A stretch of 57,380 bases of DNA from Clostridia bacterium (lineage in GTDB: Bacteria; Bacillota; Clostridia; Oscillospirales; CAG-272), in NCBI GenBank assembly GCA_017428635.1, contig JAFRQK010000014.1:1-57380 (forward strand), written 5' to 3'. Both the position numbers and the translations under genes were made by a program. Below, in pieces: positions 1-57,380 of the stretch (its first letter is position 1; the number at the start of each line of letters is the position of its first letter). Under the pieces are notes generated by a model. The model was given only the letters and a program-made list of their open reading frames with translations. It made no database searches and was not told the DNA's origin.

Positions 1-13
1 CCCATCCTTTTTT

Positions 14-88
14 TCGCGCCTTGGGGGATTCGAACCCACGACCTACCGGTTCGTAGCCGGGCACTCTATCCACTGAGCTAAAGGCGCG
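14..88 (-). tRNA. tRNA-Arg (ACG)
   Basis: On the minus strand a complete cloverleaf runs from position 88 to 15, with A at 14 as discriminator. The acceptor stem pairs CGCGCCT with AGGCGCG, the T-loop is GGTTCGAATCC-like and the anticodon loop reads CTACGAA, so the anticodon is ACG (arginine). CCA is not encoded. Its promoter lies at 135-163. Confidence 0.95.
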
Positions 89-134
89 TGAGGACGAAAT
101 ACCGATTAAACGGTCTTCCGTGTCAGCGAATGAT

Positions 135-163
135 ATAATAACACACTCGTTTACGTTTGTCAA
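135..163 (-). promoter_or_regulatory. sigma-A promoter of tRNA-Arg
   Basis: Minus strand: TTGACA (163-158), a 17-bp spacer and TATTAT (140-135). The start of transcription would fall near 128, about 40 nt before the tRNA. The promoter lies just downstream of the stop codon of the gene that ends at 169. Confidence 0.8.
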
Positions 164-168
164 CATCT

Positions 169-858
169 TTAAGCGCGTTTTTTGAGAAATCTCCGCACCC
201 CGTCGCGGTCGGGACCGTCCATCGCCGCCGAAATGATCTCGACCAGCGCTTCGTGCGACTCCTCGGGCGTTTCCTTATACATCTCGTCCCTGATCTCTTT
301 CCCGAAGACGCGTTCCGGCGTCGAGATCACGGCGACGCCCCATCCGTACGGCTTGCCGTTTCTGTCTCTGTCGTAAACGAAATCCTCGGTCAGAACGTAC
401 CCCTTCATCATCAGTCCGGTGAGGAGCGTCTCAAAACCCTTTTTGCCGCCTTTGCCGTATCCGCCCTCCGCCTTGAGATCGCGTGAGAGCGCGGGCGCGC
501 GGCTTGCTATCAGATCGTACAGGTCCTTTTCTCTGAACGAGGCGAGCCCGTCGTCGAACCGAGCGTCGAAATCGTATCCGTCGCGGCGGAAATTGGCAAG
601 ACGCGCGTAAACGTCACGTCTGACGAACGCCGCTTTGCCCTCGAACAGTTTACCGTAAGCGCAACCGGTAGCGGCGATCACGGGACCTTTCCACTCCCAC
701 GGCCCCGGCTGATCGGAAAACCAGACGGACGGGTCGACGTGTTCCTCGACCGAGAATCCCCTGATCGAGTTTTCAAACATCGGAAGGATCCCGACTTCGC
801 GGACGATCCGCTCCATGTCTTCCTGCGTTTTTATCAGATGATCGAGTGAAAATCTCAT
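169..858 (-). CDS. AlkZ-related-like conserved protein
   Basis: A 229-residue soluble protein with no signal peptide. The start chosen is the ATG at 858, preceded by a GGGGGAAC ribosome site; longer readings run into the upstream glycoside hydrolase gene. The pattern of conserved pieces (PWEWK near residue 55, an RRDGYDFDARFDDG block near 95, KGFETLLT near 143, YGWGVAVISTPE near 172, ETPEES near 198) resembles proteins annotated as AlkZ-related, thought to share the winged-helix fold of the AlkZ DNA glycosylases. No activity can be assigned. It is the last gene of the leftward hprK operon, 44 nt after the glycoside hydrolase, which does not itself suggest DNA repair. Function is uncertain; the gene itself is clear. 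Confidence 0.6.
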   Translation of the reverse strand: MRFSLDHLIKTQEDMERIVREVGILPMFENSIRGFSVEEHVDPSVWFSDQPGPWEWKGPVIAATGCAYGKLFEGKAAFVRRDVYARLANFRRDGYDFDARFDDGLASFREKDLYDLIASRAPALSRDLKAEGGYGKGGKKGFETLLTGLMMKGYVLTEDFVYDRDRNGKPYGWGVAVISTPERVFGKEIRDEMYKETPEESHEALVEIISAAMDGPDRDGVRRFLKKRA

Positions 859-902
859 AGTTCCCCCAAACGACCGGGACCGCTTTCGCGGTCCCTTAAT
901 GA

Positions 903-2423
903 TCACGTTCTTATTTCGTATTCTCCGCCACCCCAGACTACCTTGACCGTGACGGGGATGTTCGATTTTACCGTTACGACGGGGCATTCGTCCTCGCTTT
1001 TCCTCGCCTCGCAGATAAGGTCGAGCTCCGCGTCCGTGCCGAGCGGGTATTTTTCGACTCCGTGACGTTCCGTCAGGTTGACGTGCCACGTTACCGTCTT
1101 GTTCATCCCGTCGGGGATGATCCCCATAACGTACTCTAAAAGGACGGCGATAGGCGGCAGACCCGTCCAGCCTACGAAATCGCGTTTTGACGCGCTCCCG
1201 CGCTCGACGAAGTCCGGGGCGTAATTTTCCCAAACGGTACCCGTCTCGTTGAAGACCTTGACTACGTTTCCATGGTGATTAATTGCGAGTTTATGCGCAA
1301 GATCAAACCTTCCGACGGCGTCCAGTCCCTTCAGCGTCATATACGCGGTCGGAGCCCACACAGACCCCTGCCAATAGTCGCCCTTCGGATTGAATTCCGG
1401 GTGATCGGCTGAAAGCGAGGCGGGCGCGTGGACGCGATAAAACTCGTCCGGATTAAAAAGATGCGATACGAAACGGTCGATCCTGTCCTTCGGCACTATC
1501 CCTGCGAGAAGCGCCCAGTAGGACGCGAGCGTTTTCGCGCCCGACAAGCGGTCGCCTGACCAGAGATCGTAATAAAAGCCGTCCTTCTCGTCCCACATCT
1601 TTTCGTTGACGAACGAGGCGAGCATCGCGATCTCGTCCTCGATCTCTTTCGTTTCATCTTCCCGTCCGAGAAGTTTCGCCATCCGGCAGAGAATACGCCC
1701 GGAGAGCACCTGCTGGCAGCAGGCGTCGATCCATACCATGTGACCGTGCGAGACCTCGAGATTGTCGTAATACTTCTTTTCAACGCGGGGCGAATTGTCC
1801 ATTCCGCACCCGAAGCCGCTCGACCAATACGTACCGTCGCGCCACGTGCGGAACAGTTTCAGCCATCTGTAATAACCCATCAAAGGCGCGAAAATTTTTG
1901 ATATCCTGTCAAGATCTCCGAAATTCTCAAAATAGACCCACTCGCTCCACGCCATCACGTTCGGCCCCGTGGACGCGGGATCGTGACGGAAAAACTGTTC
2001 TCCGTCCGCCGTCTCGCAGATCTCTCGGCAGATGAACCCGTCAGAATGCTGACGCGCGTACATATTGTTCAGTGTGTTTTGAAAATTAAATACCCTCGTT
2101 CCGTATTTTCCGAACATGAGAATGAAAGACGAGTCCCACATGAACAAAAACCCGTTAAACGCGGTGTCAATGAAGTTCGATTTGAACCCCGAGATCTCCG
2201 TCGGCTGTCTCAGGTTCGAGAAAGCTATCTCCCACGCCTTGTCGTAACAGGCGATCGCGTCGTCGTGCCCGTCCCATATCGGCCGCGGCAAAAGGTCGCG
2301 CGACTCCTCCCACGTCGGAAGCGGTTTGTTTTCCCGCTCCATCGCGCGGAAAGCGTTTTCCTCGTAATATCTGTCAGGTACGCCGTAGGTGATCCCGTCG
2401 CCGGGTCTGTACAGAATTCCCAT
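903..2423 (-). CDS. MGH1-like glycoside hydrolase
   Basis: A 506-residue intracellular (no signal peptide) glycosidase of the (alpha/alpha)6-barrel type, related to the MGH1-like/GH63 group. Family-typical pieces are FMWDSSF near residue 93 (the Asp region expected to act as general acid), a WSEWVYFENFGD segment near 156, GCGMDNSPR near 206, GDYWQGSVWAPTAYM near 348 and GTVWENYAPD near 394, which carries a conserved Glu. The substrate cannot be read from sequence; known relatives act on alpha-glucosides or mannosylglycerate-type compounds. The start ATG at 2423 has an AAAGGAT site 8 nt upstream. It follows the sugar isomerase by 28 nt, in the operon headed by hprK, consistent with catabolism of an imported sugar. 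Confidence 0.75.
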   Translation of the reverse strand: MGILYRPGDGITYGVPDRYYEENAFRAMERENKPLPTWEESRDLLPRPIWDGHDDAIACYDKAWEIAFSNLRQPTEISGFKSNFIDTAFNGFLFMWDSSFILMFGKYGTRVFNFQNTLNNMYARQHSDGFICREICETADGEQFFRHDPASTGPNVMAWSEWVYFENFGDLDRISKIFAPLMGYYRWLKLFRTWRDGTYWSSGFGCGMDNSPRVEKKYYDNLEVSHGHMVWIDACCQQVLSGRILCRMAKLLGREDETKEIEDEIAMLASFVNEKMWDEKDGFYYDLWSGDRLSGAKTLASYWALLAGIVPKDRIDRFVSHLFNPDEFYRVHAPASLSADHPEFNPKGDYWQGSVWAPTAYMTLKGLDAVGRFDLAHKLAINHHGNVVKVFNETGTVWENYAPDFVERGSASKRDFVGWTGLPPIAVLLEYVMGIIPDGMNKTVTWHVNLTERHGVEKYPLGTDAELDLICEARKSEDECPVVTVKSNIPVTVKVVWGGGEYEIRT

Positions 2424-2451
2424 TATTTCTATCCTTTCTGAGCCTTTCGGC

Positions 2452-3282
2452 TTATTTTACATTTGCCAAAAATTCAAGACCGCGCGCTATCCCGACGAGG
2501 TTGTCTTCAACTCCCTCGAACTCGACCGTCACGAATCCGTCGTACCCCGCCGAGCGAAGCGCAAAAAGCGACTCGCCGACGCGGGCGTCGCCCTCGCCGA
2601 TGATCGCCCCTTTCAGAAAATCGCCTCCGCGCGTCGGGAACCATCCGTTCCCCGTCGGCTCTTTGCCGCGGAAGAGATAAAAATCCTTCGCGTGGACGTG
2701 GACGGCGTACGGCGCGACTGCGGCGACGGACGCGACCGGGTCTTCGTCCGCGCACATAAAGTTGCCGATATCGCAGAGCAGCCCGAAGTTGTCGTCTCCG
2801 ACCGCTTTGTAAAGCGACAGAACACGGGCGGCGTCCTGCGAGAAATATCCGTGGTTTTCGGTACACGTGCGAACGCCGAACGAGCGCGCGTACTCCGCGA
2901 TCCAGCGGCACGCGTCCGCGAGGACGGGCAACGCGTCCGTATAGTCTCGGTCGGAGAGCCCACCCTTCAGACCGCGCGAAATATCGTGACGCAGAAGCGG
3001 GACCCCGAGGGCCGCCGCGCGGCGGATCTCCCTCTCGACTCTCCGGCGTTCCCCGTCGACTGATTCGCAGTTGAGAAAATCGGCGCCGACGCACGAGCAA
3101 ACCGGGGACAGCCCCGCGTCCCTCGCCCGTTTTGAAAACGACCTCAACTCGTCGTCAGAGAACTCGCCGTCGACGCAGTATTCGATACCGTCGAATCCGA
3201 GGCGCGCCGCCTCGTCGATCATAAACGGGACGCCGCGCGAGGCGTACCCGCCGAAGCTGTACGTGCTGACCGAATATCTCAC
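2452..3282 (-). CDS. sugar phosphate isomerase/epimerase (TIM barrel)
   Basis: A 276-residue protein of the xylose-isomerase-like TIM-barrel family (AP endonuclease 2 superfamily). Metal-ligand positions are visible in order: GIEYCVDGE near residue 33, CTENHGY near 140, LLCDIGNF near 168, VHAKDFYL near 195 and TVEFEGVEDN at the C-terminus, which are the usual Glu/His/Asp/His/Glu-bearing strands. The start is GTG at 3282, only 4 nt after the hprK stop, with GGGGAGTG overlapping the end of hprK, so translation is probably coupled. The likely role is isomerisation or epimerisation of a keto-sugar or inosose in the cytoplasm; the substrate is unknown. Confidence 0.8.
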   Translation of the reverse strand: MRYSVSTYSFGGYASRGVPFMIDEAARLGFDGIEYCVDGEFSDDELRSFSKRARDAGLSPVCSCVGADFLNCESVDGERRRVEREIRRAAALGVPLLRHDISRGLKGGLSDRDYTDALPVLADACRWIAEYARSFGVRTCTENHGYFSQDAARVLSLYKAVGDDNFGLLCDIGNFMCADEDPVASVAAVAPYAVHVHAKDFYLFRGKEPTGNGWFPTRGGDFLKGAIIGEGDARVGESLFALRSAGYDGFVTVEFEGVEDNLVGIARGLEFLANVK

Positions 3283-3286
3283 CCGA

Positions 3287-4219
3287 TCACTCCCCGCCGA
3301 GAGCGGAGAGCTTTTTGTCGAATTCCTCCGCTGTGTTGTAGCCCATCTTTTTCTGCCTGTTGTTCATCGCCGCGATCTCTATGACGACGGCGAGGTTGCG
3401 TCCCGGCTGAACCGGAATAACGGTCGAGGGAATGTCGATCCCGAGAATGTTCGTGTACTCGGTGACAAGGCCGAAACGGTCGTATTCCTTGCCTTTCTCC
3501 CACGGTTCGAGTTTGATGATGAGGTCGACTTTTTCCGTCTCCTTGACGGAGCCCATACCGAAGAGGCGTCTAACGTCGACGATGCCGATGCCGCGCAGTT
3601 CTATGTAATATTTGATGAGTTCGGGCGCTTCTCCGATTATCGTCTTGGCGGAGACCTTTTTGAGTTCGACCGCGTCGTCCGCGATAAAGCGGTGGCCGCG
3701 CTTGATGAGCTCGATCGCCGTCTCGCTCTTGCCGACGCCGCTGTCGCCGAGGATAAGGATACCCTCGCCGTATACCTCGACGAGAACGCCGTGGCGGGTG
3801 ATCTGCGGGGCGAGCCGCACGTTTAGGAACGCGATGAGCGCCGCCATGAACGTGCTCGTGTTTTCGTCCGTCGTGAGGATCGGCACGCCGAAATACTCCG
3901 CGAGGTCGAGCATGACCTCGTCGGGCCTTCTCGCGTGAGTGAATATGATCGCGACGGGCGAACGTTTCAGAAAAGCGAGGAGCTTTTCTCTTTTTTCTTC
4001 GGGATCGAGCGAATCGAGATAGCACGATTCCGCGCTCCCGATGATCTGGATCCTCTTGGGATCGAAATGCTCGTAAAAGCCGGTGAGCGCGAGCCCCGGC
4101 CTCTGTATCTCCTTCGTTCCGACGGTCACCTCGTCAGGCGAATCGGGCATGACGACTTCCGTCAGTTTCATCTCGTCGATTATCTTGCGGAGGGTCACTC
4201 TCGCAGTGATATCTTCCAT
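3287..4219 (-). CDS. hprK: HPr kinase/phosphorylase
   Basis: Bifunctional enzyme that phosphorylates Ser46 of the phosphotransferase protein HPr and removes it again, the central sensor of carbon catabolite control in low-GC Gram-positives. The 310 residues match the family length. An N-terminal regulatory domain is followed by a Walker A loop (GDSGVGKSE near residue 150), the GHRFIADDAVEL strand and the family signature ELRGIGIVDVRRLFGM near 200; the C-terminal YNTAEEFDKKL is typical. ATG at 4219 is preferred, with AAAGGA 9 nt upstream; an in-frame ATG at 4237 has a poorer site. It heads an operon of sugar genes instead of the more usual lgt or uvr neighbours, and has its own promoter at 4258-4287. 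Confidence 0.95.
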   Translation of the reverse strand: MEDITARVTLRKIIDEMKLTEVVMPDSPDEVTVGTKEIQRPGLALTGFYEHFDPKRIQIIGSAESCYLDSLDPEEKREKLLAFLKRSPVAIIFTHARRPDEVMLDLAEYFGVPILTTDENTSTFMAALIAFLNVRLAPQITRHGVLVEVYGEGILILGDSGVGKSETAIELIKRGHRFIADDAVELKKVSAKTIIGEAPELIKYYIELRGIGIVDVRRLFGMGSVKETEKVDLIIKLEPWEKGKEYDRFGLVTEYTNILGIDIPSTVIPVQPGRNLAVVIEIAAMNNRQKKMGYNTAEEFDKKLSALGGE

Positions 4220-4257
4220 TTTTCGGGTTCCTTTCATAAAAGATACCTGTTTTTTAT

Positions 4258-4287
4258 ATTGTACCATAAAGGGGGGCCCCAATTCAA
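4258..4287 (-). promoter_or_regulatory. promoter of the hprK operon
   Basis: Minus strand: TTGAAT (4287-4282), an 18-bp spacer and TACAAT (4263-4258), giving a leader of about 30 nt before the hprK start at 4219. It faces away from the folT promoter at 4428-4456. Confidence 0.65.
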
Positions 4288-4345
4288 GTGCGCGGTTTGC
4301 GGAATACCCGGCCTCCGCCCGCCGTATGTTGATTTTCCGCAGGCG

Positions 4346-4420
4346 GTTTTTCCGCAGGCGGAAAAACGTCAATAAGAAATAAAGAATAAAGATATAAAGA
4401 ATTAAAGATATAAAGAAATA
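4346..4420. repeat. palindrome and A-rich short repeats between hprK and folT
   Basis: A perfect palindrome at 4346-4367 (GTTTTTCCGC, AG, GCGGAAAAAC) is preceded by a second copy of its left half at 4333-4346. It is followed by an A-rich tract (about 4375-4420) in which AAAGATATAAAGAA occurs twice. It sits between two divergent promoters; it could insulate them or terminate transcription, but no role can be shown. Confidence 0.5.
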
Positions 4421-4427
4421 AAAAATG

Positions 4428-4456
4428 TTGAAACGCCCCCCGTTTTGTGCTATTAT
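4428..4456 (+). promoter_or_regulatory. promoter of the folT-folC operon
   Basis: TTGAAA (4428-4433), a 17-bp spacer and TATTAT (4451-4456). Transcription would begin near 4463, directly before the THF riboswitch. Confidence 0.75.
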
Positions 4457-4480
4457 ATATACGCCGTCTGAGGACGGCAT

Positions 4481-4584
4481 GACAGAGTAGGCATTTGCGC
4501 GTCAAGTGCTCCCGGGACGGGGAGTTGTCCGGGAGACGAAAACGGTCGGCAGACCGTTGCGGTGCATCTGCCGCATCCCGCTGT
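4481..4584 (+). promoter_or_regulatory. tetrahydrofolate (THF) riboswitch
   Basis: The sequence matches the THF riboswitch (folT motif) consensus in order: an ACAG/CTGT closing stem (4482-4485 with 4581-4584), AGAGTAGG, a GCGCGTCAAGTG block, a variable stem around 4509-4534, ACGAAAACGG, then GCGGTGCATCTGCCGCATCCC. The class binds reduced folates and lowers expression of folate transport and synthesis genes. It lies about 60 nt before the folT ribosome site. No intrinsic terminator is visible between aptamer and start, so translational control by masking the GGGAGGTG site is the more likely mode. Confidence 0.9.
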
Positions 4585-4655
4585 AACATTTATCTGAGAC
4601 GCTCTCATGGATGTTCAGGCGGAATATGATTCTGTTTCCATGGGAGGTGTTTTTT

Positions 4656-5261
4656 TTGAAACTCAAAAACAAACCGGTCGTTTACATCACCGTCGCGGCG
4701 CTTCTGATCGCGGCGGAGGTGGTGCTCAACCGCTTCGCTTCGATCAACACGATGGGGCTCAAGATCGGTTTTGCGTTCGTCCCGCCGACGCTCGCCGCGA
4801 TCATGTTCGGACCCGGTATGAGCGCCGCCGTCTGGGGACTCTCCGACCTGCTCGGGGCGATCCTCTTTCCGATCGGTCCGTATCACCCCGGATTCACCGC
4901 CTGCGCGGCGCTGATGGGCGTGATCTCGGGATTCCTGCTCAACCCGGACTTCGCAGGCAAACTGCTGACGAGGAAAAAGGGCGGACCCGTCCCCCCGATC
5001 AGGAACCGAGTGCGGATATTCCCGAACGTCGCCGTCACCGTTCTGTTCAACTGCCTTATCCTCGGACTGACGGTCAACACGGTCTGGGTAAGTCAACTTT
5101 ACGGGAGCCGCACCTGGTGGGGGTGGTTCCTTTACAGGCTCGGCGAATACGCGATACTCGTTCCCGTCGAGATGGTTCTGATACCGGTCCTTTTGAAACT
5201 CGGCGGCACTCTCAAAAAGAGGCTTCGCATCGCGGAGGTGAAAAGAAAAAATGACGCGTGA
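4656..5261 (+). CDS. folT: folate ECF transporter S component
   Basis: Substrate-binding membrane subunit of an energy-coupling factor transporter for folates. The 201 residues form about five to six hydrophobic helices; the conserved family pieces are LGFAFVPPTLA-like (here LKIGFAFVPPTLAAIMFGP near residue 29) and a GLSDLLGAILFPIGPYHPGFT segment near 60, typical of FolT. The start is taken as TTG at 4656 because GGGAGGTG (4642-4649) sits at the right distance; an in-frame ATG at 4611 lacks a site and overlaps the leader. The THF riboswitch directly upstream and folC directly downstream (11-nt overlap) fix the substrate. The ECF energising module (EcfA/EcfA'/EcfT) is not in the window and is presumably shared. 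Confidence 0.9.
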   Translation: MKLKNKPVVYITVAALLIAAEVVLNRFASINTMGLKIGFAFVPPTLAAIMFGPGMSAAVWGLSDLLGAILFPIGPYHPGFTACAALMGVISGFLLNPDFAGKLLTRKKGGPVPPIRNRVRIFPNVAVTVLFNCLILGLTVNTVWVSQLYGSRTWWGWFLYRLGEYAILVPVEMVLIPVLLKLGGTLKKRLRIAEVKRKNDA

Positions 5262-6531
5262 CGAGGCGATAAAGTATATCCATTCGGTCAGCTGGCGCGG
5301 AAGCCGCCCGGGTCTCGAACGTATCCAAGAGCTGTGCCGCGCGCTCGGCGACCCGCAAAAAGATCTGCGCTTCATCCACGTCGCGGGAACGAACGGCAAG
5401 GGCTCCGTCTGCTCAATGCTTTCTTCCGTTCTGACGGCTGCGGGATACCGCACCGGTCTTTTCACGTCCCCCTTCGTCAGTTTCTTCGAGGAGCGGATAA
5501 AAGTCGACGGCGAGCCGATCCCCGGCGGCGCTCTCGGACGGGTGACGGAACGTGTGAGGTCGGCGGCGGAAAAGATGAGCGACCCTCCGACGGAATTTGA
5601 GATCCTCACCGCCGTCGGTTTCGAATATTTTGCAGAGACGCGCTGCGACGCCGTCGTCCTTGAAACGGGGCTCGGCGGACGGCTCGACTCGACGAACGTG
5701 ATCGATCCGCCTACCCTCTCGGTCATAACCGGGATAGGCCTCGACCACACGGCGCTGCTCGGCGACACCGAGGAGAAGATCGCCGCGGAAAAAGCGGGTA
5801 TTATAAAGACGGGATCGGCGGTCGTCGTCGGCCGCGTTTCGGACGAAGCGTTCGCGCCTGTTCTTTCCCGCGCGAAGGAAACCGGCTGTCCGCTCGTCAG
5901 AGCGGAGAACAGGCGGATCGCGTCGCCGCGCCTCACCCCTTTCGGGACTTCGTTTTCCGCCGAACCGTACGGAGAACTCGAGGTCAGTCTCGCGGGGATC
6001 CATCAGCTCGACAACGTATCGGTCGCGTTGACCGCCGCGGAAGTCCTGAACGGACGCGGATTCAGAATAAAGAACGAAGATATCAAAAACGGGCTCGCCT
6101 CCGCGCGCTGGAGCGCGCGGTTCGAGCCGCTCATGCGCGAACCGCTCGTCGTGTACGACGGGGCGCACAACCCGGACGGGATCCGCGCCCTGACGGAAAA
6201 CGTCAGAATACTCCTCGGCGGGCGCGCCATCCTCGTATTCGGAGTTATGGCGGACAAGGATTTTGCCGAAATGATAAAGACGGTCGCCCCGGTCGCCGAT
6301 CGGGTATTCACCGTGAAGCCTGATAATCCGAGGTCGCTCGATCCCGCGAAGTCCGCCTCTCTGTTCGAAGAATGCGGCGTCCCCGCCGAAACGTGCGGCA
6401 CGGTCGCCGACGGGATCAGCCGTGCGATCGCCGCGGCTGAAAAAACGAAACTGCCCGTTCTCATTATGGGAACGCTCTATATGTACGCGGAGGCGGCACC
6501 CGCCGTCCTCCGGGAAAGGAAAACGGTATGA
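5251..6531 (+). CDS. folC: folylpolyglutamate synthase / dihydrofolate synthase
   Basis: Cytoplasmic ATP-dependent ligase that adds glutamate to folates, trapping the imported vitamin, and in many bacteria also to dihydropteroate. The 426 residues carry the FolC ATP loop (HVAGTNGKGSV near residue 43), the TSPFVSFFEERI segment near 76, a LETGLGGRLDSTN block near 141, ITGIGLDHTALLGDT near 159, and the C-terminal Mur-ligase-like YDGAHNPDG motif near 304. ATG at 5251 overlaps the folT stop by 11 nt, so the two are translationally coupled under the THF riboswitch. The downstream lipoprotein gene overlaps its stop by 4 nt. Confidence 0.95.
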   Translation: MTRDEAIKYIHSVSWRGSRPGLERIQELCRALGDPQKDLRFIHVAGTNGKGSVCSMLSSVLTAAGYRTGLFTSPFVSFFEERIKVDGEPIPGGALGRVTERVRSAAEKMSDPPTEFEILTAVGFEYFAETRCDAVVLETGLGGRLDSTNVIDPPTLSVITGIGLDHTALLGDTEEKIAAEKAGIIKTGSAVVVGRVSDEAFAPVLSRAKETGCPLVRAENRRIASPRLTPFGTSFSAEPYGELEVSLAGIHQLDNVSVALTAAEVLNGRGFRIKNEDIKNGLASARWSARFEPLMREPLVVYDGAHNPDGIRALTENVRILLGGRAILVFGVMADKDFAEMIKTVAPVADRVFTVKPDNPRSLDPAKSASLFEECGVPAETCGTVADGISRAIAAAEKTKLPVLIMGTLYMYAEAAPAVLRERKTV

Positions 6532-7184
6532 AAAGGATCGCGGGCGCGTTTCTGCTTCTCGCTCTGCTCTTCTCCCTCGCGTCGTGCCGCGCGCTCGGAG
6601 AGATGTCGCGGGCGATAGGTTTCGGAGATCCCGACTACTCCGACGAGAACGTGATCAGGGAAGTCCCCCTCGACGGCGAGATCGCCGCGGAGATCTCCTC
6701 TATGATAAAAATGCTCTCGATCGATTCGGTCAAGCTGCCCGAGTTCTCGAACACGAAAGACGCGATCACGCTCTGTCACGACAGTCTTCTGAACTATATG
6801 CTCTACACCGATTACGCCAAGTACGCAGGGAATCCCGACCTTCTCGCGGACGTGGACGAGGAGTATCCCGACCTCGCCGTGTCGCAGATAATTCCCGCGT
6901 CCGAATTCGAGTCGATGATGTACCGCTGTTTCGGCGGAACGGTCAAGATCTCACACGGAGACAGCAGAGCGTTCAAGTATCTTCCCCGCGTCGCGGCGTA
7001 TATCCCGATCGGCCATCCTATAAGCGACGCTTACGACGTGACGCTGACGAAGATCGAGGAAACGCGGAACACCTACCGGGTATCGTTCGAGTGTTCCAAC
7101 GGCAAGCGGACGATGAGATACTCCTCCACGCTCGTCAAGCGCGAGGACGGAACGTTCTACTTTGCGTCGGTGAAGTCGAAATAA
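6528..7184 (+). CDS. putative lipoprotein in the folate operon
   Basis: A 218-residue exported protein: N-terminal KR, a hydrophobic stretch and a lipobox ending LASC (Cys20), so it should be lipid-anchored outside the membrane. I recognise no domain. The mature part is mixed charged sequence with a few conserved-looking segments (SMIKMLSIDSVKLPEF, LLNYMLYTDYAKYAG) and a C-terminal beta-rich half ending in VKREDGTFYFASVK, like small NTF2-like or DUF folds. The ATG overlaps the folC stop (ATGA), so it is cotranslated with folate genes, though a link with folate is unproven. Confidence 0.7.
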   Translation: MKRIAGAFLLLALLFSLASCRALGEMSRAIGFGDPDYSDENVIREVPLDGEIAAEISSMIKMLSIDSVKLPEFSNTKDAITLCHDSLLNYMLYTDYAKYAGNPDLLADVDEEYPDLAVSQIIPASEFESMMYRCFGGTVKISHGDSRAFKYLPRVAAYIPIGHPISDAYDVTLTKIEETRNTYRVSFECSNGKRTMRYSSTLVKREDGTFYFASVKSK

Positions 7185-7215
7185 AAAAATACCACGGCGG
7201 ATTCCCGCCGTGGTA
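7183..7215 (-). terminator. intrinsic terminator of the 7232-7519 gene
   Basis: Minus strand: an 11-bp perfect stem (7215-7205 with 7200-7190) around TACCACGGCGG, followed by seven T (7189-7183). The hairpin also follows the rightward folC/lipoprotein genes but has no T run in that direction. Confidence 0.85.
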
Positions 7216-7231
7216 TAAGCAGTAACTTTAA

Positions 7232-7519
7232 TTATTCGTCTTCCTCTTCTTCTTCGTCATCCTCATCCTCATCGTCTTCTTCCTCCGCTTTGTCGCAGGA
7301 AGCGCAGTCCTCGGGAGAGCAGACGGGATCGTATTCGTCGAAATCGTCGAAGCAGTCCTCGTCGTCGCCTTCACACTCGACGGTGATCTTGAAATATTTC
7401 TTGAATACGTTGTAAAGTACGAGTGCGATCGTTCCGATCGTGACTATTGCGCCGACGACCACGAATAACGCTTTCAGACCGTCGGATACTTTCTTTTCAT
7501 CGTTTTTGAACTTCATCAT
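7232..7519 (-). CDS. small membrane protein with acidic tail
   Basis: A 95-residue protein: short basic N-terminus, one membrane helix (about residues 15-38, ALFVVVGAIVTIGTIALVL), then a strongly acidic tail with four Cys residues (ECEGDDEDCFDD, CSPEDCASCDK) ending in an uninterrupted Glu/Asp run. No family recognised. The ATG at 7519 has an AAAGGCGG site 8 nt upstream; an ATG at 7516 is also possible. It has a promoter at 7564-7591 and a terminator at 7183-7215, so it is a monocistronic unit. The Cys/acidic tail could bind metal, but that is a guess. Confidence 0.65.
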   Translation of the reverse strand: MMKFKNDEKKVSDGLKALFVVVGAIVTIGTIALVLYNVFKKYFKITVECEGDDEDCFDDFDEYDPVCSPEDCASCDKAEEEDDEDEDDEEEEEDE

Positions 7520-7563
7520 ATAATAACCGCCTTTCAGAGATATCGTTCTCATTCCGTATAATA

Positions 7564-7591
7564 AGTATACCATAAAAAGCCCGTTTTGCAA
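7564..7591 (-). promoter_or_regulatory. promoter of the 7232-7519 gene
   Basis: Minus strand: TTGCAA (7591-7586), a 16-bp spacer and TATACT (7569-7564). It lies in the divergent region shared with the RNHCP gene. Confidence 0.6.
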
Positions 7592-7639
7592 CATTCGGGA
7601 CAAAATTTTTTCCGGGACAATGGATAAGGAGGTGCGCGA

Positions 7640-7969
7640 GTGGAAGAAAAACGCTTTCGCAAAAACGACGACGGATTCGTCTGCGCCGTCTGCGGCAGGG
7701 ACGTGATGCCCCTGAGGTTCACGTCGCGCAATCATTGCCCGTTCTGCCTTTGCTCCGTCCACCTCGACGTCAATCCCGGCGACCGCGCCTCGGAGTGCGG
7801 CGGGATAATGGACGCCGTGAAGACGGAACCCGACCCTAAAAAAGGATTCGTAATTTACCATAAATGCAGAAAGTGCGGCGCGGTGAGAAAAAACCGCGCG
7901 GCGGTCGGCGACTGCGATCAGCCCGACGATAACGACCTTCTCATCGCCCTCACGGCCGGGGAGATCTGA
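7640..7969 (+). CDS. RNHCP domain protein
   Basis: A 109-residue zinc-ribbon-like protein with the name-giving motif RNHCPFCL near residue 30, preceded by CAVCGRDV (residues 16-19 region) and followed by HLDVNPGDRASECGG and CRKCG near 78; the paired Cys suggest zinc binding. The family is widespread in Bacillota and its function is unknown. The start is GTG at 7640 with AAGGAGG at 7626-7632. It lies 32 nt ahead of the dehydratase-activase gene and may be cotranscribed with it. Confidence 0.85.
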   Translation: MEEKRFRKNDDGFVCAVCGRDVMPLRFTSRNHCPFCLCSVHLDVNPGDRASECGGIMDAVKTEPDPKKGFVIYHKCRKCGAVRKNRAAVGDCDQPDDNDLLIALTAGEI

Positions 7970-8001
7970 CTGTCAAACGACCCGACCCGGAGACCGTAGC
8001 T

Positions 8002-11000
8002 ATGGAAGAGAAAAAAAGGATAACGTACGAACCGAATACCGGTACGCTCCGTTCCGCCCCAAACGGCGGGACGGGGTCCTTTTCCTTCGCTCCCGTAACG
8101 GTCGGCGTGGATATCGGCTCGACGACGGCCAAGATCGTCGCCGTGAGGGACGAAAAGATCGTATTCGAGCGGTATGAGCGGCACCTGTCCGCCGTAAGGC
8201 AGAAAACGGCGGAACTGCTGCGCGAGGCGCTCCGGGAACTCGGCGACGTGACGGTCCGCGCCGCGGTCTCGGGTTCCGCAGGTCTCGGCGTCGCCGAGGC
8301 GGCGGGGATCCCGTTCATTCAGGAAGTCGCCGCGACGACAGAACTCGTGAGGACGTACCATCCCGACACCGAGGCGGTCATAGAACTCGGCGGCGAGGAC
8401 GCGAAGATCGTCTTTTTCGGGACCGGCGTCGACGAGAGGATGAACGGCACGTGCGCCGGAGGGACCGGCGCGTTCATCGATCAGATGGCGACGCTTCTCG
8501 ACGTGACGGTCGGGGAACTCGACGCCCTCTCGCTCGACAGCGAAAAAATATATCCGATAGCGTCGCGATGCGGCGTTTTCGCCAAGACCGATATCCAGCC
8601 CCTCCTCAACCAGGGAGCGAAAAAAGAAGACGTCGCGGCGAGCATCTATCAGGCGGTCGTCAATCAGACGATCGCGGGGCTGGCGCAAGGGCGCAGGATC
8701 CGCGGAAAAGTCCTCTTTTTCGGCGGTCCGCTCTTTTTCTGCGAGGGGCTCCGCAAGCGTTTCCGCGAAACTCTCGGACTCTCGGAGGACGACGCCGTCT
8801 GTCCGCCGTACGCGCGCCATTCCGTCTCTCTCGGCGCGTCCCTTTTCGCAAGGGACCACGGGCTTGAAACAACCCTCTCCGATCTCTGCGAAAAGATCGA
8901 AAACTGCATAGTCAAGTCGTCAGGCGAGGCGTCTCTGCCTCCGCTTTTCGAGTCGGAGGACGATTATCGGGAATTCGCGGAGCGCCACGCGAGAGCGACC
9001 GTTGAGACGGAGGACCCCGCCTCATACTCGGGCCGAGCGTATCTCGGTATCGACTGCGGTTCGACGACGACCAAACTCGTTCTGCTCACCGAGAGCGGAA
9101 AGATCCTGTATTCGTACTATTCCTCGAACAGAGGCAACCCCGTCGAGGTCATAAAGGACCGGCTCGGACGGATCTACTCCCTCGCGGGGGATACGATCGA
9201 GATAGCGGGAAGCGCCGTCACGGGATACGGCGAGGACCTGATCAGAAACGCGTTCGGCGTCGATATCGGCGTCGTTGAGACAGCGGCACACTACACCGCC
9301 GCAAAAAGATTCATGCCCGACGTCGACTTCATCCTCGATATCGGCGGGCAGGATATAAAATGCTTCCGCATCAGAAACGGCGCGATCGACAGCATTATGC
9401 TCAACGAGGCGTGCTCGTCCGGATGCGGCTCGTTCATCGAAACGTTCGCCAGGTCGATGGGTTACACGGCGGAAGAGTTCGCGAAAGCGGGGCTGTTCGC
9501 CCGTTCTCCCGTCAATCTCGGAAGCAGATGCACCGTATTCATGAACTCGTCCGTCAAACAGGCGCAGAAGGACGGCGCGGGAGCCGACGATATTTCGGCG
9601 GGCCTCTCGATCAGCGTCGTCAAGAACGCGCTTTACAAAGTCATCAGGGCGACCGGCCCCGACGATCTCGGCGAGCGCGTCGTCGTCCAGGGCGGAACGC
9701 TGCTCAACGACGCTGTTCTTCGCGCGCTCGAGCGCGAACTCGGACGGCGCGTCGTCCGTCCCGCGGTCGCGGGTCTTATGGGCGCGTACGGCGCGGCGCT
9801 GAAAGCGATGAGCCACAAGGGCCCGACGGGTCTGATCCCGTGGGAAGCGCTCGAAAACTTCACGCACAAATCGAAGAGCACGATCTGCCGCGGCTGCACG
9901 AACAACTGCCACCTCACCGTCAACACTTTCTCGGGGGGCGGGCGTTTCATCTCCGGGAACCGCTGCGAGCGCGGACTCGGACGCGATCCGGGCGACGCGG
10001 GTCTTCACAACCTCTACGATTTCAAGAGAAAATATCTGACGTCCCTTCCCTCAAAGCCCGGAACGAGAGGCACGGTCGGCATCCCGCTCTCGCTCGGAAT
10101 GTACGAGCTTCTGCCGCTCTGGCACGAGATCTTCTCGTCGCTCGGGTACGAGGTCACCGTCTCCGGGATGTCGACGAGAGCAACGTACGAGAAGGGACAG
10201 TTCACGATCCCGTCCGACACCGCGTGCTATCCCGCGAAGATCATGCACGGTCACGTTGAGGAACTCGTCGAACGAGGCGTCGATCTGATCTTCTACCCGT
10301 GCATCACGTACAACGTCGACGAAAAAGTCACCGAAAATCACTTCAACTGCCCCGTCGTGGCGTACTATTCGGAACTGCTCGCGGGCAACCTTGAGGACAC
10401 GGGAAGATCGCGCTTTTTCTTCCCTTACCTGAACATAAACAAAAAAACACAACTCGAAAAGGAACTCTTCGCCGCGCTCGGCGGCAGGGACGCCGGATTT
10501 ACGGGGGCGGCGATCCGCCGCGCCGTCAGGGCGGGCTTCGCCGCTCAGGAAAAATACTACGCGGCGGTTCGCCGCGAGGGCGAGGCGGCGCTGCGCTTCG
10601 CCCGTGAGAACGGCAAGAGGATCATGATCCTCGCCGGACGCCCGTACCACGTCGACGAGGAGATCTGCCACGGAATCGACAGGCTCGCGCTCTCGCTCGG
10701 GTTCGTCGTCGTCAGCGAGGACAGCGTCGCGCATCTTGCCGAGCAGCCCCCGGTCAGGGTCCTCAACCAGTGGACGTATCACGGCAGACTATACCGCGCC
10801 GCGCGGTACGCCGCCGAGCACGACGACACGGAGCTCGTCCAGCTCGTCTCGTTCGGCTGCGGTGTCGACGCGATCACGACGGACGAGGTCAGACGGATAC
10901 TCGAGGACGGCGGCAAATACTGCACTCAGATAAAGATAGACGAGATAACGAATCTCGGCGCGGTGAAGATAAGACTGCGCTCGCTCCTCGCCGCGATCGA

Positions 11001-11025
11001 GGAAAAAGAAGCGGCGCGGGAGTAA
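8002..11025 (+). CDS. acyl-CoA dehydratase activase-related protein (double ASKHA, DUF2229)
   Basis: A 1007-residue protein of the BadF/BadG/HgdC family. Two actin-like ATPase domains follow one another: the first begins at GVDIGSTTAKIVAV (near residue 35) with the cluster-ligand regions TCAGGTGAF and SRCGVFA; the second at GIDCGSTTTKLVLL (near 349) with ACSSGCGSF and SRCTVFM. In 2-hydroxyacyl-CoA dehydratase activators such Cys pairs hold a bridging 4Fe-4S cluster used for ATP-driven electron transfer. A Cys-rich linker (CRGCTNNCHL near 630) and a DUF2229 domain follow. In many clostridia the next gene is fused to it as one chain of about 1400 residues; here the two are separate with a 34-nt gap. 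The substrate is not known; a role in radical acyl-CoA dehydration or a related redox activation is inferred from the family. Confidence 0.88.
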   Translation: MEEKKRITYEPNTGTLRSAPNGGTGSFSFAPVTVGVDIGSTTAKIVAVRDEKIVFERYERHLSAVRQKTAELLREALRELGDVTVRAAVSGSAGLGVAEAAGIPFIQEVAATTELVRTYHPDTEAVIELGGEDAKIVFFGTGVDERMNGTCAGGTGAFIDQMATLLDVTVGELDALSLDSEKIYPIASRCGVFAKTDIQPLLNQGAKKEDVAASIYQAVVNQTIAGLAQGRRIRGKVLFFGGPLFFCEGLRKRFRETLGLSEDDAVCPPYARHSVSLGASLFARDHGLETTLSDLCEKIENCIVKSSGEASLPPLFESEDDYREFAERHARATVETEDPASYSGRAYLGIDCGSTTTKLVLLTESGKILYSYYSSNRGNPVEVIKDRLGRIYSLAGDTIEIAGSAVTGYGEDLIRNAFGVDIGVVETAAHYTAAKRFMPDVDFILDIGGQDIKCFRIRNGAIDSIMLNEACSSGCGSFIETFARSMGYTAEEFAKAGLFARSPVNLGSRCTVFMNSSVKQAQKDGAGADDISAGLSISVVKNALYKVIRATGPDDLGERVVVQGGTLLNDAVLRALERELGRRVVRPAVAGLMGAYGAALKAMSHKGPTGLIPWEALENFTHKSKSTICRGCTNNCHLTVNTFSGGGRFISGNRCERGLGRDPGDAGLHNLYDFKRKYLTSLPSKPGTRGTVGIPLSLGMYELLPLWHEIFSSLGYEVTVSGMSTRATYEKGQFTIPSDTACYPAKIMHGHVEELVERGVDLIFYPCITYNVDEKVTENHFNCPVVAYYSELLAGNLEDTGRSRFFFPYLNINKKTQLEKELFAALGGRDAGFTGAAIRRAVRAGFAAQEKYYAAVRREGEAALRFARENGKRIMILAGRPYHVDEEICHGIDRLALSLGFVVVSEDSVAHLAEQPPVRVLNQWTYHGRLYRAARYAAEHDDTELVQLVSFGCGVDAITTDEVRRILEDGGKYCTQIKIDEITNLGAVKIRLRSLLAAIEEKEAARE

Positions 11026-11059
11026 GACCCGACAATAACCGACGAAAGGAGGGAGAGCC

Positions 11060-12355
11060 GTGAAAGCGAAAAAAGAATATATCAGATATACCGAAGATAT
11101 GAAAAAAGACTACACCGTCTTCATTCCGAACATGCTTCCCATCCATTTCAAACTCATCGCCCGGGTAATGAACAACTACGGCGTCAGGGCTCAGGTCCTC
11201 ACGACGTCGGGCCCGAAAATAGGCGAGACCGGACTCAGGTACGTCCACAACGACACGTGCTATCCGGCTATCCTCGTCATCGGGCAGTTCATCGACGCGC
11301 TCGAAAGCGGAAAATACGACCCGCACAAGGTTGCCCTGATGCTCTTTCAGACGGGCGGCGGATGCCGCGCGTCGAACTACATATCCCTTCTCCGCAAGGC
11401 GCTCGAGCGCGCGGGATACGGTTACGTCCCCGTGATCTCATTCTCCCTCGCGGGGATCGAACGTCACCCCGGTTTCCGGCTTTCGCTTCCGATGCTGCAC
11501 AGGATGCTCTACGCGGTCACGTACGGAGACCTTCTCATGACGCTCGTCAACCAAACGAAACCGTACGAGAACGAACCGGGCACGGCGGAGCGCAAAGCGG
11601 AAGAATGGACTCGCCGTCTGACCGACGAGATGGCGAACAACAGAATAAAATACCGCAAAGTCAAGGAGAACTACCGCGCGATCGTCCGCGATTTCGCGTC
11701 GATCCCGAAGACGAAGACCGAAAAGGTCAAGGTCGGCGTCGTCGGCGAGATCTTCGTAAAGTATTCGCCGCTCGGGAACAACGATCTTGAATCTTTCCTC
11801 GTTTCCGAGGGAGCGGAGGTCGTCGTACCCGGCTTGCTCGATTTCTGTATGTACTGCGTCTACAACGGGATCGTCGACCACGAGTTTTACGGCAGAGGCC
11901 CGCTTCGCTGGCGGCTGAACCGGCTCGCGTATAAATTCCTTCTGAAAAAGCAGCGGGACGTCATAGAGATAATAAAAGAGAGCGGGCAATTCCGCCCATA
12001 CACTCCGTTCGACCGCACGGTTTCCCTCTCCGAGGGGTATATAAGCCACGGCGTCAAGATGGGCGAGGGGTGGCTGCTGACAGCGGAGATGATCGAACTT
12101 TACGAATCGGGCGCGTCGAACATCGTCTGCACCCAGCCGTTCGGCTGTCTGCCGAATCACATCTGCGGCAAGGGAATGATGAAGCCGATCAAAAAGAAAA
12201 ACGCGTCGATCAACATAATCGCGATCGACTACGACACCGGCGCTTCCGTCGTAAACCAGCAGAACCGCATCAAACTGATGCTTGCCGCCGCAAAAAGAGA
12301 GGCGGGCGGAGAGCCCGCAGCTGCGGCGGGACCCGAAAAAGCCGCCGTTAAGTAA
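11060..12355 (+). CDS. 2-hydroxyacyl-CoA dehydratase (HgdB-like) component
   Basis: A 431-residue partner of the preceding activase, related to the HgdB/D subunit and to the C-terminal part of the fused large proteins. Family pieces include NDTCYPAILVIGQFIDAL near residue 73, LMLFQTGGGCRASNY near 95, KVGVVGEIFVKYSPLGNNDLESFL near 222 and CTQPFGCLPNHI near 357, whose Cys residues are likely cluster ligands. The start is GTG at 11060 with an AAAGGAGGG site. The C-terminus ends in an Ala/Glu-rich tail. Together with the 1007-residue protein it forms a two-gene iron-sulfur system; the substrate is not evident. Confidence 0.85.
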   Translation: MKAKKEYIRYTEDMKKDYTVFIPNMLPIHFKLIARVMNNYGVRAQVLTTSGPKIGETGLRYVHNDTCYPAILVIGQFIDALESGKYDPHKVALMLFQTGGGCRASNYISLLRKALERAGYGYVPVISFSLAGIERHPGFRLSLPMLHRMLYAVTYGDLLMTLVNQTKPYENEPGTAERKAEEWTRRLTDEMANNRIKYRKVKENYRAIVRDFASIPKTKTEKVKVGVVGEIFVKYSPLGNNDLESFLVSEGAEVVVPGLLDFCMYCVYNGIVDHEFYGRGPLRWRLNRLAYKFLLKKQRDVIEIIKESGQFRPYTPFDRTVSLSEGYISHGVKMGEGWLLTAEMIELYESGASNIVCTQPFGCLPNHICGKGMMKPIKKKNASINIIAIDYDTGASVVNQQNRIKLMLAAAKREAGGEPAAAAGPEKAAVK

Positions 12356-12446
12356 GCCCCTCACCCGCGCGAAAAGGCCTGTTCTTCGGCCGCCGAAAAA
12401 AGGAAACCGATCCAAAATGCAGAGGGTGCGTCCCCCGTCGGAATTG

Positions 12447-12475
12447 TTGACTTTTCGTTCATTATATGTTAAACT
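12447..12475 (+). promoter_or_regulatory. promoter of the surface-glycan genes
   Basis: TTGACT (12447-12452), a 17-bp spacer and TAAACT (12470-12475), leaving a leader of about 80 nt before the sugar transferase. Confidence 0.6.
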
Positions 12476-12562
12476 GACGGGGAACGGAAATTTGTCGTTT
12501 CCCGCCCGATTTCCGAAGATTGACGGGAAAATATCACATAATCTGAAAAGCGGAAACAGGAT

Positions 12563-13987
12563 ATGGAAAAAGAAGTAAAAAGGAACAGTTTCTATTGGAA
12601 AGCAGTGATAATGCGCATCCTGAAGATAATCCATTTCTCCGGGTCCGTCGCTCTTTTCGTCACTTGCTGGATGATGTTTTATCATCTGAGTTCGAGTACC
12701 GACGTCCAGATCCGGTTCTCGATCCTGATGTGCGGTTTCTACGCCGTCGTGCTCGCGTTTTTGTTTCGCGTGTTCCACGCGTATACCGTCGGTCTTTGCA
12801 GAAAGGTCGAGATCGTGTATTCCCTTTCCCTGTCCGAACTTCTGGCGGCGGGGATCATCTACGTTCTGTCCTGCCTCGCATGGCTCAGATTCGTGAATCC
12901 TCTTCCTCTTCTCTCCCTGCTGCCGATGCAGGTGCTCTTCAACATCATCTGGACCGCGATCGCGAACAGAGTATTTTTCGCAATGAACCGCGCGAAGAAA
13001 TCGGTCGTGATCTACAGGGTCGAAAAAGACCTCCGCAGGATCGCGGAGGTAAAAAAGCACGCCAAAAGATTTGAGATCGTCAAATACATAGAAGCCTCGG
13101 GCGGCGATATCGGGAATCTTCTCGGACAGATCGGAAAGCCCGAAGCGATCTTTGTCGTCGGCGTTCCCTCGACGGTCTGCAACGCGCTGACGAAATACTG
13201 CGTTGACAACGGGATCGAGGGCTACTTTGCCCCTCATATAGGCGACATAATCATGATGGGCTCCAAGAGCATCCCGCAGTTCCACGTACCGATCGTCTCG
13301 GTCGAAAGAAAACATATCATGCCCGAGTACCTTTTCCTGAAAAGGTTCTTCGATCTGATCCTCTCCGCGATCGGCATCGTCGTTCTGAGTCCCGTTCTGC
13401 TTATCTGCGCGCTTGCGGTCAAGATCTACGACGGCGGCCCCGTGATCTACAAGCAGACAAGACTTACCAAGGACGGAAAAACGTTCAAACTCCTGAAATT
13501 CCGCAGTATGAGGACGGACGCCGAGAAAGACGGCGTCGCAAGGCTCTCCAGCGGCGACAAAGACGACCGCATCACCCCCGTCGGGAGGATCCTGCGCAAA
13601 GTCCGTCTGGATGAGACGCCTCAGCTGTTCAACATATTTGCCGGCCAGATGTCCATCGTCGGACCGAGACCGGAAAGGCCCGAGATCGCGAAGCAGTACG
13701 AAGAACTCACCCCTGCTTTCTCGCTCCGTCTTCAGGTCAAAGCGGGCCTTACGGGATACGCCCAGATATACGGAAAATACAACAGCCAGCCGTACGACAA
13801 ACTCGAGATGGATCTGCTGTACATAAACAATATGTCGTTCTTCGAGGATCTCAAACTGATATTTGCGACCGTTAAGATCCTCTTCATTTCCGAAAGCACG
13901 GAAGGCGTCGAATCGGGACAGACGACGGCGATGGATTCGGATAACGGCACGGAATCCAAAGAGAAAGAACCCGAGACGGTCAAATAA
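12563..13987 (+). CDS. polyprenyl glycosylphosphotransferase (exopolysaccharide initiation)
   Basis: A 474-residue membrane enzyme that starts a surface polysaccharide by moving a sugar-1-phosphate onto undecaprenyl phosphate. The N-terminal 110 residues hold about four membrane helices, followed by a CoA-binding-like middle domain, and the catalytic bacterial sugar transferase domain begins at KRFFDLILSAIGIVVLSPV near residue 266. Conserved catalytic pieces are LLKFRSMRTDAE near 311, RITPVGRILRKVRLDETPQL near 336, MSIVGPRPE near 365 and KAGLTGYAQI near 393. The start is not certain: ATG at 12563 has only a close AGGA, while ATG at 12611 follows GGAAAG. It precedes a GT4 glycosyltransferase, forming a small glycan module. 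Confidence 0.9.
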   Translation: MEKEVKRNSFYWKAVIMRILKIIHFSGSVALFVTCWMMFYHLSSSTDVQIRFSILMCGFYAVVLAFLFRVFHAYTVGLCRKVEIVYSLSLSELLAAGIIYVLSCLAWLRFVNPLPLLSLLPMQVLFNIIWTAIANRVFFAMNRAKKSVVIYRVEKDLRRIAEVKKHAKRFEIVKYIEASGGDIGNLLGQIGKPEAIFVVGVPSTVCNALTKYCVDNGIEGYFAPHIGDIIMMGSKSIPQFHVPIVSVERKHIMPEYLFLKRFFDLILSAIGIVVLSPVLLICALAVKIYDGGPVIYKQTRLTKDGKTFKLLKFRSMRTDAEKDGVARLSSGDKDDRITPVGRILRKVRLDETPQLFNIFAGQMSIVGPRPERPEIAKQYEELTPAFSLRLQVKAGLTGYAQIYGKYNSQPYDKLEMDLLYINNMSFFEDLKLIFATVKILFISESTEGVESGQTTAMDSDNGTESKEKEPETVK

Positions 13988-14107
13988 AAACGGATCAGGC
14001 GAGACCGCCGATCCGTCCCCGCCCGGGAGCGCGCGTGTCCGCGCGGCTTTCGGATGATCACGAATGCAGGAAACGTCAAGATCGAAAAGTTAGGATGGGT
14101 ATTGCCG

Positions 14108-15217
14108 ATGCCGAAAATACTCTACGTCGCGACCGTAGTCAAAAACCACATCCTTCAATTCCACGTTCCCTACTTGAGGATGTTAAAAGAAATGGGCTGG
14201 GAGACCGCCGTCGCCGCAAGGAATGATTTCGACGAGCCGTCCGACTGCGCGATCCCGTACTGCGACGCCTTTTATGACGTACCGTTCGAGCGCAACCCGT
14301 TCAAACCCGGAAACGTCAGGGCGTATAAACAGCTGAAAAAAATCATTGACGAAGGCGGCTACGACGTAATCCACTGTCACACCCCGGTCGGCGCCATGCT
14401 CACGCGGCTGGCTGCGAAAAAAGCCAGAAAAAACGGATCGAAAGTATTCTATACCGCCCACGGTTTTCACTTCTACAGAGGCGCGTCGCCCGTCAACTGG
14501 CTTCTGTACTATCCTGCCGAACGCATCCTGGCGCGGAAAACGGACGTTCTCATCACAATATCGACCGAGGACTATAAACGGGCGCAGGCTTTCAAGGCGG
14601 GAGCGGTTAAGTACGTCCCCGGCGTAGGCGTGGATCTGAACAAATTCAGAAAAGGCGATCCCGAAAGGGCGGCCTGTCTGCGGGCCGAGCTCGGTATTCC
14701 GGCGGATGCGACCGTTTTTCTCTCGGTCGGCGAGGTAAACGCCAACAAGAATCACAAAGCGGTCATACGGACTCTCCCCTCTTTCCCTGACGCCCGGTAC
14801 GTTCTTTGCGGACGCGGACCGCTGATCGAAGAGCACAAAAAACTCGCCGAGAGCCTCGGCGTGAGCGAACGCGTGATCATGACCGGATACAGAACGGACG
14901 TAGTCGACTTTTACGGTATGGCCGATATATTCGTCTTTCCGTCTTTCCGCGAAGGTCTTCCGGTCGCTCTTATGGAGGCGATGGCCGTCGGACTGATCTG
15001 CGTCGCTTCCCGCAACCGCGGGACCGACGATCTGCTTCGGGACAGCAAGCTGCTGTTCGATCCCGGCGATCCGAAAGATCTGGCGGATAAGTTGAGACTG
15101 GCGTTAAGTTCGGACTGTACGGATGAGATCCGGAGGAATTCCGAACGACTTAAGAACTTTGACCTCAATAACACTTTAGGACTTGTAAAAGAACTGTATC
15201 TGGAAGCGGTCAAATAA
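14108..15217 (+). CDS. glycosyltransferase family 4
   Basis: A 369-residue cytoplasmic GT-B glycosyltransferase that probably adds the second sugar to the lipid-linked primer made by the upstream enzyme. The N-terminal half has VVKNHILQFHVPYL and CHTPVGAM; a THGFHFYRGA segment lies near residue 120. The donor-binding half has LSVGEVNANKNHK and the GT4 E-x7-E motif (FREGLPVALMEAMAVG near 283). The ATG at 14108 is preferred because an AGGATGGG site precedes it; an in-frame ATG at 14054 has no convincing site. A terminator at 15240-15270 ends the two-gene unit. Confidence 0.88.
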   Translation: MPKILYVATVVKNHILQFHVPYLRMLKEMGWETAVAARNDFDEPSDCAIPYCDAFYDVPFERNPFKPGNVRAYKQLKKIIDEGGYDVIHCHTPVGAMLTRLAAKKARKNGSKVFYTAHGFHFYRGASPVNWLLYYPAERILARKTDVLITISTEDYKRAQAFKAGAVKYVPGVGVDLNKFRKGDPERAACLRAELGIPADATVFLSVGEVNANKNHKAVIRTLPSFPDARYVLCGRGPLIEEHKKLAESLGVSERVIMTGYRTDVVDFYGMADIFVFPSFREGLPVALMEAMAVGLICVASRNRGTDDLLRDSKLLFDPGDPKDLADKLRLALSSDCTDEIRRNSERLKNFDLNNTLGLVKELYLEAVK

Positions 15218-15239
15218 CGAAAAAACGTGTACGTAAATA

Positions 15240-15270
15240 AAACCGGGGTTCAACCCCGGTTTTTTATTTT
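15240..15270 (+). terminator. intrinsic terminator after the GT4 gene
   Basis: AAACCGGGG (15240-15248) pairs with CCCCGGTTT (15254-15262), followed by a T-rich run to 15270. It overlaps the last codons of the convergent pncC gene. Confidence 0.85.
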
Positions 15271-15759
15271 GTCTTCGATCATCCCGAGCGCCGCGGCGAC
15301 GGTCAGCGTCCGTATTCCGGCCCTCCCCGCCGCTTCGCCGAACCGCTCCGTCTTCGTGAGTACCCCGTCCGACGACGAGATACCGAAACAGACCGTTCCG
15401 ACCGGCTTGTCCGGCGTACCGCCTCCCGGCCCCGCGATTCCCGTGACGGAGACCGCTATATCGCACCCGAGCGCGCTGCGCGCGCCTTCGGCCATCTCGC
15501 CCGCGCACTCCTCCGACACCGCTCCGCGCTCCCGGAGCGTTTTTTCACTCACTCCGAGAAGCTTCATCTTCACGTCGTTGGAGTATGAAACGATCCCGCC
15601 GGTGAGCACGTCGGAAGAGCCGGGAATATCGGCTATCCTCGCCGAGATCATCCCCGCCGTACAGCTCTCGGCCGTTCCGACCGTGAGTTTCATCTCCCGG
15701 AGCGCCGAGAGAAGGTCCGCGACCCTCTCGTCATTCCACGGTATTATCTTTTCAGCCAT
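15250..15759 (-). CDS. pncC: CinA-family nicotinamide-nucleotide amidohydrolase
   Basis: A 169-residue stand-alone CinA C-terminal domain. Characterised members deamidate nicotinamide mononucleotide, feeding NAD recycling. The family core is clear: TVGTAESCTAGMISARIADIPGSS near residue 27, a GGIVSYSNDVK strand, VSEECAGEMAEGAR near 84, and the ALGCDIAVSVTGIAGPGGGTPDKPVGTV block near 97. ATG at 15759 is chosen since TAGGTG lies 6 nt before it; GTG at 15768 is less likely. It is the third gene of the leftward operon, 48 nt after the alpha/beta hydrolase, with a GC-rich hairpin (about 15779-15802) in the gap. Confidence 0.88.
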   Translation of the reverse strand: MAEKIIPWNDERVADLLSALREMKLTVGTAESCTAGMISARIADIPGSSDVLTGGIVSYSNDVKMKLLGVSEKTLRERGAVSEECAGEMAEGARSALGCDIAVSVTGIAGPGGGTPDKPVGTVCFGISSSDGVLTKTERFGEAAGRAGIRTLTVAAALGMIEDKIKNRG

Positions 15760-15807
15760 TTCGTTCACCTACAGATACGGCGCGGACGTCCGTCCGCGCC
15801 GAAAAAA

Positions 15808-16623
15808 TCAGAATCCGAGTTTTTTGAGCCAGATCGCCGAGAGTTCTCCCCACTTCTCAAGACCGGGCATACCCGTGGCGAGGCCGAGGCCGTGATCGCC
15901 GTCCATGAACATATGGAGTTCGTACGGGATCTTCTTCTCGGCGAGCGCCTGCGCCATAAGAAGCGAGTTCTCCTGCGGGACCGCGCTGTCCTCCGTCGTG
16001 TGGAACATGAATATCGGAGGGGTATCCTCCGTCACGTTCAGATAACCGGTGAGGCGGCGGGTCAGTTCTTCTCTGTCGGGACGGTCGCCCATCATGACGT
16101 CTCTCGTTCCGTCGTGCGTCCACGGTTCGAGCATCGAGATGACTGCGTAGCAGAGAATGCCTGCGTCCGGACGGCACGAGACCCGGTCGATCTCGTCCCC
16201 GCTCTCAAGGCCTCTGTCGTAAACGGTCGACGCGCACGACGCGAGGTGACCGCCCGCGGAAAATCCGAGAACGGCTATCTTGTCCGGGTCGATCAGCAGC
16301 TCGTCCGCGTGATACCTGACCCAGCGGACGGCTCTCTGCGCGTCCATGAGGATCGCTGGATACTGGTACGGCGTGATGCGGTAGTTGAGAACGAAGGATC
16401 TGATGCCGAAACTGTTGAACATACGGGAGATCGGTTCGCCCTCGTAATCAGTCAGGGAACCGTACCCGCCGCCCGGGAATACGATGACGCAGCCGGTCTT
16501 TTCGCGGTCGGGGCAAGCGCTGCCACCGAGGTCGGTGTAGTGGACGAGCGACGGCTCGTCCAGCCCTTTCGCGGGATCGTAATACGGCGTGCCGCCCTCC
16601 CAGAGTTTCGTCTTTTTATTCAT
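15808..16623 (-). CDS. alpha/beta hydrolase (carbohydrate-esterase-like)
   Basis: A 271-residue cytoplasmic esterase of the BD-FAE/acetyl-xylan-esterase-like group. The oxyanion region is VFPGGGYGSLTDYEG near residue 49, the nucleophile elbow is GFSAGGH near 118, a catalytic-Asp region is FMFHTTEDSAVP near 205, and the catalytic His is in DGDHGLG near 242. Members remove acetyl or aryl groups from plant glycans or small sugars. It starts 10 nt after the Gfo/Idh stop and is cotranscribed with it, which supports a role on modified sugars imported into the cell. Confidence 0.85.
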   Translation of the reverse strand: MNKKTKLWEGGTPYYDPAKGLDEPSLVHYTDLGGSACPDREKTGCVIVFPGGGYGSLTDYEGEPISRMFNSFGIRSFVLNYRITPYQYPAILMDAQRAVRWVRYHADELLIDPDKIAVLGFSAGGHLASCASTVYDRGLESGDEIDRVSCRPDAGILCYAVISMLEPWTHDGTRDVMMGDRPDREELTRRLTGYLNVTEDTPPIFMFHTTEDSAVPQENSLLMAQALAEKKIPYELHMFMDGDHGLGLATGMPGLEKWGELSAIWLKKLGF

Positions 16624-16633
16624 TATCCGTCCC

Positions 16634-17677
16634 TCAGAAATATACTCTGTCGCCGCCCTTGGCGTCGGACTCGAACGCCTTGAGGATGACCTTGAGGTCG
16701 ACCCTCATCTGGTCGTGAGTGACGAACTGTCCCTCGACGCCGTCGATGGCGCGGACGATATTGCGGTAATAGTCGTGAACGTCGGACGCGGGTCTTTCGA
16801 TCTCGTACTCGTCCATCGTGATCGAGTCGCGCGGAGCCATCGTTTTGGTGATGCCCGCAGCCGTCTCGACAGGGAGAACGTCGGACTCGTGCCACGCCTT
16901 GCATTTCGCAACGCGGGCTTTCTCGCGCCAGTCGGTGATCATCGCGGTACCCCCGCGTCCTCTCATATAGAAGCGCGGCATGGCGATGAAGTTGTACGTT
17001 TCGACTTCGATATACGCTTTTTTGCCCGATTTGAGGTCGATATAGAGTTTGAAGCCGTCGTCGACTTCGTCGTTGGTGATATGGTCGCAGGTGCAGCGGA
17101 CGGATTCAACGTCGAAACCGAGGACCATGAGCGCCTGGTCGATGAGGTGGATGCCCCAGTCGTAGAGCATACCGCCGCCGTACGCCTTTTCGCTTCTCCA
17201 GTCGGAGGGGATGCCGCGGCTCCCGTGGATACGGGATTCAAGGTCGATGATCTCGCCGATCTCGCCGCTGTCGTGGATCTTCTTCATCGCGAGATAGTCG
17301 ACGTCGAAGCGCCTGTTCTGGTGAACGGTAAAGATGCGGTCCGCCTTTTTCGAGGCGGCGATCATCCGCTCCAGACTCTCGAGGGAGAGCGTGACCGGTT
17401 TTTCCGAAATTGTATTTTTACCCGCCTCGAGCGAGGCGATAACGATCTCTTCGTGAACATCGTTCGGGGTAGCCACGGTGACGAGTTCGATCTCCGGATC
17501 GGCGAGGAGCTCTTCACGGGACGAATACGCCCTGATGCCGCGGGACTCCGCGAGCGCGCGCTTTTCTTCTTTGATGTCGTAGATCCCGGCAAGGGTCACG
17601 ACGTCGCTTTTGAGGATGTGATCGACGTGCCAGCCTCCCATTCCTCCGTAGCCGATAACGGCGGCTTTCTTTTTCAT
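16634..17677 (-). CDS. Gfo/Idh/MocA family oxidoreductase
   Basis: A 347-residue NAD(P)-dependent sugar or inositol dehydrogenase. The N-terminal Rossmann fold begins at AVIGYGGMGGWH (residues 5-16); VATPNDVHEE near 72 and the catalytic EKP motif (ISEKPVTLS near 95) follow, and the C-terminal domain holds YDWGIHLIDQAL near 176, where the His is the usual substrate-contacting residue. The start ATG at 17677 has AGGTAGG upstream. It heads the leftward operon with the esterase and pncC and is driven by the promoter at 17806-17834; its 120-nt leader has an inverted repeat. Confidence 0.9.
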   Translation of the reverse strand: MKKKAAVIGYGGMGGWHVDHILKSDVVTLAGIYDIKEEKRALAESRGIRAYSSREELLADPEIELVTVATPNDVHEEIVIASLEAGKNTISEKPVTLSLESLERMIAASKKADRIFTVHQNRRFDVDYLAMKKIHDSGEIGEIIDLESRIHGSRGIPSDWRSEKAYGGGMLYDWGIHLIDQALMVLGFDVESVRCTCDHITNDEVDDGFKLYIDLKSGKKAYIEVETYNFIAMPRFYMRGRGGTAMITDWREKARVAKCKAWHESDVLPVETAAGITKTMAPRDSITMDEYEIERPASDVHDYYRNIVRAIDGVEGQFVTHDQMRVDLKVILKAFESDAKGGDRVYF

Positions 17678-17729
17678 TTGAACCTACCTTCCCGCGCTTC
17701 CCCGCCTCGAAACAAGGGGAGGAAAACGC

Positions 17730-17784
17730 CTTTCGACGAACTTAAAGGGGTGTCTGAGTTCTCCTAAAAGGCAATTGTCGAAAG
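17730..17784 (-). promoter_or_regulatory. inverted repeat in the Gfo/Idh leader
   Basis: CTTTCGAC (17730-17737) and GTCGAAAG (17777-17784) are exact inverted arms 39 nt apart, inside the transcribed leader of the oxidoreductase operon. They could close a leader stem or mark a repressor site; nothing shows which. Confidence 0.35.
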
Positions 17785-17805
17785 AGCAAGAATGTTACCT
17801 ATAGC

Positions 17806-17834
17806 ATTTTATCGTATAGGGGAAGAAATGTCAA
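17806..17834 (-). promoter_or_regulatory. promoter of the Gfo/Idh operon
   Basis: Minus strand: TTGACA (17834-17829), a 17-bp spacer and TAAAAT (17811-17806), a near-consensus sigma-A site giving a leader of about 120 nt. Confidence 0.8.
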
Positions 17835-17925
17835 TAGCAAAAACGCTTTTCGGTCTTTTTTTCTGCGGTTTTCCGCGCTTGCGGCGAGGACCGGTGCGCC
17901 GCTTCGTCCTTTTATATTTTTCCAC

Positions 17926-17954
17926 TTGACAAACGGCTCCCGGTGGTGTATACT
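17926..17954 (+). promoter_or_regulatory. promoter of tRNA-Ser
   Basis: TTGACA (17926-17931), a 17-bp spacer and TATACT (17949-17954), about 30 nt before the tRNA. With the divergent promoter at 17806-17834 this accounts for the 308-bp gap before the tRNA. Confidence 0.85.
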
Positions 17955-17985
17955 ATCGTGTACAAAAGAATATTTTTGTGAATTC

Positions 17986-18074
17986 GGAGAAGTACTCAAG
18001 TTGGCCGAAGAGGCGCCCCTGCTAAGGGTGTAGGTCGGGTAACCGGCGCGAGAGTTCAAATCTCTCCTTCTCCG
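17986..18074 (+). tRNA. tRNA-Ser (GCT)
   Basis: Class II tRNA with a long variable arm. GGAGAAG (17986-17992) pairs with CTTCTCC (18067-18073), discriminator G18074; the T-arm is GAGAG-TTCAAAT-CTCTC and the anticodon loop CTGCTAA gives GCT (serine). CCA is not encoded. Its 3' end forms the left arm of a large hairpin with the following repeat. Confidence 0.97.
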
Positions 18075-18345
18075 AAAAGGAAGGACGCATCCGCGTCCTT
18101 TTCCTTTTCGGAGAAGGAGCGATCGCGCCGGGCACCGGCGCGGGTGTTATCGCCTCCCCGCCGCCGGGGGCGGGCCGAGGGGAGGCGATAACGCTGCCGC
18201 GGTCGAAATCGCGCGCCGCTCCAAGGCGCCGATGCGATTTCGGGCACCGCAAAGGGGGTGCGTCTTCTCTTGCGATAACCGCTGTCTTCACCGGATAACC
18301 CCTTCAGGACGCGCATGCGTCCTTTTCCTTTTTCAGGGAAATCTT
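18064..18345. repeat. tRNA-tail-flanked GC-rich element, copy 1
   Basis: Non-coding repeat directly after tRNA-Ser. Left edge: the tRNA 3' end, a GGACGC/GCGTCC hairpin, then the tRNA 3' end again in inverted order (CGGAGAAGGAG at 18109-18119). The core has several GC-rich inverted repeats (for example GTTATCGCCTCCCC near 18146 with GGGGAGGCGATAAC near 18179) and a 40-nt block (18213-18252) identical to one in copy 2. Right edge: GCTGTCTTCA, GGATAAC, a second GGACGC/GCGTCC hairpin and a degenerate tRNA-tail-like stretch. It ends about 58 nt before the DUF262 gene promoter. The tRNA-proximal hairpin probably also terminates the tRNA transcript. Confidence 0.8.
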
Positions 18346-18402
18346 TGAAAATAATAATCATCTGTATTATTCAGTCGAGAAACGGCGTAATTGCTCAAAA
18401 TC

Positions 18403-18431
18403 TTGAAAATAAAGGGGTAATATGATATAAT
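18403..18431 (+). promoter_or_regulatory. promoter of the DUF262 gene
   Basis: TTGAAA (18403-18408), a 17-bp spacer and a consensus TATAAT (18426-18431). The leader is about 100 nt long and AT-rich. Confidence 0.8.
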
Positions 18432-18540
18432 ATGCGTGCATTTGAAAAATAAGTATGATGCGTGTTAAGCAAGTACTGCGATACTTAATTTCTAGAACGT
18501 CAGTTGTTGACATCCTTTTCATTCAGCTGGAGGATCACTA

Positions 18541-20444
18541 TGGCAAACACTTGGAAACTAGAGTCTTTTAAGCCTGCCCAAATCAAACAAAACATGGATA
18601 CCGGAGTGTTCAAGGTTCCTAGATATCAAAGAGGGATAGTGTGGTCTGAAACTCAAAAAGCGGACTTAATTGACACAATAAAAAAGGGGTTGCCGTTCGG
18701 TTCTCTTTTGTTGTATAAAGAACCTTCTGGAAAATATCAAATCATTGACGGCCTTCAAAGGGTTACAACCGTTTTTGGCTTTGTTGAAAACCCAGCACAG
18801 TTTTTTAATGATGATGATATAGACAATACTGTAATTCCTGAGATAGTGAGAAAAATAAATGTCGCTGGATCCCAGACAATTATTGCAGAGAAGGTCAATT
18901 CATCTCTAATTGATTGGGTTAAGCATTGCCATACACTTGATGCCGTTATTGGCATGCAGTTTTACGAATTTGGAGAAATAATTGCCAAAGAGTTCCCAAC
19001 CTGTCTTGGCAAAGAAGGGGAAATAGGGCGTCTAATTCAGCCAATGCTAAAAGCATTTCAACAGACTTGTTATACTATCAATGACATCAATATTCCAGCT
19101 ATTGTTATTGAGGGTGATCCAGATCTGTTGCCTGTTCTTTTTGAGCGCATAAACTCTAAAGGAACTCAATTATCAAAATACCAAATCTATGCTGCTTCAT
19201 GGAACACAGATGAATATTGTATCTCTGACAACCTCGTTAAAATTGTTATTGCGAATCGCGATCGATACGATAGCATGCTTGGCGGAATGACGAACATTGA
19301 TGATTATGATTCCGTGGCATTTCTAAATGAAAAAGTGTTGAATACATACGAAATCGCCTTCGGTTTCGGGAAAATGCTATGTGATAGTTATCCTCATCTT
19401 TTTGGCACAGCGAAAGAACAGACACAGGTTGATAGTGTAGGATTCACGCTTATAAATATCTGTCTCGGACTAAAAAACAAAGACGCTCATAAAATGAGCA
19501 GTAAGCTTAAGGAGTTGATTGGCAACTCAAATATAAACATTTTTCTCACCAAAATCATCGAGTGCGTAAAGTTTGTAGATGGTCGTATAGGAAAGTACAA
19601 TACTTTTAAGTCAAATTCACGACCTGATTCAGGTAAAAATCCCCTGCATACAGAGTTTCAGATATGTTCTTTAATTGCTTCAGTATTTCTTATGAAATAT
19701 GCAGATATCACATTAGATTCAAAAGAAAATATTGTTGAATATAAAATCCATTTAGACTATATAAATAATGATAAATGGTCCAAAAGTACTGAAGCTGCCT
19801 TCAAGAAAAATGCGCCGAAAATATACATTATGGAGATCTTGCAAAGAAGATGGTCAGGAACTGGCGATAAAAAAATGGACCAAGTTCTCATAACTCCTAA
19901 CTATTATACTAGGGACGTCACACGTTTCGAGTTCTCAAACAACCTCGACAACTGGTTTGCGAACTTGAATAATGAAAGGTCGGAAATTGGAAAAGTTGCT
20001 GCGGCAAAGGAACCAGAACTTTTGATGCTTGCACTGGTATACTTAATGAACAACTTTTCCGCCTTGAATCATCTAGATGATTCAAAATTTGATATAGAAC
20101 ATCTTGCAACCAAACAGTTGATGAAAGAGAAACTAATCAGTAAATATAACGGAGATCTTAGGTTGCCTATAAGTTCATTTGGCAATCTTTGCCTTTTACC
20201 AGAATATGACAATCGTAGTAAAGGAAAGAAAACAATATATCAGGATGCTGAATATTTGAAAAAAACCAAAAAGACTATTTCATACATAGAAGATAACTAC
20301 AGTTTCACAAAAAAAGAAGATTTGGACTGGCTTAGTGATAAACAATTATCAGCTGATGAGTTCAAAGAAGCGTATTTCAATTTTATTCAAAATAGATTCG
20401 ATTATATGAAAAATATTATTTTAGACCATTTTGATAGAATCTAG
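18541..20444 (+). CDS. DUF262 / HNH (DUF1524-like) GmrSD-type nuclease
   Basis: A 634-residue protein of the GmrSD-like group, whose characterised members are type IV restriction enzymes against modified phage DNA. The N-terminal DUF262 part has VPRYQRGIVWSE near residue 27, and IIDGLQRVTT near 69 (the DGQQR-like nucleotide-binding motif, here DGLQR) and a later FERINSKGTQLSKYQI segment near 200. The C-terminal part has FDIEHLATKQ near 515 and GNLCLLPEYDNRSKGKKT near 545, a His/Asn pattern of the HNH nuclease in DUF1524. The start ATG at 18541 follows GGAGG. Codon use is strongly A/T-ending, unlike its GC-rich neighbours, and the gene lies exactly between two repeat copies, which suggests horizontal acquisition. 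Defence is the likely role; its target is unknown. Confidence 0.85.
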
Positions 20445-20504
20445 TTGAATGGTGACTAATTCAAAGACTGTCTCTGATATGCAAAGAACAATCTTTATGC
20501 TAAA

Positions 20505-20770
20505 GAAGGACGCGAATGCGTCCTTTTCCTTTTCGGAGAAGGAGAGATCGCGCCGGGAACCGGCGGGGGCGGGCTCGCCGAGCGCCGCCGGTGGCGGATG
20601 AAGCGAGGCGAGACCGGGGCAGCGGTCGAAATCGCGGCGCCGCTCCAAGGCGCCGATGCGATTTCGGGCACCGCAACCCGGGGAGACTCTTACAGCTTTC
20701 GCTGTCTTCATCAGATAACTAAAGCACGCTACAGGCGTGCTTTCCCTTTGGCTGGAGAGATTTGAACTCC
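20505..20770. repeat. tRNA-tail-flanked GC-rich element, copy 2
   Basis: Second copy of the repeat after tRNA-Ser, following the DUF262 gene. Left: a GGACGC/GCGTCC hairpin, then CGGAGAAGGAGAGAT (20534-20548), which is the exact reverse complement of the last 15 nt of tRNA-Ser (18060-18074). The core shares a 40-nt block (20637-20676) with copy 1 but differs in between. Right: GCTGTCTTCATCAGATAAC, a hairpin at about 20721-20742 and then, on the minus strand, AGTTCAAATCTCTCCAGCC (20768-20750), which looks like a tRNA T-arm plus acceptor 3' half. Minus-strand open frames over both copies begin alike but are not kept in frame, so the repeat is not coding. It and the short AT-rich lead-in fill the gap from 20445 to the next gene. 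Confidence 0.8.
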
Positions 20771-20838
20771 CCCCCCTTGAAAAACCTGATCATATTTGCT
20801 ATATTTATCCCAACGAAATCATCCCACCGGAGGTCCCC

Positions 20839-21351
20839 ATGTCCCCATCCCTTCGCCTTTATATCCCCCGTCCGGAGGACGGCGCGTTTTATATCAAAAT
20901 GATGACCGATCCCGCCACTATGGCGTACAACGCGCCGTGGTTCCCGCCCGACGGGTGCATCCCGGACCCGGAGTCCGAATGGGACGATCTGATCTCGGGG
21001 TGGATCGGCCGCGAGCCAGAGCGTTTCTACGCCTATCTTCAACGCATATCCGACGGCGCTTTCGTCGGCGACGTCAACTACCACAAAAAAGCCGAAGGCA
21101 GATACGACATGGGCATCGTCGTGTACGCTCCCGAGCGCGGAAAAGGATACGCCAAAGAGGGGCTCCGCCTGCTCGCGGACCGCGCGTTCGGGATCGACGG
21201 CATACCCCGCCTCAGCAACGACTTTGAGACGACGCGCGGCGCCGCGTATCACGTCCACAAAGCGGTCGGCTTCCGCGAGGTCGGAATATCCGACGGGATC
21301 GTTCACCTCGAACTCACGCGGGAGGAATACCTCCGTTCGCTCGCAGACTGA
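20839..21351 (+). CDS. GNAT family N-acetyltransferase
   Basis: A 170-residue cytoplasmic acetyltransferase of the GNAT fold, closest in style to the RimJ/RimL group. After the LRLYIPRPEDG start strand, the acetyl-CoA loop is seen as VVYAPERGKGYAKEGLRLLADRAF near residue 94 (R-G-K-G-Y), followed by the ETTRGAAYHVHKAVGFREVG helix-strand of motif B near 133. The substrate is unknown. ATG at 20839 is supported by a GGAGG site; upstream in-frame codons run into the tRNA-tail remnant. It is monocistronic, ending at the terminator at 21368-21397. Confidence 0.85.
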   Translation: MSPSLRLYIPRPEDGAFYIKMMTDPATMAYNAPWFPPDGCIPDPESEWDDLISGWIGREPERFYAYLQRISDGAFVGDVNYHKKAEGRYDMGIVVYAPERGKGYAKEGLRLLADRAFGIDGIPRLSNDFETTRGAAYHVHKAVGFREVGISDGIVHLELTREEYLRSLAD

Positions 21352-21367
21352 ACCCAAAATAAGCAAA

Positions 21368-21397
21368 AAAAGAACGCCCCGTTCGGGGCGTTCTTTT
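21368..21397. terminator. bidirectional terminator between GNAT gene and opp operon
   Basis: AAAAGAACGCCCC (21368-21380) pairs with GGGGCGTTCTTTT (21385-21397). A/T runs on both sides let it serve the rightward GNAT gene and the leftward opp operon. Confidence 0.88.
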
Positions 21398-21743
21398 ACC
21401 ATATAAGAACCATCAAAAGAATAATCAGTCCGAGGCCGAGGCCGAACGCCAAAGCGATCAGAAGCGCCGCTCCGAGCGCGCCGCCTATAAACCAGCGCTT
21501 CTCTTCGCGCGTCATATCGACGCCGCTTCTTTCCGGCTTTCCGCCGAGCTCGTCCGTGATCTCCCGGCGGCGTTTTCTGTCGCCGCGAAGACCGATGACC
21601 GACCCAAGGAACGACGCGTGTCCCTCGATGCCGCTCATATCGGCGACGGTGCGTCCGTCGTCCTCGACAACTTCTTTTTCCTTTTCAGTGATCTCATTTT
21701 CGGCGCTCTCCATGCGGAGGGCGTCTTCGTTTTTATCACTCAT
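21396..21743 (-). CDS. small membrane protein at the end of the opp operon
   Basis: A 115-residue protein: an acidic N-terminal half (EITEKEKEVVEDDGRTV), a basic stretch (RGDRKRRREI), and one C-terminal membrane helix (about residues 88-114, ALGAALLIALAFGLGLGLIILL). I do not recognise the family. The ATG at 21743 overlaps the end of oppF by 8 nt, so it is coupled to the transporter; it might be an accessory subunit. A tail-anchored topology with the charged part inside is likely. Confidence 0.65.
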   Translation of the reverse strand: MSDKNEDALRMESAENEITEKEKEVVEDDGRTVADMSGIEGHASFLGSVIGLRGDRKRRREITDELGGKPERSGVDMTREEKRWFIGGALGAALLIALAFGLGLGLIILLMVLIW

Positions 21744-22833
21744 CGCTCTTCGCCGCCTCTTCGGTCGCCGCCGGCTTTTCTTCGTGCACGACTTCCTTTT
21801 CGTTGTCGTACAGATGGCAGACGACAAAGTGGCCGGGTTCGATCTCCTTCTGAACGGGCGCTTCCGTCTTGCAGCATTCCATGCAGTTCGCACAGCGGGT
21901 GTGGAACTTGCACCCCGCAGGCGGATTCGCCGGAGACGGGATCGATCCCTCAAGAACGATGCGGTTCATCTTGTAAGTCGGATCCGGCACCGGGATAGCC
22001 GAGAACAAAGCCTTGGTGTACGGGTGCAGCGGATTCTTGAATATGTCCTCGGTAGAGCCGTACTCGACGAGGTTTCCGAGGTACATGACGCCGACCGCGT
22101 CGGAGATGTGCTCGACGACGGACAGGTCGTGGGAAATGAACAAAAAGGTGAGTTTGAACTGCTTCTGAAGATCGGCGAGCAGGTTGATTATCTGCGCCTG
22201 GATCGACACGTCGAGCGCCGAGACCGGCTCGTCGCAGACGACGAATTCGGGGTTGAGCGCAAGAGCGCGTGCGATGCAGATACGCTGTCTCTGACCGCCG
22301 GAAAACTCGTGCGGATATCTGTCCTTGTGGAACGGCTGAAGGCCGCACTTGTCCATGATATCGTCGATGTAGTCGTCGAATTCGTCGGGGGGGACGAGTT
22401 TATGCTCGCGCACCGCTTCGCCGATTATTTCGCCGACGGGAAGACGCGGCGAAAGAGATGAGAACGGATCCTGGAAGATGATCTGCATCTTCGTTCTCAG
22501 GTCGCGCATCTCCTTCGGGGTTTTGTCGAAGACCTCCTCGCCGTTGAAAAGCACCTGACCGGCGGTCTTGGTGGGGTAAAGACGGAGGATCGTTCTGCCG
22601 ACCGTCGTCTTGCCGCATCCGGACTCTCCGACCAGACCCATCGTGGTACCGCGCTTGAGGTTGAACGTGACTCCGTCGACCGCGCGGACCCAACCGACGG
22701 TCTTGGAGATCATACCGCTCTTGATCGGGAAGTGCTTTTTCAGCGAGTTGACCATCAGGATATACTGAGGATCGTACTGAATGGGGGTGATGCCCCGGGA
22801 TTCCGCTGCGCTGTGCTTATCCGCCATCGTCAT
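21736..22833 (-). CDS. oppF: oligopeptide ABC transporter ATP-binding protein
   Basis: A 365-residue cytoplasmic ATPase. Walker A is [12 protein letters not shown] near residue 68, the Q-loop [11 protein letters not shown] near 112, the ABC signature FSGGQRQR near 177 and Walker [13 protein letters not shown] near 198; the H-loop is FISHDLSVV near 230. The C-terminal oligopeptide/dipeptide extension carries a Cys cluster ([14 protein letters not shown] near 314), which in this family can hold an iron-sulfur centre. The ATG overlaps the oppD stop as ATGA, with GGAGGG upstream. Confidence 0.92.
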
Positions 22834-23978
22834 TCACCCTCCTTCTTGTCGTAATACCTGTAGCAGGTGACCGAGTGAGTGGGCGAGATACTGACCTCGC
22901 ACGGGTACTCCCCGTCGCATCCGTCGACGCACATCTCGCAGCGGTCCTTGAAATAGCAGTAGTTGGGCATGTTGACCGGGTTCGGCACCTTTCCGGGGAT
23001 CGAATAAAGCTTATCGACCTTCTTGCCGACGACCGGTTTGGACGCCATCAGTCCGATCGTGTACGGATGACACGGATTTGCGAAGATCTCCTCCGCCGTT
23101 CCCCTCTCGACGATGCGGCCCGCGTACATAACGACGACGTAATCCGCCATCTCGGCGATAACGCCGAGGTCGTGGGTGATGAGCATGATGGAAGAGTTGA
23201 TGTTGTCCTTCAGCCTGCGGAGCAGATCGAGGATCTGCGCCTGGATCGTAACGTCGAGAGCCGTCGTGGGCTCGTCGGCGATGATGAGCTTGGGGTTGCA
23301 CGCGAGCGCCATCGCGATCATAACTCTCTGACGCATACCGCCGGAAAGCTCGTGCGGGAACATCTTATAGACGCCCTCGGAGTTCGCGATACCGACCATC
23401 TCGAGAAGTTCGATCGTGCGGGCTTTGATCTGCTCTGCGTTCAGCTTGTGACCCTCGTGAAGCTCGAGGACCTCGTCGACCTGCGCGCCGATACGGAACA
23501 CCGGATTGAGGCTCGTCATCGGCTCCTGGAAGATCATAGAGATATAGTTGCCTCTGATCTGCTGCATCTTCTGCTGAGGAGTTCTGACGATATCGTACGC
23601 TTTGTCTCCGAGATTAAGACGGATCTCGCCTTCGACGATCTGACCCTGCGGACGCTGCAGAAGCTGCATGATCGAGAGCGACGTAACGCTCTTTCCGCAT
23701 CCGGATTCACCGACGATACCGATCGTTTTGCCCTGCGGGACGTCGAAGGAGATCCCGTCGACGGCGGCGACCGTACCCACGTCGGTAAAGAAACACGTCT
23801 TCAGATTTTCGATCTCAAGGGAATTGTTCGGATCCTTCATCTGAGTCAGGAAGGCCGATTCGGGTACGTTCTTTTTCTTGCGCTTCTTTTCGAGCGCGTT
23901 CGTTATCTTTTTATTGCTTCTCGATATTCTCCGCGATTCTTTCGCCGAGAGATATCCTTCCGATCTTTTCTTTGCCAT
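22830..23978 (-). CDS. oppD: oligopeptide ABC transporter ATP-binding protein
   Basis: A 382-residue ATPase pairing with OppF. The ABC domain starts after an unusual basic N-terminal stretch of about 50 residues ([15 protein letters not shown]). Walker A is [13 protein letters not shown] near residue 92, the signature LSGGMRQR near 213 and Walker [13 protein letters not shown] near 234, with an ITHDLGVI H-loop. The C-terminal peptide-transporter extension includes the Cys group [15 protein letters not shown] near 342. The site GGAGGGGG precedes ATG 23978, 13 nt after oppC. Confidence 0.92.
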
Positions 23979-23991
23979 CTTCTCCCCCTCC

Positions 23992-25659
23992 TTACCGCTT
24001 CATCTTCGGGTCAAAGGCGTCACGCAGACCGTCGCCGACGAGGTTGAACGCGAGGACGGTCACGAGGAGCAGAATACCCGCGGGGATCCAGAGGAACCAG
24101 TAGTTCGTAAGAACGGACTGGTCCGAGACGTCGCTGATGATATTACCCCATGAAGCAAACGGATACTTGACGCCGAGTCCGAGGAAGGAGAGCGTCGCCT
24201 CCGTGATGATCGTACCGCCGAGTCCCATCGTACAGGAGACGATCAGCTGAGGGATAACGTTCGGAACGAGGTGCTTGAAGATCCTGCGTCGGACGGAAAG
24301 TCCGGACGCTTCCGTGGCGGTCATGAACTCCTGCTCGCGCAGGGAGAGGATCTGACCGCGGACCAGACGCGCCATGCCGGGCCATCCGAGGAAGCCGAGA
24401 ATGAGCATCAGGTAGACCATTCGGATCATCGGCGGGACCATATACTGGTCGAGCGCCGCGCCGAGAATGATCAGGATAGGCATCGACGGGACGCAGTAGA
24501 AGATGTCGACGATACGCATGATAAGGTTGTCGACCCATCCTCCGAAGTAGCCCGAGATACCGCCGAGAATAACGCCGATAACGGTCGAAATGATCTCAAC
24601 GATGAAACCGATTATCAGGGATACGCGGCCGCCGTACATAAGGCGGGTGAGCATATCCATACCGTCTTTATCCGTGCCGAGCCAGTGCTCCCACGAAGGC
24701 GAGGACTTCGTATCGAGGACGCGCGTCGCGCGCTCCTGTTTGATGACCCAGCGGAGGTTGTCGGGATCGTACGTCAGTTCGTATTCCGATTCCTCACCGT
24801 CCGCGTCGGTGAACCTGAACGATTTTTCACCGCTCTCGAAACTTTCGATGAGCGCTTCTTTCCATTCCTTCGTCAGGAAAACGTCGGGATACCACGCCTG
24901 AACGATATATCTGCTGACGTATCCGATATTCTTTCCGGAGTCGTCGTAGATCATATCGTCCTCGTCGAGCGTGTAGGTCTTCCCCTCCGCTTCGAACGAG
25001 GTCTCGCCGTTCGTGTACGCTTTCAGCGCCGCGCGGCGGTACTCGTACGAGATCGAATCGTCCGATCCCGCGCCGGAGAGGATATCCTTGAAGGCGATAC
25101 CGATCTCGTCGCCGCCCTTGATACGGACGGAGTAAAAATCGGTCCCCTCTTCGACGATCTCATAGCTGCCTTTGGTCGTCTTGAATTCGGTATTGCCCGC
25201 TTTGAGCGCGAGCGAAAGCTGCGCCTGAATAACGCCGCCGAACTGCTGTCCGGGAGCGGTGTCGTATCTCAGCTCGTTCGATTCCTTCGCGCTGGCGTAC
25301 TCCTTCAGCATCATGTCGTCGCGGTAGAACTGCTGCGACTGCGTGTAAGGAGAGACGATGCCGCCGAGGAACGAGAACAGGAACATCGAAAGAAGGACGA
25401 TAAGACCGACCATCGCGATCTTGTTGCGGAAAAATCTCTTTGCGACGAGCGCGCCGGGAGAGAGTACTTTTACGCGCCTGTCGTCGTTCAGACTGTACTT
25501 GTGTTCTCCGCCCTGATCCCCGCCGTCCGACGCGATCTTTTTCGCGTGATCCTGAGCCGCCCTTGCGGGGACGCTCTCGACGTGAGTTACGGGAACGTTG
25601 TCGAAAACGCTTGCGTTTTTCAGATTGTCCATGTTGTCCGGTCTGTTTTTATCCGCCAT
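23992..25659 (-). CDS. oppC: oligopeptide ABC transporter permease with large extracytoplasmic insert
   Basis: A 555-residue permease, against about 300 for ordinary OppC. After a cytoplasmic N-terminus of some 70 residues comes the first membrane helix (IAMVGLIVLLSMFLFSFLGG near 82). Between it and the conserved HWLGTDKDGMDMLTRLMYGGR block (near residue 322) lies a soluble insert of about 210 residues, rich in charged residues and repeated GETSFEAEGKTYTL/GEKSFRFTDADG-like beta motifs. The rest is the usual five-helix permease with the EAA loop (EFMTATEASGLSVRRRIFKHLVPN near 440). ATG at 25659 is chosen because GGGAGGTG precedes it. The insert probably faces outside and may contact the long substrate-binding protein. 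Confidence 0.88.
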   Translation of the reverse strand: MADKNRPDNMDNLKNASVFDNVPVTHVESVPARAAQDHAKKIASDGGDQGGEHKYSLNDDRRVKVLSPGALVAKRFFRNKIAMVGLIVLLSMFLFSFLGGIVSPYTQSQQFYRDDMMLKEYASAKESNELRYDTAPGQQFGGVIQAQLSLALKAGNTEFKTTKGSYEIVEEGTDFYSVRIKGGDEIGIAFKDILSGAGSDDSISYEYRRAALKAYTNGETSFEAEGKTYTLDEDDMIYDDSGKNIGYVSRYIVQAWYPDVFLTKEWKEALIESFESGEKSFRFTDADGEESEYELTYDPDNLRWVIKQERATRVLDTKSSPSWEHWLGTDKDGMDMLTRLMYGGRVSLIIGFIVEIISTVIGVILGGISGYFGGWVDNLIMRIVDIFYCVPSMPILIILGAALDQYMVPPMIRMVYLMLILGFLGWPGMARLVRGQILSLREQEFMTATEASGLSVRRRIFKHLVPNVIPQLIVSCTMGLGGTIITEATLSFLGLGVKYPFASWGNIISDVSDQSVLTNYWFLWIPAGILLLVTVLAFNLVGDGLRDAFDPKMKR

Positions 25660-25675
25660 GTCTTCGCACCTCCCG

Positions 25676-26662
25676 TCAGGCGATCCTGACGCGCGGGTCG
25701 ACCACGGCGTACAGGATATCCGCAATAAGGTTGCCGACCAGAGTCAGCACGGCAAGGAACGACAGATAGAACATGGAGAACGGAATGTCGCCCGAGACCA
25801 TCGCCTGATACGAAACGTATCCGATGCCCTCGACGGAGAAGAGAGTCTCCGTGATGAGCGCTCCGGAGAAAAGACCCGGGAGCGACGCGCCGATAATGGT
25901 GACGAGCGGGATGAGCGTGTTGCGGAACGCGTGGTGATAAATGACCTTGCGCTCCGAGAGGCCCTTCGCTCTCGCTGTCCTTATGTAGTCGGAATTCATG
26001 ACCTCGAGCATATTCGTCCTTGTGTAGCGCATCAGCGAACCGAAGCTGATGACCACGAGCGTGACGATAGGCAAGACGAGGTGGTGAGCCATATCGAGAA
26101 ACTTCCCGAACGCGTCAAGCTGGGCGTAATTCCGCCCCACGGCGCCGATCGGGTCGAACCAGTTCAGTTTTATGGCGAACACGAGTTTCAAGAGCGACGC
26201 AAAGAAGAACGTCGGCAGCGATATGCCCGCCAAGGCGACCACCGATATCGTATAGTCCGTCTTCGAGTTCTGTTTCATCGCCGCGAGGATACCGAGAGGT
26301 ATCGCGATGATGATCTCGAGGATCAGAGACACGAACCCCATGATAAACGAGATACCGATAACGGATTTGAACTTTTCAACGACGGGAACGGTGAACTTCC
26401 ACGAGTCGCCGAAGTTGCCCGTTATCGCTTTGCCGAACCAGGTGAAGAATCCGGAGATTATCCCCCTGTCCATTCCGTACGTGGCTTTGAGCTGTTCCAT
26501 CCACTCCTCGTACGATTTGGCGCCGGGCTGAGAGGATTTCTGCTGGGCGACCGCTTCAAGATACGAGGTCGGGAGGCAGCGCATCAGAATGTAAATGATG
26601 AGCGCCACGAAGAACAGTATCACAATTGAGATCAGCAATCTCTTCAGAATGTATTTTCTCAC
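25676..26662 (-). CDS. oppB: oligopeptide ABC transporter permease
   Basis: A 328-residue membrane permease. The N-terminal helix and the family segment YGMDRGIISGFFTWFGKAITGNFGDSW (residues 69-94 region) are typical of OppB; the EAA motif is YIRTARAKGLSERKVIYHHAFRN near 226, followed by a GALITETLFSVEGIGYVSYQAM helix pair. The start is GTG at 26662 with GGAGGGAG 7 nt upstream. A 252-bp gap with hairpins separates it from the gene for the binding protein; oppC follows after 13 nt. Confidence 0.92.
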   Translation of the reverse strand: MRKYILKRLLISIVILFFVALIIYILMRCLPTSYLEAVAQQKSSQPGAKSYEEWMEQLKATYGMDRGIISGFFTWFGKAITGNFGDSWKFTVPVVEKFKSVIGISFIMGFVSLILEIIIAIPLGILAAMKQNSKTDYTISVVALAGISLPTFFFASLLKLVFAIKLNWFDPIGAVGRNYAQLDAFGKFLDMAHHLVLPIVTLVVISFGSLMRYTRTNMLEVMNSDYIRTARAKGLSERKVIYHHAFRNTLIPLVTIIGASLPGLFSGALITETLFSVEGIGYVSYQAMVSGDIPFSMFYLSFLAVLTLVGNLIADILYAVVDPRVRIA

Positions 26663-26788
26663 TGAAACTCCCTCCGCTGTGAGATTGAATTTACTTAATG
26701 GGTCAGTTGCCTAAAGATAAAACAAAAGAAACGCCGGGATTCCGCCGCTGTATCCTCATTCCCGCGGAATAGCCTGCGATTCATAAAT

Positions 26789-26880
26789 CGGCTCCGCCGG
26801 AAACCTTCCGTTTCGTCGGAGCCGACTTATCAAGCGCAGGGTCGCCCCTGCCCCGGGACGCTTCGGGCGCCCCGGGGCAG
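26789..26880 (-). promoter_or_regulatory. two strong hairpins between oppA and oppB
   Basis: Read on the minus strand, the oppA stop is followed by a 26880-26848 hairpin (CTGCCCCGGG with CCCGGGGCAG) and then a 26824-26789 hairpin (CGGCTCCG with CGGAGCCG, extended by GTTTC/GAAAC pairs). Neither has a T run, so they look like mRNA-stabilising or partial-attenuation structures that would raise the binding protein over the permeases. Confidence 0.6.
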
Positions 26881-26914
26881 CAGGTCGGTCGTTTTTAATT
26901 AGACGTTTACCCTA

Positions 26915-29209
26915 TTATTTGAGCTCGAGGTTCTGGATCTCAGCCATCCAGCCGTAGAAAGTGGTGATATCCGGAGTTACGGTGTCCAGATTGACTCTCT
27001 CGGAGCTGAAGATGATGGCGTTCTGACGCTGATAGGTCGGGATCTCGACGGCCCAGTCGATGATGATGTCAAGAGCTTCCTTGTACATCAGCTTACGAGC
27101 GGCCTGGTCGGTCGTCTTACGAGCGTCAAGAATGATGGTGTTGAGGTCCTGATCGTCGATAGCATACTGATAGTTGGAACCGCCGGGATCGCGTTCGCCG
27201 TCGCCGGAGAAGTAGATCTGATACATATCCGGGTCAACGGTTGCGCCCCATGCAGCCGCCCAGATAGCGACGGACTGCGCACGGAGAGCGGTCCAGAGTT
27301 CGGAGGAGTCGGAGAGGTCTTTAATGTCGAGTTTGATTCCGATCTCTTCGAGAGCCTTCTGCGCCTCGGTGAAGATCTGGAATGCCGGGTGGTCGCCCAC
27401 GCCGTCAGCGGGGATCCACGCCTGATACTCGAGAGCGGCGCCCTCGGGAGCAGCGGTGACCTTGCCGTCCTCGACGGTGTAGCCGGCTTTTTCGAAGAAG
27501 CCGAGAGCCGCGGTCTTGGCAGCTTCGTACTTCTCGTCAGCGGTCATCTCAGAGGTGTAGATGTCGTTTCCGTCAACGTCGACCGAGAACGCAACCTTGT
27601 AGCCGTCGTCGGTGGAACGAGGAGCAGCCCAGGAAGTGTTGGAGATCGGGTAGTTGATAACGGAAGCTCTGTCACCGTAGTAGGTGTCGATAGCGACGTC
27701 ACGGTAGACGGAGAAGATGGTGCCGAACGCTTTACGGAGCGCCTTCGACGCATCGGAAGCGGGTTCGCCGCCGACGTTCATGACTTTCGCGCACATACCG
27801 ATATAACCGTAACCGAGGTTATCAACGGTGTTGGTGGTGATCTTGTCGCCGACAAGCTCCTTGTTGGAGTTGTTGTCCTTGATGGTCTCGATCGTACCGG
27901 TCGAGAAGGACGGGTCGGTGATATCGATCGTGCCGGCGATAACGCCGCTGACCTTGTCGTCGTCCTTCATGCACTGCAGGAAGTTGACGTATTTGGTCTT
28001 CGGAGCGCCGAGATAGTAGTTCTCGTTAGCTTCGTAGTTGATAACGCCGTTTTCGAACTTGATGAACTTGTACGGACCTGCGCCCATCGGCTGGGTGGTC
28101 ACGCTGCGGACGTGAGAGAGGTCGCCCTTCTCAAATCCGAACTTGTTGTTCTCATAGTCGTACTTGTCGGTCTCGCCGTAGTAGTGAAGCGGAGCGATGG
28201 AGACGCCGAGCTGATAGATAGCGGTAGCGTCGATCTCGGTCATCACAATACGGAGGTTGTAGTCGTCGACCTTCTGGATACCGGTGATGCTGTCAGCGGA
28301 ATCGCCGGTCTTGACAGGGGTCTGGGTGTAGTCGGTGTAATCCGGGAACAGATCGTCCATGCCGAGGTTTGCAGCCTCGACGCCGACTGCTGCGACGATG
28401 TCGTTGCCGTAGGACTCGATGAGGACTGCGGCGAAATCGTCTACGGTGCCGCCTTCAGCGACTTCGAAGCCCCACGCGCCGGCAGCGGAAACGACGTCTT
28501 CAGCGTATCCGTTCTCAACGCAGAAGTCAACGATGTCCTGAGCGAGGCCCTTGAAGGCCGCGTCGGAAGCTTCCCAGAACTTGGTCTGAGTATCTTCTTC
28601 CCAGAGGTCGAAGTTGTCGTTGTCCGGGCCTGCAGCTACGAGCAGGTTGTAGAGGGAGTCGATACCCGCGCGGTAAGCGTCCATACCTTCGATCGGCTGA
28701 GCGAAGAGGGTGGAGCTGCCGTCGTACATCGGGTCGCAGAGGACGTACATCGTGAAGATGATGTCGTCCACGGTGAGCTTCTCACCGTCGGAGAATACGA
28801 GGTCGTCACGGAGTTTGAAATCGTAGTACACCGTACCGTCTTCGTTCTCGGTGATCGTAAGATCTGCCGGTCCGTAGTAGGTGTAATCGGTTCCGTTGTA
28901 CTCCTTGGTCTCGCCTTCGATACCCTTGGTGATGATCGCGCCGGTACGGTCGGAGGTAAGCAGACCGAGCTGGGTCATGGCATACGCGTCCGCGTCGTAC
29001 GCAGTCTCAGAGAAGAAGGGCGAGAATTTGCTGGAGAAGGGCGAATAACCCACGACGAGAGTTTTGTCCTCGCCTGCGGGGGTCGGTTCCGCGCCGGTCT
29101 CGGCGCCGGTTCCGGGCTCGTTACCGGGGGTCTTCTGGCAGGACGCGAAAACCGCGACGCACATCAGAACCGCGATAAGGAGAGCAAGGATCTTGGAAAT
29201 GTTTTTCAT
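26915..29209 (-). CDS. oppA: oligopeptide-binding lipoprotein
   Basis: A 764-residue solute-binding protein (family 5), longer than the usual 530-600. The signal ends in the lipobox VFASC (Cys24), followed by a Gly/Glu/Thr-rich linker. Family 5 landmarks are PADLTITENEDGTVYYDFKLRDDLVFSDGEKLTVDDIIFTM near residue 112-155, and LRIVMTEID and GAGPYKFIKFENG strands in the middle lobe; the C-terminal half ends with the typical KLMYKEALDIIIDWAVEIPTY. The extra length is mostly an acidic region near 170-310. The AGGAGG site lies 5 nt before ATG. It is the first transporter gene of the operon. Confidence 0.92.
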   Translation of the reverse strand: MKNISKILALLIAVLMCVAVFASCQKTPGNEPGTGAETGAEPTPAGEDKTLVVGYSPFSSKFSPFFSETAYDADAYAMTQLGLLTSDRTGAIITKGIEGETKEYNGTDYTYYGPADLTITENEDGTVYYDFKLRDDLVFSDGEKLTVDDIIFTMYVLCDPMYDGSSTLFAQPIEGMDAYRAGIDSLYNLLVAAGPDNDNFDLWEEDTQTKFWEASDAAFKGLAQDIVDFCVENGYAEDVVSAAGAWGFEVAEGGTVDDFAAVLIESYGNDIVAAVGVEAANLGMDDLFPDYTDYTQTPVKTGDSADSITGIQKVDDYNLRIVMTEIDATAIYQLGVSIAPLHYYGETDKYDYENNKFGFEKGDLSHVRSVTTQPMGAGPYKFIKFENGVINYEANENYYLGAPKTKYVNFLQCMKDDDKVSGVIAGTIDITDPSFSTGTIETIKDNNSNKELVGDKITTNTVDNLGYGYIGMCAKVMNVGGEPASDASKALRKAFGTIFSVYRDVAIDTYYGDRASVINYPISNTSWAAPRSTDDGYKVAFSVDVDGNDIYTSEMTADEKYEAAKTAALGFFEKAGYTVEDGKVTAAPEGAALEYQAWIPADGVGDHPAFQIFTEAQKALEEIGIKLDIKDLSDSSELWTALRAQSVAIWAAAWGATVDPDMYQIYFSGDGERDPGGSNYQYAIDDQDLNTIILDARKTTDQAARKLMYKEALDIIIDWAVEIPTYQRQNAIIFSSERVNLDTVTPDITTFYGWMAEIQNLELK

Positions 29210-29293
29210 AATTTCCTCCTAAAAAGAATATGAACTCATCGGGCTTCGCCCGGTTGTTCCGTTATTGGGGGTCCCTTCGGACCGGGACGCCTC

Positions 29294-29854
29294 TCAGTCG
29301 ACGAGGCTTTTCTTCCCGACGGGGACCCACGACGACGTCTTCGCCGTGTGACCCGCGAGGAGCGCCGCGACGGCGCCGAGCACGCAGAAGAAATAGAAGA
29401 ACACAGCGGGGAGGATCTTGCCCCCGACGCCGTAGATCGCAATATGGACCGTCATCCCGACGATGATCGCGGCCTCGAACGAAGCGAATACGATCGCGCG
29501 GACCGGAAGGGTCCGGACGTGGCGGTCGAACTTGTACTTCCTCATCGGGTATTCCGCGGTGAGGATGCCCGCTTCCGCCCACAGAAGAACGAGGAGCGCG
29601 ACGAGAGAAAGAGCGTACGGAATGAGAACTATCGGGGAGTTATCCATGCCGGGCGCGGGGATCAGCCCCTGACCGGCCGCGGCTCCGACCGCCGCCGCAA
29701 GCGACAGCGCGATCCGTGTTATGAATCCCTTCCTCGACAGACCCGCATTTTCGTCGAGCGTGAAAACGTCGCCGCCGTACCGGTATTCTCCCGAGGGATC
29801 CCTGGTGAAATCATCAAGATATGCGCGGCGTTTCTTTCTTTCGGTTTTCTTCAT
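29294..29854 (-). CDS. four-helix membrane protein preceding oppA
   Basis: A 186-residue protein. A basic N-terminal region with a YRYGGDVFTLDENAG segment is followed by about four membrane helices (around 47-66, 74-93, 117-138 and 145-166). No family recognised. It is the first gene of the opp transcript, 84 nt before oppA, and starts about 90 nt after the promoter at 29948-29976; no good ribosome site precedes ATG 29854. Its place suggests an accessory role for peptide uptake, but this rests on position only. Confidence 0.6.
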   Translation of the reverse strand: MKKTERKKRRAYLDDFTRDPSGEYRYGGDVFTLDENAGLSRKGFITRIALSLAAAVGAAAGQGLIPAPGMDNSPIVLIPYALSLVALLVLLWAEAGILTAEYPMRKYKFDRHVRTLPVRAIVFASFEAAIIVGMTVHIAIYGVGGKILPAVFFYFFCVLGAVAALLAGHTAKTSSWVPVGKKSLVD

Positions 29855-29947
29855 ACAATATATAGAAACCGGCGGAAACGGATAGGATCGGAAATCGGGT
29901 CCCGACGCCCGCCGTCCCGAGGGTATACGGGTACAATTTACCTGACA

Positions 29948-29976
29948 ATTATATCACAAGCGTTAAGGATTTTCAA
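29948..29976 (-). promoter_or_regulatory. promoter of the opp operon
   Basis: Minus strand: TTGAAA (29976-29971), a 17-bp spacer and TATAAT (29953-29948). The region around the -10, CTTGTGATATAATT, recurs at the serine hydrolase promoter (44577-44606). Confidence 0.8.
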
Positions 29977-30064
29977 GTTTTTTGCATATTTTTTTCGAAG
30001 CACCGACTGTTTTTACGTTTAACGGACGGCCCTCGGACGTCGGACGTTTATTATTCCGGGGCGG

Positions 30065-30607
30065 TCAGCCGCGGCGGAAACGGACGAGTTTCGTCCTGTC
30101 TAGAACGAGCATAACGGCGGGGACGACGATGAGGAGCATGATGATCCCGGGGAACGCTTTGGCGAACGCGCCGGACCAGAACGCCGCCCACGAGAACGAG
30201 TTGCCGCCTATGCCGAGCAGGACGACCTCGGCGGCGCCCCACACGATCCTGCCGACGATCATTGCGGATATTATGCTGATATACACGACGCCTACGTTCT
30301 GCTTTTTGAAGCGGGAATAGACGAATCCGGCGACGAAAGCGTACGCCGCGAGTTCAAACGCCATGGCGACCGCGTTCGGATACAGCGGAGGCATCGTGAA
30401 AATGAGGCTCCTCATGATCGGCAGAACGAACGCCATCGGCGTCGCGTACTGCCAACCGCATATAAGGGCGCACAAAAAGACGGGCAGGTGCATCGGAAGG
30501 AGCATGCTGCCGATCTGGGGGATCTGCCCCGTGAGGAAAGGAAGAACGATACCGAGCGCGAGAAAAAACGCGGTGAGGACCCAGTTTCTGATCGTTTTGT
30601 TATTCAT
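30065..30607 (-). CDS. ECF transporter S component, substrate unknown
   Basis: A 180-residue integral membrane protein with about six helices and the S-component look: an LPMHLPVFLCALICGWQYA segment near residue 39, followed by PIMRSLIFTMPPLYPNAVAMAFELAAYAF near 62. These proteins bind a vitamin or related small molecule and use a shared EcfAA'T motor. ATG at 30607 is preferred (GGGGGAAATC upstream) over a longer reading that starts in the non-coding stretch. No riboswitch is seen in the 80 nt before it, so the substrate cannot be named. It lies 80 nt after the acyltransferase and may be cotranscribed with it. Confidence 0.8.
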   Translation of the reverse strand: MNNKTIRNWVLTAFFLALGIVLPFLTGQIPQIGSMLLPMHLPVFLCALICGWQYATPMAFVLPIMRSLIFTMPPLYPNAVAMAFELAAYAFVAGFVYSRFKKQNVGVVYISIISAMIVGRIVWGAAEVVLLGIGGNSFSWAAFWSGAFAKAFPGIIMLLIVVPAVMLVLDRTKLVRFRRG

Positions 30608-30687
30608 GATTTCCCCCGGTTTTAACATTAATTATTTAATAAACAGTTCCATATTCTCGGCTTTTCGTATCATCGCGTCACCCCGGC

Positions 30688-31830
30688 TCATTTCTCCGCC
30701 GGAGGGGAAACGTTCTTTTTCCGTCTGCCGATCAGTTTCACGATCCCGGACTCCGCGCACACGTAAAGGGTATCGATCACGGCGGAGATCGCGAGGGAGA
30801 TCAGAGCGACGGTCAGGACGGCGATCGGCTCTGCGAGAAGGCGCTTCGGAACGCCCTCGAACCAACTCCTGAAATGAGGATAAAAGCGCATGTCGACGAT
30901 CGCGGAAACGAGGAACGCCCCGTACGTCCAGCGCGACAGGAGCGAAAGCGCCTTTTTGATCCCGCCCGGCAGGCGGGTGAGGTCAAGCGACGTGATAAGC
31001 GCGAAGAACGGAACGGCGATCAGCGCGACGAGGATCGAGGCGTTCGTCATGAACTCGCCCCAGAAGAAGTTGCCGCCGCGGAAGCGCCAGAAGTTGTACG
31101 CGCCGCCGAACAGACCGAAGCCGAGCCATGCGAGCAGCAGCCATCTCTTTTTGATCTTCGGCGGGAACTCGCGCAGATACGAGCCGAGGAAGAAGTACGT
31201 CACGGGGTACATCGACGTGAAGAACGTCGGAAAGATCTTGGAATACTCGCGCGAGGAAACGGGCGACGCCCACCACGACGGGTCGGAAAGGTTGAACGTG
31301 TTGAGAACGCCGGGGATCGCGGTCAGGACGAGCATCGTGATGATAAGGACGGTCTTTTTCTTCCTCGTGTCAAGCGCGTGATACGCGGCGTTCAGGAACG
31401 GGATGAGAAGGAACAGACAGACGTACATCTCGACGTACCACGCGTAGTCGCTGCCCTCGAAGTGAATGATCTGCTTGACGTACGTCGCGAGGGTATTCGG
31501 GTACGCGTATAAGACGACCTTGCACGCGGTGCAGAAGACGCTGCACAGAACGTAGATCACGGAAATGCGGATCAGCCCTCTGTAATACGACCCGGAGAGC
31601 TTTTTGTTCGTCATGACCCACCCGGTCGCCATGAGGAAGAGCGCGACGCACGTGTTCCCGAACGCGAAAAGGACGTCGAGCGCGAACATCGCGCGGCCGG
31701 CGTGGATCTCGGTCCCGATCCCCGCCTGATGGGTGAAATGGACCGATACGACGAGGAAGAACGCCAATATTTTCAAAAGGTCGACGGACGGGTTGCGCAC
31801 CGCGCCCGAACGTGTAAGACCGTCTTTCAT
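30688..31830 (-). CDS. acyltransferase family 3 membrane protein
   Basis: A 380-residue protein with about ten membrane helices, of the acyltransferase-3 (OafA/WecH) family that O-acetylates surface glycans or similar acceptors. The first helix carries NPSVDLLKILAFFLVVSVHFTHQAG (residues 12-36), with the family's conserved His; further blocks are FLMATGWVM near 65, YAWYVEMYVCLFLLIPFLN near 129 and YFFLGSYLRE near 210. ATG at 31830 has GGGAGTG upstream and a promoter at 31865-31893; longer readings are not supported. Confidence 0.85.
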   Translation of the reverse strand: MKDGLTRSGAVRNPSVDLLKILAFFLVVSVHFTHQAGIGTEIHAGRAMFALDVLFAFGNTCVALFLMATGWVMTNKKLSGSYYRGLIRISVIYVLCSVFCTACKVVLYAYPNTLATYVKQIIHFEGSDYAWYVEMYVCLFLLIPFLNAAYHALDTRKKKTVLIITMLVLTAIPGVLNTFNLSDPSWWASPVSSREYSKIFPTFFTSMYPVTYFFLGSYLREFPPKIKKRWLLLAWLGFGLFGGAYNFWRFRGGNFFWGEFMTNASILVALIAVPFFALITSLDLTRLPGGIKKALSLLSRWTYGAFLVSAIVDMRFYPHFRSWFEGVPKRLLAEPIAVLTVALISLAISAVIDTLYVCAESGIVKLIGRRKKNVSPPAEK

Positions 31831-31864
31831 TTCAACACTCCCGGAATATATGATTTCGGGGATA

Positions 31865-31893
31865 ATTATACAGCATAAAGGCCGGGTTTGCAA
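31865..31893 (-). promoter_or_regulatory. promoter of the acyltransferase gene
   Basis: Minus strand: TTGCAA (31893-31888), a 17-bp spacer and TATAAT (31870-31865). Confidence 0.7.
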
Positions 31894-31928
31894 GCAAGAC
31901 GCTTTTGAAAAGCGCCGAAAAAAAGGTG

Positions 31929-31957
31929 TTGACAAAGAGAATCCGCCGTGATACAAT
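31929..31957 (+). promoter_or_regulatory. promoter of the tRNA-Thr/tRNA-Tyr pair
   Basis: TTGACA (31929-31934), a 17-bp spacer and TACAAT (31952-31957). Confidence 0.85.
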
Positions 31958-31995
31958 ATGTGAGTGTCCGGTGATGACCGGAGATATCGGACTGT

Positions 31996-32070
31996 GCTGG
32001 TGTGGCTCAATGGCAGAGCAGCTGATTTGTAATCAGCAGGTTGTTGGTTCGACTCCGATCACCAGCTCCA
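31996..32070 (+). tRNA. tRNA-Thr (TGT)
   Basis: GCTGGTG (31996-32002) pairs with CACCAGC (32060-32066), discriminator T, then CCA is encoded (32068-32070). The anticodon loop TTTGTAA gives TGT (threonine). The next tRNA starts at the very next base. Confidence 0.95.
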
Positions 32071-32152
32071 GGGGGAATTCCCGAGCGGCCAAAGGGGGCA
32101 GACTGTAAATCTGTTGTCACTGACTTCGGTGGTTCGAATCCACCTTCCCCCA
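32071..32152 (+). tRNA. tRNA-Tyr (GTA)
   Basis: Class II tRNA with a long variable arm: GGGGGAA (32071-32077) pairs with TTCCCCC (32145-32151), discriminator A. The anticodon loop CTGTAAA gives GTA (tyrosine). CCA is not encoded. Its T-arm stretch 32133-32147 recurs exactly at 40275-40289 in inverse orientation. Confidence 0.95.
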
Positions 32153-32153
32153 G

Positions 32154-32192
32154 AAAAGACTCATCTTTTGTCTACCAAAAGATGAGTCTTTT
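32154..32192 (+). terminator. terminator of the tRNA pair
   Basis: A 17-bp perfect stem, AAAAGACTCATCTTTTG (32154-32170) with its complement at 32176-32192, ending in T. It starts 2 nt after the tRNA. Confidence 0.85.
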
Positions 32193-32197
32193 CAACT

Positions 32198-32367
32198 AAA
32201 TCCACCCTTACAGGGTGGGTGAAATCCACGCAAGCGTGGATGAAATCGCTTCGCGATGAAATCCGCCTCGACGGCGGACGGGTGGATTTAATTTCATCTG
32301 ACGCAAAGCGGCAGATTTCATCCGAGGGCAAAGCCCGAGGATTTCACCGCGCCGTAGGCGCGATTTT
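32198..32367. repeat. hairpin array with GAAATC/GATTTCATC spacers
   Basis: At least seven short hairpins in a row (for example CCACGCAAGCGTGG, TCGCTTCGCGA, CCGCCTCGACGGCGG, CGCGCCGTAGGCGCG) are separated by a recurrent box read GATGAAATC in the left half and GATTTCATC in the right half. AAATCCACCC (32198-32207) and GGGTGGATTT (32280-32289) enclose the left half. It is non-coding and directly follows the tRNA terminator. It looks like a palindromic dispersed repeat; it is not a CRISPR, as repeats and spacers are not uniform. Confidence 0.75.
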
Positions 32368-32379
32368 ATTAGCCGGAAA

Positions 32380-33006
32380 ATGAGGTCCGCTCTCGGCGAG
32401 ACGGTCGATCTCAGTTACGTGCGGCAGAACGAACGAGGAGAGGGATAACGCTGGGAAAATATCAACGACGTGCTGTATCTCACCGATATCAACCTTTCGA
32501 CAGCGTCCGACTTCGGGATAAAGCTCCCGGCCGGCGCGACCGTCGTAGTCGAGGGCGACTGCCGCGTGGCGGCAAACAGATACACCGTCTCGTGCCTCGG
32601 TTCAGTAACGTTCAATGGAACGGGTAAACTCACCGTCACGGGCGGCGAGTGCGGGATGTATTTCTACAGTACGAACAGAGATCACAAGATCCTCTTTCTC
32701 GGCGGCGAGTACGCTGTGACAGGCGGCGAGACGGCGTAACGGAAGGCCCGTCCGATACGACTTTCTCACCCGAGGAGGCGTGTACGCGCGGTCAGGTCGT
32801 AACGTTCCTGTGGCGCGGCGGGCAAGCCTGAACCGCAGGCAGGGGAAAACCCGTTTGCCGACGTCGGGCAGGACGCGTTTTATTTCAAAGCCGTGACGTG
32901 GGCGGTCGAAAGCGAAGTTACGCTTGGAACATCGAAGACTGAGTCTTCGCCGGAGGAAGTCTGCACGAGAGGACAGACGGTCACGTTACTATACAGGGCA
33001 AAATGA
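32380..33006 (+). pseudogene. decayed SLH-domain surface protein (3' part)
   Basis: Remains of the C-terminal part of an exported protein. The first frame (32380-32739) has an in-frame stop at 32446-32448, then a beta-solenoid-like piece (SVTFNGTGKLTVTGG). A frameshift near 32735 leads to an SLH fragment (DTTFSPEEACTRGQVVTFLWR), which ends early at about 32829; after another shift a further SLH unit (NPFADVGQDAFYFKAVTWAVE onward, ending TRGQTVTLLYRAK) runs to a stop at 33004-33006. SLH domains anchor proteins to cell-wall glycans. No signal peptide or intact start is present. A terminator follows at 33015. Confidence 0.8.
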
Positions 33007-33014
33007 ATAAACAG

Positions 33015-33040
33015 GGAGACGCTGCGGCGTCTCCTTTTTT
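33015..33040 (+). terminator. terminator after the SLH pseudogene
   Basis: GGAGACGC (33015-33022) pairs with GCGTCTCC, followed by six T to 33040. Confidence 0.85.
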
Positions 33041-33157
33041 ATGAATCAACTCCGTAACGTTTATACCTTTATAACAAACGGTTTATTGTTTGCGCCTCGC
33101 AATCTTATTGTGCTGGCAAATTATATAATTTTTATTTTTGATATATCAAGAAATATG

Positions 33158-33186
33158 TTGTTTTCTACAAAAAGATGTGTTATAAT
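33158..33186 (+). promoter_or_regulatory. promoter of the giant surface protein
   Basis: TTGTTT (33158-33163), a 17-bp spacer and TATAAT (33181-33186) in an AT-rich stretch. It produces a leader of about 210 nt. Confidence 0.75.
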
Positions 33187-33226
33187 TAAAATGTCATATT
33201 ATATTTATACGTTTTACCCCTTTATT

Positions 33227-33368
33227 GGCATTTGAAGCGTGGCTTCCGAAAGATGGCGGAATCGCCTGAATGGGTGTCGCGGAGGTGATAGTGACAAAAC
33301 CGGGTCTAAACGAAAGAACACCCACGGGCGGACGCCTGAGAAAATTTTGATAAAGTCAGAAAAATGCA
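33227..33368 (+). ncRNA. possible structured leader RNA, class unknown
   Basis: Within the long leader of the next gene several stems can be drawn: GCATTT (33228-33233) with AAATGC (33362-33367) as a closing helix, GAAGC-GTG-GCTTC (33234-33246), GGCG-GAAT-CGCC (33255-33266), and TGGGTGT (33270-33276) with ACACCCA (33318-33324). The sequence is more GC-rich than its surroundings. I compared it from memory with c-di-GMP, cobalamin, SAM and TPP riboswitch consensus features and found no match. It could be a novel leader or chance pairing. Confidence 0.35.
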
Positions 33369-33402
33369 TTTAAACTTTTTTAAACTAAAAGGAGAGTAAA
33401 AA

Positions 33403-36400
33403 ATGAATCTGAGAAAAGTATTGTCATTCATAATCGTTCTTTGCATGTGTCTGCCGTTTATTCCGACGGCGGCGTTCGCAACGGGCGAAACTGTGATTGA
33501 AAATTATGACAGAGATGAGTTTACGGGTAATGACTCCACATATCCGGAAGGCGTTTCTGTTGACAACTACTGTGACGTCACTTTATCCGGTGGTACGTGG
33601 GGAGATATCTACGTACGCAGCGGATATTCTTTGACCATTGAGGGAACGTCCGCGTCTCCCGTTGTCATAAACGGCAAGATTTATTTCTCCGGCAATAAAC
33701 TTACGATTAACGGCAACGTGACGGTCAGCCAGGGAATTGAGATCAGAGATTATTCCTCCTGGAGCGATTGCCGGGTCAGTATTTACGGAGGTACGTTCGG
33801 CGATCCCTCGGACAGCAGCATTTCTTCCGTTATTTGTTCCGGGGAGGAATGGTATTACAGTTATCAAAGAAAAATCCAAATATCCGGCGGAGTTTTTTAC
33901 GGCGACATAGTAAAAGAAGAGAATTCACACTTCACTATCAAAGTCCTAGGCGGGACGTTCGGCACGGACATTGAGAATAACAACGACGTTGAATTCCTGA
34001 GCGTGGTGACTTTTGTTGACAACGGCGACGGAACTTATACCGTTCCGTTGCTTCCGGATATTTATCAGGATTCCAATGATCCCGACGTCTATCATATAAT
34101 CACCACTGACGGTTTTGCTGATTTCAGGGACAGCGTAAACGCAGGGAATACTTATGAAGGTAAGACCGTTCTTCTCAATGATGATATTGAATTACCAGAA
34201 GACGTAGAATGGGTCCCGATCGGGGTGAAGGACGACTCGGTCAAGGTATTCAAGGGTACTTTTGACGGGCAGGATTACTGTATCTCCGGCATCAATATCA
34301 CTGAAAGCGATCCTCAGTCGTATATCAAACGGTACCAAGCGTTGTTCGGATATACTCAGGGAGCAACGATCAGAAACTTAACGCTTGGAGGCGGAGGCAG
34401 GGCCTATGTTCAAGCACGGGAAGCAGCGGGCCTTGTTGCTTACATGGATGGCGGATTGATTGAGAATATCAGTAGTTATGCAGGGGTCAGCGGGAGTGAA
34501 ATTGCGGGCGGTATTGTCGCCGAAACTGCTGGAAATTGTACGATCAGAAACTGCACCTCAAGTAATGTTCAAACAGTGTTGCGTTATTCAAACGGAATTT
34601 ATATGGGAGGAATTGCGGGTGGTATCGTCGGCCTGGCGACCGGCGCCACCAAGGTTTTAGATTGCCAAGGCTACAGTATTAAAAATGGCGTCTACCTTGG
34701 CGGTATCGTTGGCAGTTTCATGAACGCAGAGACAGGCGCGGAGATCAGCAGATGTTCGGGTTATGATGTAAGTTGTTATATATCCGGCGCAGGTCTTGAT
34801 GATGCTGTAGGTGGAATCCTCGGTTATTGCGGACCTGCAAACAACGGGACTACGCTTGTGGTTTCCAACAATAAAACCGAGTCTTATTCCGGTATTGTAG
34901 GATACACCCATGCAGGTGGTATTGTCGGCGTTGCGGATGCGCCTGTTTCAATTACTGATAACATCAATTACTGTAATGTCAGATGCATTTCCGACGGTGA
35001 AACTTATCCTGCAGGGATCGTATCTTACGCCGGAGCCGGCTGTTACGTTTCCGGAAACGTCAACAACTATGTAATAACGGATAACCAACAGAGGACGTTT
35101 GTCGGAGAAGCGGATCCGGGCGCGACGATCGAAGGAGATAACGTCGTGTATTTAACAATAGAAACAGTCCAGGAATTTAAGGATTTTGCCGACGCGGTAA
35201 ATGCGGGAGAAACCTTTGAAATTCGCGACGTTTATCTTGAGGCTGATATTGATCTGAGCGAGCTGAACGGGCAGTGGACACCGATCGGTGAAGCGGGCAA
35301 TCCCGACAAGGTGTTCAAAGGTGTTTTCTACGGACAAGGTCACACTGTCAGCGGTCTCAGTATCAACGATCCGAGCGCGAGATATCAGGCTTTGTTCGGA
35401 TATGCTCAGGGCGCGAGAATAGAGTATTTGACCGTCGACGGCTCCGTCAGCGCTGCTGAAGCCGCGGGCGTTGTTGCCCAAATGGACGGCGGTTACATAG
35501 GAAATGTCACCAACAACGTTACGGTGACAGCTGCGAGCGTGGCGGGCGGTATCATCTGTTTGTCTGCCGGCGAGTTCACGATGTGGTACGGTTCAAACTA
35601 CGGTTCAGTCACTGTCAGCGGTTCGGGCGGCGCGGGCGGAATTATCGGCGCTGCAAATGACTCAACCAGAGCAAACTATTCCGATAATTACGGCGACGTC
35701 ACGGGTGCAAACAACGTCGGCGGAGGCATTGGTTATTTCGAAATTTCAGACGGTGACGGTTACGTATGGGGAATACATAATTACGGAAACGTTACGGCTA
35801 CGTCTGAAGAACCGGGGACGTGTGCCGGAGGAATTCTAGGCGCCTACAGTGACGCAAGCGTAAACGCAACGATTACTTTCCGCGACTGCTATAACTACTC
35901 GGCCGTCAGCGGATATGATTATGCCGGCGGTATAGTGGGCATTGCCGGAGCCCCCGCTGAAATCACTGATAATGGCAACTATGGCACTATTACGTGCAAC
36001 GCTTCTGCGGAGAGCGGCGTCGAATCATTCCCGTCCGGTATTGTCGCCAAAGTGGGTGTGGGAACGAAGGTTACTAACAACTGGAATGAAGGAGAACTTA
36101 TATCCGCGCAGGACGGCAATACGTATCAGATTATCGGCGACGACGGAGGATGTTTCTCTGAAAACAATATATACTATATAAATATCAACTCTTTAGAGGA
36201 TCTTGAGAATTTCCGAGACAGCGTCAACGCAGGTAACAGTTATTACGGTGTGGGCGTGAATCTGAACACGAACATCACGCTGACCGAACCGTGGATCCCA
36301 ATAGGATACAGTGAGTTAACGGATTTCGGATCGGATCCGACCGCAGATCTCAGTGCGACGCCGTACTTCGCGGGCATGTTCTACGGCAACGGTTATACGA

Positions 36401-39400
36401 TTTCCGGATTGAGCAACTACAGCGACTCGGCCGCGTACGATCCAGATAACGTAAACGGGGATAACGAGTACGTTTACGGTTTATTCGGCGTAGTCGGTAA
36501 CGGTGCAAGTATCAGTTACCTGAGCTTGGACGGCGTAGATATCGATACGACAAAGACGCAGGGCAAGACGGGCAATTCTGTCGGCGCGCTTGTCGGTTAC
36601 GCGTTCGGTGACTTCAGTATTTCCGGCATTAACGTTTCCGGCTCCGTCAAGGCTAACGACGCGGTAGGCGCGATCGTCGGCAGATGCGAGCAGGGCAACT
36701 TTACCGACGGTGTGTCTAGAGGCGTTTCAATATCCAGTTGTACCAGCGACGCGACCGTGACCGGAGGCGCAAACGCGGTCGGTACGACGAAGGCGGCGGG
36801 TCTGGTCGGGTATATCTCGGATAATAACAAGGGCAATTACGGTCTTACTTTCACTTATAACACGTTTACCGGAACGGTAAGCGGCGCGGCGTATAACGGA
36901 CTGTTTGCAACGTTTGACGGGACAATGTTCGAGCCCAGCGGCGACGACGCGGTGCTGGTCTCGACCGGAGATCACGCTGGAAACAGTTATTTCGGGTATG
37001 AAAACAAGTATAAAGATTTCAATTCGTTATTTAAGTTCTCGGACGACAACGCGGTAGTTATTATGGATGCTGTTATTCAGCATTTCATGTATTACGGTTA
37101 TGACTGGATGACTTGGTCGAATGTCTATTACGTTTATGACGCGCAAGGCCTTGCTGAATTCCGCGACAGCGTGAATGACGGAAACACTTACGCGGGTTAT
37201 ACGATCAAACTTCGCGATAACATTGACCTTTCCGAACTGAACGGGGCATGGACGCCTATCGGAACTCACGGATACAGAGAGAAAGACGCCGAAGGCAATC
37301 CCTGCACGTACTTTGCCGGAATATTTGACGGCGACGGTTATACCATCAGCGGTCTGACGGACGAAGGGTACGTCCCGGCGTATACGGACTCCAGCGGACG
37401 GTATGCGTACGGCCTGTTCGGCAGCACGTGCGGCGCTACAGTCAGGAACGTGACATTGACCGACGTCAGTATCAATGCGGCTAAAGGCGACTCTGTCGGC
37501 GCGCTCGTTGGATTCTCAGGAGGCGGTTTGACTGTTTCAAACTGCTCCGTCTCGGGATCGGTTGCCGGTCTTGACGCGGTAGGCGGTATTATCGGACGCG
37601 CGTACAATACTATTGACGGTGATCTGACTACGATTCAGGTCAACGACAATATAAACAACGCTGCGGTGAGCGTAACGACTACGGGTTCCGGTAAAGTCGC
37701 CGGCGTGATCGGTTACGTAACGTATTTCAGTTCCTGCAGTATTTACAATAACGTCAATAACGGCAACGTTACTATGAACGCAACAGGTTCCGGCAACTGC
37801 TTTGAAGCGGGCGTTGCGCTGTTCGGCGGCGATTTCAACGCCAACAGCACCGGGATTTATGATGATGAAGAATGGGGATATAATATCAACATTTCAGGCA
37901 ACACCAACAACGGCACGATCACGGCTCCGGTCGGATTCGCGGGAACCGGAGGAAGCCGGCTCGGATTCGGCGGCGGGATCTCTCAGGTCGCGGGCTGCGC
38001 AGGCTCTACCGTATACGGTTGCGTTACGGTCTATGACAACTATGCTAACGGCAGTATCGTTTCTACGGTAACGCCCGGATGGCTTTTCGACGAGACGCCG
38101 ATCGTGAATCTAGGTCAACAGTCTGCTGAACTCAGAGGAGGACTCTGGCATCTGTGGCTCGAAGCAAACGATTATTACGATTATGAAGGGGTGTACGGCA
38201 GACCTGCCAAGTTCTACAGAGACTATCCCTCTACGTACGACGGATGCAGCGTACAGTATGATTTCCTGTATCAGCTTGCCACGGCGAACGATGGGGATAC
38301 GGTAACGCTTCACGGCGACATCACGGTGGACAGCAAGATCAACATCACAAAGAACGTGACGATCGATCTCGGCGGTCACACCGTCACGGCGACCGGCTGG
38401 TACGCGTTCGATCTCGCGGGCGGCACGCTGAAGAACGGAACGGTTGATCTCGACGGTCAGAGCTGGGGTATCCAGGTCCGCGGCGAGACCACGTTCGAGA
38501 ACGTTGAAATCGTTAACGTTGTGAACAACGAACACGGCCAAATCGCGATCTACGCGTGGGCTCCTGCAACGGGCGAGAACTACGACGTAACGATTGAAAA
38601 CTCCTTGGACAAGAATATCGAAGGAAGATTTTACGTTGACAAGAAAGAAAGCGGAAAAGACGGAGACGTGAACTTCGTCGTCAAAGGCGGTACGTTCAAC
38701 GTAGACCCGACGGCTTATGTACCTGCCGGCTACGCCGTCCGAAACTACAACGGCACGTGGACGGTAGGCGAACCCGTCACGGTAACCTTCAATCTGAACG
38801 GCGGTTCGTATGAGTCAAGCACGGCCAACGTCGAGCGTACGATCATGAAGGGTGAAGCGATCACAGAACTCGTGCCCGAACCAACGAACGGAGAGTATAC
38901 GCTTGAAGGCTGGTATTCCGATACTCAGTTCAAAATGGCGTTTGACTTTAATTCTGCCGTTACCGGAGATATCACGCTGTACGCCTGCTGGATAGATTCG
39001 TCAGTCATAACCTGCACGACGTCGCTCAGTCTAAGGGACAGCATCGACGTAAATATCTACATAAGCAACATTCCGGGTAATACGAGCGCGAGCGGATACT
39101 ACGTCATGTATTCCAAGGATAACGTCAACTGGGAACGCGGAGAATTCACGGACGCGAATCGCGTAAAGGCAGGGAAGTACGTATTCTCGATTCCGTTTGC
39201 CGCCAACCAGGTCACGGGCAAGGTGTACTTGAGGGTATATGACGATACGGATCAGGTCGTCAAAGAGATAATGGGCGGCAGCGGATACTCGATCAAAGAT
39301 TACTGCGACTACATAGTCGACAATTCGTCGGACGCCAAATTGAGAAATCTTTGTAAAGCCCTTATCTCATACGGGTACTACGCGCAGGTGAAGTTCCCAG

Positions 39401-39885
39401 CAACTGCTTCGGGATGGACTGACGACGTCCGCTACACGGATACTATCAACGCCACAATCAGTAGTTTTGACGGCACGGACGATCTGAACAGCAACTACAG
39501 CGCAAACACAACGTACGCCGATCCTGTTACCGGCGCAAAAGCATCGCTAGAGCTTAAATCCAGGACGGAGCTGAATTTCTACCTGTACGGCGTCGAGGAC
39601 GCGGCGGTAACGGTTACTGTGAACGGAGAGGCTTATTCTGCAGCGAACGTTATTGTCGAGCCGGCGTCGAGGGATAACGAGACGAGATGCCGCGTAAAGA
39701 TCAAAGGACTGAATACCGTCGACCTCACGATGAAGATCGTTCTGACCAGCGGCGGGACAGAAATCGAGTACTCGCCGATGACATACATAAGGAGCGCGTT
39801 GAACGGAAGTGACGAAGCAAACAGGAACGTGTGCAAAGCACTGTACAACTTCGTCATGGCGGCAAAGACTTATTTCGTCTGCTGA
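33403..39885 (+). CDS. giant secreted beta-solenoid surface protein
   Basis: A 2160-residue exported protein; a signal peptide ends near AFA-TGE (residue 27). An initial parallel-beta region (28-220) is followed by four large repeats beginning near residues 229, 582, 922 and 1240. Each opens with an FRDSVNAGNTY-like helix, a W-x-PIG strand and an F-x-G-x-F-DG-GYTISGL strand, then GLUG-like beta-helix turns rich in GGIVG and VGALVG. A shorter solenoid (near 1617-1780), an InlB B-repeat/Flg_new type domain (about 1789-1870, GWYSD, ITLYACW) and a 290-residue C-terminal domain follow. There is no LPXTG or SLH anchor. It probably binds host or plant glycans at the surface. AAAGGAGAG precedes ATG, and the leader may be structured. 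Confidence 0.85.
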   Translation: MNLRKVLSFIIVLCMCLPFIPTAAFATGETVIENYDRDEFTGNDSTYPEGVSVDNYCDVTLSGGTWGDIYVRSGYSLTIEGTSASPVVINGKIYFSGNKLTINGNVTVSQGIEIRDYSSWSDCRVSIYGGTFGDPSDSSISSVICSGEEWYYSYQRKIQISGGVFYGDIVKEENSHFTIKVLGGTFGTDIENNNDVEFLSVVTFVDNGDGTYTVPLLPDIYQDSNDPDVYHIITTDGFADFRDSVNAGNTYEGKTVLLNDDIELPEDVEWVPIGVKDDSVKVFKGTFDGQDYCISGINITESDPQSYIKRYQALFGYTQGATIRNLTLGGGGRAYVQAREAAGLVAYMDGGLIENISSYAGVSGSEIAGGIVAETAGNCTIRNCTSSNVQTVLRYSNGIYMGGIAGGIVGLATGATKVLDCQGYSIKNGVYLGGIVGSFMNAETGAEISRCSGYDVSCYISGAGLDDAVGGILGYCGPANNGTTLVVSNNKTESYSGIVGYTHAGGIVGVADAPVSITDNINYCNVRCISDGETYPAGIVSYAGAGCYVSGNVNNYVITDNQQRTFVGEADPGATIEGDNVVYLTIETVQEFKDFADAVNAGETFEIRDVYLEADIDLSELNGQWTPIGEAGNPDKVFKGVFYGQGHTVSGLSINDPSARYQALFGYAQGARIEYLTVDGSVSAAEAAGVVAQMDGGYIGNVTNNVTVTAASVAGGIICLSAGEFTMWYGSNYGSVTVSGSGGAGGIIGAANDSTRANYSDNYGDVTGANNVGGGIGYFEISDGDGYVWGIHNYGNVTATSEEPGTCAGGILGAYSDASVNATITFRDCYNYSAVSGYDYAGGIVGIAGAPAEITDNGNYGTITCNASAESGVESFPSGIVAKVGVGTKVTNNWNEGELISAQDGNTYQIIGDDGGCFSENNIYYININSLEDLENFRDSVNAGNSYYGVGVNLNTNITLTEPWIPIGYSELTDFGSDPTADLSATPYFAGMFYGNGYTISGLSNYSDSAAYDPDNVNGDNEYVYGLFGVVGNGASISYLSLDGVDIDTTKTQGKTGNSVGALVGYAFGDFSISGINVSGSVKANDAVGAIVGRCEQGNFTDGVSRGVSISSCTSDATVTGGANAVGTTKAAGLVGYISDNNKGNYGLTFTYNTFTGTVSGAAYNGLFATFDGTMFEPSGDDAVLVSTGDHAGNSYFGYENKYKDFNSLFKFSDDNAVVIMDAVIQHFMYYGYDWMTWSNVYYVYDAQGLAEFRDSVNDGNTYAGYTIKLRDNIDLSELNGAWTPIGTHGYREKDAEGNPCTYFAGIFDGDGYTISGLTDEGYVPAYTDSSGRYAYGLFGSTCGATVRNVTLTDVSINAAKGDSVGALVGFSGGGLTVSNCSVSGSVAGLDAVGGIIGRAYNTIDGDLTTIQVNDNINNAAVSVTTTGSGKVAGVIGYVTYFSSCSIYNNVNNGNVTMNATGSGNCFEAGVALFGGDFNANSTGIYDDEEWGYNINISGNTNNGTITAPVGFAGTGGSRLGFGGGISQVAGCAGSTVYGCVTVYDNYANGSIVSTVTPGWLFDETPIVNLGQQSAELRGGLWHLWLEANDYYDYEGVYGRPAKFYRDYPSTYDGCSVQYDFLYQLATANDGDTVTLHGDITVDSKINITKNVTIDLGGHTVTATGWYAFDLAGGTLKNGTVDLDGQSWGIQVRGETTFENVEIVNVVNNEHGQIAIYAWAPATGENYDVTIENSLDKNIEGRFYVDKKESGKDGDVNFVVKGGTFNVDPTAYVPAGYAVRNYNGTWTVGEPVTVTFNLNGGSYESSTANVERTIMKGEAITELVPEPTNGEYTLEGWYSDTQFKMAFDFNSAVTGDITLYACWIDSSVITCTTSLSLRDSIDVNIYISNIPGNTSASGYYVMYSKDNVNWERGEFTDANRVKAGKYVFSIPFAANQVTGKVYLRVYDDTDQVVKEIMGGSGYSIKDYCDYIVDNSSDAKLRNLCKALISYGYYAQVKFPATASGWTDDVRYTDTINATISSFDGTDDLNSNYSANTTYADPVTGAKASLELKSRTELNFYLYGVEDAAVTVTVNGEAYSAANVIVEPASRDNETRCRVKIKGLNTVDLTMKIVLTSGGTEIEYSPMTYIRSALNGSDEANRNVCKALYNFVMAAKTYFVC

Positions 39886-39960
39886 TGACGGTCGGATCGG
39901 TCAACGTTTTTCCGGCGTGTTCGATCCCGCCGAATAAGGCGATCATCATAACTGAAAAAT

Positions 39961-39998
39961 GCGGGCGCTTCGATTCGAAGCGCCCGCTTATTTTTTTA
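39961..39998 (+). terminator. terminator of the giant surface protein gene
   Basis: GCGGGCGCTTCGA (39961 on) pairs with TCGAAGCGCCCGC (to 39988), followed by TTATTTTTTT. Confidence 0.9.
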
Positions 39999-40150
39999 TT
40001 GCTTTGAAATAAGAATTATGATATATTGCCTAGTTAGAGTTTTTATCATAAAGGAGAACTAAAAATTGGCTTGATGCCGGACAAGGCAAATAATGATTCC
40101 AAAGGCATAGTAAGAGGTGACCTTCTGATAAGGAGGGTCACCTCTTTTTT
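39999..40150 (+). ncRNA. possible small transcript with own promoter and terminator
   Basis: A promoter-like pair TTGCTT (39999-40004), 17 bp, TATATT (40022-40027) precedes about 115 nt that end in a strong terminator: AGAGGTGACC (40113-40122) with GGTCACCTCT (40136-40145), then T's. An AAGGAGA near 40051 is followed by only a 2-codon TTG frame; a TTG at 40071 opens a frame that runs through the terminator and is not convincing. So a small RNA, or a remnant, is more likely than a gene. Confidence 0.35.
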
Positions 40151-40233
40151 GTTGCCAGAATCAACCGATCGCTTTCCCGCGGTACATTTAGCTTTTTTAC
40201 CTTTAGAACGGTACATTTTGTGTGTTTCTGGCA

Positions 40234-40658
40234 GTGAAAAAAAGAAGCACCTACGGGTGCTTCTTTTTTTCACCGAAGGTGGATTCGAAGGGGAGCGGTA
40301 GTGAATGACAGCCCGGGTGGTGCGGACAGATCTACTGTACCGCAATCGGTCGCAACTGCTGTCCGCTCGAATTTTGCGCAAAAGCGCAAAATTCCAAAAT
40401 ACGGATCAAACTTTTTCAGAGCCGCGACCGGGCCTGCTCGACAACTAACAGTATCTTTGAAAATCGACGCTCTGCGGCGATTTTGGGCAAACAGGCAGTT
40501 CACGAACGATTTCGCAAAACAAGGACCTGTTTGCACAGGGCGAATCCACAGTAAAGGGAAACCGTGAACGCGGTTTCCCTTTACTGCCTTCACGGGTGGT
40601 GTACATTTTACTTTTTTCTGCACCGCAGTGACGCAATAAAAAATAGGAAGGTGGATTC
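40234..40658. repeat. tRNA-Tyr-tail-flanked hairpin element (copy 3 of the architecture)
   Basis: Non-coding element bounded by the 12-nt direct repeat GAAGGTGGATTC (40275-40286 and 40647-40658). On the minus strand the left copy is part of TTCGAATCCACCTTC, identical for 15 nt to the tRNA-Tyr T-arm/acceptor at 32133-32147. It is followed, on that strand, by an 18-bp perfect hairpin (40273-40234, GTGAAAAAAAGAAGCACC arms) like a terminator. The core contains perfect hairpins at 40369-40394 (GAATTTTGCGC arms) and 40549-40586 (16-bp arms, CAGTAAAGGGAAACCG) and inverted GCGGACAG/CTGTCCGC arms (40322-40329, 40359-40366). The stretch from 40151 to 40233 between it and the small transcript holds two GGTACATTT repeats and nothing else I recognise. 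Confidence 0.75.
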
Positions 40659-40696
40659 TAATATACTGTAACCCCTTTTCGTTACTTTTGAATTAG

Positions 40697-40725
40697 TTGA
40701 GTTATCAATAGTTGTATGATATAAT
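40697..40725 (+). promoter_or_regulatory. promoter of the GIY-YIG gene
   Basis: TTGAGT (40697-40702), a 17-bp spacer and TATAAT (40720-40725), 39 nt after the tRNA-tail element. Transcription near 40732 rules out the longest reading of the gene. Confidence 0.75.
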
Positions 40726-40785
40726 AATGTTTGAATGGGGAATCAGCCATTCAATTATAATTCAATTATTCTGAGGATGTATGAA

Positions 40786-41610
40786 ATGAAAGATATCTAT
40801 TTGTCAAGCATTTTTATGAGTATTGATCCTTACAAGTATAAGATTCATTTTGCTCGAGTATCACCTGATGGAACGGAACCATTAAATGATTATGTCGCAG
40901 ACTTTGAAAATTGGAAATACTGGAATATGTATTCCAAAAGCAGGGACGATTTTAATAGAGACTATATTTTCTCTTTAATATCATTTTATCCCGAACGAGA
41001 TACATGGCTGTTTGGAGGAATATGGAGAGTAGTTTCAAGAGACATGAGCAAAGTGCCATATCCATATGAAGTAGAACTTGTTGATGAATATAGCGAGTAT
41101 ATTGGAAGATTGAAGATTAAATATCCATATAAAGATCGTGGAACCAGAGTCAAATTAGAGCATCATTTTAAAGAGTTAATTGTAAAAGAATTACTAGAAG
41201 AGCCATTTTCTACGCTTGTTTTTCCTGGATATAGAAACATTGATATTCCATTCATTACACTTGAAGCAATAATGAAAAAAGACGCCCCAGCATGGAAAAA
41301 TGCATTGTCTATCAAAGGGATATATCTAATAACAGATACGAAGACTGGAAAAAAATACGTCGGAAAAGCTGATGGCGAACATGGAATTTGGCAGCGTTGG
41401 GGAGACTATATTTATGATGGTCACGGAGGAGATGTGGATTTAAAAAAGCTTGTTGATAGCAGGGGATTTGATTATGTTAGACAGCATTTTAAGTTTTCGA
41501 TTTTAGAAACAATAACAGGGTGGGATGAATACGACATTAACGATAGAGAATCACATTGGAAACGCGTTTTAATGTCTCGAATGGAGGAAGTAGGTCACAA
41601 TAAGAATTGA
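40786..41610 (+). CDS. GIY-YIG nuclease family protein
   Basis: A 274-residue protein whose C-terminal 90 residues form a GIY-YIG nuclease domain: KGIYLITDTKTGKKYVGKA (near residue 180) supplies the GIY...YVG signature with the downstream Arg in WQRWGDY, and the metal-binding Glu is in NDRESHWKR near 260. The N-terminal 170 residues, with aromatic-rich segments (DTWLFGGIWRVVSR, VFPGYRNIDIPF), are a separate domain that I do not recognise, perhaps target recognition. The gene is A/T-rich and A/T-ending in codon use compared with its neighbours, and lies between a tRNA-tail element and a REP-like palindrome, pointing to transfer. ATG at 40786 has a GAGG site; ATG at 40777 is possible. Confidence 0.85.
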   Translation: MKDIYLSSIFMSIDPYKYKIHFARVSPDGTEPLNDYVADFENWKYWNMYSKSRDDFNRDYIFSLISFYPERDTWLFGGIWRVVSRDMSKVPYPYEVELVDEYSEYIGRLKIKYPYKDRGTRVKLEHHFKELIVKELLEEPFSTLVFPGYRNIDIPFITLEAIMKKDAPAWKNALSIKGIYLITDTKTGKKYVGKADGEHGIWQRWGDYIYDGHGGDVDLKKLVDSRGFDYVRQHFKFSILETITGWDEYDINDRESHWKRVLMSRMEEVGHNKN

Positions 41611-41637
41611 TTATGGGATGAGTTCTTTCCTCAGTAG

Positions 41638-41693
41638 AAAGACAAGGGGACGGTTCTATGTCTCGAGAAGACACAGAACCGTCCCACGTCTTT
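41638..41693. repeat. REP-like palindrome (GGACGGTTCT family), full copy
   Basis: An imperfect 56-nt palindrome: AAAGAC, GGGGACGGTTCTATGTCT, a CGAG centre and the inverse arm AGACACAGAACCGTCCC, GTCTTT. It occupies most of the gap between the GIY-YIG gene and the next promoter. A half copy occurs at 43078-43104. Confidence 0.75.
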
Positions 41694-41704
41694 CCATCGA
41701 CTCA

Positions 41705-41733
41705 TTGACTTAAAAAAGAATATATGATATAAT
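41705..41733 (+). promoter_or_regulatory. promoter of the 41765-43021 gene
   Basis: TTGACT (41705-41710), a 17-bp spacer and TATAAT (41728-41733). Confidence 0.8.
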
Positions 41734-41764
41734 AATCTGGTTTTGGAAAAAGGAGGATAACAGT

Positions 41765-43021
41765 ATGAAAGAAAAAATCAGGATCGCCGCCGTCGGGCTC
41801 AACAATCGCGGATACTGGCAGACGCGCGAGATCGCCGACATTCCCGGCGTCGAGGTCGTTTCCGTGTGCGATATACACGAGGATCTCTGCGACAGGATCG
41901 CCAACTATCTCGAAGAGACCTACGGAAAAAGACCCGTTTCTTATACCGATTACAAAAAAATGCTCGCCGACGGCGGCTTTGACGCCGTTATGTGCTGTAC
42001 GACCTGGATCACCCATTCCGCGATCGCCGTCGATTCGATGAGAGCGGGTTATGACGTCGGGATCGAGGTCGGAGGGTTTTCCGACGTCGAGGAGGCGTGG
42101 GAACTCGTTCGCGCGGCTGAATCGACCGGACGCATTTGCATGATGCTCGAAAACTGCTGCTATTGCGAGAACGAGCTCGCCGTTTACCGCATGGCGCGCG
42201 AGGGGTTGTTCGGCGAGATAGTCAACTGTACCGGCGGATACTGTCACGACCTCCGGGACGAGATCCTGTACGGACGGATGCTTCGCCACGGCAGGCTCGA
42301 CAATTTTATTCACCGCAACGGAGAGTTCTATCCTACGCATCAGCTCGGACCGATCTGCAAGCTGCTCGGGATCAACAGAGGAAACAGGATCATGACGCTT
42401 ACGAGCGTTTCGAGCAAGGCGCGCGGACTGAAGGAATACCTCCCGCGTACCGAGGGACTTGAATTCCTGAACGACGTCGATTTCAAAGAGGGCGATATCG
42501 TCGACACGCTCCTGAAGTGTGCGAACGGCGAGACGATCCGCCTCACGCACGGGTGCTCTCTCCCGCGCCCGTATTCAAGGATGTATACGGTCTCGGGAAC
42601 GAAAGGCGCTTTCGACGAGGGAACGTTCGGCCCCGCCGTCTACTTTGACCAGGCGACAGGTAAATTCGACGGGTCGTATCCCGATCATCCGTGGCAGCAT
42701 TTTGAGGAATACCGCGAAAAGTACGCGCATCCTCTCTGGACAAAGTACAAAAAGGAAGGCGTCAAGGAGGGGCACGACGGAGTCGACTGGCTCGTTCTGA
42801 ACGCGTTCGTCGAATCGGTGAAACTCGGAGAGCAGGCCCCGATCGACGTATACGACACGGCGCTCTGGGGTTCGATAACGGCGCTTTCCGAGCAGTCGAT
42901 CGCCATGGGCGGCGCGACGCTTCCCGTACCCGACTTCACAAAAGGGAAATGGATAAACAGAGAGCCTCCTCGCAGGAGCGTATATTGCCTCGACGATATA
43001 TGCGGCGAATGCTTTGAATAA
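41765..43021 (+). CDS. Gfo/Idh/MocA family oxidoreductase
   Basis: A 418-residue NAD(P)-binding oxidoreductase. The Rossmann part starts RIAAVGLNNRGYWQTREIADI (residues 5-25) with a CDIHEDLCDRI helix; the usual EKP motif is replaced here by EVGG (near residue 100), so catalysis by the common Lys may be altered, as also happens in GH109-like members. The C-terminal domain has HRNGEFYPTHQLGPICKLL near 180 and GCSLPRPYSRMYTVSGTKGAF near 261, both typical of the longer GH109-related group that uses NAD to cleave or epimerise glycosides. The AAAGGAGG site lies 8 nt before ATG. It is monocistronic. Confidence 0.85.
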   Translation: MKEKIRIAAVGLNNRGYWQTREIADIPGVEVVSVCDIHEDLCDRIANYLEETYGKRPVSYTDYKKMLADGGFDAVMCCTTWITHSAIAVDSMRAGYDVGIEVGGFSDVEEAWELVRAAESTGRICMMLENCCYCENELAVYRMAREGLFGEIVNCTGGYCHDLRDEILYGRMLRHGRLDNFIHRNGEFYPTHQLGPICKLLGINRGNRIMTLTSVSSKARGLKEYLPRTEGLEFLNDVDFKEGDIVDTLLKCANGETIRLTHGCSLPRPYSRMYTVSGTKGAFDEGTFGPAVYFDQATGKFDGSYPDHPWQHFEEYREKYAHPLWTKYKKEGVKEGHDGVDWLVLNAFVESVKLGEQAPIDVYDTALWGSITALSEQSIAMGGATLPVPDFTKGKWINREPPRRSVYCLDDICGECFE

Positions 43022-43038
43022 AGCAATAATACATAAGC

Positions 43039-43074
43039 GTCATCCCGGGTTTTATTTCCCGGGATGACTTTTTT
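43039..43074 (+). terminator. terminator after the 41765-43021 gene
   Basis: GTCATCCCGGG (43039-43049) pairs with CCCGGGATGAC (43058-43068), followed by six T. Confidence 0.9.
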
Positions 43075-43077
43075 CGG

Positions 43078-43104
43078 GAAGACGCAGAACCGTCCCCTGT
43101 CTTT
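43078..43104. repeat. REP-like half copy (GGACGGTTCT family)
   Basis: GAAGACGCAGAACCGTCCCC followed by TGTCTTT matches the right arm of the palindrome at 41638-41693. With that copy it brackets the oxidoreductase gene. Confidence 0.65.
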
Positions 43105-43107
43105 AAG

Positions 43108-43142
43108 AAAAAGGTGTGCAGAGATATCCGCACACCTTTTTT
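43108..43142. terminator. terminator of the serine hydrolase gene (bidirectional)
   Basis: AAAAAGGTGTGC (43108-43119) pairs with GCACACCTTTTT (43130-43141). On the minus strand, after the stop at 43153, it is followed by a T run. Confidence 0.85.
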
Positions 43143-43152
43143 CGTGTTACGC

Positions 43153-44523
43153 TTAAAGTTTTTTGCAGGTGATGCCGTCGAACGACAGGCAGCCGTCGCC
43201 GAACGACAGTCTGAGCATGCCGCCCTTCCTGCCGAACTCGTTCTCTCCGATGGGGAAAAGACGGAACGAAAGACCGTCGCCCTCGTCGTCTATCGCGTCC
43301 GCGTAGAGTTCTCCGTCCTTCATGTACACCTCGTCCACGATGAAATCGCTTTTCTCGGGATGCTCGTACTTTCCGCAATAGCTCTCCCACTTGGATTTAT
43401 CGGGATCCCTCACGACGTTGTCTTCAATGGACTCGATCGGGCCGGGCTCTTCTCCCTTTACGACCGCCTTCATCCCTTTCCAGAAGCTCAAAAACGCCCT
43501 GACGTCCGAATATTCGCGGCAGCCGAAGATAATGAAAGTCCTATCCTCGTCGACGTAATGCTCAAACCACGTTTCAAGGCCGGGCATGCCGCCGCTGTGG
43601 CTGACGATAAGACCGTGCTCTTCGTCGTTCGCGACGCCCCAGCCGAATCCGTAGCCCTCGCCGTCCTCGTCGGCGTAATCCTCGCCGCTCGTCAGTTTCA
43701 CCGGCGTGTACGCGATCTTCTGTTCCTCAAGGGTGAGCACCTTTTCTTCCCGAAGCGCTCTGTCCCACGCGAGCATATCGAATATCGTGGTGTACAGGTA
43801 ATCGCATCCGTTCATCCCGTCCGAGCCAACCACGTAAGGGGCGGTGTCCTCCGAGACGTCGGACGGCACGTAAACGTCGCCTTCCAGGACCATATTGCGG
43901 GCGATGCGGTCGGAGGGCCTGCCGTCCCTGCGGGTGTGATATATGCCCGAGTCCTTCATTCCCGCAGGCTCGAGGATATTCTTTTTGACGAAATCCTCGA
44001 ACCCGACGCCGGAGAGCTTTTCCACCAGATCCGCAAGCAGACAGTATCCGACGTCGGTATACCTGAACGTTTCCCCGGGAGCGTGAGAAGCCTCCTCCCC
44101 GCTTTCTCTGATAAAGCGGAGGACCTCGCTGCACGGCGGGATCCTTTTTTCGTTTTCCCACACGGGGCAGACCCACGCGTCTATCGAGAAATCGTCGGGC
44201 ATCCCGCTCGTATGCGTCAGAAGATGGCGGACCGTCACGCCCGCGTACGGGTAATCGGGATAGTATTTCCGGTACTCGTCGTCAAGGTCCAGTTTCCCCT
44301 CCCTCACGAGAAGCATGACCGCAGTCCCCGTAAACATCTTCGTGATCGACGCCATCTCGAAGATCGTATCTTCTTCCATGGGGAACTTGTTTTCCGCGTC
44401 GCGGAAGCCGCAGGCGCCCTTCGAGATGATCCCGCCGTTCTCGGCGTAGAGCCAGACGCCGTTGAAAGCGCCCTTTTTATTGGCCTCGCGAGCCAGGTTA
44501 TCCATCATAGTATGCTTGTCCAT
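43153..44523 (-). CDS. serine hydrolase (beta-lactamase/PBP-like family)
   Basis: A 456-residue enzyme of the beta-lactamase class C/esterase fold. The SxxK motif is SITK near residue 58 (EMASITKMFTGTAVML), followed by the family's HLLTHTSGMPDDF near 101, YTDVGYCLLADL near 146 in place of YxN, and SHSGGMPGLETW near 311 as the third (HxG-like) motif. A lipocalin-like C-terminal domain (about residues 370-456) follows. No signal peptide is seen, so it may act inside the cell, on peptides or esters; true beta-lactamase activity is not implied. ATG at 44523 follows GGAGG; a TTG four codons earlier is less likely. Confidence 0.85.
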   Translation of the reverse strand: MDKHTMMDNLAREANKKGAFNGVWLYAENGGIISKGACGFRDAENKFPMEEDTIFEMASITKMFTGTAVMLLVREGKLDLDDEYRKYYPDYPYAGVTVRHLLTHTSGMPDDFSIDAWVCPVWENEKRIPPCSEVLRFIRESGEEASHAPGETFRYTDVGYCLLADLVEKLSGVGFEDFVKKNILEPAGMKDSGIYHTRRDGRPSDRIARNMVLEGDVYVPSDVSEDTAPYVVGSDGMNGCDYLYTTIFDMLAWDRALREEKVLTLEEQKIAYTPVKLTSGEDYADEDGEGYGFGWGVANDEEHGLIVSHSGGMPGLETWFEHYVDEDRTFIIFGCREYSDVRAFLSFWKGMKAVVKGEEPGPIESIEDNVVRDPDKSKWESYCGKYEHPEKSDFIVDEVYMKDGELYADAIDDEGDGLSFRLFPIGENEFGRKGGMLRLSFGDGCLSFDGITCKKL

Positions 44524-44576
44524 TTTTACCTCCAAAGATCCCGGATCCGCCGGGCCGGTTGCTCTGTTTCGGAATA

Positions 44577-44606
44577 ATTATATCACAAGGCGTAAGGACC
44601 GTTCAA
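44577..44606 (-). promoter_or_regulatory. promoter of the serine hydrolase gene
   Basis: Minus strand: TTGAAC (44606-44601), an 18-bp spacer and TATAAT (44582-44577). The -10 context CTTGTGATATAATT is the same as at the opp promoter. Confidence 0.75.
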
Positions 44607-44705
44607 GCCGTACCTCTGCCGCAGTGAAATGAAGGCGGTCCCCCGATAATTGTCCGGATCTCAAAATCAACAGTTTTCCGGGTATATATATTTTCGAAAA
44701 AATAT

Positions 44706-44713
44706 GTTATAAT
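44706..44713 (+). promoter_or_regulatory. probable extended -10 promoter of ktrB
   Basis: TGTTATAAT-type extended -10 (44706-44713, TATAAT at 44708-44713); a clear -35 is lacking. It lies about 50 nt before the potassium transporter gene. Confidence 0.45.
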
Positions 44714-44762
44714 TATTAAAAACCTCCGCGATCCTCCGCCTTAATAAATCAATGGTGATGAT

Positions 44763-46103
44763 ATGTCGAAACGCATACACAGACTGACTCATATACAGAT
44801 AATATCTCTCGGATATCTCGTGATGATCGCCGTGGGGACCTTGCTGCTGGCGCTTCCCTTCGCCTCCGCGTCGGGGGCGTCCGTCGGATTCAGGACCGCG
44901 TTTTTCACGTCGACCTCGGCGTCCTGCGTAACCGGGCTGATCCTTCAGCCGACCGCGGCGTGCTGGTCGATCTTCGGACAGGCCGTGATACTCGTACTGA
45001 TCCAGATCGGCGGCCTCGGGTTCATGACGATCGCCGCGCTCTTCTTCATCGCGCTGAACCGCAGGATGGGGCTGCGTCAGCGCGAAACGATGGTCGAGAG
45101 CATCAACCTTTCCCGGGTCGACGGCATCATGAAGATCTCGCGCAAGATCCTCCTCGGGACGCTTCTGTTCGAGGGATCGGGAGCTCTTCTCCTCTCTATC
45201 CGTTTTATTCCCCTCTTAGGGGTCGGAAAGGGGATCTGGTGCAGCGTTTTCCACTCCGTTTCCGCATTCTGCAACGCCGGTTTCGATCTGATGGGCGACT
45301 ACGGCGGCGTATCGTCGCTGATGTATTTCCACAGCGACCCGCTCGTCAGCGGGGTCGTCATGCTTCTGATAATCGTAGGCGGTCTCGGATTCATCGTCTG
45401 GAACGACGTTTCCGTTCACGGTTTCCGACTTCGCAGATACAGCACTCATTCCAAGCTCGTCCTCGCCGTCACGGGGGTCCTCGTGTTCGGCGGAGCGCTG
45501 CTCTTCTTCTTCTTTGAGGGGAACGCCACCGGCACTGACAAATCGGTCCCGACGCGCGTGCTCGAGGCTCTTTTCTCCTCGGTCACCGCAAGGACGGCGG
45601 GCTTCAATACCGTCAGCACCGCGTCGCTTTCGGGCGCGTCCAAGCTGCTGACGATAGTGTGGATGTTTATCGGAGGGTCTCCCGGTTCGACCGCGGGCGG
45701 TATTAAAACGACGACTCTCGCCGTTCTGATCCTGACGGCGGTCGCCCACACGAGAGGCGTCAAGCGTCCCTCCGCGTTCGGCCGCAGTATCTCCGGTGAC
45801 GCCGTGCGAAAGAGTCTCTCCGTCTTCACGATAAACCTGTCGTGCGCTCTCGTCTCGACGCTCGTCATATGCGGGACCGGGAACACCGGCGTCGTCGACA
45901 CGCTGTTCGAGACCGTCTCGGCGATCGGAACGGTCGGAATGTCTACGGGTCTGACGGGACAGCTTTCACCGCTCTCGGTCTATATCATCGCGATCCTGAT
46001 GTTCATCGGGCGCGTCGGAAGCGTGTCGTTCTCAATGGCGCTGCTTGAAAAACGCAGGCGCGCGCCGGTCTCTTATCCCGAAGGCGAGATAATCGTAGGG
46101 TAA
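44763..46103 (+). CDS. ktrB: TrkH/KtrB potassium channel subunit
   Basis: A 446-residue membrane protein forming the ion path of a Ktr/Trk potassium uptake system. The four pore-loop repeats are visible: TSTSASCVTGL near residue 50, SVSAFCNAGFDLMGDY near 168, SVTARTAGFNTVS near 278, and TVSAIGTVGMSTGLT near 384, each with the expected Gly in the selectivity filter. Eight membrane helices flank them. The length fits KtrB. The regulatory partner follows 39 nt downstream. Such systems respond to osmotic stress and c-di-AMP; no riboswitch was found in the leader. The start ATG at 44763 has only a weak ribosome site. Confidence 0.92.
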   Translation: MSKRIHRLTHIQIISLGYLVMIAVGTLLLALPFASASGASVGFRTAFFTSTSASCVTGLILQPTAACWSIFGQAVILVLIQIGGLGFMTIAALFFIALNRRMGLRQRETMVESINLSRVDGIMKISRKILLGTLLFEGSGALLLSIRFIPLLGVGKGIWCSVFHSVSAFCNAGFDLMGDYGGVSSLMYFHSDPLVSGVVMLLIIVGGLGFIVWNDVSVHGFRLRRYSTHSKLVLAVTGVLVFGGALLFFFFEGNATGTDKSVPTRVLEALFSSVTARTAGFNTVSTASLSGASKLLTIVWMFIGGSPGSTAGGIKTTTLAVLILTAVAHTRGVKRPSAFGRSISGDAVRKSLSVFTINLSCALVSTLVICGTGNTGVVDTLFETVSAIGTVGMSTGLTGQLSPLSVYIIAILMFIGRVGSVSFSMALLEKRRRAPVSYPEGEIIVG

Positions 46104-46142
46104 TTCGTTTCAGTTTATATAAATTTCAGAAAGGATAAAAAA

Positions 46143-46787
46143 ATGAAATCATTTTTGATAATCGGAATGGGGACATTCGGGCACCTTCTGACGCAGGCGT
46201 TTGCAAAGCAGAAGTGCGATCTGATGGTGGTCGATATCAACGAGAGCGCGCTTGAGGACGTGCTGTCCCTCGGCGTCAGCGCGAAGATCGGCGACTGCAC
46301 CAACCCGGAAACGCTGAAGTCGTTTGACGTCGCGTCGTTCGACGCCTGCTTCGTCTGCGTCAGCGGCGATTTCCAGTCGAGTCTGCAGATAACCAGTCTT
46401 CTCAAAGAACTCGGAGCCGTTTCCGTTTTCAGCAAGGCGGCGGGAGATATCCATGAAAAATTCCTGCGCAGAAACGGCGCAGATTTCATAATCTATCCGG
46501 AACGCGAGACGGCGGAATCGCTCGCCGTCAGCGAAAGCAACGACTCGATCTTCGACTGCATCCCTCTCGCGGACGGTTTCAACGTTTACGAGATCACCGC
46601 TCCGGCGGCGTGGCACGGGAAAAGGATCTGCGACGTGAACGTGCGCTCGAAATACAACCTCAGCATCTTGGCGACCGTAAAGGACGGCAAGATCACGCCT
46701 ATGCCGCCGATCGACTACGTTTTCAACAAAGAGGAGCACCTGATGGTGCTCGGCGACAGCGAAAGTCTCCGCCGCGCGGATATCTGA
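46143..46787 (+). CDS. ktrA: KtrA/TrkA potassium uptake regulatory subunit
   Basis: A 214-residue cytoplasmic RCK protein that gates KtrB. The N-terminal RCK domain has the dinucleotide loop FLIIGMGTFGHLL (residues 4-16), an acidic end of strand 2 (MVVDINESAL near 28) and GDCTNPETL near 50; a short RCK-C domain (about 140-214) with FNVYEITAPAAWHGKRI follows and could bind c-di-AMP as in relatives. AAAGGA precedes ATG 46143. It is cotranscribed with ktrB and ends at the terminator at 46824. Confidence 0.92.
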   Translation: MKSFLIIGMGTFGHLLTQAFAKQKCDLMVVDINESALEDVLSLGVSAKIGDCTNPETLKSFDVASFDACFVCVSGDFQSSLQITSLLKELGAVSVFSKAAGDIHEKFLRRNGADFIIYPERETAESLAVSESNDSIFDCIPLADGFNVYEITAPAAWHGKRICDVNVRSKYNLSILATVKDGKITPMPPIDYVFNKEEHLMVLGDSESLRRADI

Positions 46788-46823
46788 CGGGCGAAACTGC
46801 GCCCGATAGAGTTATCGCTGATA

Positions 46824-46866
46824 AAAAAGCGTCTTTTGTCCCGGAGGGCAAAAGACGCTTTTTCTC
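46824..46866. terminator. bidirectional terminator between ktrA and the YwaF-like gene
   Basis: AAAAAGCGTCTTTTG (46824-46838) pairs perfectly with CAAAAGACGCTTTTT (46849-46863); T runs exist on both strands. Confidence 0.9.
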
Positions 46867-46880
46867 TTTTTACGTCGTTC

Positions 46881-47690
46881 TTACGGCGCGCGTTTTCTGA
46901 AGATCTTTCCGACGCCGAACGCGCAGAACCATACGGCCGCCGCCCCGAGACAGAACGCCAGAACGTATAAAAACAGGAAAACGGCGTACGGCACGTGGGG
47001 CTGTATATCGCGGAACACCGGCAAAGGACACGAGTAAAAAGGCGAGATATAAAACATATTGAACGTCAACTCCGTGTCGATCACGTTTCTGAGGACGAGT
47101 CCCCATAACGCGTCCATGATCAGCGCGATACCGACCGCCGCGGAATAGACCGCCGCGGCGCCGAACCACTCACGGAGATAACCCCCGGCTGACCGGGCGT
47201 AACCGTTCGCGACGATGAGATAAAGGCCGACGACCACGATCGACGTGTGCCAGAAAAAGCTGTGGCAGGTGAGCGTCACGTAGTCCCAGTACAGACCCTC
47301 GGGAAGAACGAGCGTCATGATGCCTGCGATCAGCCCGAAAAACGAGAGAAACTTATAGATCGCGTCTTTCACGCGTCCCTTCGGGAGAAGAGGCGCGATG
47401 ACCGCGGCGAACATCGGAACGGAGCAGAACTGCCACGGGAACAGATCCCAAGGGTACTCTCCTTTCTCGATCGTGAAGAAGATCTGTTTGTATATTTCCG
47501 CCGCCAGCATAACGAGACCGTACGCCAGCACGACGCGGTCCGTCGTTTTCTTATTATGCCTTGCGGCGACCGGCAGCAGGATGATGCACTCAAGCGCCAG
47601 GATCCCCATCCACATGAAGAAAAACCAGCCGTACATCGCGCCGCCGTTTTTGGGCAGGAACGCCTCGTCCCATTTCCAAGCTGTTATCAT
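46881..47690 (-). CDS. YwaF-like membrane protein
   Basis: A 269-residue integral membrane protein with about seven helices. The EYPWDLFPWQFCSVPMF segment near residue 78 and the CHSFFWHTSIVVVGLYL segment near 137 match the TIGR02206/YwaF family, whose Bacillus members are of unknown function and are distantly related to TMEM164-like acyltransferases, with a conserved Cys and His. The ATG at 47690 has a CAGGAGA site. A weak promoter (TACAAT at 47789-47784 with a poor -35) may serve it. The gene stands alone between two terminators or divergent promoters. Confidence 0.7.
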   Translation of the reverse strand: MITAWKWDEAFLPKNGGAMYGWFFFMWMGILALECIILLPVAARHNKKTTDRVVLAYGLVMLAAEIYKQIFFTIEKGEYPWDLFPWQFCSVPMFAAVIAPLLPKGRVKDAIYKFLSFFGLIAGIMTLVLPEGLYWDYVTLTCHSFFWHTSIVVVGLYLIVANGYARSAGGYLREWFGAAAVYSAAVGIALIMDALWGLVLRNVIDTELTFNMFYISPFYSCPLPVFRDIQPHVPYAVFLFLYVLAFCLGAAAVWFCAFGVGKIFRKRAP

Positions 47691-47852
47691 TTATTATCTC
47701 CTGTAACAAAAACTCCCGGGCAAACGGGCTTTTCACGGACGCCTTCGTCAAACCGGGATCCGTCGGTTCACGCCGTCTTCTCTATTGTACCACACCCCGC
47801 CGTCTCAGTAAAGAAAAATCCTCGTCCGACCCGTCCGAGATTCCGCCGACCG

Positions 47853-47881
47853 TTGAAAAACGCCGCCTTTCGTGATATACT
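47853..47881 (+). promoter_or_regulatory. promoter of the CotH gene
   Basis: TTGAAA (47853-47858), a 17-bp spacer and TATACT (47876-47881), about 30 nt before the start codon. Confidence 0.8.
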
Positions 47882-47917
47882 GTCGTTACATCCGAAAAAC
47901 ATATAACGGAGCATAAA

Positions 47918-49708
47918 ATGAAACGTTCTGTCATACGCGGGATCACATCCGCCCTGATTATATTCGCGATCCTCCTGACCGCTCTTTCGGGCTGCGCGGA
48001 CAGAGGGGGCGGCTCCGAATCCGAAAACGTGATCTACGAGAGGCAGAGCGAAGGCTCAAAAAGCGTAATGACGGAAAGCGCCGCCCCGAATCCGCTCCGG
48101 TCGGAGGCTGCCGACGCCGGGGCGCTTTTGTGGACGTTCGCCGATCCCTCTGATAAACAGACCCGTATCACGGCGGCGGAATTTGACGGGGCGCTCACGC
48201 TGTTTTTACCTTCCTCGTCTTCTCTCTGCGCGGTGACGCTGTACTGTTCCGAAGCGTCCGTCGAACTCACCGGAGGCGACGGCGTCCGGCTGGACGTTCC
48301 TTCAGGAGGGTCCGCCGATTTCACGCTGTTCCCCGGCGACGGGCGGACGGCGTCGAGATGCTCCTACCGCATCGGCGACAAAACGGGAGAACTGACCGTT
48401 ATGCGGAGCGAAAACGTCGACGCTCTGTTCCTTGTAAGCGACGATCCGGCAGGCCGCGGCCGCGGCTGGGTGGAATCCAGCCCGGACCACTCGTTGAAGG
48501 CGACGGGCGGCATGACGCTCCTCGACCCTGCAGGGAAGGCGGTCTACAGCGGAGCCCTCACCCAGATCAAAGGGCGCGGAAACTCGACGTGGGGGCTGCC
48601 GAAGCGCCCGTATCAGATCAAACTGGAGAAGAAGACCGATCTGCTGGGCACCGGGGACCGCGCGAACTCTTCCGGAACGTGGCTCCTGCTGGCAAATTAT
48701 CTGGACGCTTCCCTGATGCGAAACGATCTGATCTTAGATATATCCCGCGCGCTGGGGCTTATCGACACGCCGGAATACGCGCATGCGGATCTCTGGTACG
48801 ACGGGGAATATCGCGGCAGTTACCTCATTACCGAAAAAGTGGAGATAGGATCGGGCCGCGTTGAGATAAGAAATCTGGAAAAACACGTAAAAACGGCAAA
48901 TCCCGGGTACGACTTCGACGCTCCCGCCGTGAAGCGGGACGTCACGCCCTGGGGCACGGAGATGCAGTACGCGGAAGGCGTCGAGTATCAGGGCGATCTC
49001 TCCGGCGGCTATCTGCTGGAGATCGAGAACGAAGACCGCATCCGCAGCGAGGTCTCCTGGTTCCGGACCCGCAACGGGGATTTTATCAACGTCAAATCGC
49101 CCGAGGCGGTCCCGCGCGACGCGCTGCTCTATATCGCAGGCATATATCAGGAGTTTGAGGACGCGGTCTTCAACGGCGGCGTCAACCCGGATACGGGGAA
49201 ACTCTATTCCGATTACGCGGATCTCGATTCCCTGGTCCTCTGTTACCTTGCGATGGAACTATCGGGCAACTCGGAGTGCTTCGTCAACTCGACCTTCTTC
49301 TACAAGGACGCGGGCGACGCCAAGCTGCGCTGCGGACCGATGTGGGATTATGATCTCTCGCTGAGCGTTCTCAGCACGGAAGTGCGGGCCGGAAAGACCC
49401 GCCTGGGCGGCGCTTTGACGGCTCTGCCGGATTTTGCGGCCAAAGTCGGCGAGACATACCGTGAAACGCTCTATCCGCTGCTCGAAAACTTTCTTTCCGA
49501 AAACGGGCGCATCGAATCTTTGCGCGCTCAGCTCTCCGCCTCCGCGCGAATGAACTATACGCTCTGGCCGTATCGCAGTTATATGGGCGAGGCGCAGGCG
49601 GGCGACGGATTCGACCCGAACGTGGACTACGTGGCGGATTATCTTTCACAGCGCCGCGAATTCCTTCTGACCGCTTTTGAAAGCCGTCCCGCAGAACCGG
49701 AAGAGTAA
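47918..49708 (+). CDS. CotH-kinase-family lipoprotein
   Basis: A 596-residue exported protein with a lipobox LSGC (Cys26). After a linker and a beta-rich domain (about 60-170) comes the CotH kinase-like domain, starting at QIKGRGNSTWGLPKRPYQIKL near residue 208, where the Lys is expected to contact ATP; DASLMRNDLILD near 260, LWYDGEYRGSYLITEKVEI near 287, NSECFVNSTFFYKD near 447 and the metal-binding MWDYDLSL near 474 follow. Spore-coat CotH proteins are kinases that phosphorylate partner proteins; in gut clostridia such exported forms are common and their targets unknown. An anchored, outward-facing enzyme acting on the cell surface or on glycans is likely. Confidence 0.88.
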   Translation: MKRSVIRGITSALIIFAILLTALSGCADRGGGSESENVIYERQSEGSKSVMTESAAPNPLRSEAADAGALLWTFADPSDKQTRITAAEFDGALTLFLPSSSSLCAVTLYCSEASVELTGGDGVRLDVPSGGSADFTLFPGDGRTASRCSYRIGDKTGELTVMRSENVDALFLVSDDPAGRGRGWVESSPDHSLKATGGMTLLDPAGKAVYSGALTQIKGRGNSTWGLPKRPYQIKLEKKTDLLGTGDRANSSGTWLLLANYLDASLMRNDLILDISRALGLIDTPEYAHADLWYDGEYRGSYLITEKVEIGSGRVEIRNLEKHVKTANPGYDFDAPAVKRDVTPWGTEMQYAEGVEYQGDLSGGYLLEIENEDRIRSEVSWFRTRNGDFINVKSPEAVPRDALLYIAGIYQEFEDAVFNGGVNPDTGKLYSDYADLDSLVLCYLAMELSGNSECFVNSTFFYKDAGDAKLRCGPMWDYDLSLSVLSTEVRAGKTRLGGALTALPDFAAKVGETYRETLYPLLENFLSENGRIESLRAQLSASARMNYTLWPYRSYMGEAQAGDGFDPNVDYVADYLSQRREFLLTAFESRPAEPEE

Positions 49709-49764
49709 AGAAAGCCGCTTTTGCGGTTCCCGCTCCGTCAGTCTTTCCCGCGTTTGACGCGGTA

Positions 49765-49803
49765 AAAAAGACAAGACCGTCCAAGTCGATCTTGTCTTTT
49801 TTT
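49765..49803 (+). terminator. terminator of the CotH gene
   Basis: AAAAGACAAGA (49765-49775) pairs with TCTTGTCTTTT (49790-49800), followed by more T's. Confidence 0.85.
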
Positions 49804-49818
49804 CAAAGCGGATTTTGA

Positions 49819-49847
49819 TTGAAAGAATTTACCCGATATGATATAAT
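49819..49847 (+). promoter_or_regulatory. promoter of the SLH/GH99-like gene
   Basis: TTGAAA (49819-49824), a 17-bp spacer and TATAAT (49842-49847), about 30 nt before the start codon. Confidence 0.85.
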
Positions 49848-49877
49848 TTCTATGCAGCTCTATCCCGGAGGATTATT

Positions 49878-52800
49878 ATGAAAAAAGCGCTCTCTCTTCT
49901 TCTCGCATTGATAATGACGGCGGCGGCGCTGGCCGCTGCTCTTCCCGCCGCGGCGGGGGAGCTGTTCTCCGACGTGGATGAGAACAGATGGAGTTACGAA
50001 TCAATTAAGTTCGCGTACGAAAACGGGTATATGCTCGGAGTAGGCGGGGACAGATTCGACCCGTCGGGGACGATGAACCGCGCTATGGTCGTCACCGTCC
50101 TCTGGCGGCGCGACGGATCGCCCGCGGTCGATTACTCGCCCGTTTTCGGCGACGTTAAGGACGGCAAGTGGTATACGACGGCGGTGCTCTGGGCGCAGAG
50201 CCGCGGCGTCGTGAACGGAACGTCCGATACGACGTTCTCGCCCGAGGGCAAGATCACGCGCGAACAGCTCGTGACGATGCTCTTCCGGTATGCCGATTAC
50301 AAAAAGCTCGACACGGGATCGACCGCGTCGATCGCGCAGTTCCCTGACGCCGACGCAGTCAGCGGATGGGCGAAGGCGGCCGTCGTCTGGGCGACGGACA
50401 AAGGGATAATAAAGGGAAACAGGATCGGGGACAAAGACTACATCGCGCCCAAAGGTAAAGCGACGCGCGAACAGTTCGCCGCCATAATTCAAAGATTCTG
50501 CGATCTGTTCGATCCCGACGAGCCGGACCTCAAAGAGGACCCGATCTTCGACGCCGCGTCGAAGATGAGGGAAACCCTGCTGTGCGATGCGCACGGCGCG
50601 CTCCACGCGGAATTCGGAGCGCCGGAAACGCTGAACGAAAGCGCCCTCTCGGCTATGTTCGTCAGCGCGCTCGGCCTCGATATTTCGATCTACAAAACGC
50701 TGTTCCGCGAAGACGAGCTTTCCTCGCTCATCTCCGGATACGCCGCTCTTTCTCTCGGAGAAAAACTCGAAAAAACGGTACGCGTAAGATTTATCAACGA
50801 CAGGCTTTTCGACGAGGATTGGCGTCGTGCCGAGACGGAAGAGCAACAGATCCCCCTGATACTCAGGCGCGGATATTCCACTCTCTCGCCGAAACTCATC
50901 GGCTGCCCTGAGGCGCCGATGCGCGACGAAGCGCTCTGTGCCGCGCTCTCTGAGATCGGTTCGCTTCTCTGCCCCGAACACGGCGTTCTTCACGCGCGCG
51001 GCGGGTCGTTCTCGGAGGAGGGCGTCGGAGCGGCGATCCTCGGTCTGCTCGGCCTTGATGCGTCAAAATATTCCGTCCGGATCGACGGCGCTTCGCTCGA
51101 CGCGCTGAACTCCGGCGCGCAGGACCCCGCCGATCTCACTTTCAGCGTCGTCACGAAGGCGCTTGAAGAAATCGACGGCGCCGCGGCAGAAACCGATCCC
51201 GTCACGGTCAGCGTTTCCGTTATCCGGAGCGGAGACGGCTTCGCGTTCGTCGACTGCCCGTACCGCGCGGAAAAGGCGCTTGCCGGATTTGAAGAAAAAT
51301 ATCTGTGCGCCGATCACGGGGCCGTCGGCGTTTCCCTTCCCGCGGACAAAAACGCAAATGAGGAACTGACCGCGCTCGTCAGGGACGCGCTCGATCTCGG
51401 GGACGGATATAACGTCGCCGCCTCGCTCAACGGAAACGTGATAACGCTCAGTGCGGAAAGCGCCGACGGGACCGACCGGGCAACGAGAGATTATCCCGCC
51501 TCGGTCTCCGAAGGCGAGACGTCCCGCTTCGTTCTCTGCGACTGTGATAAGGACGCGTATCAGTTCATCTATCATACCGCGTATTACGGATGGGGCTCGT
51601 CGGGCTGGTCGTACGACCTCACCGCCAACGCGAATCTGGAGCCCGGCGTCATAAACGACGTCAGGACCGACGACTCGTCCGCTCTGATAAGAGATATAAA
51701 CGTCACCTCGAAGGGCAAACTGACGTTCAGGACCGGCATGACGTTCACATCCGGTTTCGACGGCGCCGTGATCTCGCTGGCGAACGAGGACGGCGGCTCC
51801 GTTCTCGAACTGGTGACGAAAAACGGATCGTGGTGTGTCCGCGGCGCGGACGGATCTCATATCCCGATCCTCGGCAGAGGCGGCGCTTCGTATTTCGGTT
51901 TTGAGATCAACGTCGACCTTTACGAAGAAAATGCGGAAATTTGGATCAACGGCGTGAGGTGCGGTACCTACGGCCTTATCAAGAAAGGTATCAACGCCAA
52001 TATCGCCTCCTTCAGCATCGGATCGACCGTTGAGGATACCGTATCGTTTACTCCTGCGCTCTCGAACGCCGAGGCGAATTATTCGGTATACGAACAGTTC
52101 GCAGAGGAGGTCCCCCTGGGATCCGTGCCGGCCGGCTGGGAGGCGTCGGGCGCTTATTGCGACTCCGGCGCAAACGTCTCCGACACGGCAATAGGAGGCA
52201 GATGGGACGGAAGCATGGGTCTTGACAGACGGCTCAGGATCGGGGCTTACGGCTCAGCCTACAAAAAGTCCTATCCCGTCGACGGACCGTTCAACGCCGA
52301 GTTCTCGATCCTTCCGGACCTTTCGGGTACGGATTTCGCATTCGTCCTGAAGAACGGCGGAGACGACGCGCTCAACATCTCCTTTGACGACCGGATGATA
52401 CGGGTCAACGGGACCGAAGTCTACGAATACGTGAAGAACGTTCCCTACGATATAAGGCTGGAAGTAACCGGCGACGGCGCCGGTACCGTCAAGATCAACG
52501 GGATCAAAAGAGCGACGGTGCCGCTCGCCGCGGATCTCGCCGCCGATGCGGTTTCCCTCAGGAACTACTCCTCCGGCGACGTCTGGATCGACGACGTGTA
52601 TCTGTACGAAACGTACGAGCATCCCGACTACGTTCCCGCCCCGGTCGCGCCCGAGGACGACGGTTACACCCTCGGCCTCAACGTCTGCAATCTCTGGTAC
52701 AACGGGGATCATCTCGGATGGGACTGCATAACGCCCCACGACGACGTAAAACCCGTTCTCGGGTTTTACGACGAGGGTTCTTCCGAGACCGCAGACTGGG

Positions 52801-54527
52801 AGATCAAATATCTGGTCGAGCACGGCGTCGACTTCGAAGCCGTCTGCTTCTATGCTCAGGAGAATAACGCTCCTCTGACTACAAGACACAACGTTCATCT
52901 TAACAGAGGATTCAAGAACGCGAAATACAGCGATATGATGAAATACTGCCTCCTCTGGGAAACGGCAAACGCACTGTATCCCGTCGATATGAACTCGTGG
53001 AAGACGTATTTCGTGCCTTATTTCATCGAACACTACTTCAAAGACCCGAGATACATGACGATCGAGAATAAGTTAGTGATCGGTTCCTTCGGAGAATTCA
53101 TGCTCGGCCGTGAAAACGGATACTGGAGCGACGAAAGAATGCTGGAAGCGGAAGAGTACCTCAACGAAGAAGTAAGAAAACTCGGATTCGACGGTGTGAT
53201 TTACATCGCGTCAGGCTCGGTCTTTGACGCCTCATACTCGTACGGCCACGGCAAAAAGTCGTACGATCCGAACCATATCAAGGAAGAGATCGAGATCAGC
53301 GCGTCACGGGCGGCGGAGAACGGGCAGTACTATATCCCCACCCTGTGCGTCGGATTCAACAACGTCGGATGGGACGACGTCAGAGCCCCCCTCATCTCGG
53401 AGGAAGATTTCAGAACGATCAGCGAATGGGTAAGGGACGAGTACGGGAAAGAACATCCCGTGAAAGAGACGTGGCAGGAGAACCTGGTCTGGCTCTCAAA
53501 CTGGAACGAATACGGCGAAGGAACGTATATCATGCCGTCCGAGGGCCATATCGGCTTTGCGTATCTCGACGTTCTGAGAGACGTATTTACCGGCGCCGGG
53601 ATCGACCCGTCCCTGAATACCGTGCCGACCGAAAAGCAGCTGAGCAGGATCGGCCGGCTGTTCCCGCAGGACAGAGTCTTCCTTTATTCGGACGGCCGGG
53701 CGGAATATGACGACGGCGTGGACGATCCGATCCCGTTCGGAAGCAGGAACTACGAAGAAAACGCTCCGATCGTTTACACCTTCGATCCGAAAAAAGATAT
53801 CGTATCTTCCGCCGAAGGCGTTTCCGTAAGCGACGGGAAGATCACGAATACCTCGAATAAAACAGTCAGAATTTATCTCCGTTTCCCGAACGCGATGATC
53901 GGCAAGCATTACACCCGGATCATAGTCAAAGCAAAACTCGGCGAGGATAACCGTTTCCTGCTGGAATACGGGAACGGCGCGGGAGCCGATTTCAAGAGGA
54001 TCTGCCTCGCAACGGACAACGCCAGAGCGTGGATGTTCGAGTATGTACTTGAGATACCCTCCGATAAGATCACGGGCGACACCCTGAAGCTCATGCTGCC
54101 GCCGAACGCGTACGTGGAATCCGTGACCGTCCTGAACTCGTCCGACTCGGGCGTCCCGTATCCGTGTTCCCTGACGTTCAACGGTAAAGATCAGACGCTG
54201 AGGGTCCCCATTGAGACGTCGCCGTCGGGAGACGTTCTGATCGGCTACTGCCAGAAGAGCCATTGGCAGGGACAGGGAGCCGGTATGTTCGAGGACTATT
54301 CCGTCTGGGACAAGGAAACAGGCCGTCTGACCCTCGAATGGACGGGCGGGAAAACGATGGTATTCACCGTCGGATCATCCTTCTACTACGACGAAGGCGT
54401 GAAGAAATATCTCGGATACGAGCTGTACGAAGTCGACGGCGTGCCGATGATCCCCGTGGATCTTGTCGCGGAGGGTCTCGGGCTGACGCTGTCGTTCACA
54501 GGCCGCGGTCAAATAGACGTCCGCTGA
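49878..54527 (+). CDS. SLH-anchored GH99-like surface protein
   Basis: A 1549-residue exported protein. A signal peptide (to about residue 26) is followed by three SLH units (starting LFSDV near 29, PVFGDV near 89 and AQFPDA near 154) that tie it to cell-wall glycan. Next is a region of helical repeats with CDAHGALHAEFG / CPEHGVLHARG / CADHGAVG motifs (about 230-560), then two beta-sandwich (LamG-like) parts (about 560-920). The GH99-like/WbsX domain spans about 930-1240, from GLNVCNLWYNGDH through LVIGSFGEFML to NLVWLSNWNEYGEGTYI, with acidic residues in the expected end-strand places. A carbohydrate-binding-like part and a copper-amine-oxidase-N-type stalk end (YEVDGVPMIPVDLVAEGLGL) close it. 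GH99 enzymes cut alpha-mannosides; substrate here is unproven. GGAGG precedes ATG. Confidence 0.85.
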   Translation: MKKALSLLLALIMTAAALAAALPAAAGELFSDVDENRWSYESIKFAYENGYMLGVGGDRFDPSGTMNRAMVVTVLWRRDGSPAVDYSPVFGDVKDGKWYTTAVLWAQSRGVVNGTSDTTFSPEGKITREQLVTMLFRYADYKKLDTGSTASIAQFPDADAVSGWAKAAVVWATDKGIIKGNRIGDKDYIAPKGKATREQFAAIIQRFCDLFDPDEPDLKEDPIFDAASKMRETLLCDAHGALHAEFGAPETLNESALSAMFVSALGLDISIYKTLFREDELSSLISGYAALSLGEKLEKTVRVRFINDRLFDEDWRRAETEEQQIPLILRRGYSTLSPKLIGCPEAPMRDEALCAALSEIGSLLCPEHGVLHARGGSFSEEGVGAAILGLLGLDASKYSVRIDGASLDALNSGAQDPADLTFSVVTKALEEIDGAAAETDPVTVSVSVIRSGDGFAFVDCPYRAEKALAGFEEKYLCADHGAVGVSLPADKNANEELTALVRDALDLGDGYNVAASLNGNVITLSAESADGTDRATRDYPASVSEGETSRFVLCDCDKDAYQFIYHTAYYGWGSSGWSYDLTANANLEPGVINDVRTDDSSALIRDINVTSKGKLTFRTGMTFTSGFDGAVISLANEDGGSVLELVTKNGSWCVRGADGSHIPILGRGGASYFGFEINVDLYEENAEIWINGVRCGTYGLIKKGINANIASFSIGSTVEDTVSFTPALSNAEANYSVYEQFAEEVPLGSVPAGWEASGAYCDSGANVSDTAIGGRWDGSMGLDRRLRIGAYGSAYKKSYPVDGPFNAEFSILPDLSGTDFAFVLKNGGDDALNISFDDRMIRVNGTEVYEYVKNVPYDIRLEVTGDGAGTVKINGIKRATVPLAADLAADAVSLRNYSSGDVWIDDVYLYETYEHPDYVPAPVAPEDDGYTLGLNVCNLWYNGDHLGWDCITPHDDVKPVLGFYDEGSSETADWEIKYLVEHGVDFEAVCFYAQENNAPLTTRHNVHLNRGFKNAKYSDMMKYCLLWETANALYPVDMNSWKTYFVPYFIEHYFKDPRYMTIENKLVIGSFGEFMLGRENGYWSDERMLEAEEYLNEEVRKLGFDGVIYIASGSVFDASYSYGHGKKSYDPNHIKEEIEISASRAAENGQYYIPTLCVGFNNVGWDDVRAPLISEEDFRTISEWVRDEYGKEHPVKETWQENLVWLSNWNEYGEGTYIMPSEGHIGFAYLDVLRDVFTGAGIDPSLNTVPTEKQLSRIGRLFPQDRVFLYSDGRAEYDDGVDDPIPFGSRNYEENAPIVYTFDPKKDIVSSAEGVSVSDGKITNTSNKTVRIYLRFPNAMIGKHYTRIIVKAKLGEDNRFLLEYGNGAGADFKRICLATDNARAWMFEYVLEIPSDKITGDTLKLMLPPNAYVESVTVLNSSDSGVPYPCSLTFNGKDQTLRVPIETSPSGDVLIGYCQKSHWQGQGAGMFEDYSVWDKETGRLTLEWTGGKTMVFTVGSSFYYDEGVKKYLGYELYEVDGVPMIPVDLVAEGLGLTLSFTGRGQIDVR

Positions 54528-54552
54528 AAAAGGCCGGCTCTCACCGCGCTTG

Positions 54553-54590
54553 AAAAAAGGAAAACCGCCCCCCCGCGGTTTTCCTTTTTT
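54553..54590 (+). terminator. terminator of the SLH/GH99-like gene
   Basis: AAAAAAGGAAAACCGC (54553-54568) pairs with GCGGTTTTCCTTTTTT (to 54590), with a C-rich loop and a T run. Confidence 0.9.
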
Positions 54591-54643
54591 GCCTTCCTCG
54601 TCAAAAGCGTTTTTGCTGCGCGAAGGAAAAAACGCGTTCCGGG

Positions 54644-54673
54644 TTGAAATCACGGTATCTTATAAAGTATAAT
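54644..54673 (+). promoter_or_regulatory. promoter of the CDF transporter gene
   Basis: TTGAAA (54644-54649), an 18-bp spacer and TATAAT (54668-54673). Confidence 0.75.
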
Positions 54674-54741
54674 GTATTTATAACGGTAAACCCGAACGGT
54701 GAGAAAAACGGGCTTTTACGATTATAAGGCAAGGGATAAAA

Positions 54742-55875
54742 ATGAAAGAAGAAAACGGCAATATCGAGGTCCTCGCGTCGAAAAGAGAGAAAGCGATAGT
54801 AAGGACGAGCATTGTTGGCATCGCGACGAATCTGCTTCTCGTAGGCTTCAAAGCGTTCGTCGGACTCCTGTCGAATTCGATCGCCGTTATCCTCGACGCG
54901 GTGAACAATCTCTCCGACGCGCTCTCGTCCGTCGTCACGATCATCGGCGCGAAACTCGGCGCAAAACAGCCGAACAAAAAACATCCGCTCGGATACGGAC
55001 GGATCGAATACCTGAGTTCGATGATCGTCGCGGCTATCGTCCTGTACGCGGGCATCACCTCGGCGGTCGAATCAGTGAAAAAGATCATATGGCCCGAAGC
55101 CGCTGATTACAGCGCGGTCTCGCTTATCATTATCTCCGTGGCGATAGTCGTTAAACTGGTCCTCGGGCAGTACGTCAAAAGGCAGGGAAAGAAGCACAAT
55201 TCCGGCGCGCTCGTCGCGTCCGGTTCCGACGCGCTTTTCGACGCGGTCCTTTCCGCGTCGGTGCTCGCTTCCGCGGTCGTATATCTCATATGGCACGTCT
55301 CGCTGGAGGCGTACGTCGGAGTCGCGATCTCCGTTTTCATCATCAAAGCCGGTATCGAAATGATGATCGAAACGGTCAACGACATCCTCGGAAGACGCAG
55401 CGACAAAGAAGAGGTCGACCGAATAAAAGAGCTCATCTGCGAAGAACCCGGGGTACGCGGGGCGTACGACCTGATCACGTTCAATTACGGACCGAACAAG
55501 AACTACGCGAGCGTTCACCTCGAACTGCCCGACACGATGACGGTCGAGGAGGCGGATAAGATCACCAGACGCGTCCAGACGAAGGTCTATCAAGAGACCG
55601 GCGTGATCCTGACGGGTATCGGCGTGTATTCGCACAACACCTCGGACGACGAGGCGGCGAAGATACGCAATACCGTCGAGGAAACGGTCATGGCTCACGA
55701 CTGGGCGCTTCAGCTCCACGGTTTTTACGCCGACACGGAAAGCAAGACCATGCGGTTCGACGTGGTATTGAGTTTCGATATCGACAGAGCGGAAGCGATC
55801 GGAATTCTGACGAGGGAAGTCGGGGAGCTGTTCCCGGAGTATTCCCTGACGGTAATTCCCGACATCGACGCGTGA
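54742..55875 (+). CDS. cation diffusion facilitator family transporter
   Basis: A 377-residue metal/proton antiporter that exports divalent cations (Mn, Zn, Fe or Co). Six membrane helices fill residues 20-205. The metal-site helix 2 motif is DAVNNLSDALSS (near 54) and helix 5 has ASGSDALFDAV near 159, giving the N/D...D set, so Asn replaces the His found in Zn-selective members. LGYGRIEYL near 83 is the conserved loop, and the cytoplasmic C-terminal domain (about 210-290) has GVRGAYDLITFNYGPNKNYASVHLEL. A second C-terminal stretch of about 85 residues extends beyond the usual end of about 290-300. AAGGG precedes ATG. Confidence 0.92.
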   Translation: MKEENGNIEVLASKREKAIVRTSIVGIATNLLLVGFKAFVGLLSNSIAVILDAVNNLSDALSSVVTIIGAKLGAKQPNKKHPLGYGRIEYLSSMIVAAIVLYAGITSAVESVKKIIWPEAADYSAVSLIIISVAIVVKLVLGQYVKRQGKKHNSGALVASGSDALFDAVLSASVLASAVVYLIWHVSLEAYVGVAISVFIIKAGIEMMIETVNDILGRRSDKEEVDRIKELICEEPGVRGAYDLITFNYGPNKNYASVHLELPDTMTVEEADKITRRVQTKVYQETGVILTGIGVYSHNTSDDEAAKIRNTVEETVMAHDWALQLHGFYADTESKTMRFDVVLSFDIDRAEAIGILTREVGELFPEYSLTVIPDIDA

Positions 55876-55924
55876 CGGGTTGCCGCCAAACGGGCCGGGG
55901 ATGGAAAAACCGGAGGGAGAAAAA

Positions 55925-56854
55925 GTGGGCATAGTCGTTGAAACGTATAAAAAGAACTTTCTTCAGCGGTTTGACAAAGACGAGGCGATCCCGTATTACC
56001 GCGCCGAAGATTTCCCGGGTCTTTTCGCGAACGAAGGGTCTTTCCAAAATTCAGCGGACGTTCAGATACGCTATTTTACGTATCGGTACGAACGGTACGA
56101 CGGGAACAAACTCATCCTGTTCTGCCCGGGCATCGGACCGGGGCATACCGCGTATTTCTCCGAGATCGAAACGCTTTGCCGCGCGGGTTATCGCGTCCTG
56201 ACGCTCGATTACACCGGCTGCGGCGCGTCCGGCGGCGAGAGAATGACGTCGGTCAACGCTCCGACAAGGGACGCCATGGAACTTCTCGACCTGCTCGATC
56301 CGAAGGAAGAGACGATCCCCGTCGGCCACTCGCTCGGAGGGTATACCGCGCTCAACGTCGCGCATCTGTCGGATCGCGTGACGCGGGCGGTGATCCTATC
56401 CGGTTTTATCGGCATCTCCGATGAGATGATGGGCTTCGTCAAATGCAGGCCGCTTGCCGACGTTGTGAAACGTTATGAAAAAAAGCTCGACCCGTATTGC
56501 GGCTCGCTTGACAACCGCGCGTATCTCGCGTCGACAAAAGACCGGATCCTGTGGATCCATTCGACGGACGATCCCATGGTGAATTACAAATACAACGCGG
56601 GGAAAGCGATGAAAATGCGCAACCCGAACGTGAAGATCGTAACCGTGGAAAACAAAAAGCACAACCCGCAGTATTCGTCCGCGGCGCTTGAGAATATGAA
56701 TGCGTGGATCGGCGAATACGAACGGCTGATCCGGGAAAAGAAACTCGATTCTCCCGAAGAGAGGATCGCCTATTTTTCCGACAAACCCATCGGCCGCATG
56801 ACCGAGCAGGACCCCGCCGTGTACGACCTGATACTGCGGTTTATCGGTGACTGA
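55925..56854 (+). CDS. alpha/beta hydrolase
   Basis: A 309-residue cytoplasmic hydrolase with a lid, of the serine aminopeptidase/monoacylglycerol lipase-like type. The oxyanion strand is NKLILFCPGIGPGHTAYFSEI near residue 61, a TLDYTGCGASGG turn follows, the nucleophile elbow is VGHSLGGYTAL near 135, the acid region is ILWIHSTDDPMVNYK near 208, and the His lies in ENKKHNPQYS near 240. The start is taken as GTG at 55925, since GGAGGGAG lies 5-7 nt upstream; an in-frame ATG at 55901 lacks a site. It lies 50 nt after the CDF gene and may be cotranscribed. The substrate is unknown. Confidence 0.82.
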   Translation: MGIVVETYKKNFLQRFDKDEAIPYYRAEDFPGLFANEGSFQNSADVQIRYFTYRYERYDGNKLILFCPGIGPGHTAYFSEIETLCRAGYRVLTLDYTGCGASGGERMTSVNAPTRDAMELLDLLDPKEETIPVGHSLGGYTALNVAHLSDRVTRAVILSGFIGISDEMMGFVKCRPLADVVKRYEKKLDPYCGSLDNRAYLASTKDRILWIHSTDDPMVNYKYNAGKAMKMRNPNVKIVTVENKKHNPQYSSAALENMNAWIGEYERLIREKKLDSPEERIAYFSDKPIGRMTEQDPAVYDLILRFIGD

Positions 56855-56904
56855 ACCGTACGGGTGCAGAATAATCCGTAAAATAATATTTCGGAGACGA
56901 TAAA

Positions 56905-57380
56905 ATGAAAAAAACGATCTCATTTCTTCTTGCGCTCATAATGATCGCCGCGGCGGTCGCCGCGATTCCCGTGTCGGCGAAGCGGCTTTTCTCCGACGTC
57001 GCTGAAGACCGCTGGAGCGCGTCTGCGATCAAGTACGCCGTCAACAACGGATACATGAACGGCGTCGGAGACGGGAAATTCGATCCCTCGGGATCCCTGA
57101 CCCGCGGAATGGTCGCCACCGTTCTGTGGCGACGCGAGGGTTCTCCCGCGCCCGCCGCTCCGAGCGGATTCGAGGACGTACCGGCGGGCAAATGGTACAC
57201 GGATGCCATTGCGTGGGCGAAGGAAACCGGAATCGTCAACGGTCTCACCCCGACAACGTTCGGGCCGAATTCTTTCATAACGAGAGAGCAGCTCGCCACC
57301 ATGCTTTTCCGTTTTGCCTCGACCGCGCCAGTGTCGGTACCCGAACGCGCGGATCTTACGCCGTTTCCCGACGGCGGAAA
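56905..57380 (+). CDS. SLH-domain surface protein, 5' part (cut by window end)
   Basis: An open frame of 158 codons with no stop before the window ends. ATG at 56905 follows CGGAGA. A signal peptide (MKKTISFLLALIMIAAAVAA onward, to about residue 25) leads to SLH unit 1 (LFSDVAEDRWSASAIKYAV) and SLH unit 2 (FEDVPAGKWYTDAIAWAKETGIVNG, ending TREQLATMLFRFA) and the start of a third (LTPFPDGG). The N-terminal layout is nearly the same as in the protein at 49878, so they are likely paralogues with different exported cargo domains. What follows the SLH units is outside the window. Confidence 0.88.
   Translation, partial: MKKTISFLLALIMIAAAVAAIPVSAKRLFSDVAEDRWSASAIKYAVNNGYMNGVGDGKFDPSGSLTRGMVATVLWRREGSPAPAAPSGFEDVPAGKWYTDAIAWAKETGIVNGLTPTTFGPNSFITREQLATMLFRFASTAPVSVPERADLTPFPDGG

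Follow-up and report, generated by a model that had tools for sequence, protein, structure and literature searches.

Gene-less folded elements at the T-loop of tRNA genes in some gut Clostridia, with ends that match the adjoining tRNA

Introduction

tRNA genes are classic landing sites of genomic islands and phages, and the tRNA end that any such element carries is normally that of a single, fixed tRNA. The stretch of DNA analysed here (the window; 57,380 nucleotides from the genome of a Clostridia bacterium, G000) raises the question of how hairpin cores bounded by the ends of different tRNAs came to lie behind tRNA genes, next to the genes of two nuclease-like proteins. The original prediction read a repeated layout of tRNA 3' end, terminator, and core from the minus strand, and proposed either non-autonomous mobile elements or spreading assisted by the neighbouring nucleases. 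The window was compared with G002, a genus mate used for site comparisons, and with further genomes, which are mostly draft assemblies.

Results

The predicted layout is present, with corrections (Table 1). Two cores of ~220 bp stand behind tRNA-Ser(gct), one on either side of a DUF262 gene. The third, whose ends are those of tRNA-Tyr, precedes a GIY-YIG gene. Direct repeats occupy 18077-18299 and 20502-20719 (block identities 85%, 81%, 100%, and 90%), and since 18060-18082 is complementary to 20526-20548 (100%) and to 18101-18123 (96%), the tRNA-Ser 3' end lies on the minus strand at these places. Copy 1 mirrors the acceptor end almost perfectly, but its T-arm half has decayed. The assignment of tails to tRNA-Ser and tRNA-Tyr was borne out, and the tail at 20750-20768 that had been called unidentified proves to be from tRNA-Ser as well, as 20752-20767 (minus strand) matches the Ser T-arm half at 14 of 16 positions. 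The Tyr T-arm half is inverted again beyond core 3, at 40646-40658.

Table 1. Features of the two tRNA sites, in window coordinates.
Feature	Position	Strand	Basis
tRNA-Ser(gct), first-site anchor	17985-18075	+	ARAGORN
tRNA-Ser stretch serving as copied tail, T-loop C56 to 3' end	18057-18075	+	sequence reading
Two-sided terminator hairpin, unit 1	18076-18108	.	inverted repeats
tRNA-Ser acceptor-end mirror, unit 1; T-arm half past it decayed	18109-18123	-	inverted repeat
Core 1	18124-18300	-	repeats, comparison with G002
Second terminator-like hairpin of unit 1, then decayed mirror	18306-18332	.	repeat family, sequence reading
AT-rich cargo gene, DUF262 / GmrSD_N, NsnA-like protein	18504-20444	+	Pfam, defence-family match
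Terminator hairpin, unit 2	20502-20533	.	repeat families
tRNA-Ser 3' end mirror, 23 nt, 100%	20526-20548	-	inverted repeat
Core 2	20549-20719	-	repeats
Outer terminator hairpin, unit 2	20722-20750	.	sequence reading
Outer inverted tRNA-Ser T-arm half (formerly unidentified tail)	20752-20771	-	repeats, T-arm comparison
tRNA-Thr(tgt); tRNA-Tyr(gta), second-site anchor	31996-32070; 32071-32152	+	ARAGORN
~8 kb separating tRNA-Tyr from its element, with Gut-1 RNA and a 2160-aa protein	32153-40232	+	
Terminator hairpin adjoining core 3	40234-40273	.	
tRNA-Tyr T-arm half, inverted, ending at TTCGAA	40275-40289	-	sequence reading
Core 3, type A frame broken up by nested hairpin inserts	40290-40540	-	
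tRNA-Tyr T-arm half, direct (CGAATCCAC)	40541-40549	+	sequence reading
Terminator hairpin 3' of direct Tyr half	40550-40586	.	
~65-bp repeat R with inverted Tyr tail at its end	40596-40661	-	
AT-rich cargo gene, GIY-YIG protein, UzuA defence family	40735-41610	+	Pfam, defence-family match

Core 1 aligns unbroken with the single core behind tRNA-Ser of G002, a site at which the DUF262 cargo gene is not present, and the hairpin type of core 2 is found again behind other tRNAs in relatives. The ~8 kb after tRNA-Tyr are missing from G002, in which tRNA-Tyr and its element are adjacent, and an unsplit Tyr copy of the core 3 type occurs in G001 (L069; 49.7 bits). Repeat R is seen again at tRNA-Tyr in G001 and G007, where it lies between genes, and contigs of G002 and G011 carry it too. 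The covariance model R1 had no match in the window itself at E 0.05: cores 1 and 2 are of a different type, and nested inserts break up core 3. An Rfam scan of the window at the gathering threshold returned only tRNA, THF, and Gut-1, none of them over a core.

Inverted T-arm halves lie behind their own tRNA genes above chance. In G000, the 140 bp downstream of 9 of 35 usable tRNA genes contain the inverted half of that very tRNA (at least 10 of 12 positions), against 0 of 34 upstream, and the same 12-nt test gave 0/32 and 0/36 in two genus mates (G004 and G005). This test kept 35/40 (G000), 33/36 (G002), 32/37 (G004), and 36/37 (G005) tRNA genes, those too close to a contig end or lacking the T-loop pattern being dropped before counting, and its unlike-tRNA control stood at 8.2% (G000) and 8.0% (G002) because T-arm halves resemble one another. 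A stricter 14-nt test, which kept 34, 32, 31, and 36 tRNAs of G000, G002, G004, and G005, found own halves at 10/34, 11/32, 0/31, and 1/36, respectively, with unlike-tRNA counts of 6/684, 4/598, 0/572, and 2/868 and upstream counts of 2/32, 0/31, 0/25, and 0/33.

The window's three cores belong to a wider family, in which a covarying multi-hairpin core is found at a distance of ~38-60 bp behind various tRNA genes in some gut Clostridia. The unit comprises the tRNA 3' end from C56, a terminator, and an inverted T-arm half, then the hairpin core, after which another T-arm half follows, and the two halves pair as a closing stem that matches the particular host tRNA. Across 22 elements the arms match their own tRNA at 11.55/12 and 9.64/10 positions on average, compared with 9.19 and 7.19 for tRNAs with a different half, and none of 2000 permutations equalled the own-tRNA match. 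The core covaries as a folded strand, with 23 of 40 pairs changed on both sides among 11 sequences; neither the covariation score nor the proportion of paired cells was attained in any of 500 shuffles, and both collapsed on sliding. With a 27-sequence alignment two of five measures were not above shuffles (double-change pairs, 47/500; further pair types, 398/500). Beyond the original prediction, the tails form the stem that closes a folded element and that fits the T-arm half of each tRNA, with the T-loop as boundary.

A single-hairpin pattern gave 24 matches, 18 of them with a tRNA at most 400 bp upstream and all 18 with an arm match of 9-12/12; one further match, 71 bp downstream of a tmRNA gene, is bordered by 21 bp that repeat the tmRNA 3' end from C56 exactly. 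Homologous folded cores stand at many tRNAs and one tmRNA, in several families. A direct repeat of 8-68 bp starting at C56 (at most two mismatches) is present in all 28 elements with a tRNA call (a 29th has no tRNA call), and for 18 of these 28 the second copy agrees with the tRNA over just 8-14 bp. In the class scan, weak matches (36-47 bits) were accepted only behind a tRNA carrying its own T-arm half. Eight of 19 examined pieces with core 2/3 matches have no tRNA nearby, and the weak R1 matches (~33-43 bits; G000, G001, and G002), among those listed, lie inside another dispersed repeat and not at tRNAs.

Signs of movement come from site comparisons. Leu(tag) is filled in G000 and empty in G002, Gln(ttg) is empty in G000 and filled in G002, the flanks align for 1.1-1.2 kb beyond, and both comparisons join at the T-loop, at or next to C56. 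In G002 an identical core stands at Thr(ggt), at the C119 site with Val-like arms (a contig end where no tRNA is seen), and at Gln(ttg), where an insert splits it. Because of these reciprocal sites and the identical core at several of them, the cores are more than sequence read through after intact tRNA genes. The cores of G007 at Ser(gga), Glu, and Leu(gag) are 89-92% alike with different arms, and at Ser(tga) of the same genome a 77-bp palindrome is identical on either side of the core. Ser(gga) of G054 has an X1-X2-X1 array, that is, tandem units with swapped cores, and tandem arrays with 141-bp spacing occur in G319 and G120. Palindromes around terminators with no core behind them are found at Thr(ggt) and Ser(cga) of G000. 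Mean core similarity is 0.694 within a genome versus 0.706 at the same tRNA in other genomes; since cores are not closer within a genome, many copies are old and inherited, and the lack of separation between genome and tRNA argues against frequent recent spread. A phage or plasmid origin was dropped, as the single-hairpin pattern had no match in viral contigs, nor did the one unit searched against phages and plasmids.

The DUF262 (GmrSD_N) and GIY-YIG folds predicted for the window's two nucleases are upheld by Pfam, which finds no HNH domain. The GIY-YIG protein matches the UzuA anti-phage family (3.6e-48) and the DUF262 protein is NsnA-like (anti-phage; 8.4e-16), and from these matches both look like anti-phage cargo rather than homing enzymes. 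There is no excess of nucleases near the elements: one frame per element, among the largest within 2.5 kb, was surveyed at 17 other elements of type A, whose downstream sequence spans at least 1 kb (5 of 22 with less than 400 bp were excluded), and none is a DNA nuclease by Pfam, 13 matching a family (one a HepT-like ribonuclease) and four none. Of the two observations named beforehand as refuting the original prediction, a lack of nuclease excess is therefore seen in this survey, and a confinement of the cores to read-through sequence is not. Neighbours are mostly ordinary genes, and cargo is therefore the exception. The sequence standing at the tRNA-Tyr site differs between genomes, and a restriction-modification island with a CcrB-like recombinase lies at tRNA-Leu(cag) of G000. 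At a few tRNAs the tolerated site would also hold gene cargo, some of it anti-phage (DUF262, UzuA, and the Leu(cag) island).

Among 17 genomes, no Y1/RAYT transposase, tyrosine recombinase, or large serine recombinase tracks the elements, and these were dropped as a common mover. The Y1 transposase family PF01797 has no match in G000, G006, G007, G011, G050, and G054, all of which have R1 matches. PF07508 is absent from G001, G002, G006, and G007 and has five and eight matches in the element-free G004 and G005; PF00589 has none in G006 and G007 and four in G000, of which the one typed scores as XerC (1e-67), with integron integrase at 1.6e-24, below its cut-off. A CcrB-like gene adjoins one element only, that at Leu(cag) in G000. 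In a test of 13 genomes that left out G003, RVT_1 matches were found in the tested genus members carrying elements (G000, G001, G002, G006, G007, and G011). The reverse transcriptases of G000, G007, and G006 score as UG26 (1e-159 to 1e-165), with a partner protein of the RTasCOG2852 family in G007 and G011 and one matching no family in G000. Those of the element-free G005 and G009 read as group II type (YADD), and RVT_1 had no match in G004, G008, and G010, nor in G050 and G054, in which elements are present. Xer identity to G000 is 78-95% in the three testable carriers and 60-66% in the five non-carriers. G002, the richest in RVT_1 matches, has only a 234-aa open frame left, and R1 had no match near the four reverse transcriptase loci searched. 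Within the genus, but not beyond it, the UG26 enzyme tracks the elements, in about one contrast, and is no more than a weak lead.

Discussion

We propose that these are gene-less folded insertion elements that target the T-loop of tRNA genes and of at least one tmRNA gene, in which the core moves and the arms come from the target, a reading to which we give roughly an even chance. The core seems to move, with arms from the target, because of the arm match, the reciprocal empty and filled sites, and the identical core at several sites. A family that keeps one layout on different tRNAs, as originally suggested, is supported and is best read as non-autonomous and mobile. Only the core would move, inserting while the T-arm/terminator palindrome is single-stranded or folded into a cruciform; duplication or fold-back copying of the target would supply the tRNA-specific arms, and tRNA function would therefore be kept. 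The mover enzyme would act in trans. Apparent movement could also result from gene conversion among elements already in place, and precise loss by recombination between direct repeats could yield "empty" sites.

A serious but rather unlikely alternative is that the units are tRNA-specific and att-flanked, resembling cis-mobilizable elements or integron cassettes, and that a trans-acting recombinase of the tyrosine or CcrB-type serine kind excises them and inserts them intact at the T-loop; the arms would then be old, and gene conversion would have made cores at different tRNAs alike. The direct repeats that start at C56 and extend in the direction of the tRNA 3' end, in part beyond it, would fit this, as would unit-borne terminators unlike the resident one (Gln(ttg), and Leu(cag) in L313), the swapped cores of the G054 array, the CcrB-like recombinase of the Leu(cag) island, a T-loop point shared with the Dehalococcoides islands discussed below, and folded ends reminiscent of integron attC sites. 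However, the distributions of PF07508 and PF00589 run against it, the sole typed tyrosine recombinase is Xer-like, and fixed tRNA-specific units can hardly explain why the same core also occupies a tRNA whose counterpart in the other genome is empty. Distinctly less probable is an origin with no real mobility, in which fold-back copying and slippage at terminators made the palindromes and tandems, homologous recombination and gene conversion spread them, and direct repeats allowed precise loss; palindromes round terminators (two of them coreless), the 8-68 bp repeats, and the failure to find a mover all suit it, but transfer between sites is needed to account for homologous folded cores that occur in several families at many tRNAs and at a tmRNA, and for the three arm types that accompany one core in G002.

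We consider retrotransposition, in which the UG26 reverse transcriptase and its COG2852-type partner copy the core transcript into a nicked T-loop with the tRNA end as primer or target, to be improbable. RVT_1 is in all tested element-carrying genus members, with UG26 scores and partners in several, and element-free genomes have a group II type or no match; yet this is close to one contrast, as the Xer identities indicate, G050 and G054 carry elements without RVT_1, G002 keeps a short frame despite the most matches, the G000 partner matched no family, and R1 is absent near the loci searched. Least credible of all is homing assisted by the DUF262 and GIY-YIG proteins, the second route originally suggested. 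Both genes do abut cores in the window, but the variable content of the tRNA-Tyr site speaks against it, and we reject it on the defence-family matches of both proteins and the neighbour survey, in which, unlike with homing elements, the scanned neighbour was a DNA nuclease at none of 17 elements.

No named family of such build was found in the literature searched, subscription journals and bioRxiv lying outside its scope. The closest known system is the ssrA-specific genomic islands of Dehalococcoides, for which the published account describes a T-loop point and a CcrB-type integrase (PMC3146451). The CcrB-like gene in one G000 island is a likeness, and it is there alone, at Leu(cag), that an integrase of this family neighbours a unit; however, the Dehalococcoides islands bear genes and use one gene, ssrA, whereas the units here are mostly gene-less, folded, and found at many tRNAs, with tRNA-matched arms and no integrase that tracks them.

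Accretion of ICEs, IMEs, and CIMEs places tandem att-flanked units behind a tRNA with turnover of cargo, and the present elements share the tandem flanked units, the cargo turnover, and the direct repeats of the tRNA 3' end (28/28), but the units are ~140-230 bp without integrase or transfer genes and no recombinase tracks them. In integrons, cassettes form an array behind a fixed anchor, and attC is an inverted repeat, with ends that pair and variable hairpins between them. Here too an array follows a fixed anchor and paired ends surround hairpins, with the sequence of the ends following the tRNA T-arm half (compare the RYYYAAC and GTTRRRY boxes of attC), but the anchor is a tRNA T-loop and no integron integrase was seen in the one of four G000 PF00589 proteins typed. 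REP/BIME sequences and RAYT-linked palindromic repeats are gene-less hairpins of many copies moved in trans; unlike these, the elements have a fixed target and a target-matched closing stem, and PF01797 does not track them. The 178-bp tandem repeats of E. coli tyrT (rtT RNA) lie behind a tRNA gene, each with the tRNA 3' end, but at one locus, whereas the elements stand at many tRNAs, and we know of nothing akin to them that forms a family of folded cores across many tRNAs.

More tentatively, and well short of an even chance as a whole, an element with neither genes nor a target sequence of its own may place its folded core in the T-loop of many tRNA and tmRNA genes, with the recombination or closing stem rebuilt each time from the host tRNA, such that one core could colonise many tRNAs harmlessly; the arrays would be possible integron-like landing sites for genes, including anti-phage genes, and the mover perhaps UG26. 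The elements offer a concrete, still weak, lead to the function of UG26 reverse transcriptases. If true, ends fitted anew to each tRNA would represent a novel way of inserting into essential genes without harm, and the elements may also explain gene turnover at some tRNA flanks.

Structure and Distribution of the Type A Element

The three element copies in the window, cores 1 and 2 at tRNA-Ser and core 3 at tRNA-Tyr, very probably belong to a real, tRNA-anchored insertion family. Core 2 was matched in 23 and core 3 in 13 of 59 genomes, the window's own counted, and 19 of 20 fetched pieces contained a core match, with a tRNA (Ser, Tyr, Thr, Leu, or Pro) alongside in 11 of the 19 and none of any kind seen nearby in the other 8. 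The window's genome has 40 tRNA genes by model, and reading their surroundings revealed a recurrent folded, gene-less element, termed type A, with the observed order terminator, mirrored tRNA end, inverted T-arm half, hairpins, and direct T-arm half, often with a 7-nt insert near ATTGAAA ahead of the inverted half.

Features of the window, with their positions
Feature	Position	Remarks
THF riboswitch	4481-4585	85.8 bits
tRNA-Ser(gct)	17985-18075	In order behind it: terminator hairpin, mirrored part of the tRNA's 3' end, GC-rich core
Second copy of the tRNA-Ser core	20502-20719	
Inverted T-arm half of tRNA-Ser	20752-20771	Beyond core 2
tRNA-Tyr	32071-32152	Followed by about 8 kb with Gut-1 RNA and a 2160-aa protein
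Gut-1 RNA	32193-32267	Rfam, 52.3 bits; directly behind tRNA-Tyr
Tyr terminator, inverted T-arm half, core 3	40234-40586	Only after the 8 kb; then a repeat of about 65 bp (R) and the GIY-YIG gene
Nested hairpin element	40310-40440	
Hairpin close to cassette end	41640-41700	

The fold is observed to covary. A consensus from 11 elements has 40 pairs, 23 of them with two-sided changes; its covariation score was reached by none of 500 shuffles, and sliding the partners by 1–3 columns lowered pairing from 92% to 37–48%. In a 27-sequence alignment the pairing was 95% (32–52% when slid) and the covariation score was likewise reached by 0 of 500 shuffles, while double-change pairs and further pair types were equalled in 47 and 398 of 500 shuffles, respectively. 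Within the hairpins of type A cores there is a nested hairpin element (TGCGGACAG ... CTGTCCGC; the window, L112, L167, and L181), which represents palindromes put into palindromes. The P2 hairpin module is also found away from tRNAs in a dispersed repeat (CCTTCCCCTTGAGGG ... GATGAGGTGA; L157–L161 and L171–L175).

The arms closing the element follow the sequence of the host tRNA. Across 22 elements, agreement with the own tRNA averaged 11.55 of 12 positions for the mirrored arm and 9.64 of 10 for the direct arm, compared to 9.19 and 7.19 in 422 control comparisons with tRNAs having another T-arm half, and none of 2000 permutations was as good. An inverted half (at least 10 of 12 matching, within 140 bp) lies downstream of 9 of 35 tRNA genes in the window's genome and of 9/33, 0/32, and 0/36 in the genus members G002, G004, and G005, with corresponding upstream counts of 0/34, 0/33, 0/27, and 1/33. 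The original prediction included a tail near 20750-20768 from an unidentified tRNA; the tail is indeed present, but it is the inverted T-arm half of tRNA-Ser.

The covariance model of the element, R1, matched 32 of 79 genomes, the window's own counted, and at a stricter limit 7 of 291 genomes drawn from the class. Four of the six class genomes other than the window's own have a tRNA trailed by its own T-arm half, two of these with matches 141 bp apart. The window's genome has 17 R1 matches, eight above 100 bits, and seven of the eight are directly behind tRNAs (38–56 bp); the eighth (C41:59963) has tRNA-Leu(cag)-like arms and lies behind a gene island, 9.6 kb from the tRNA-Leu(cag) gene. A single-hairpin pattern gave 24 matches in 22 public stretches, by title Clostridia, Oscillospiraceae, Clostridiales, and Ruminococcus MAGs, many of ruminant origin, some of which are apparently the same genomes as G001, G002, G007, and G050 and so not independent. 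A tRNA stands no more than 400 bp upstream of 18 of the 24, and the mirrored half matches at 9–12 of 12 positions in all 18. One match is 71 bp behind a tmRNA gene, with a mirrored arm that follows the tmRNA T-arm, and the element is closed by 21 bp that repeat the tmRNA 3' end exactly from T-loop position C56. Another is near a smpB-like gene (assigned by reading) with no called tmRNA, and the remaining four have no tRNA within their 3–393 bp left context.

Insertion and Movement

Two tRNA sites were observed both with and without an element. The tRNA-Leu(tag) site is 172 bp longer in the window's genome than in G002, where the tRNA runs straight into a flank aligned over 1.1 kb, and its 46-bp direct repeats extend from C56 through the terminator. 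The tRNA-Gln(ttg) site is filled in G002 and empty in the window's genome, and the flank aligns over 1.2 kb. In the cases read, the second copy begins at or adjacent to C56. At Ser(tga) of G007, a palindrome from T-loop to mirrored T-loop is identical over 77 bp on either side of one core, and the array at Ser(gga) of G054 consists of three units (cores X1, X2, and X1), the resident tail at the far end carrying a different terminator. Palindromes of tRNA end, terminator, and mirrored end with no type A core directly behind are present at Thr(ggt) (L086) and Ser(cga) (L121) of the window's genome, and these are possible pre-insertion sites. Known systems for comparison are E. coli tyrT repeats, attC sites, and REP elements. 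Literature searches yielded no named family of folded gene-less units with ends that follow the host tRNA. A prophage attachment site containing the T-loop is described in PMC2647930, which cites Williams (2002).

We give even chances to the proposal that the core moves and its arms are rebuilt from the target. One core is seen with several arm sets in G002, where it is present (43-nt and 16-nt blocks exact) at Thr(ggt), at a C119 site (Val-like arms, contig end, no tRNA seen), and at Gln(ttg), split by a nested insert, with different arms at each site. Similarly, the Ser(gga), Glu(ctc), and Leu(gag) cores of G007 are 89–92% alike and have three arm sets. Gene conversion among elements already in place would account for the G007 case; Gln(ttg) of G002, a site without an element in the window's genome, is harder to explain in this way, unless the window's genome precisely lost its copy. 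Mean core identity was 0.694 within genomes (n = 56), 0.706 between genomes at a shared tRNA (n = 25), and 0.664 for all other pairs (n = 172), which speaks against frequent recent movement. If the core does move with its arms rebuilt, insertion could proceed via a single-strand or cruciform form, with the mirrored arm in some way made from the target, and movement would depend on action in trans.

Families of Y1 transposases, tyrosine recombinases, and large serine recombinases did not track the elements across 17 genomes, and the tyrosine recombinase encoded on the tRNA-Ser(cga) contig is of Xer-like type. A reverse transcriptase of UG26, an unassigned group, is a lead for the mover. It is present in the window's genome, G006, and G007, assigned by HMM score, and in G001, G002 (with only a 234-aa open frame), and G011, assigned by motif or partner gene reading. 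In most carriers the UG26-type enzyme has a small partner gene (L392, L396, L393, L394, L397, L398, and L399). An RVT_1 search gave no match in G004, G008, and G010, and the matches of G005 and G009 were read as group II type. The association amounts to about one contrast, as the testable carriers are one close group by Xer identity, and G050 and G054 contain elements without any RVT_1 match.

Gene Content at the tRNA Sites

Cargo, the genes standing at such sites, is the exception at type A elements. An excess of nucleases near the elements had been anticipated but is not supported, since no DNA nuclease was found near the 17 type A elements for which 1 kb or more of downstream sequence was available (one neighboring frame scanned each). 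The neighbors represent solute-binding protein, GTPase, ABC ATPase, histidine kinase, sigma factor, HTH protein, LigT, phosphoribosyltransferase, and DUF4097 families, together with one HepT-like ribonuclease, and four of the 17 frames gave no family. The 9.6-kb island between tRNA-Leu(cag) and its element (L335 2450-3916; L337) contains methyltransferase genes (Eco57I-like and N6/N4), a CcrB-like large serine recombinase, and a HARE-HTH protein. In the window, the GIY-YIG protein is UzuA by PADLOC models (3.6e-48), and the nearest model to the DUF262 protein is NsnA (8.4e-16).

The AT-rich DUF262 (GmrSD_N) gene lies between the two tRNA-Ser cores of the window. Contig C60 of G002, which aligns piecewise with the window at 76–90%, has a single core behind tRNA-Ser and lacks this gene, and tRNA-Tyr adjoins core 3 there, so that the window's 8 kb is missing. 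Both sites of C60 are empty of the window's cargo. The orphan Gut-1 RNA within the 8 kb may itself count among the hairpin repeats that trail tRNAs, since a stretch resembling its region also trails tRNA-Tyr in G007.

The gene next after GIY-YIG in the window is found on another G002 contig, where the place of GIY-YIG beside copies of R is taken by genes for a phosphodiester glycosidase (Pfam) and an acetyltransferase-like protein (by translation reading). An XRE-type gene between R copies is common to G001 and G007, and the preceding content differs between these two; G001 and G002 share a 607-bp piece at 98% identity in the Tyr-site comparison. A hairpin (GGGACGGTTCTATGTCT ... AGACACAGAACCGTCCC) is found close to cassette ends in several genomes (the window, L069, L077, and L076). 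Such differing gene content around R copies and Tyr elements makes the tRNA-Tyr site a place of gene turnover, and type A elements may be used as a landing site for cargo.
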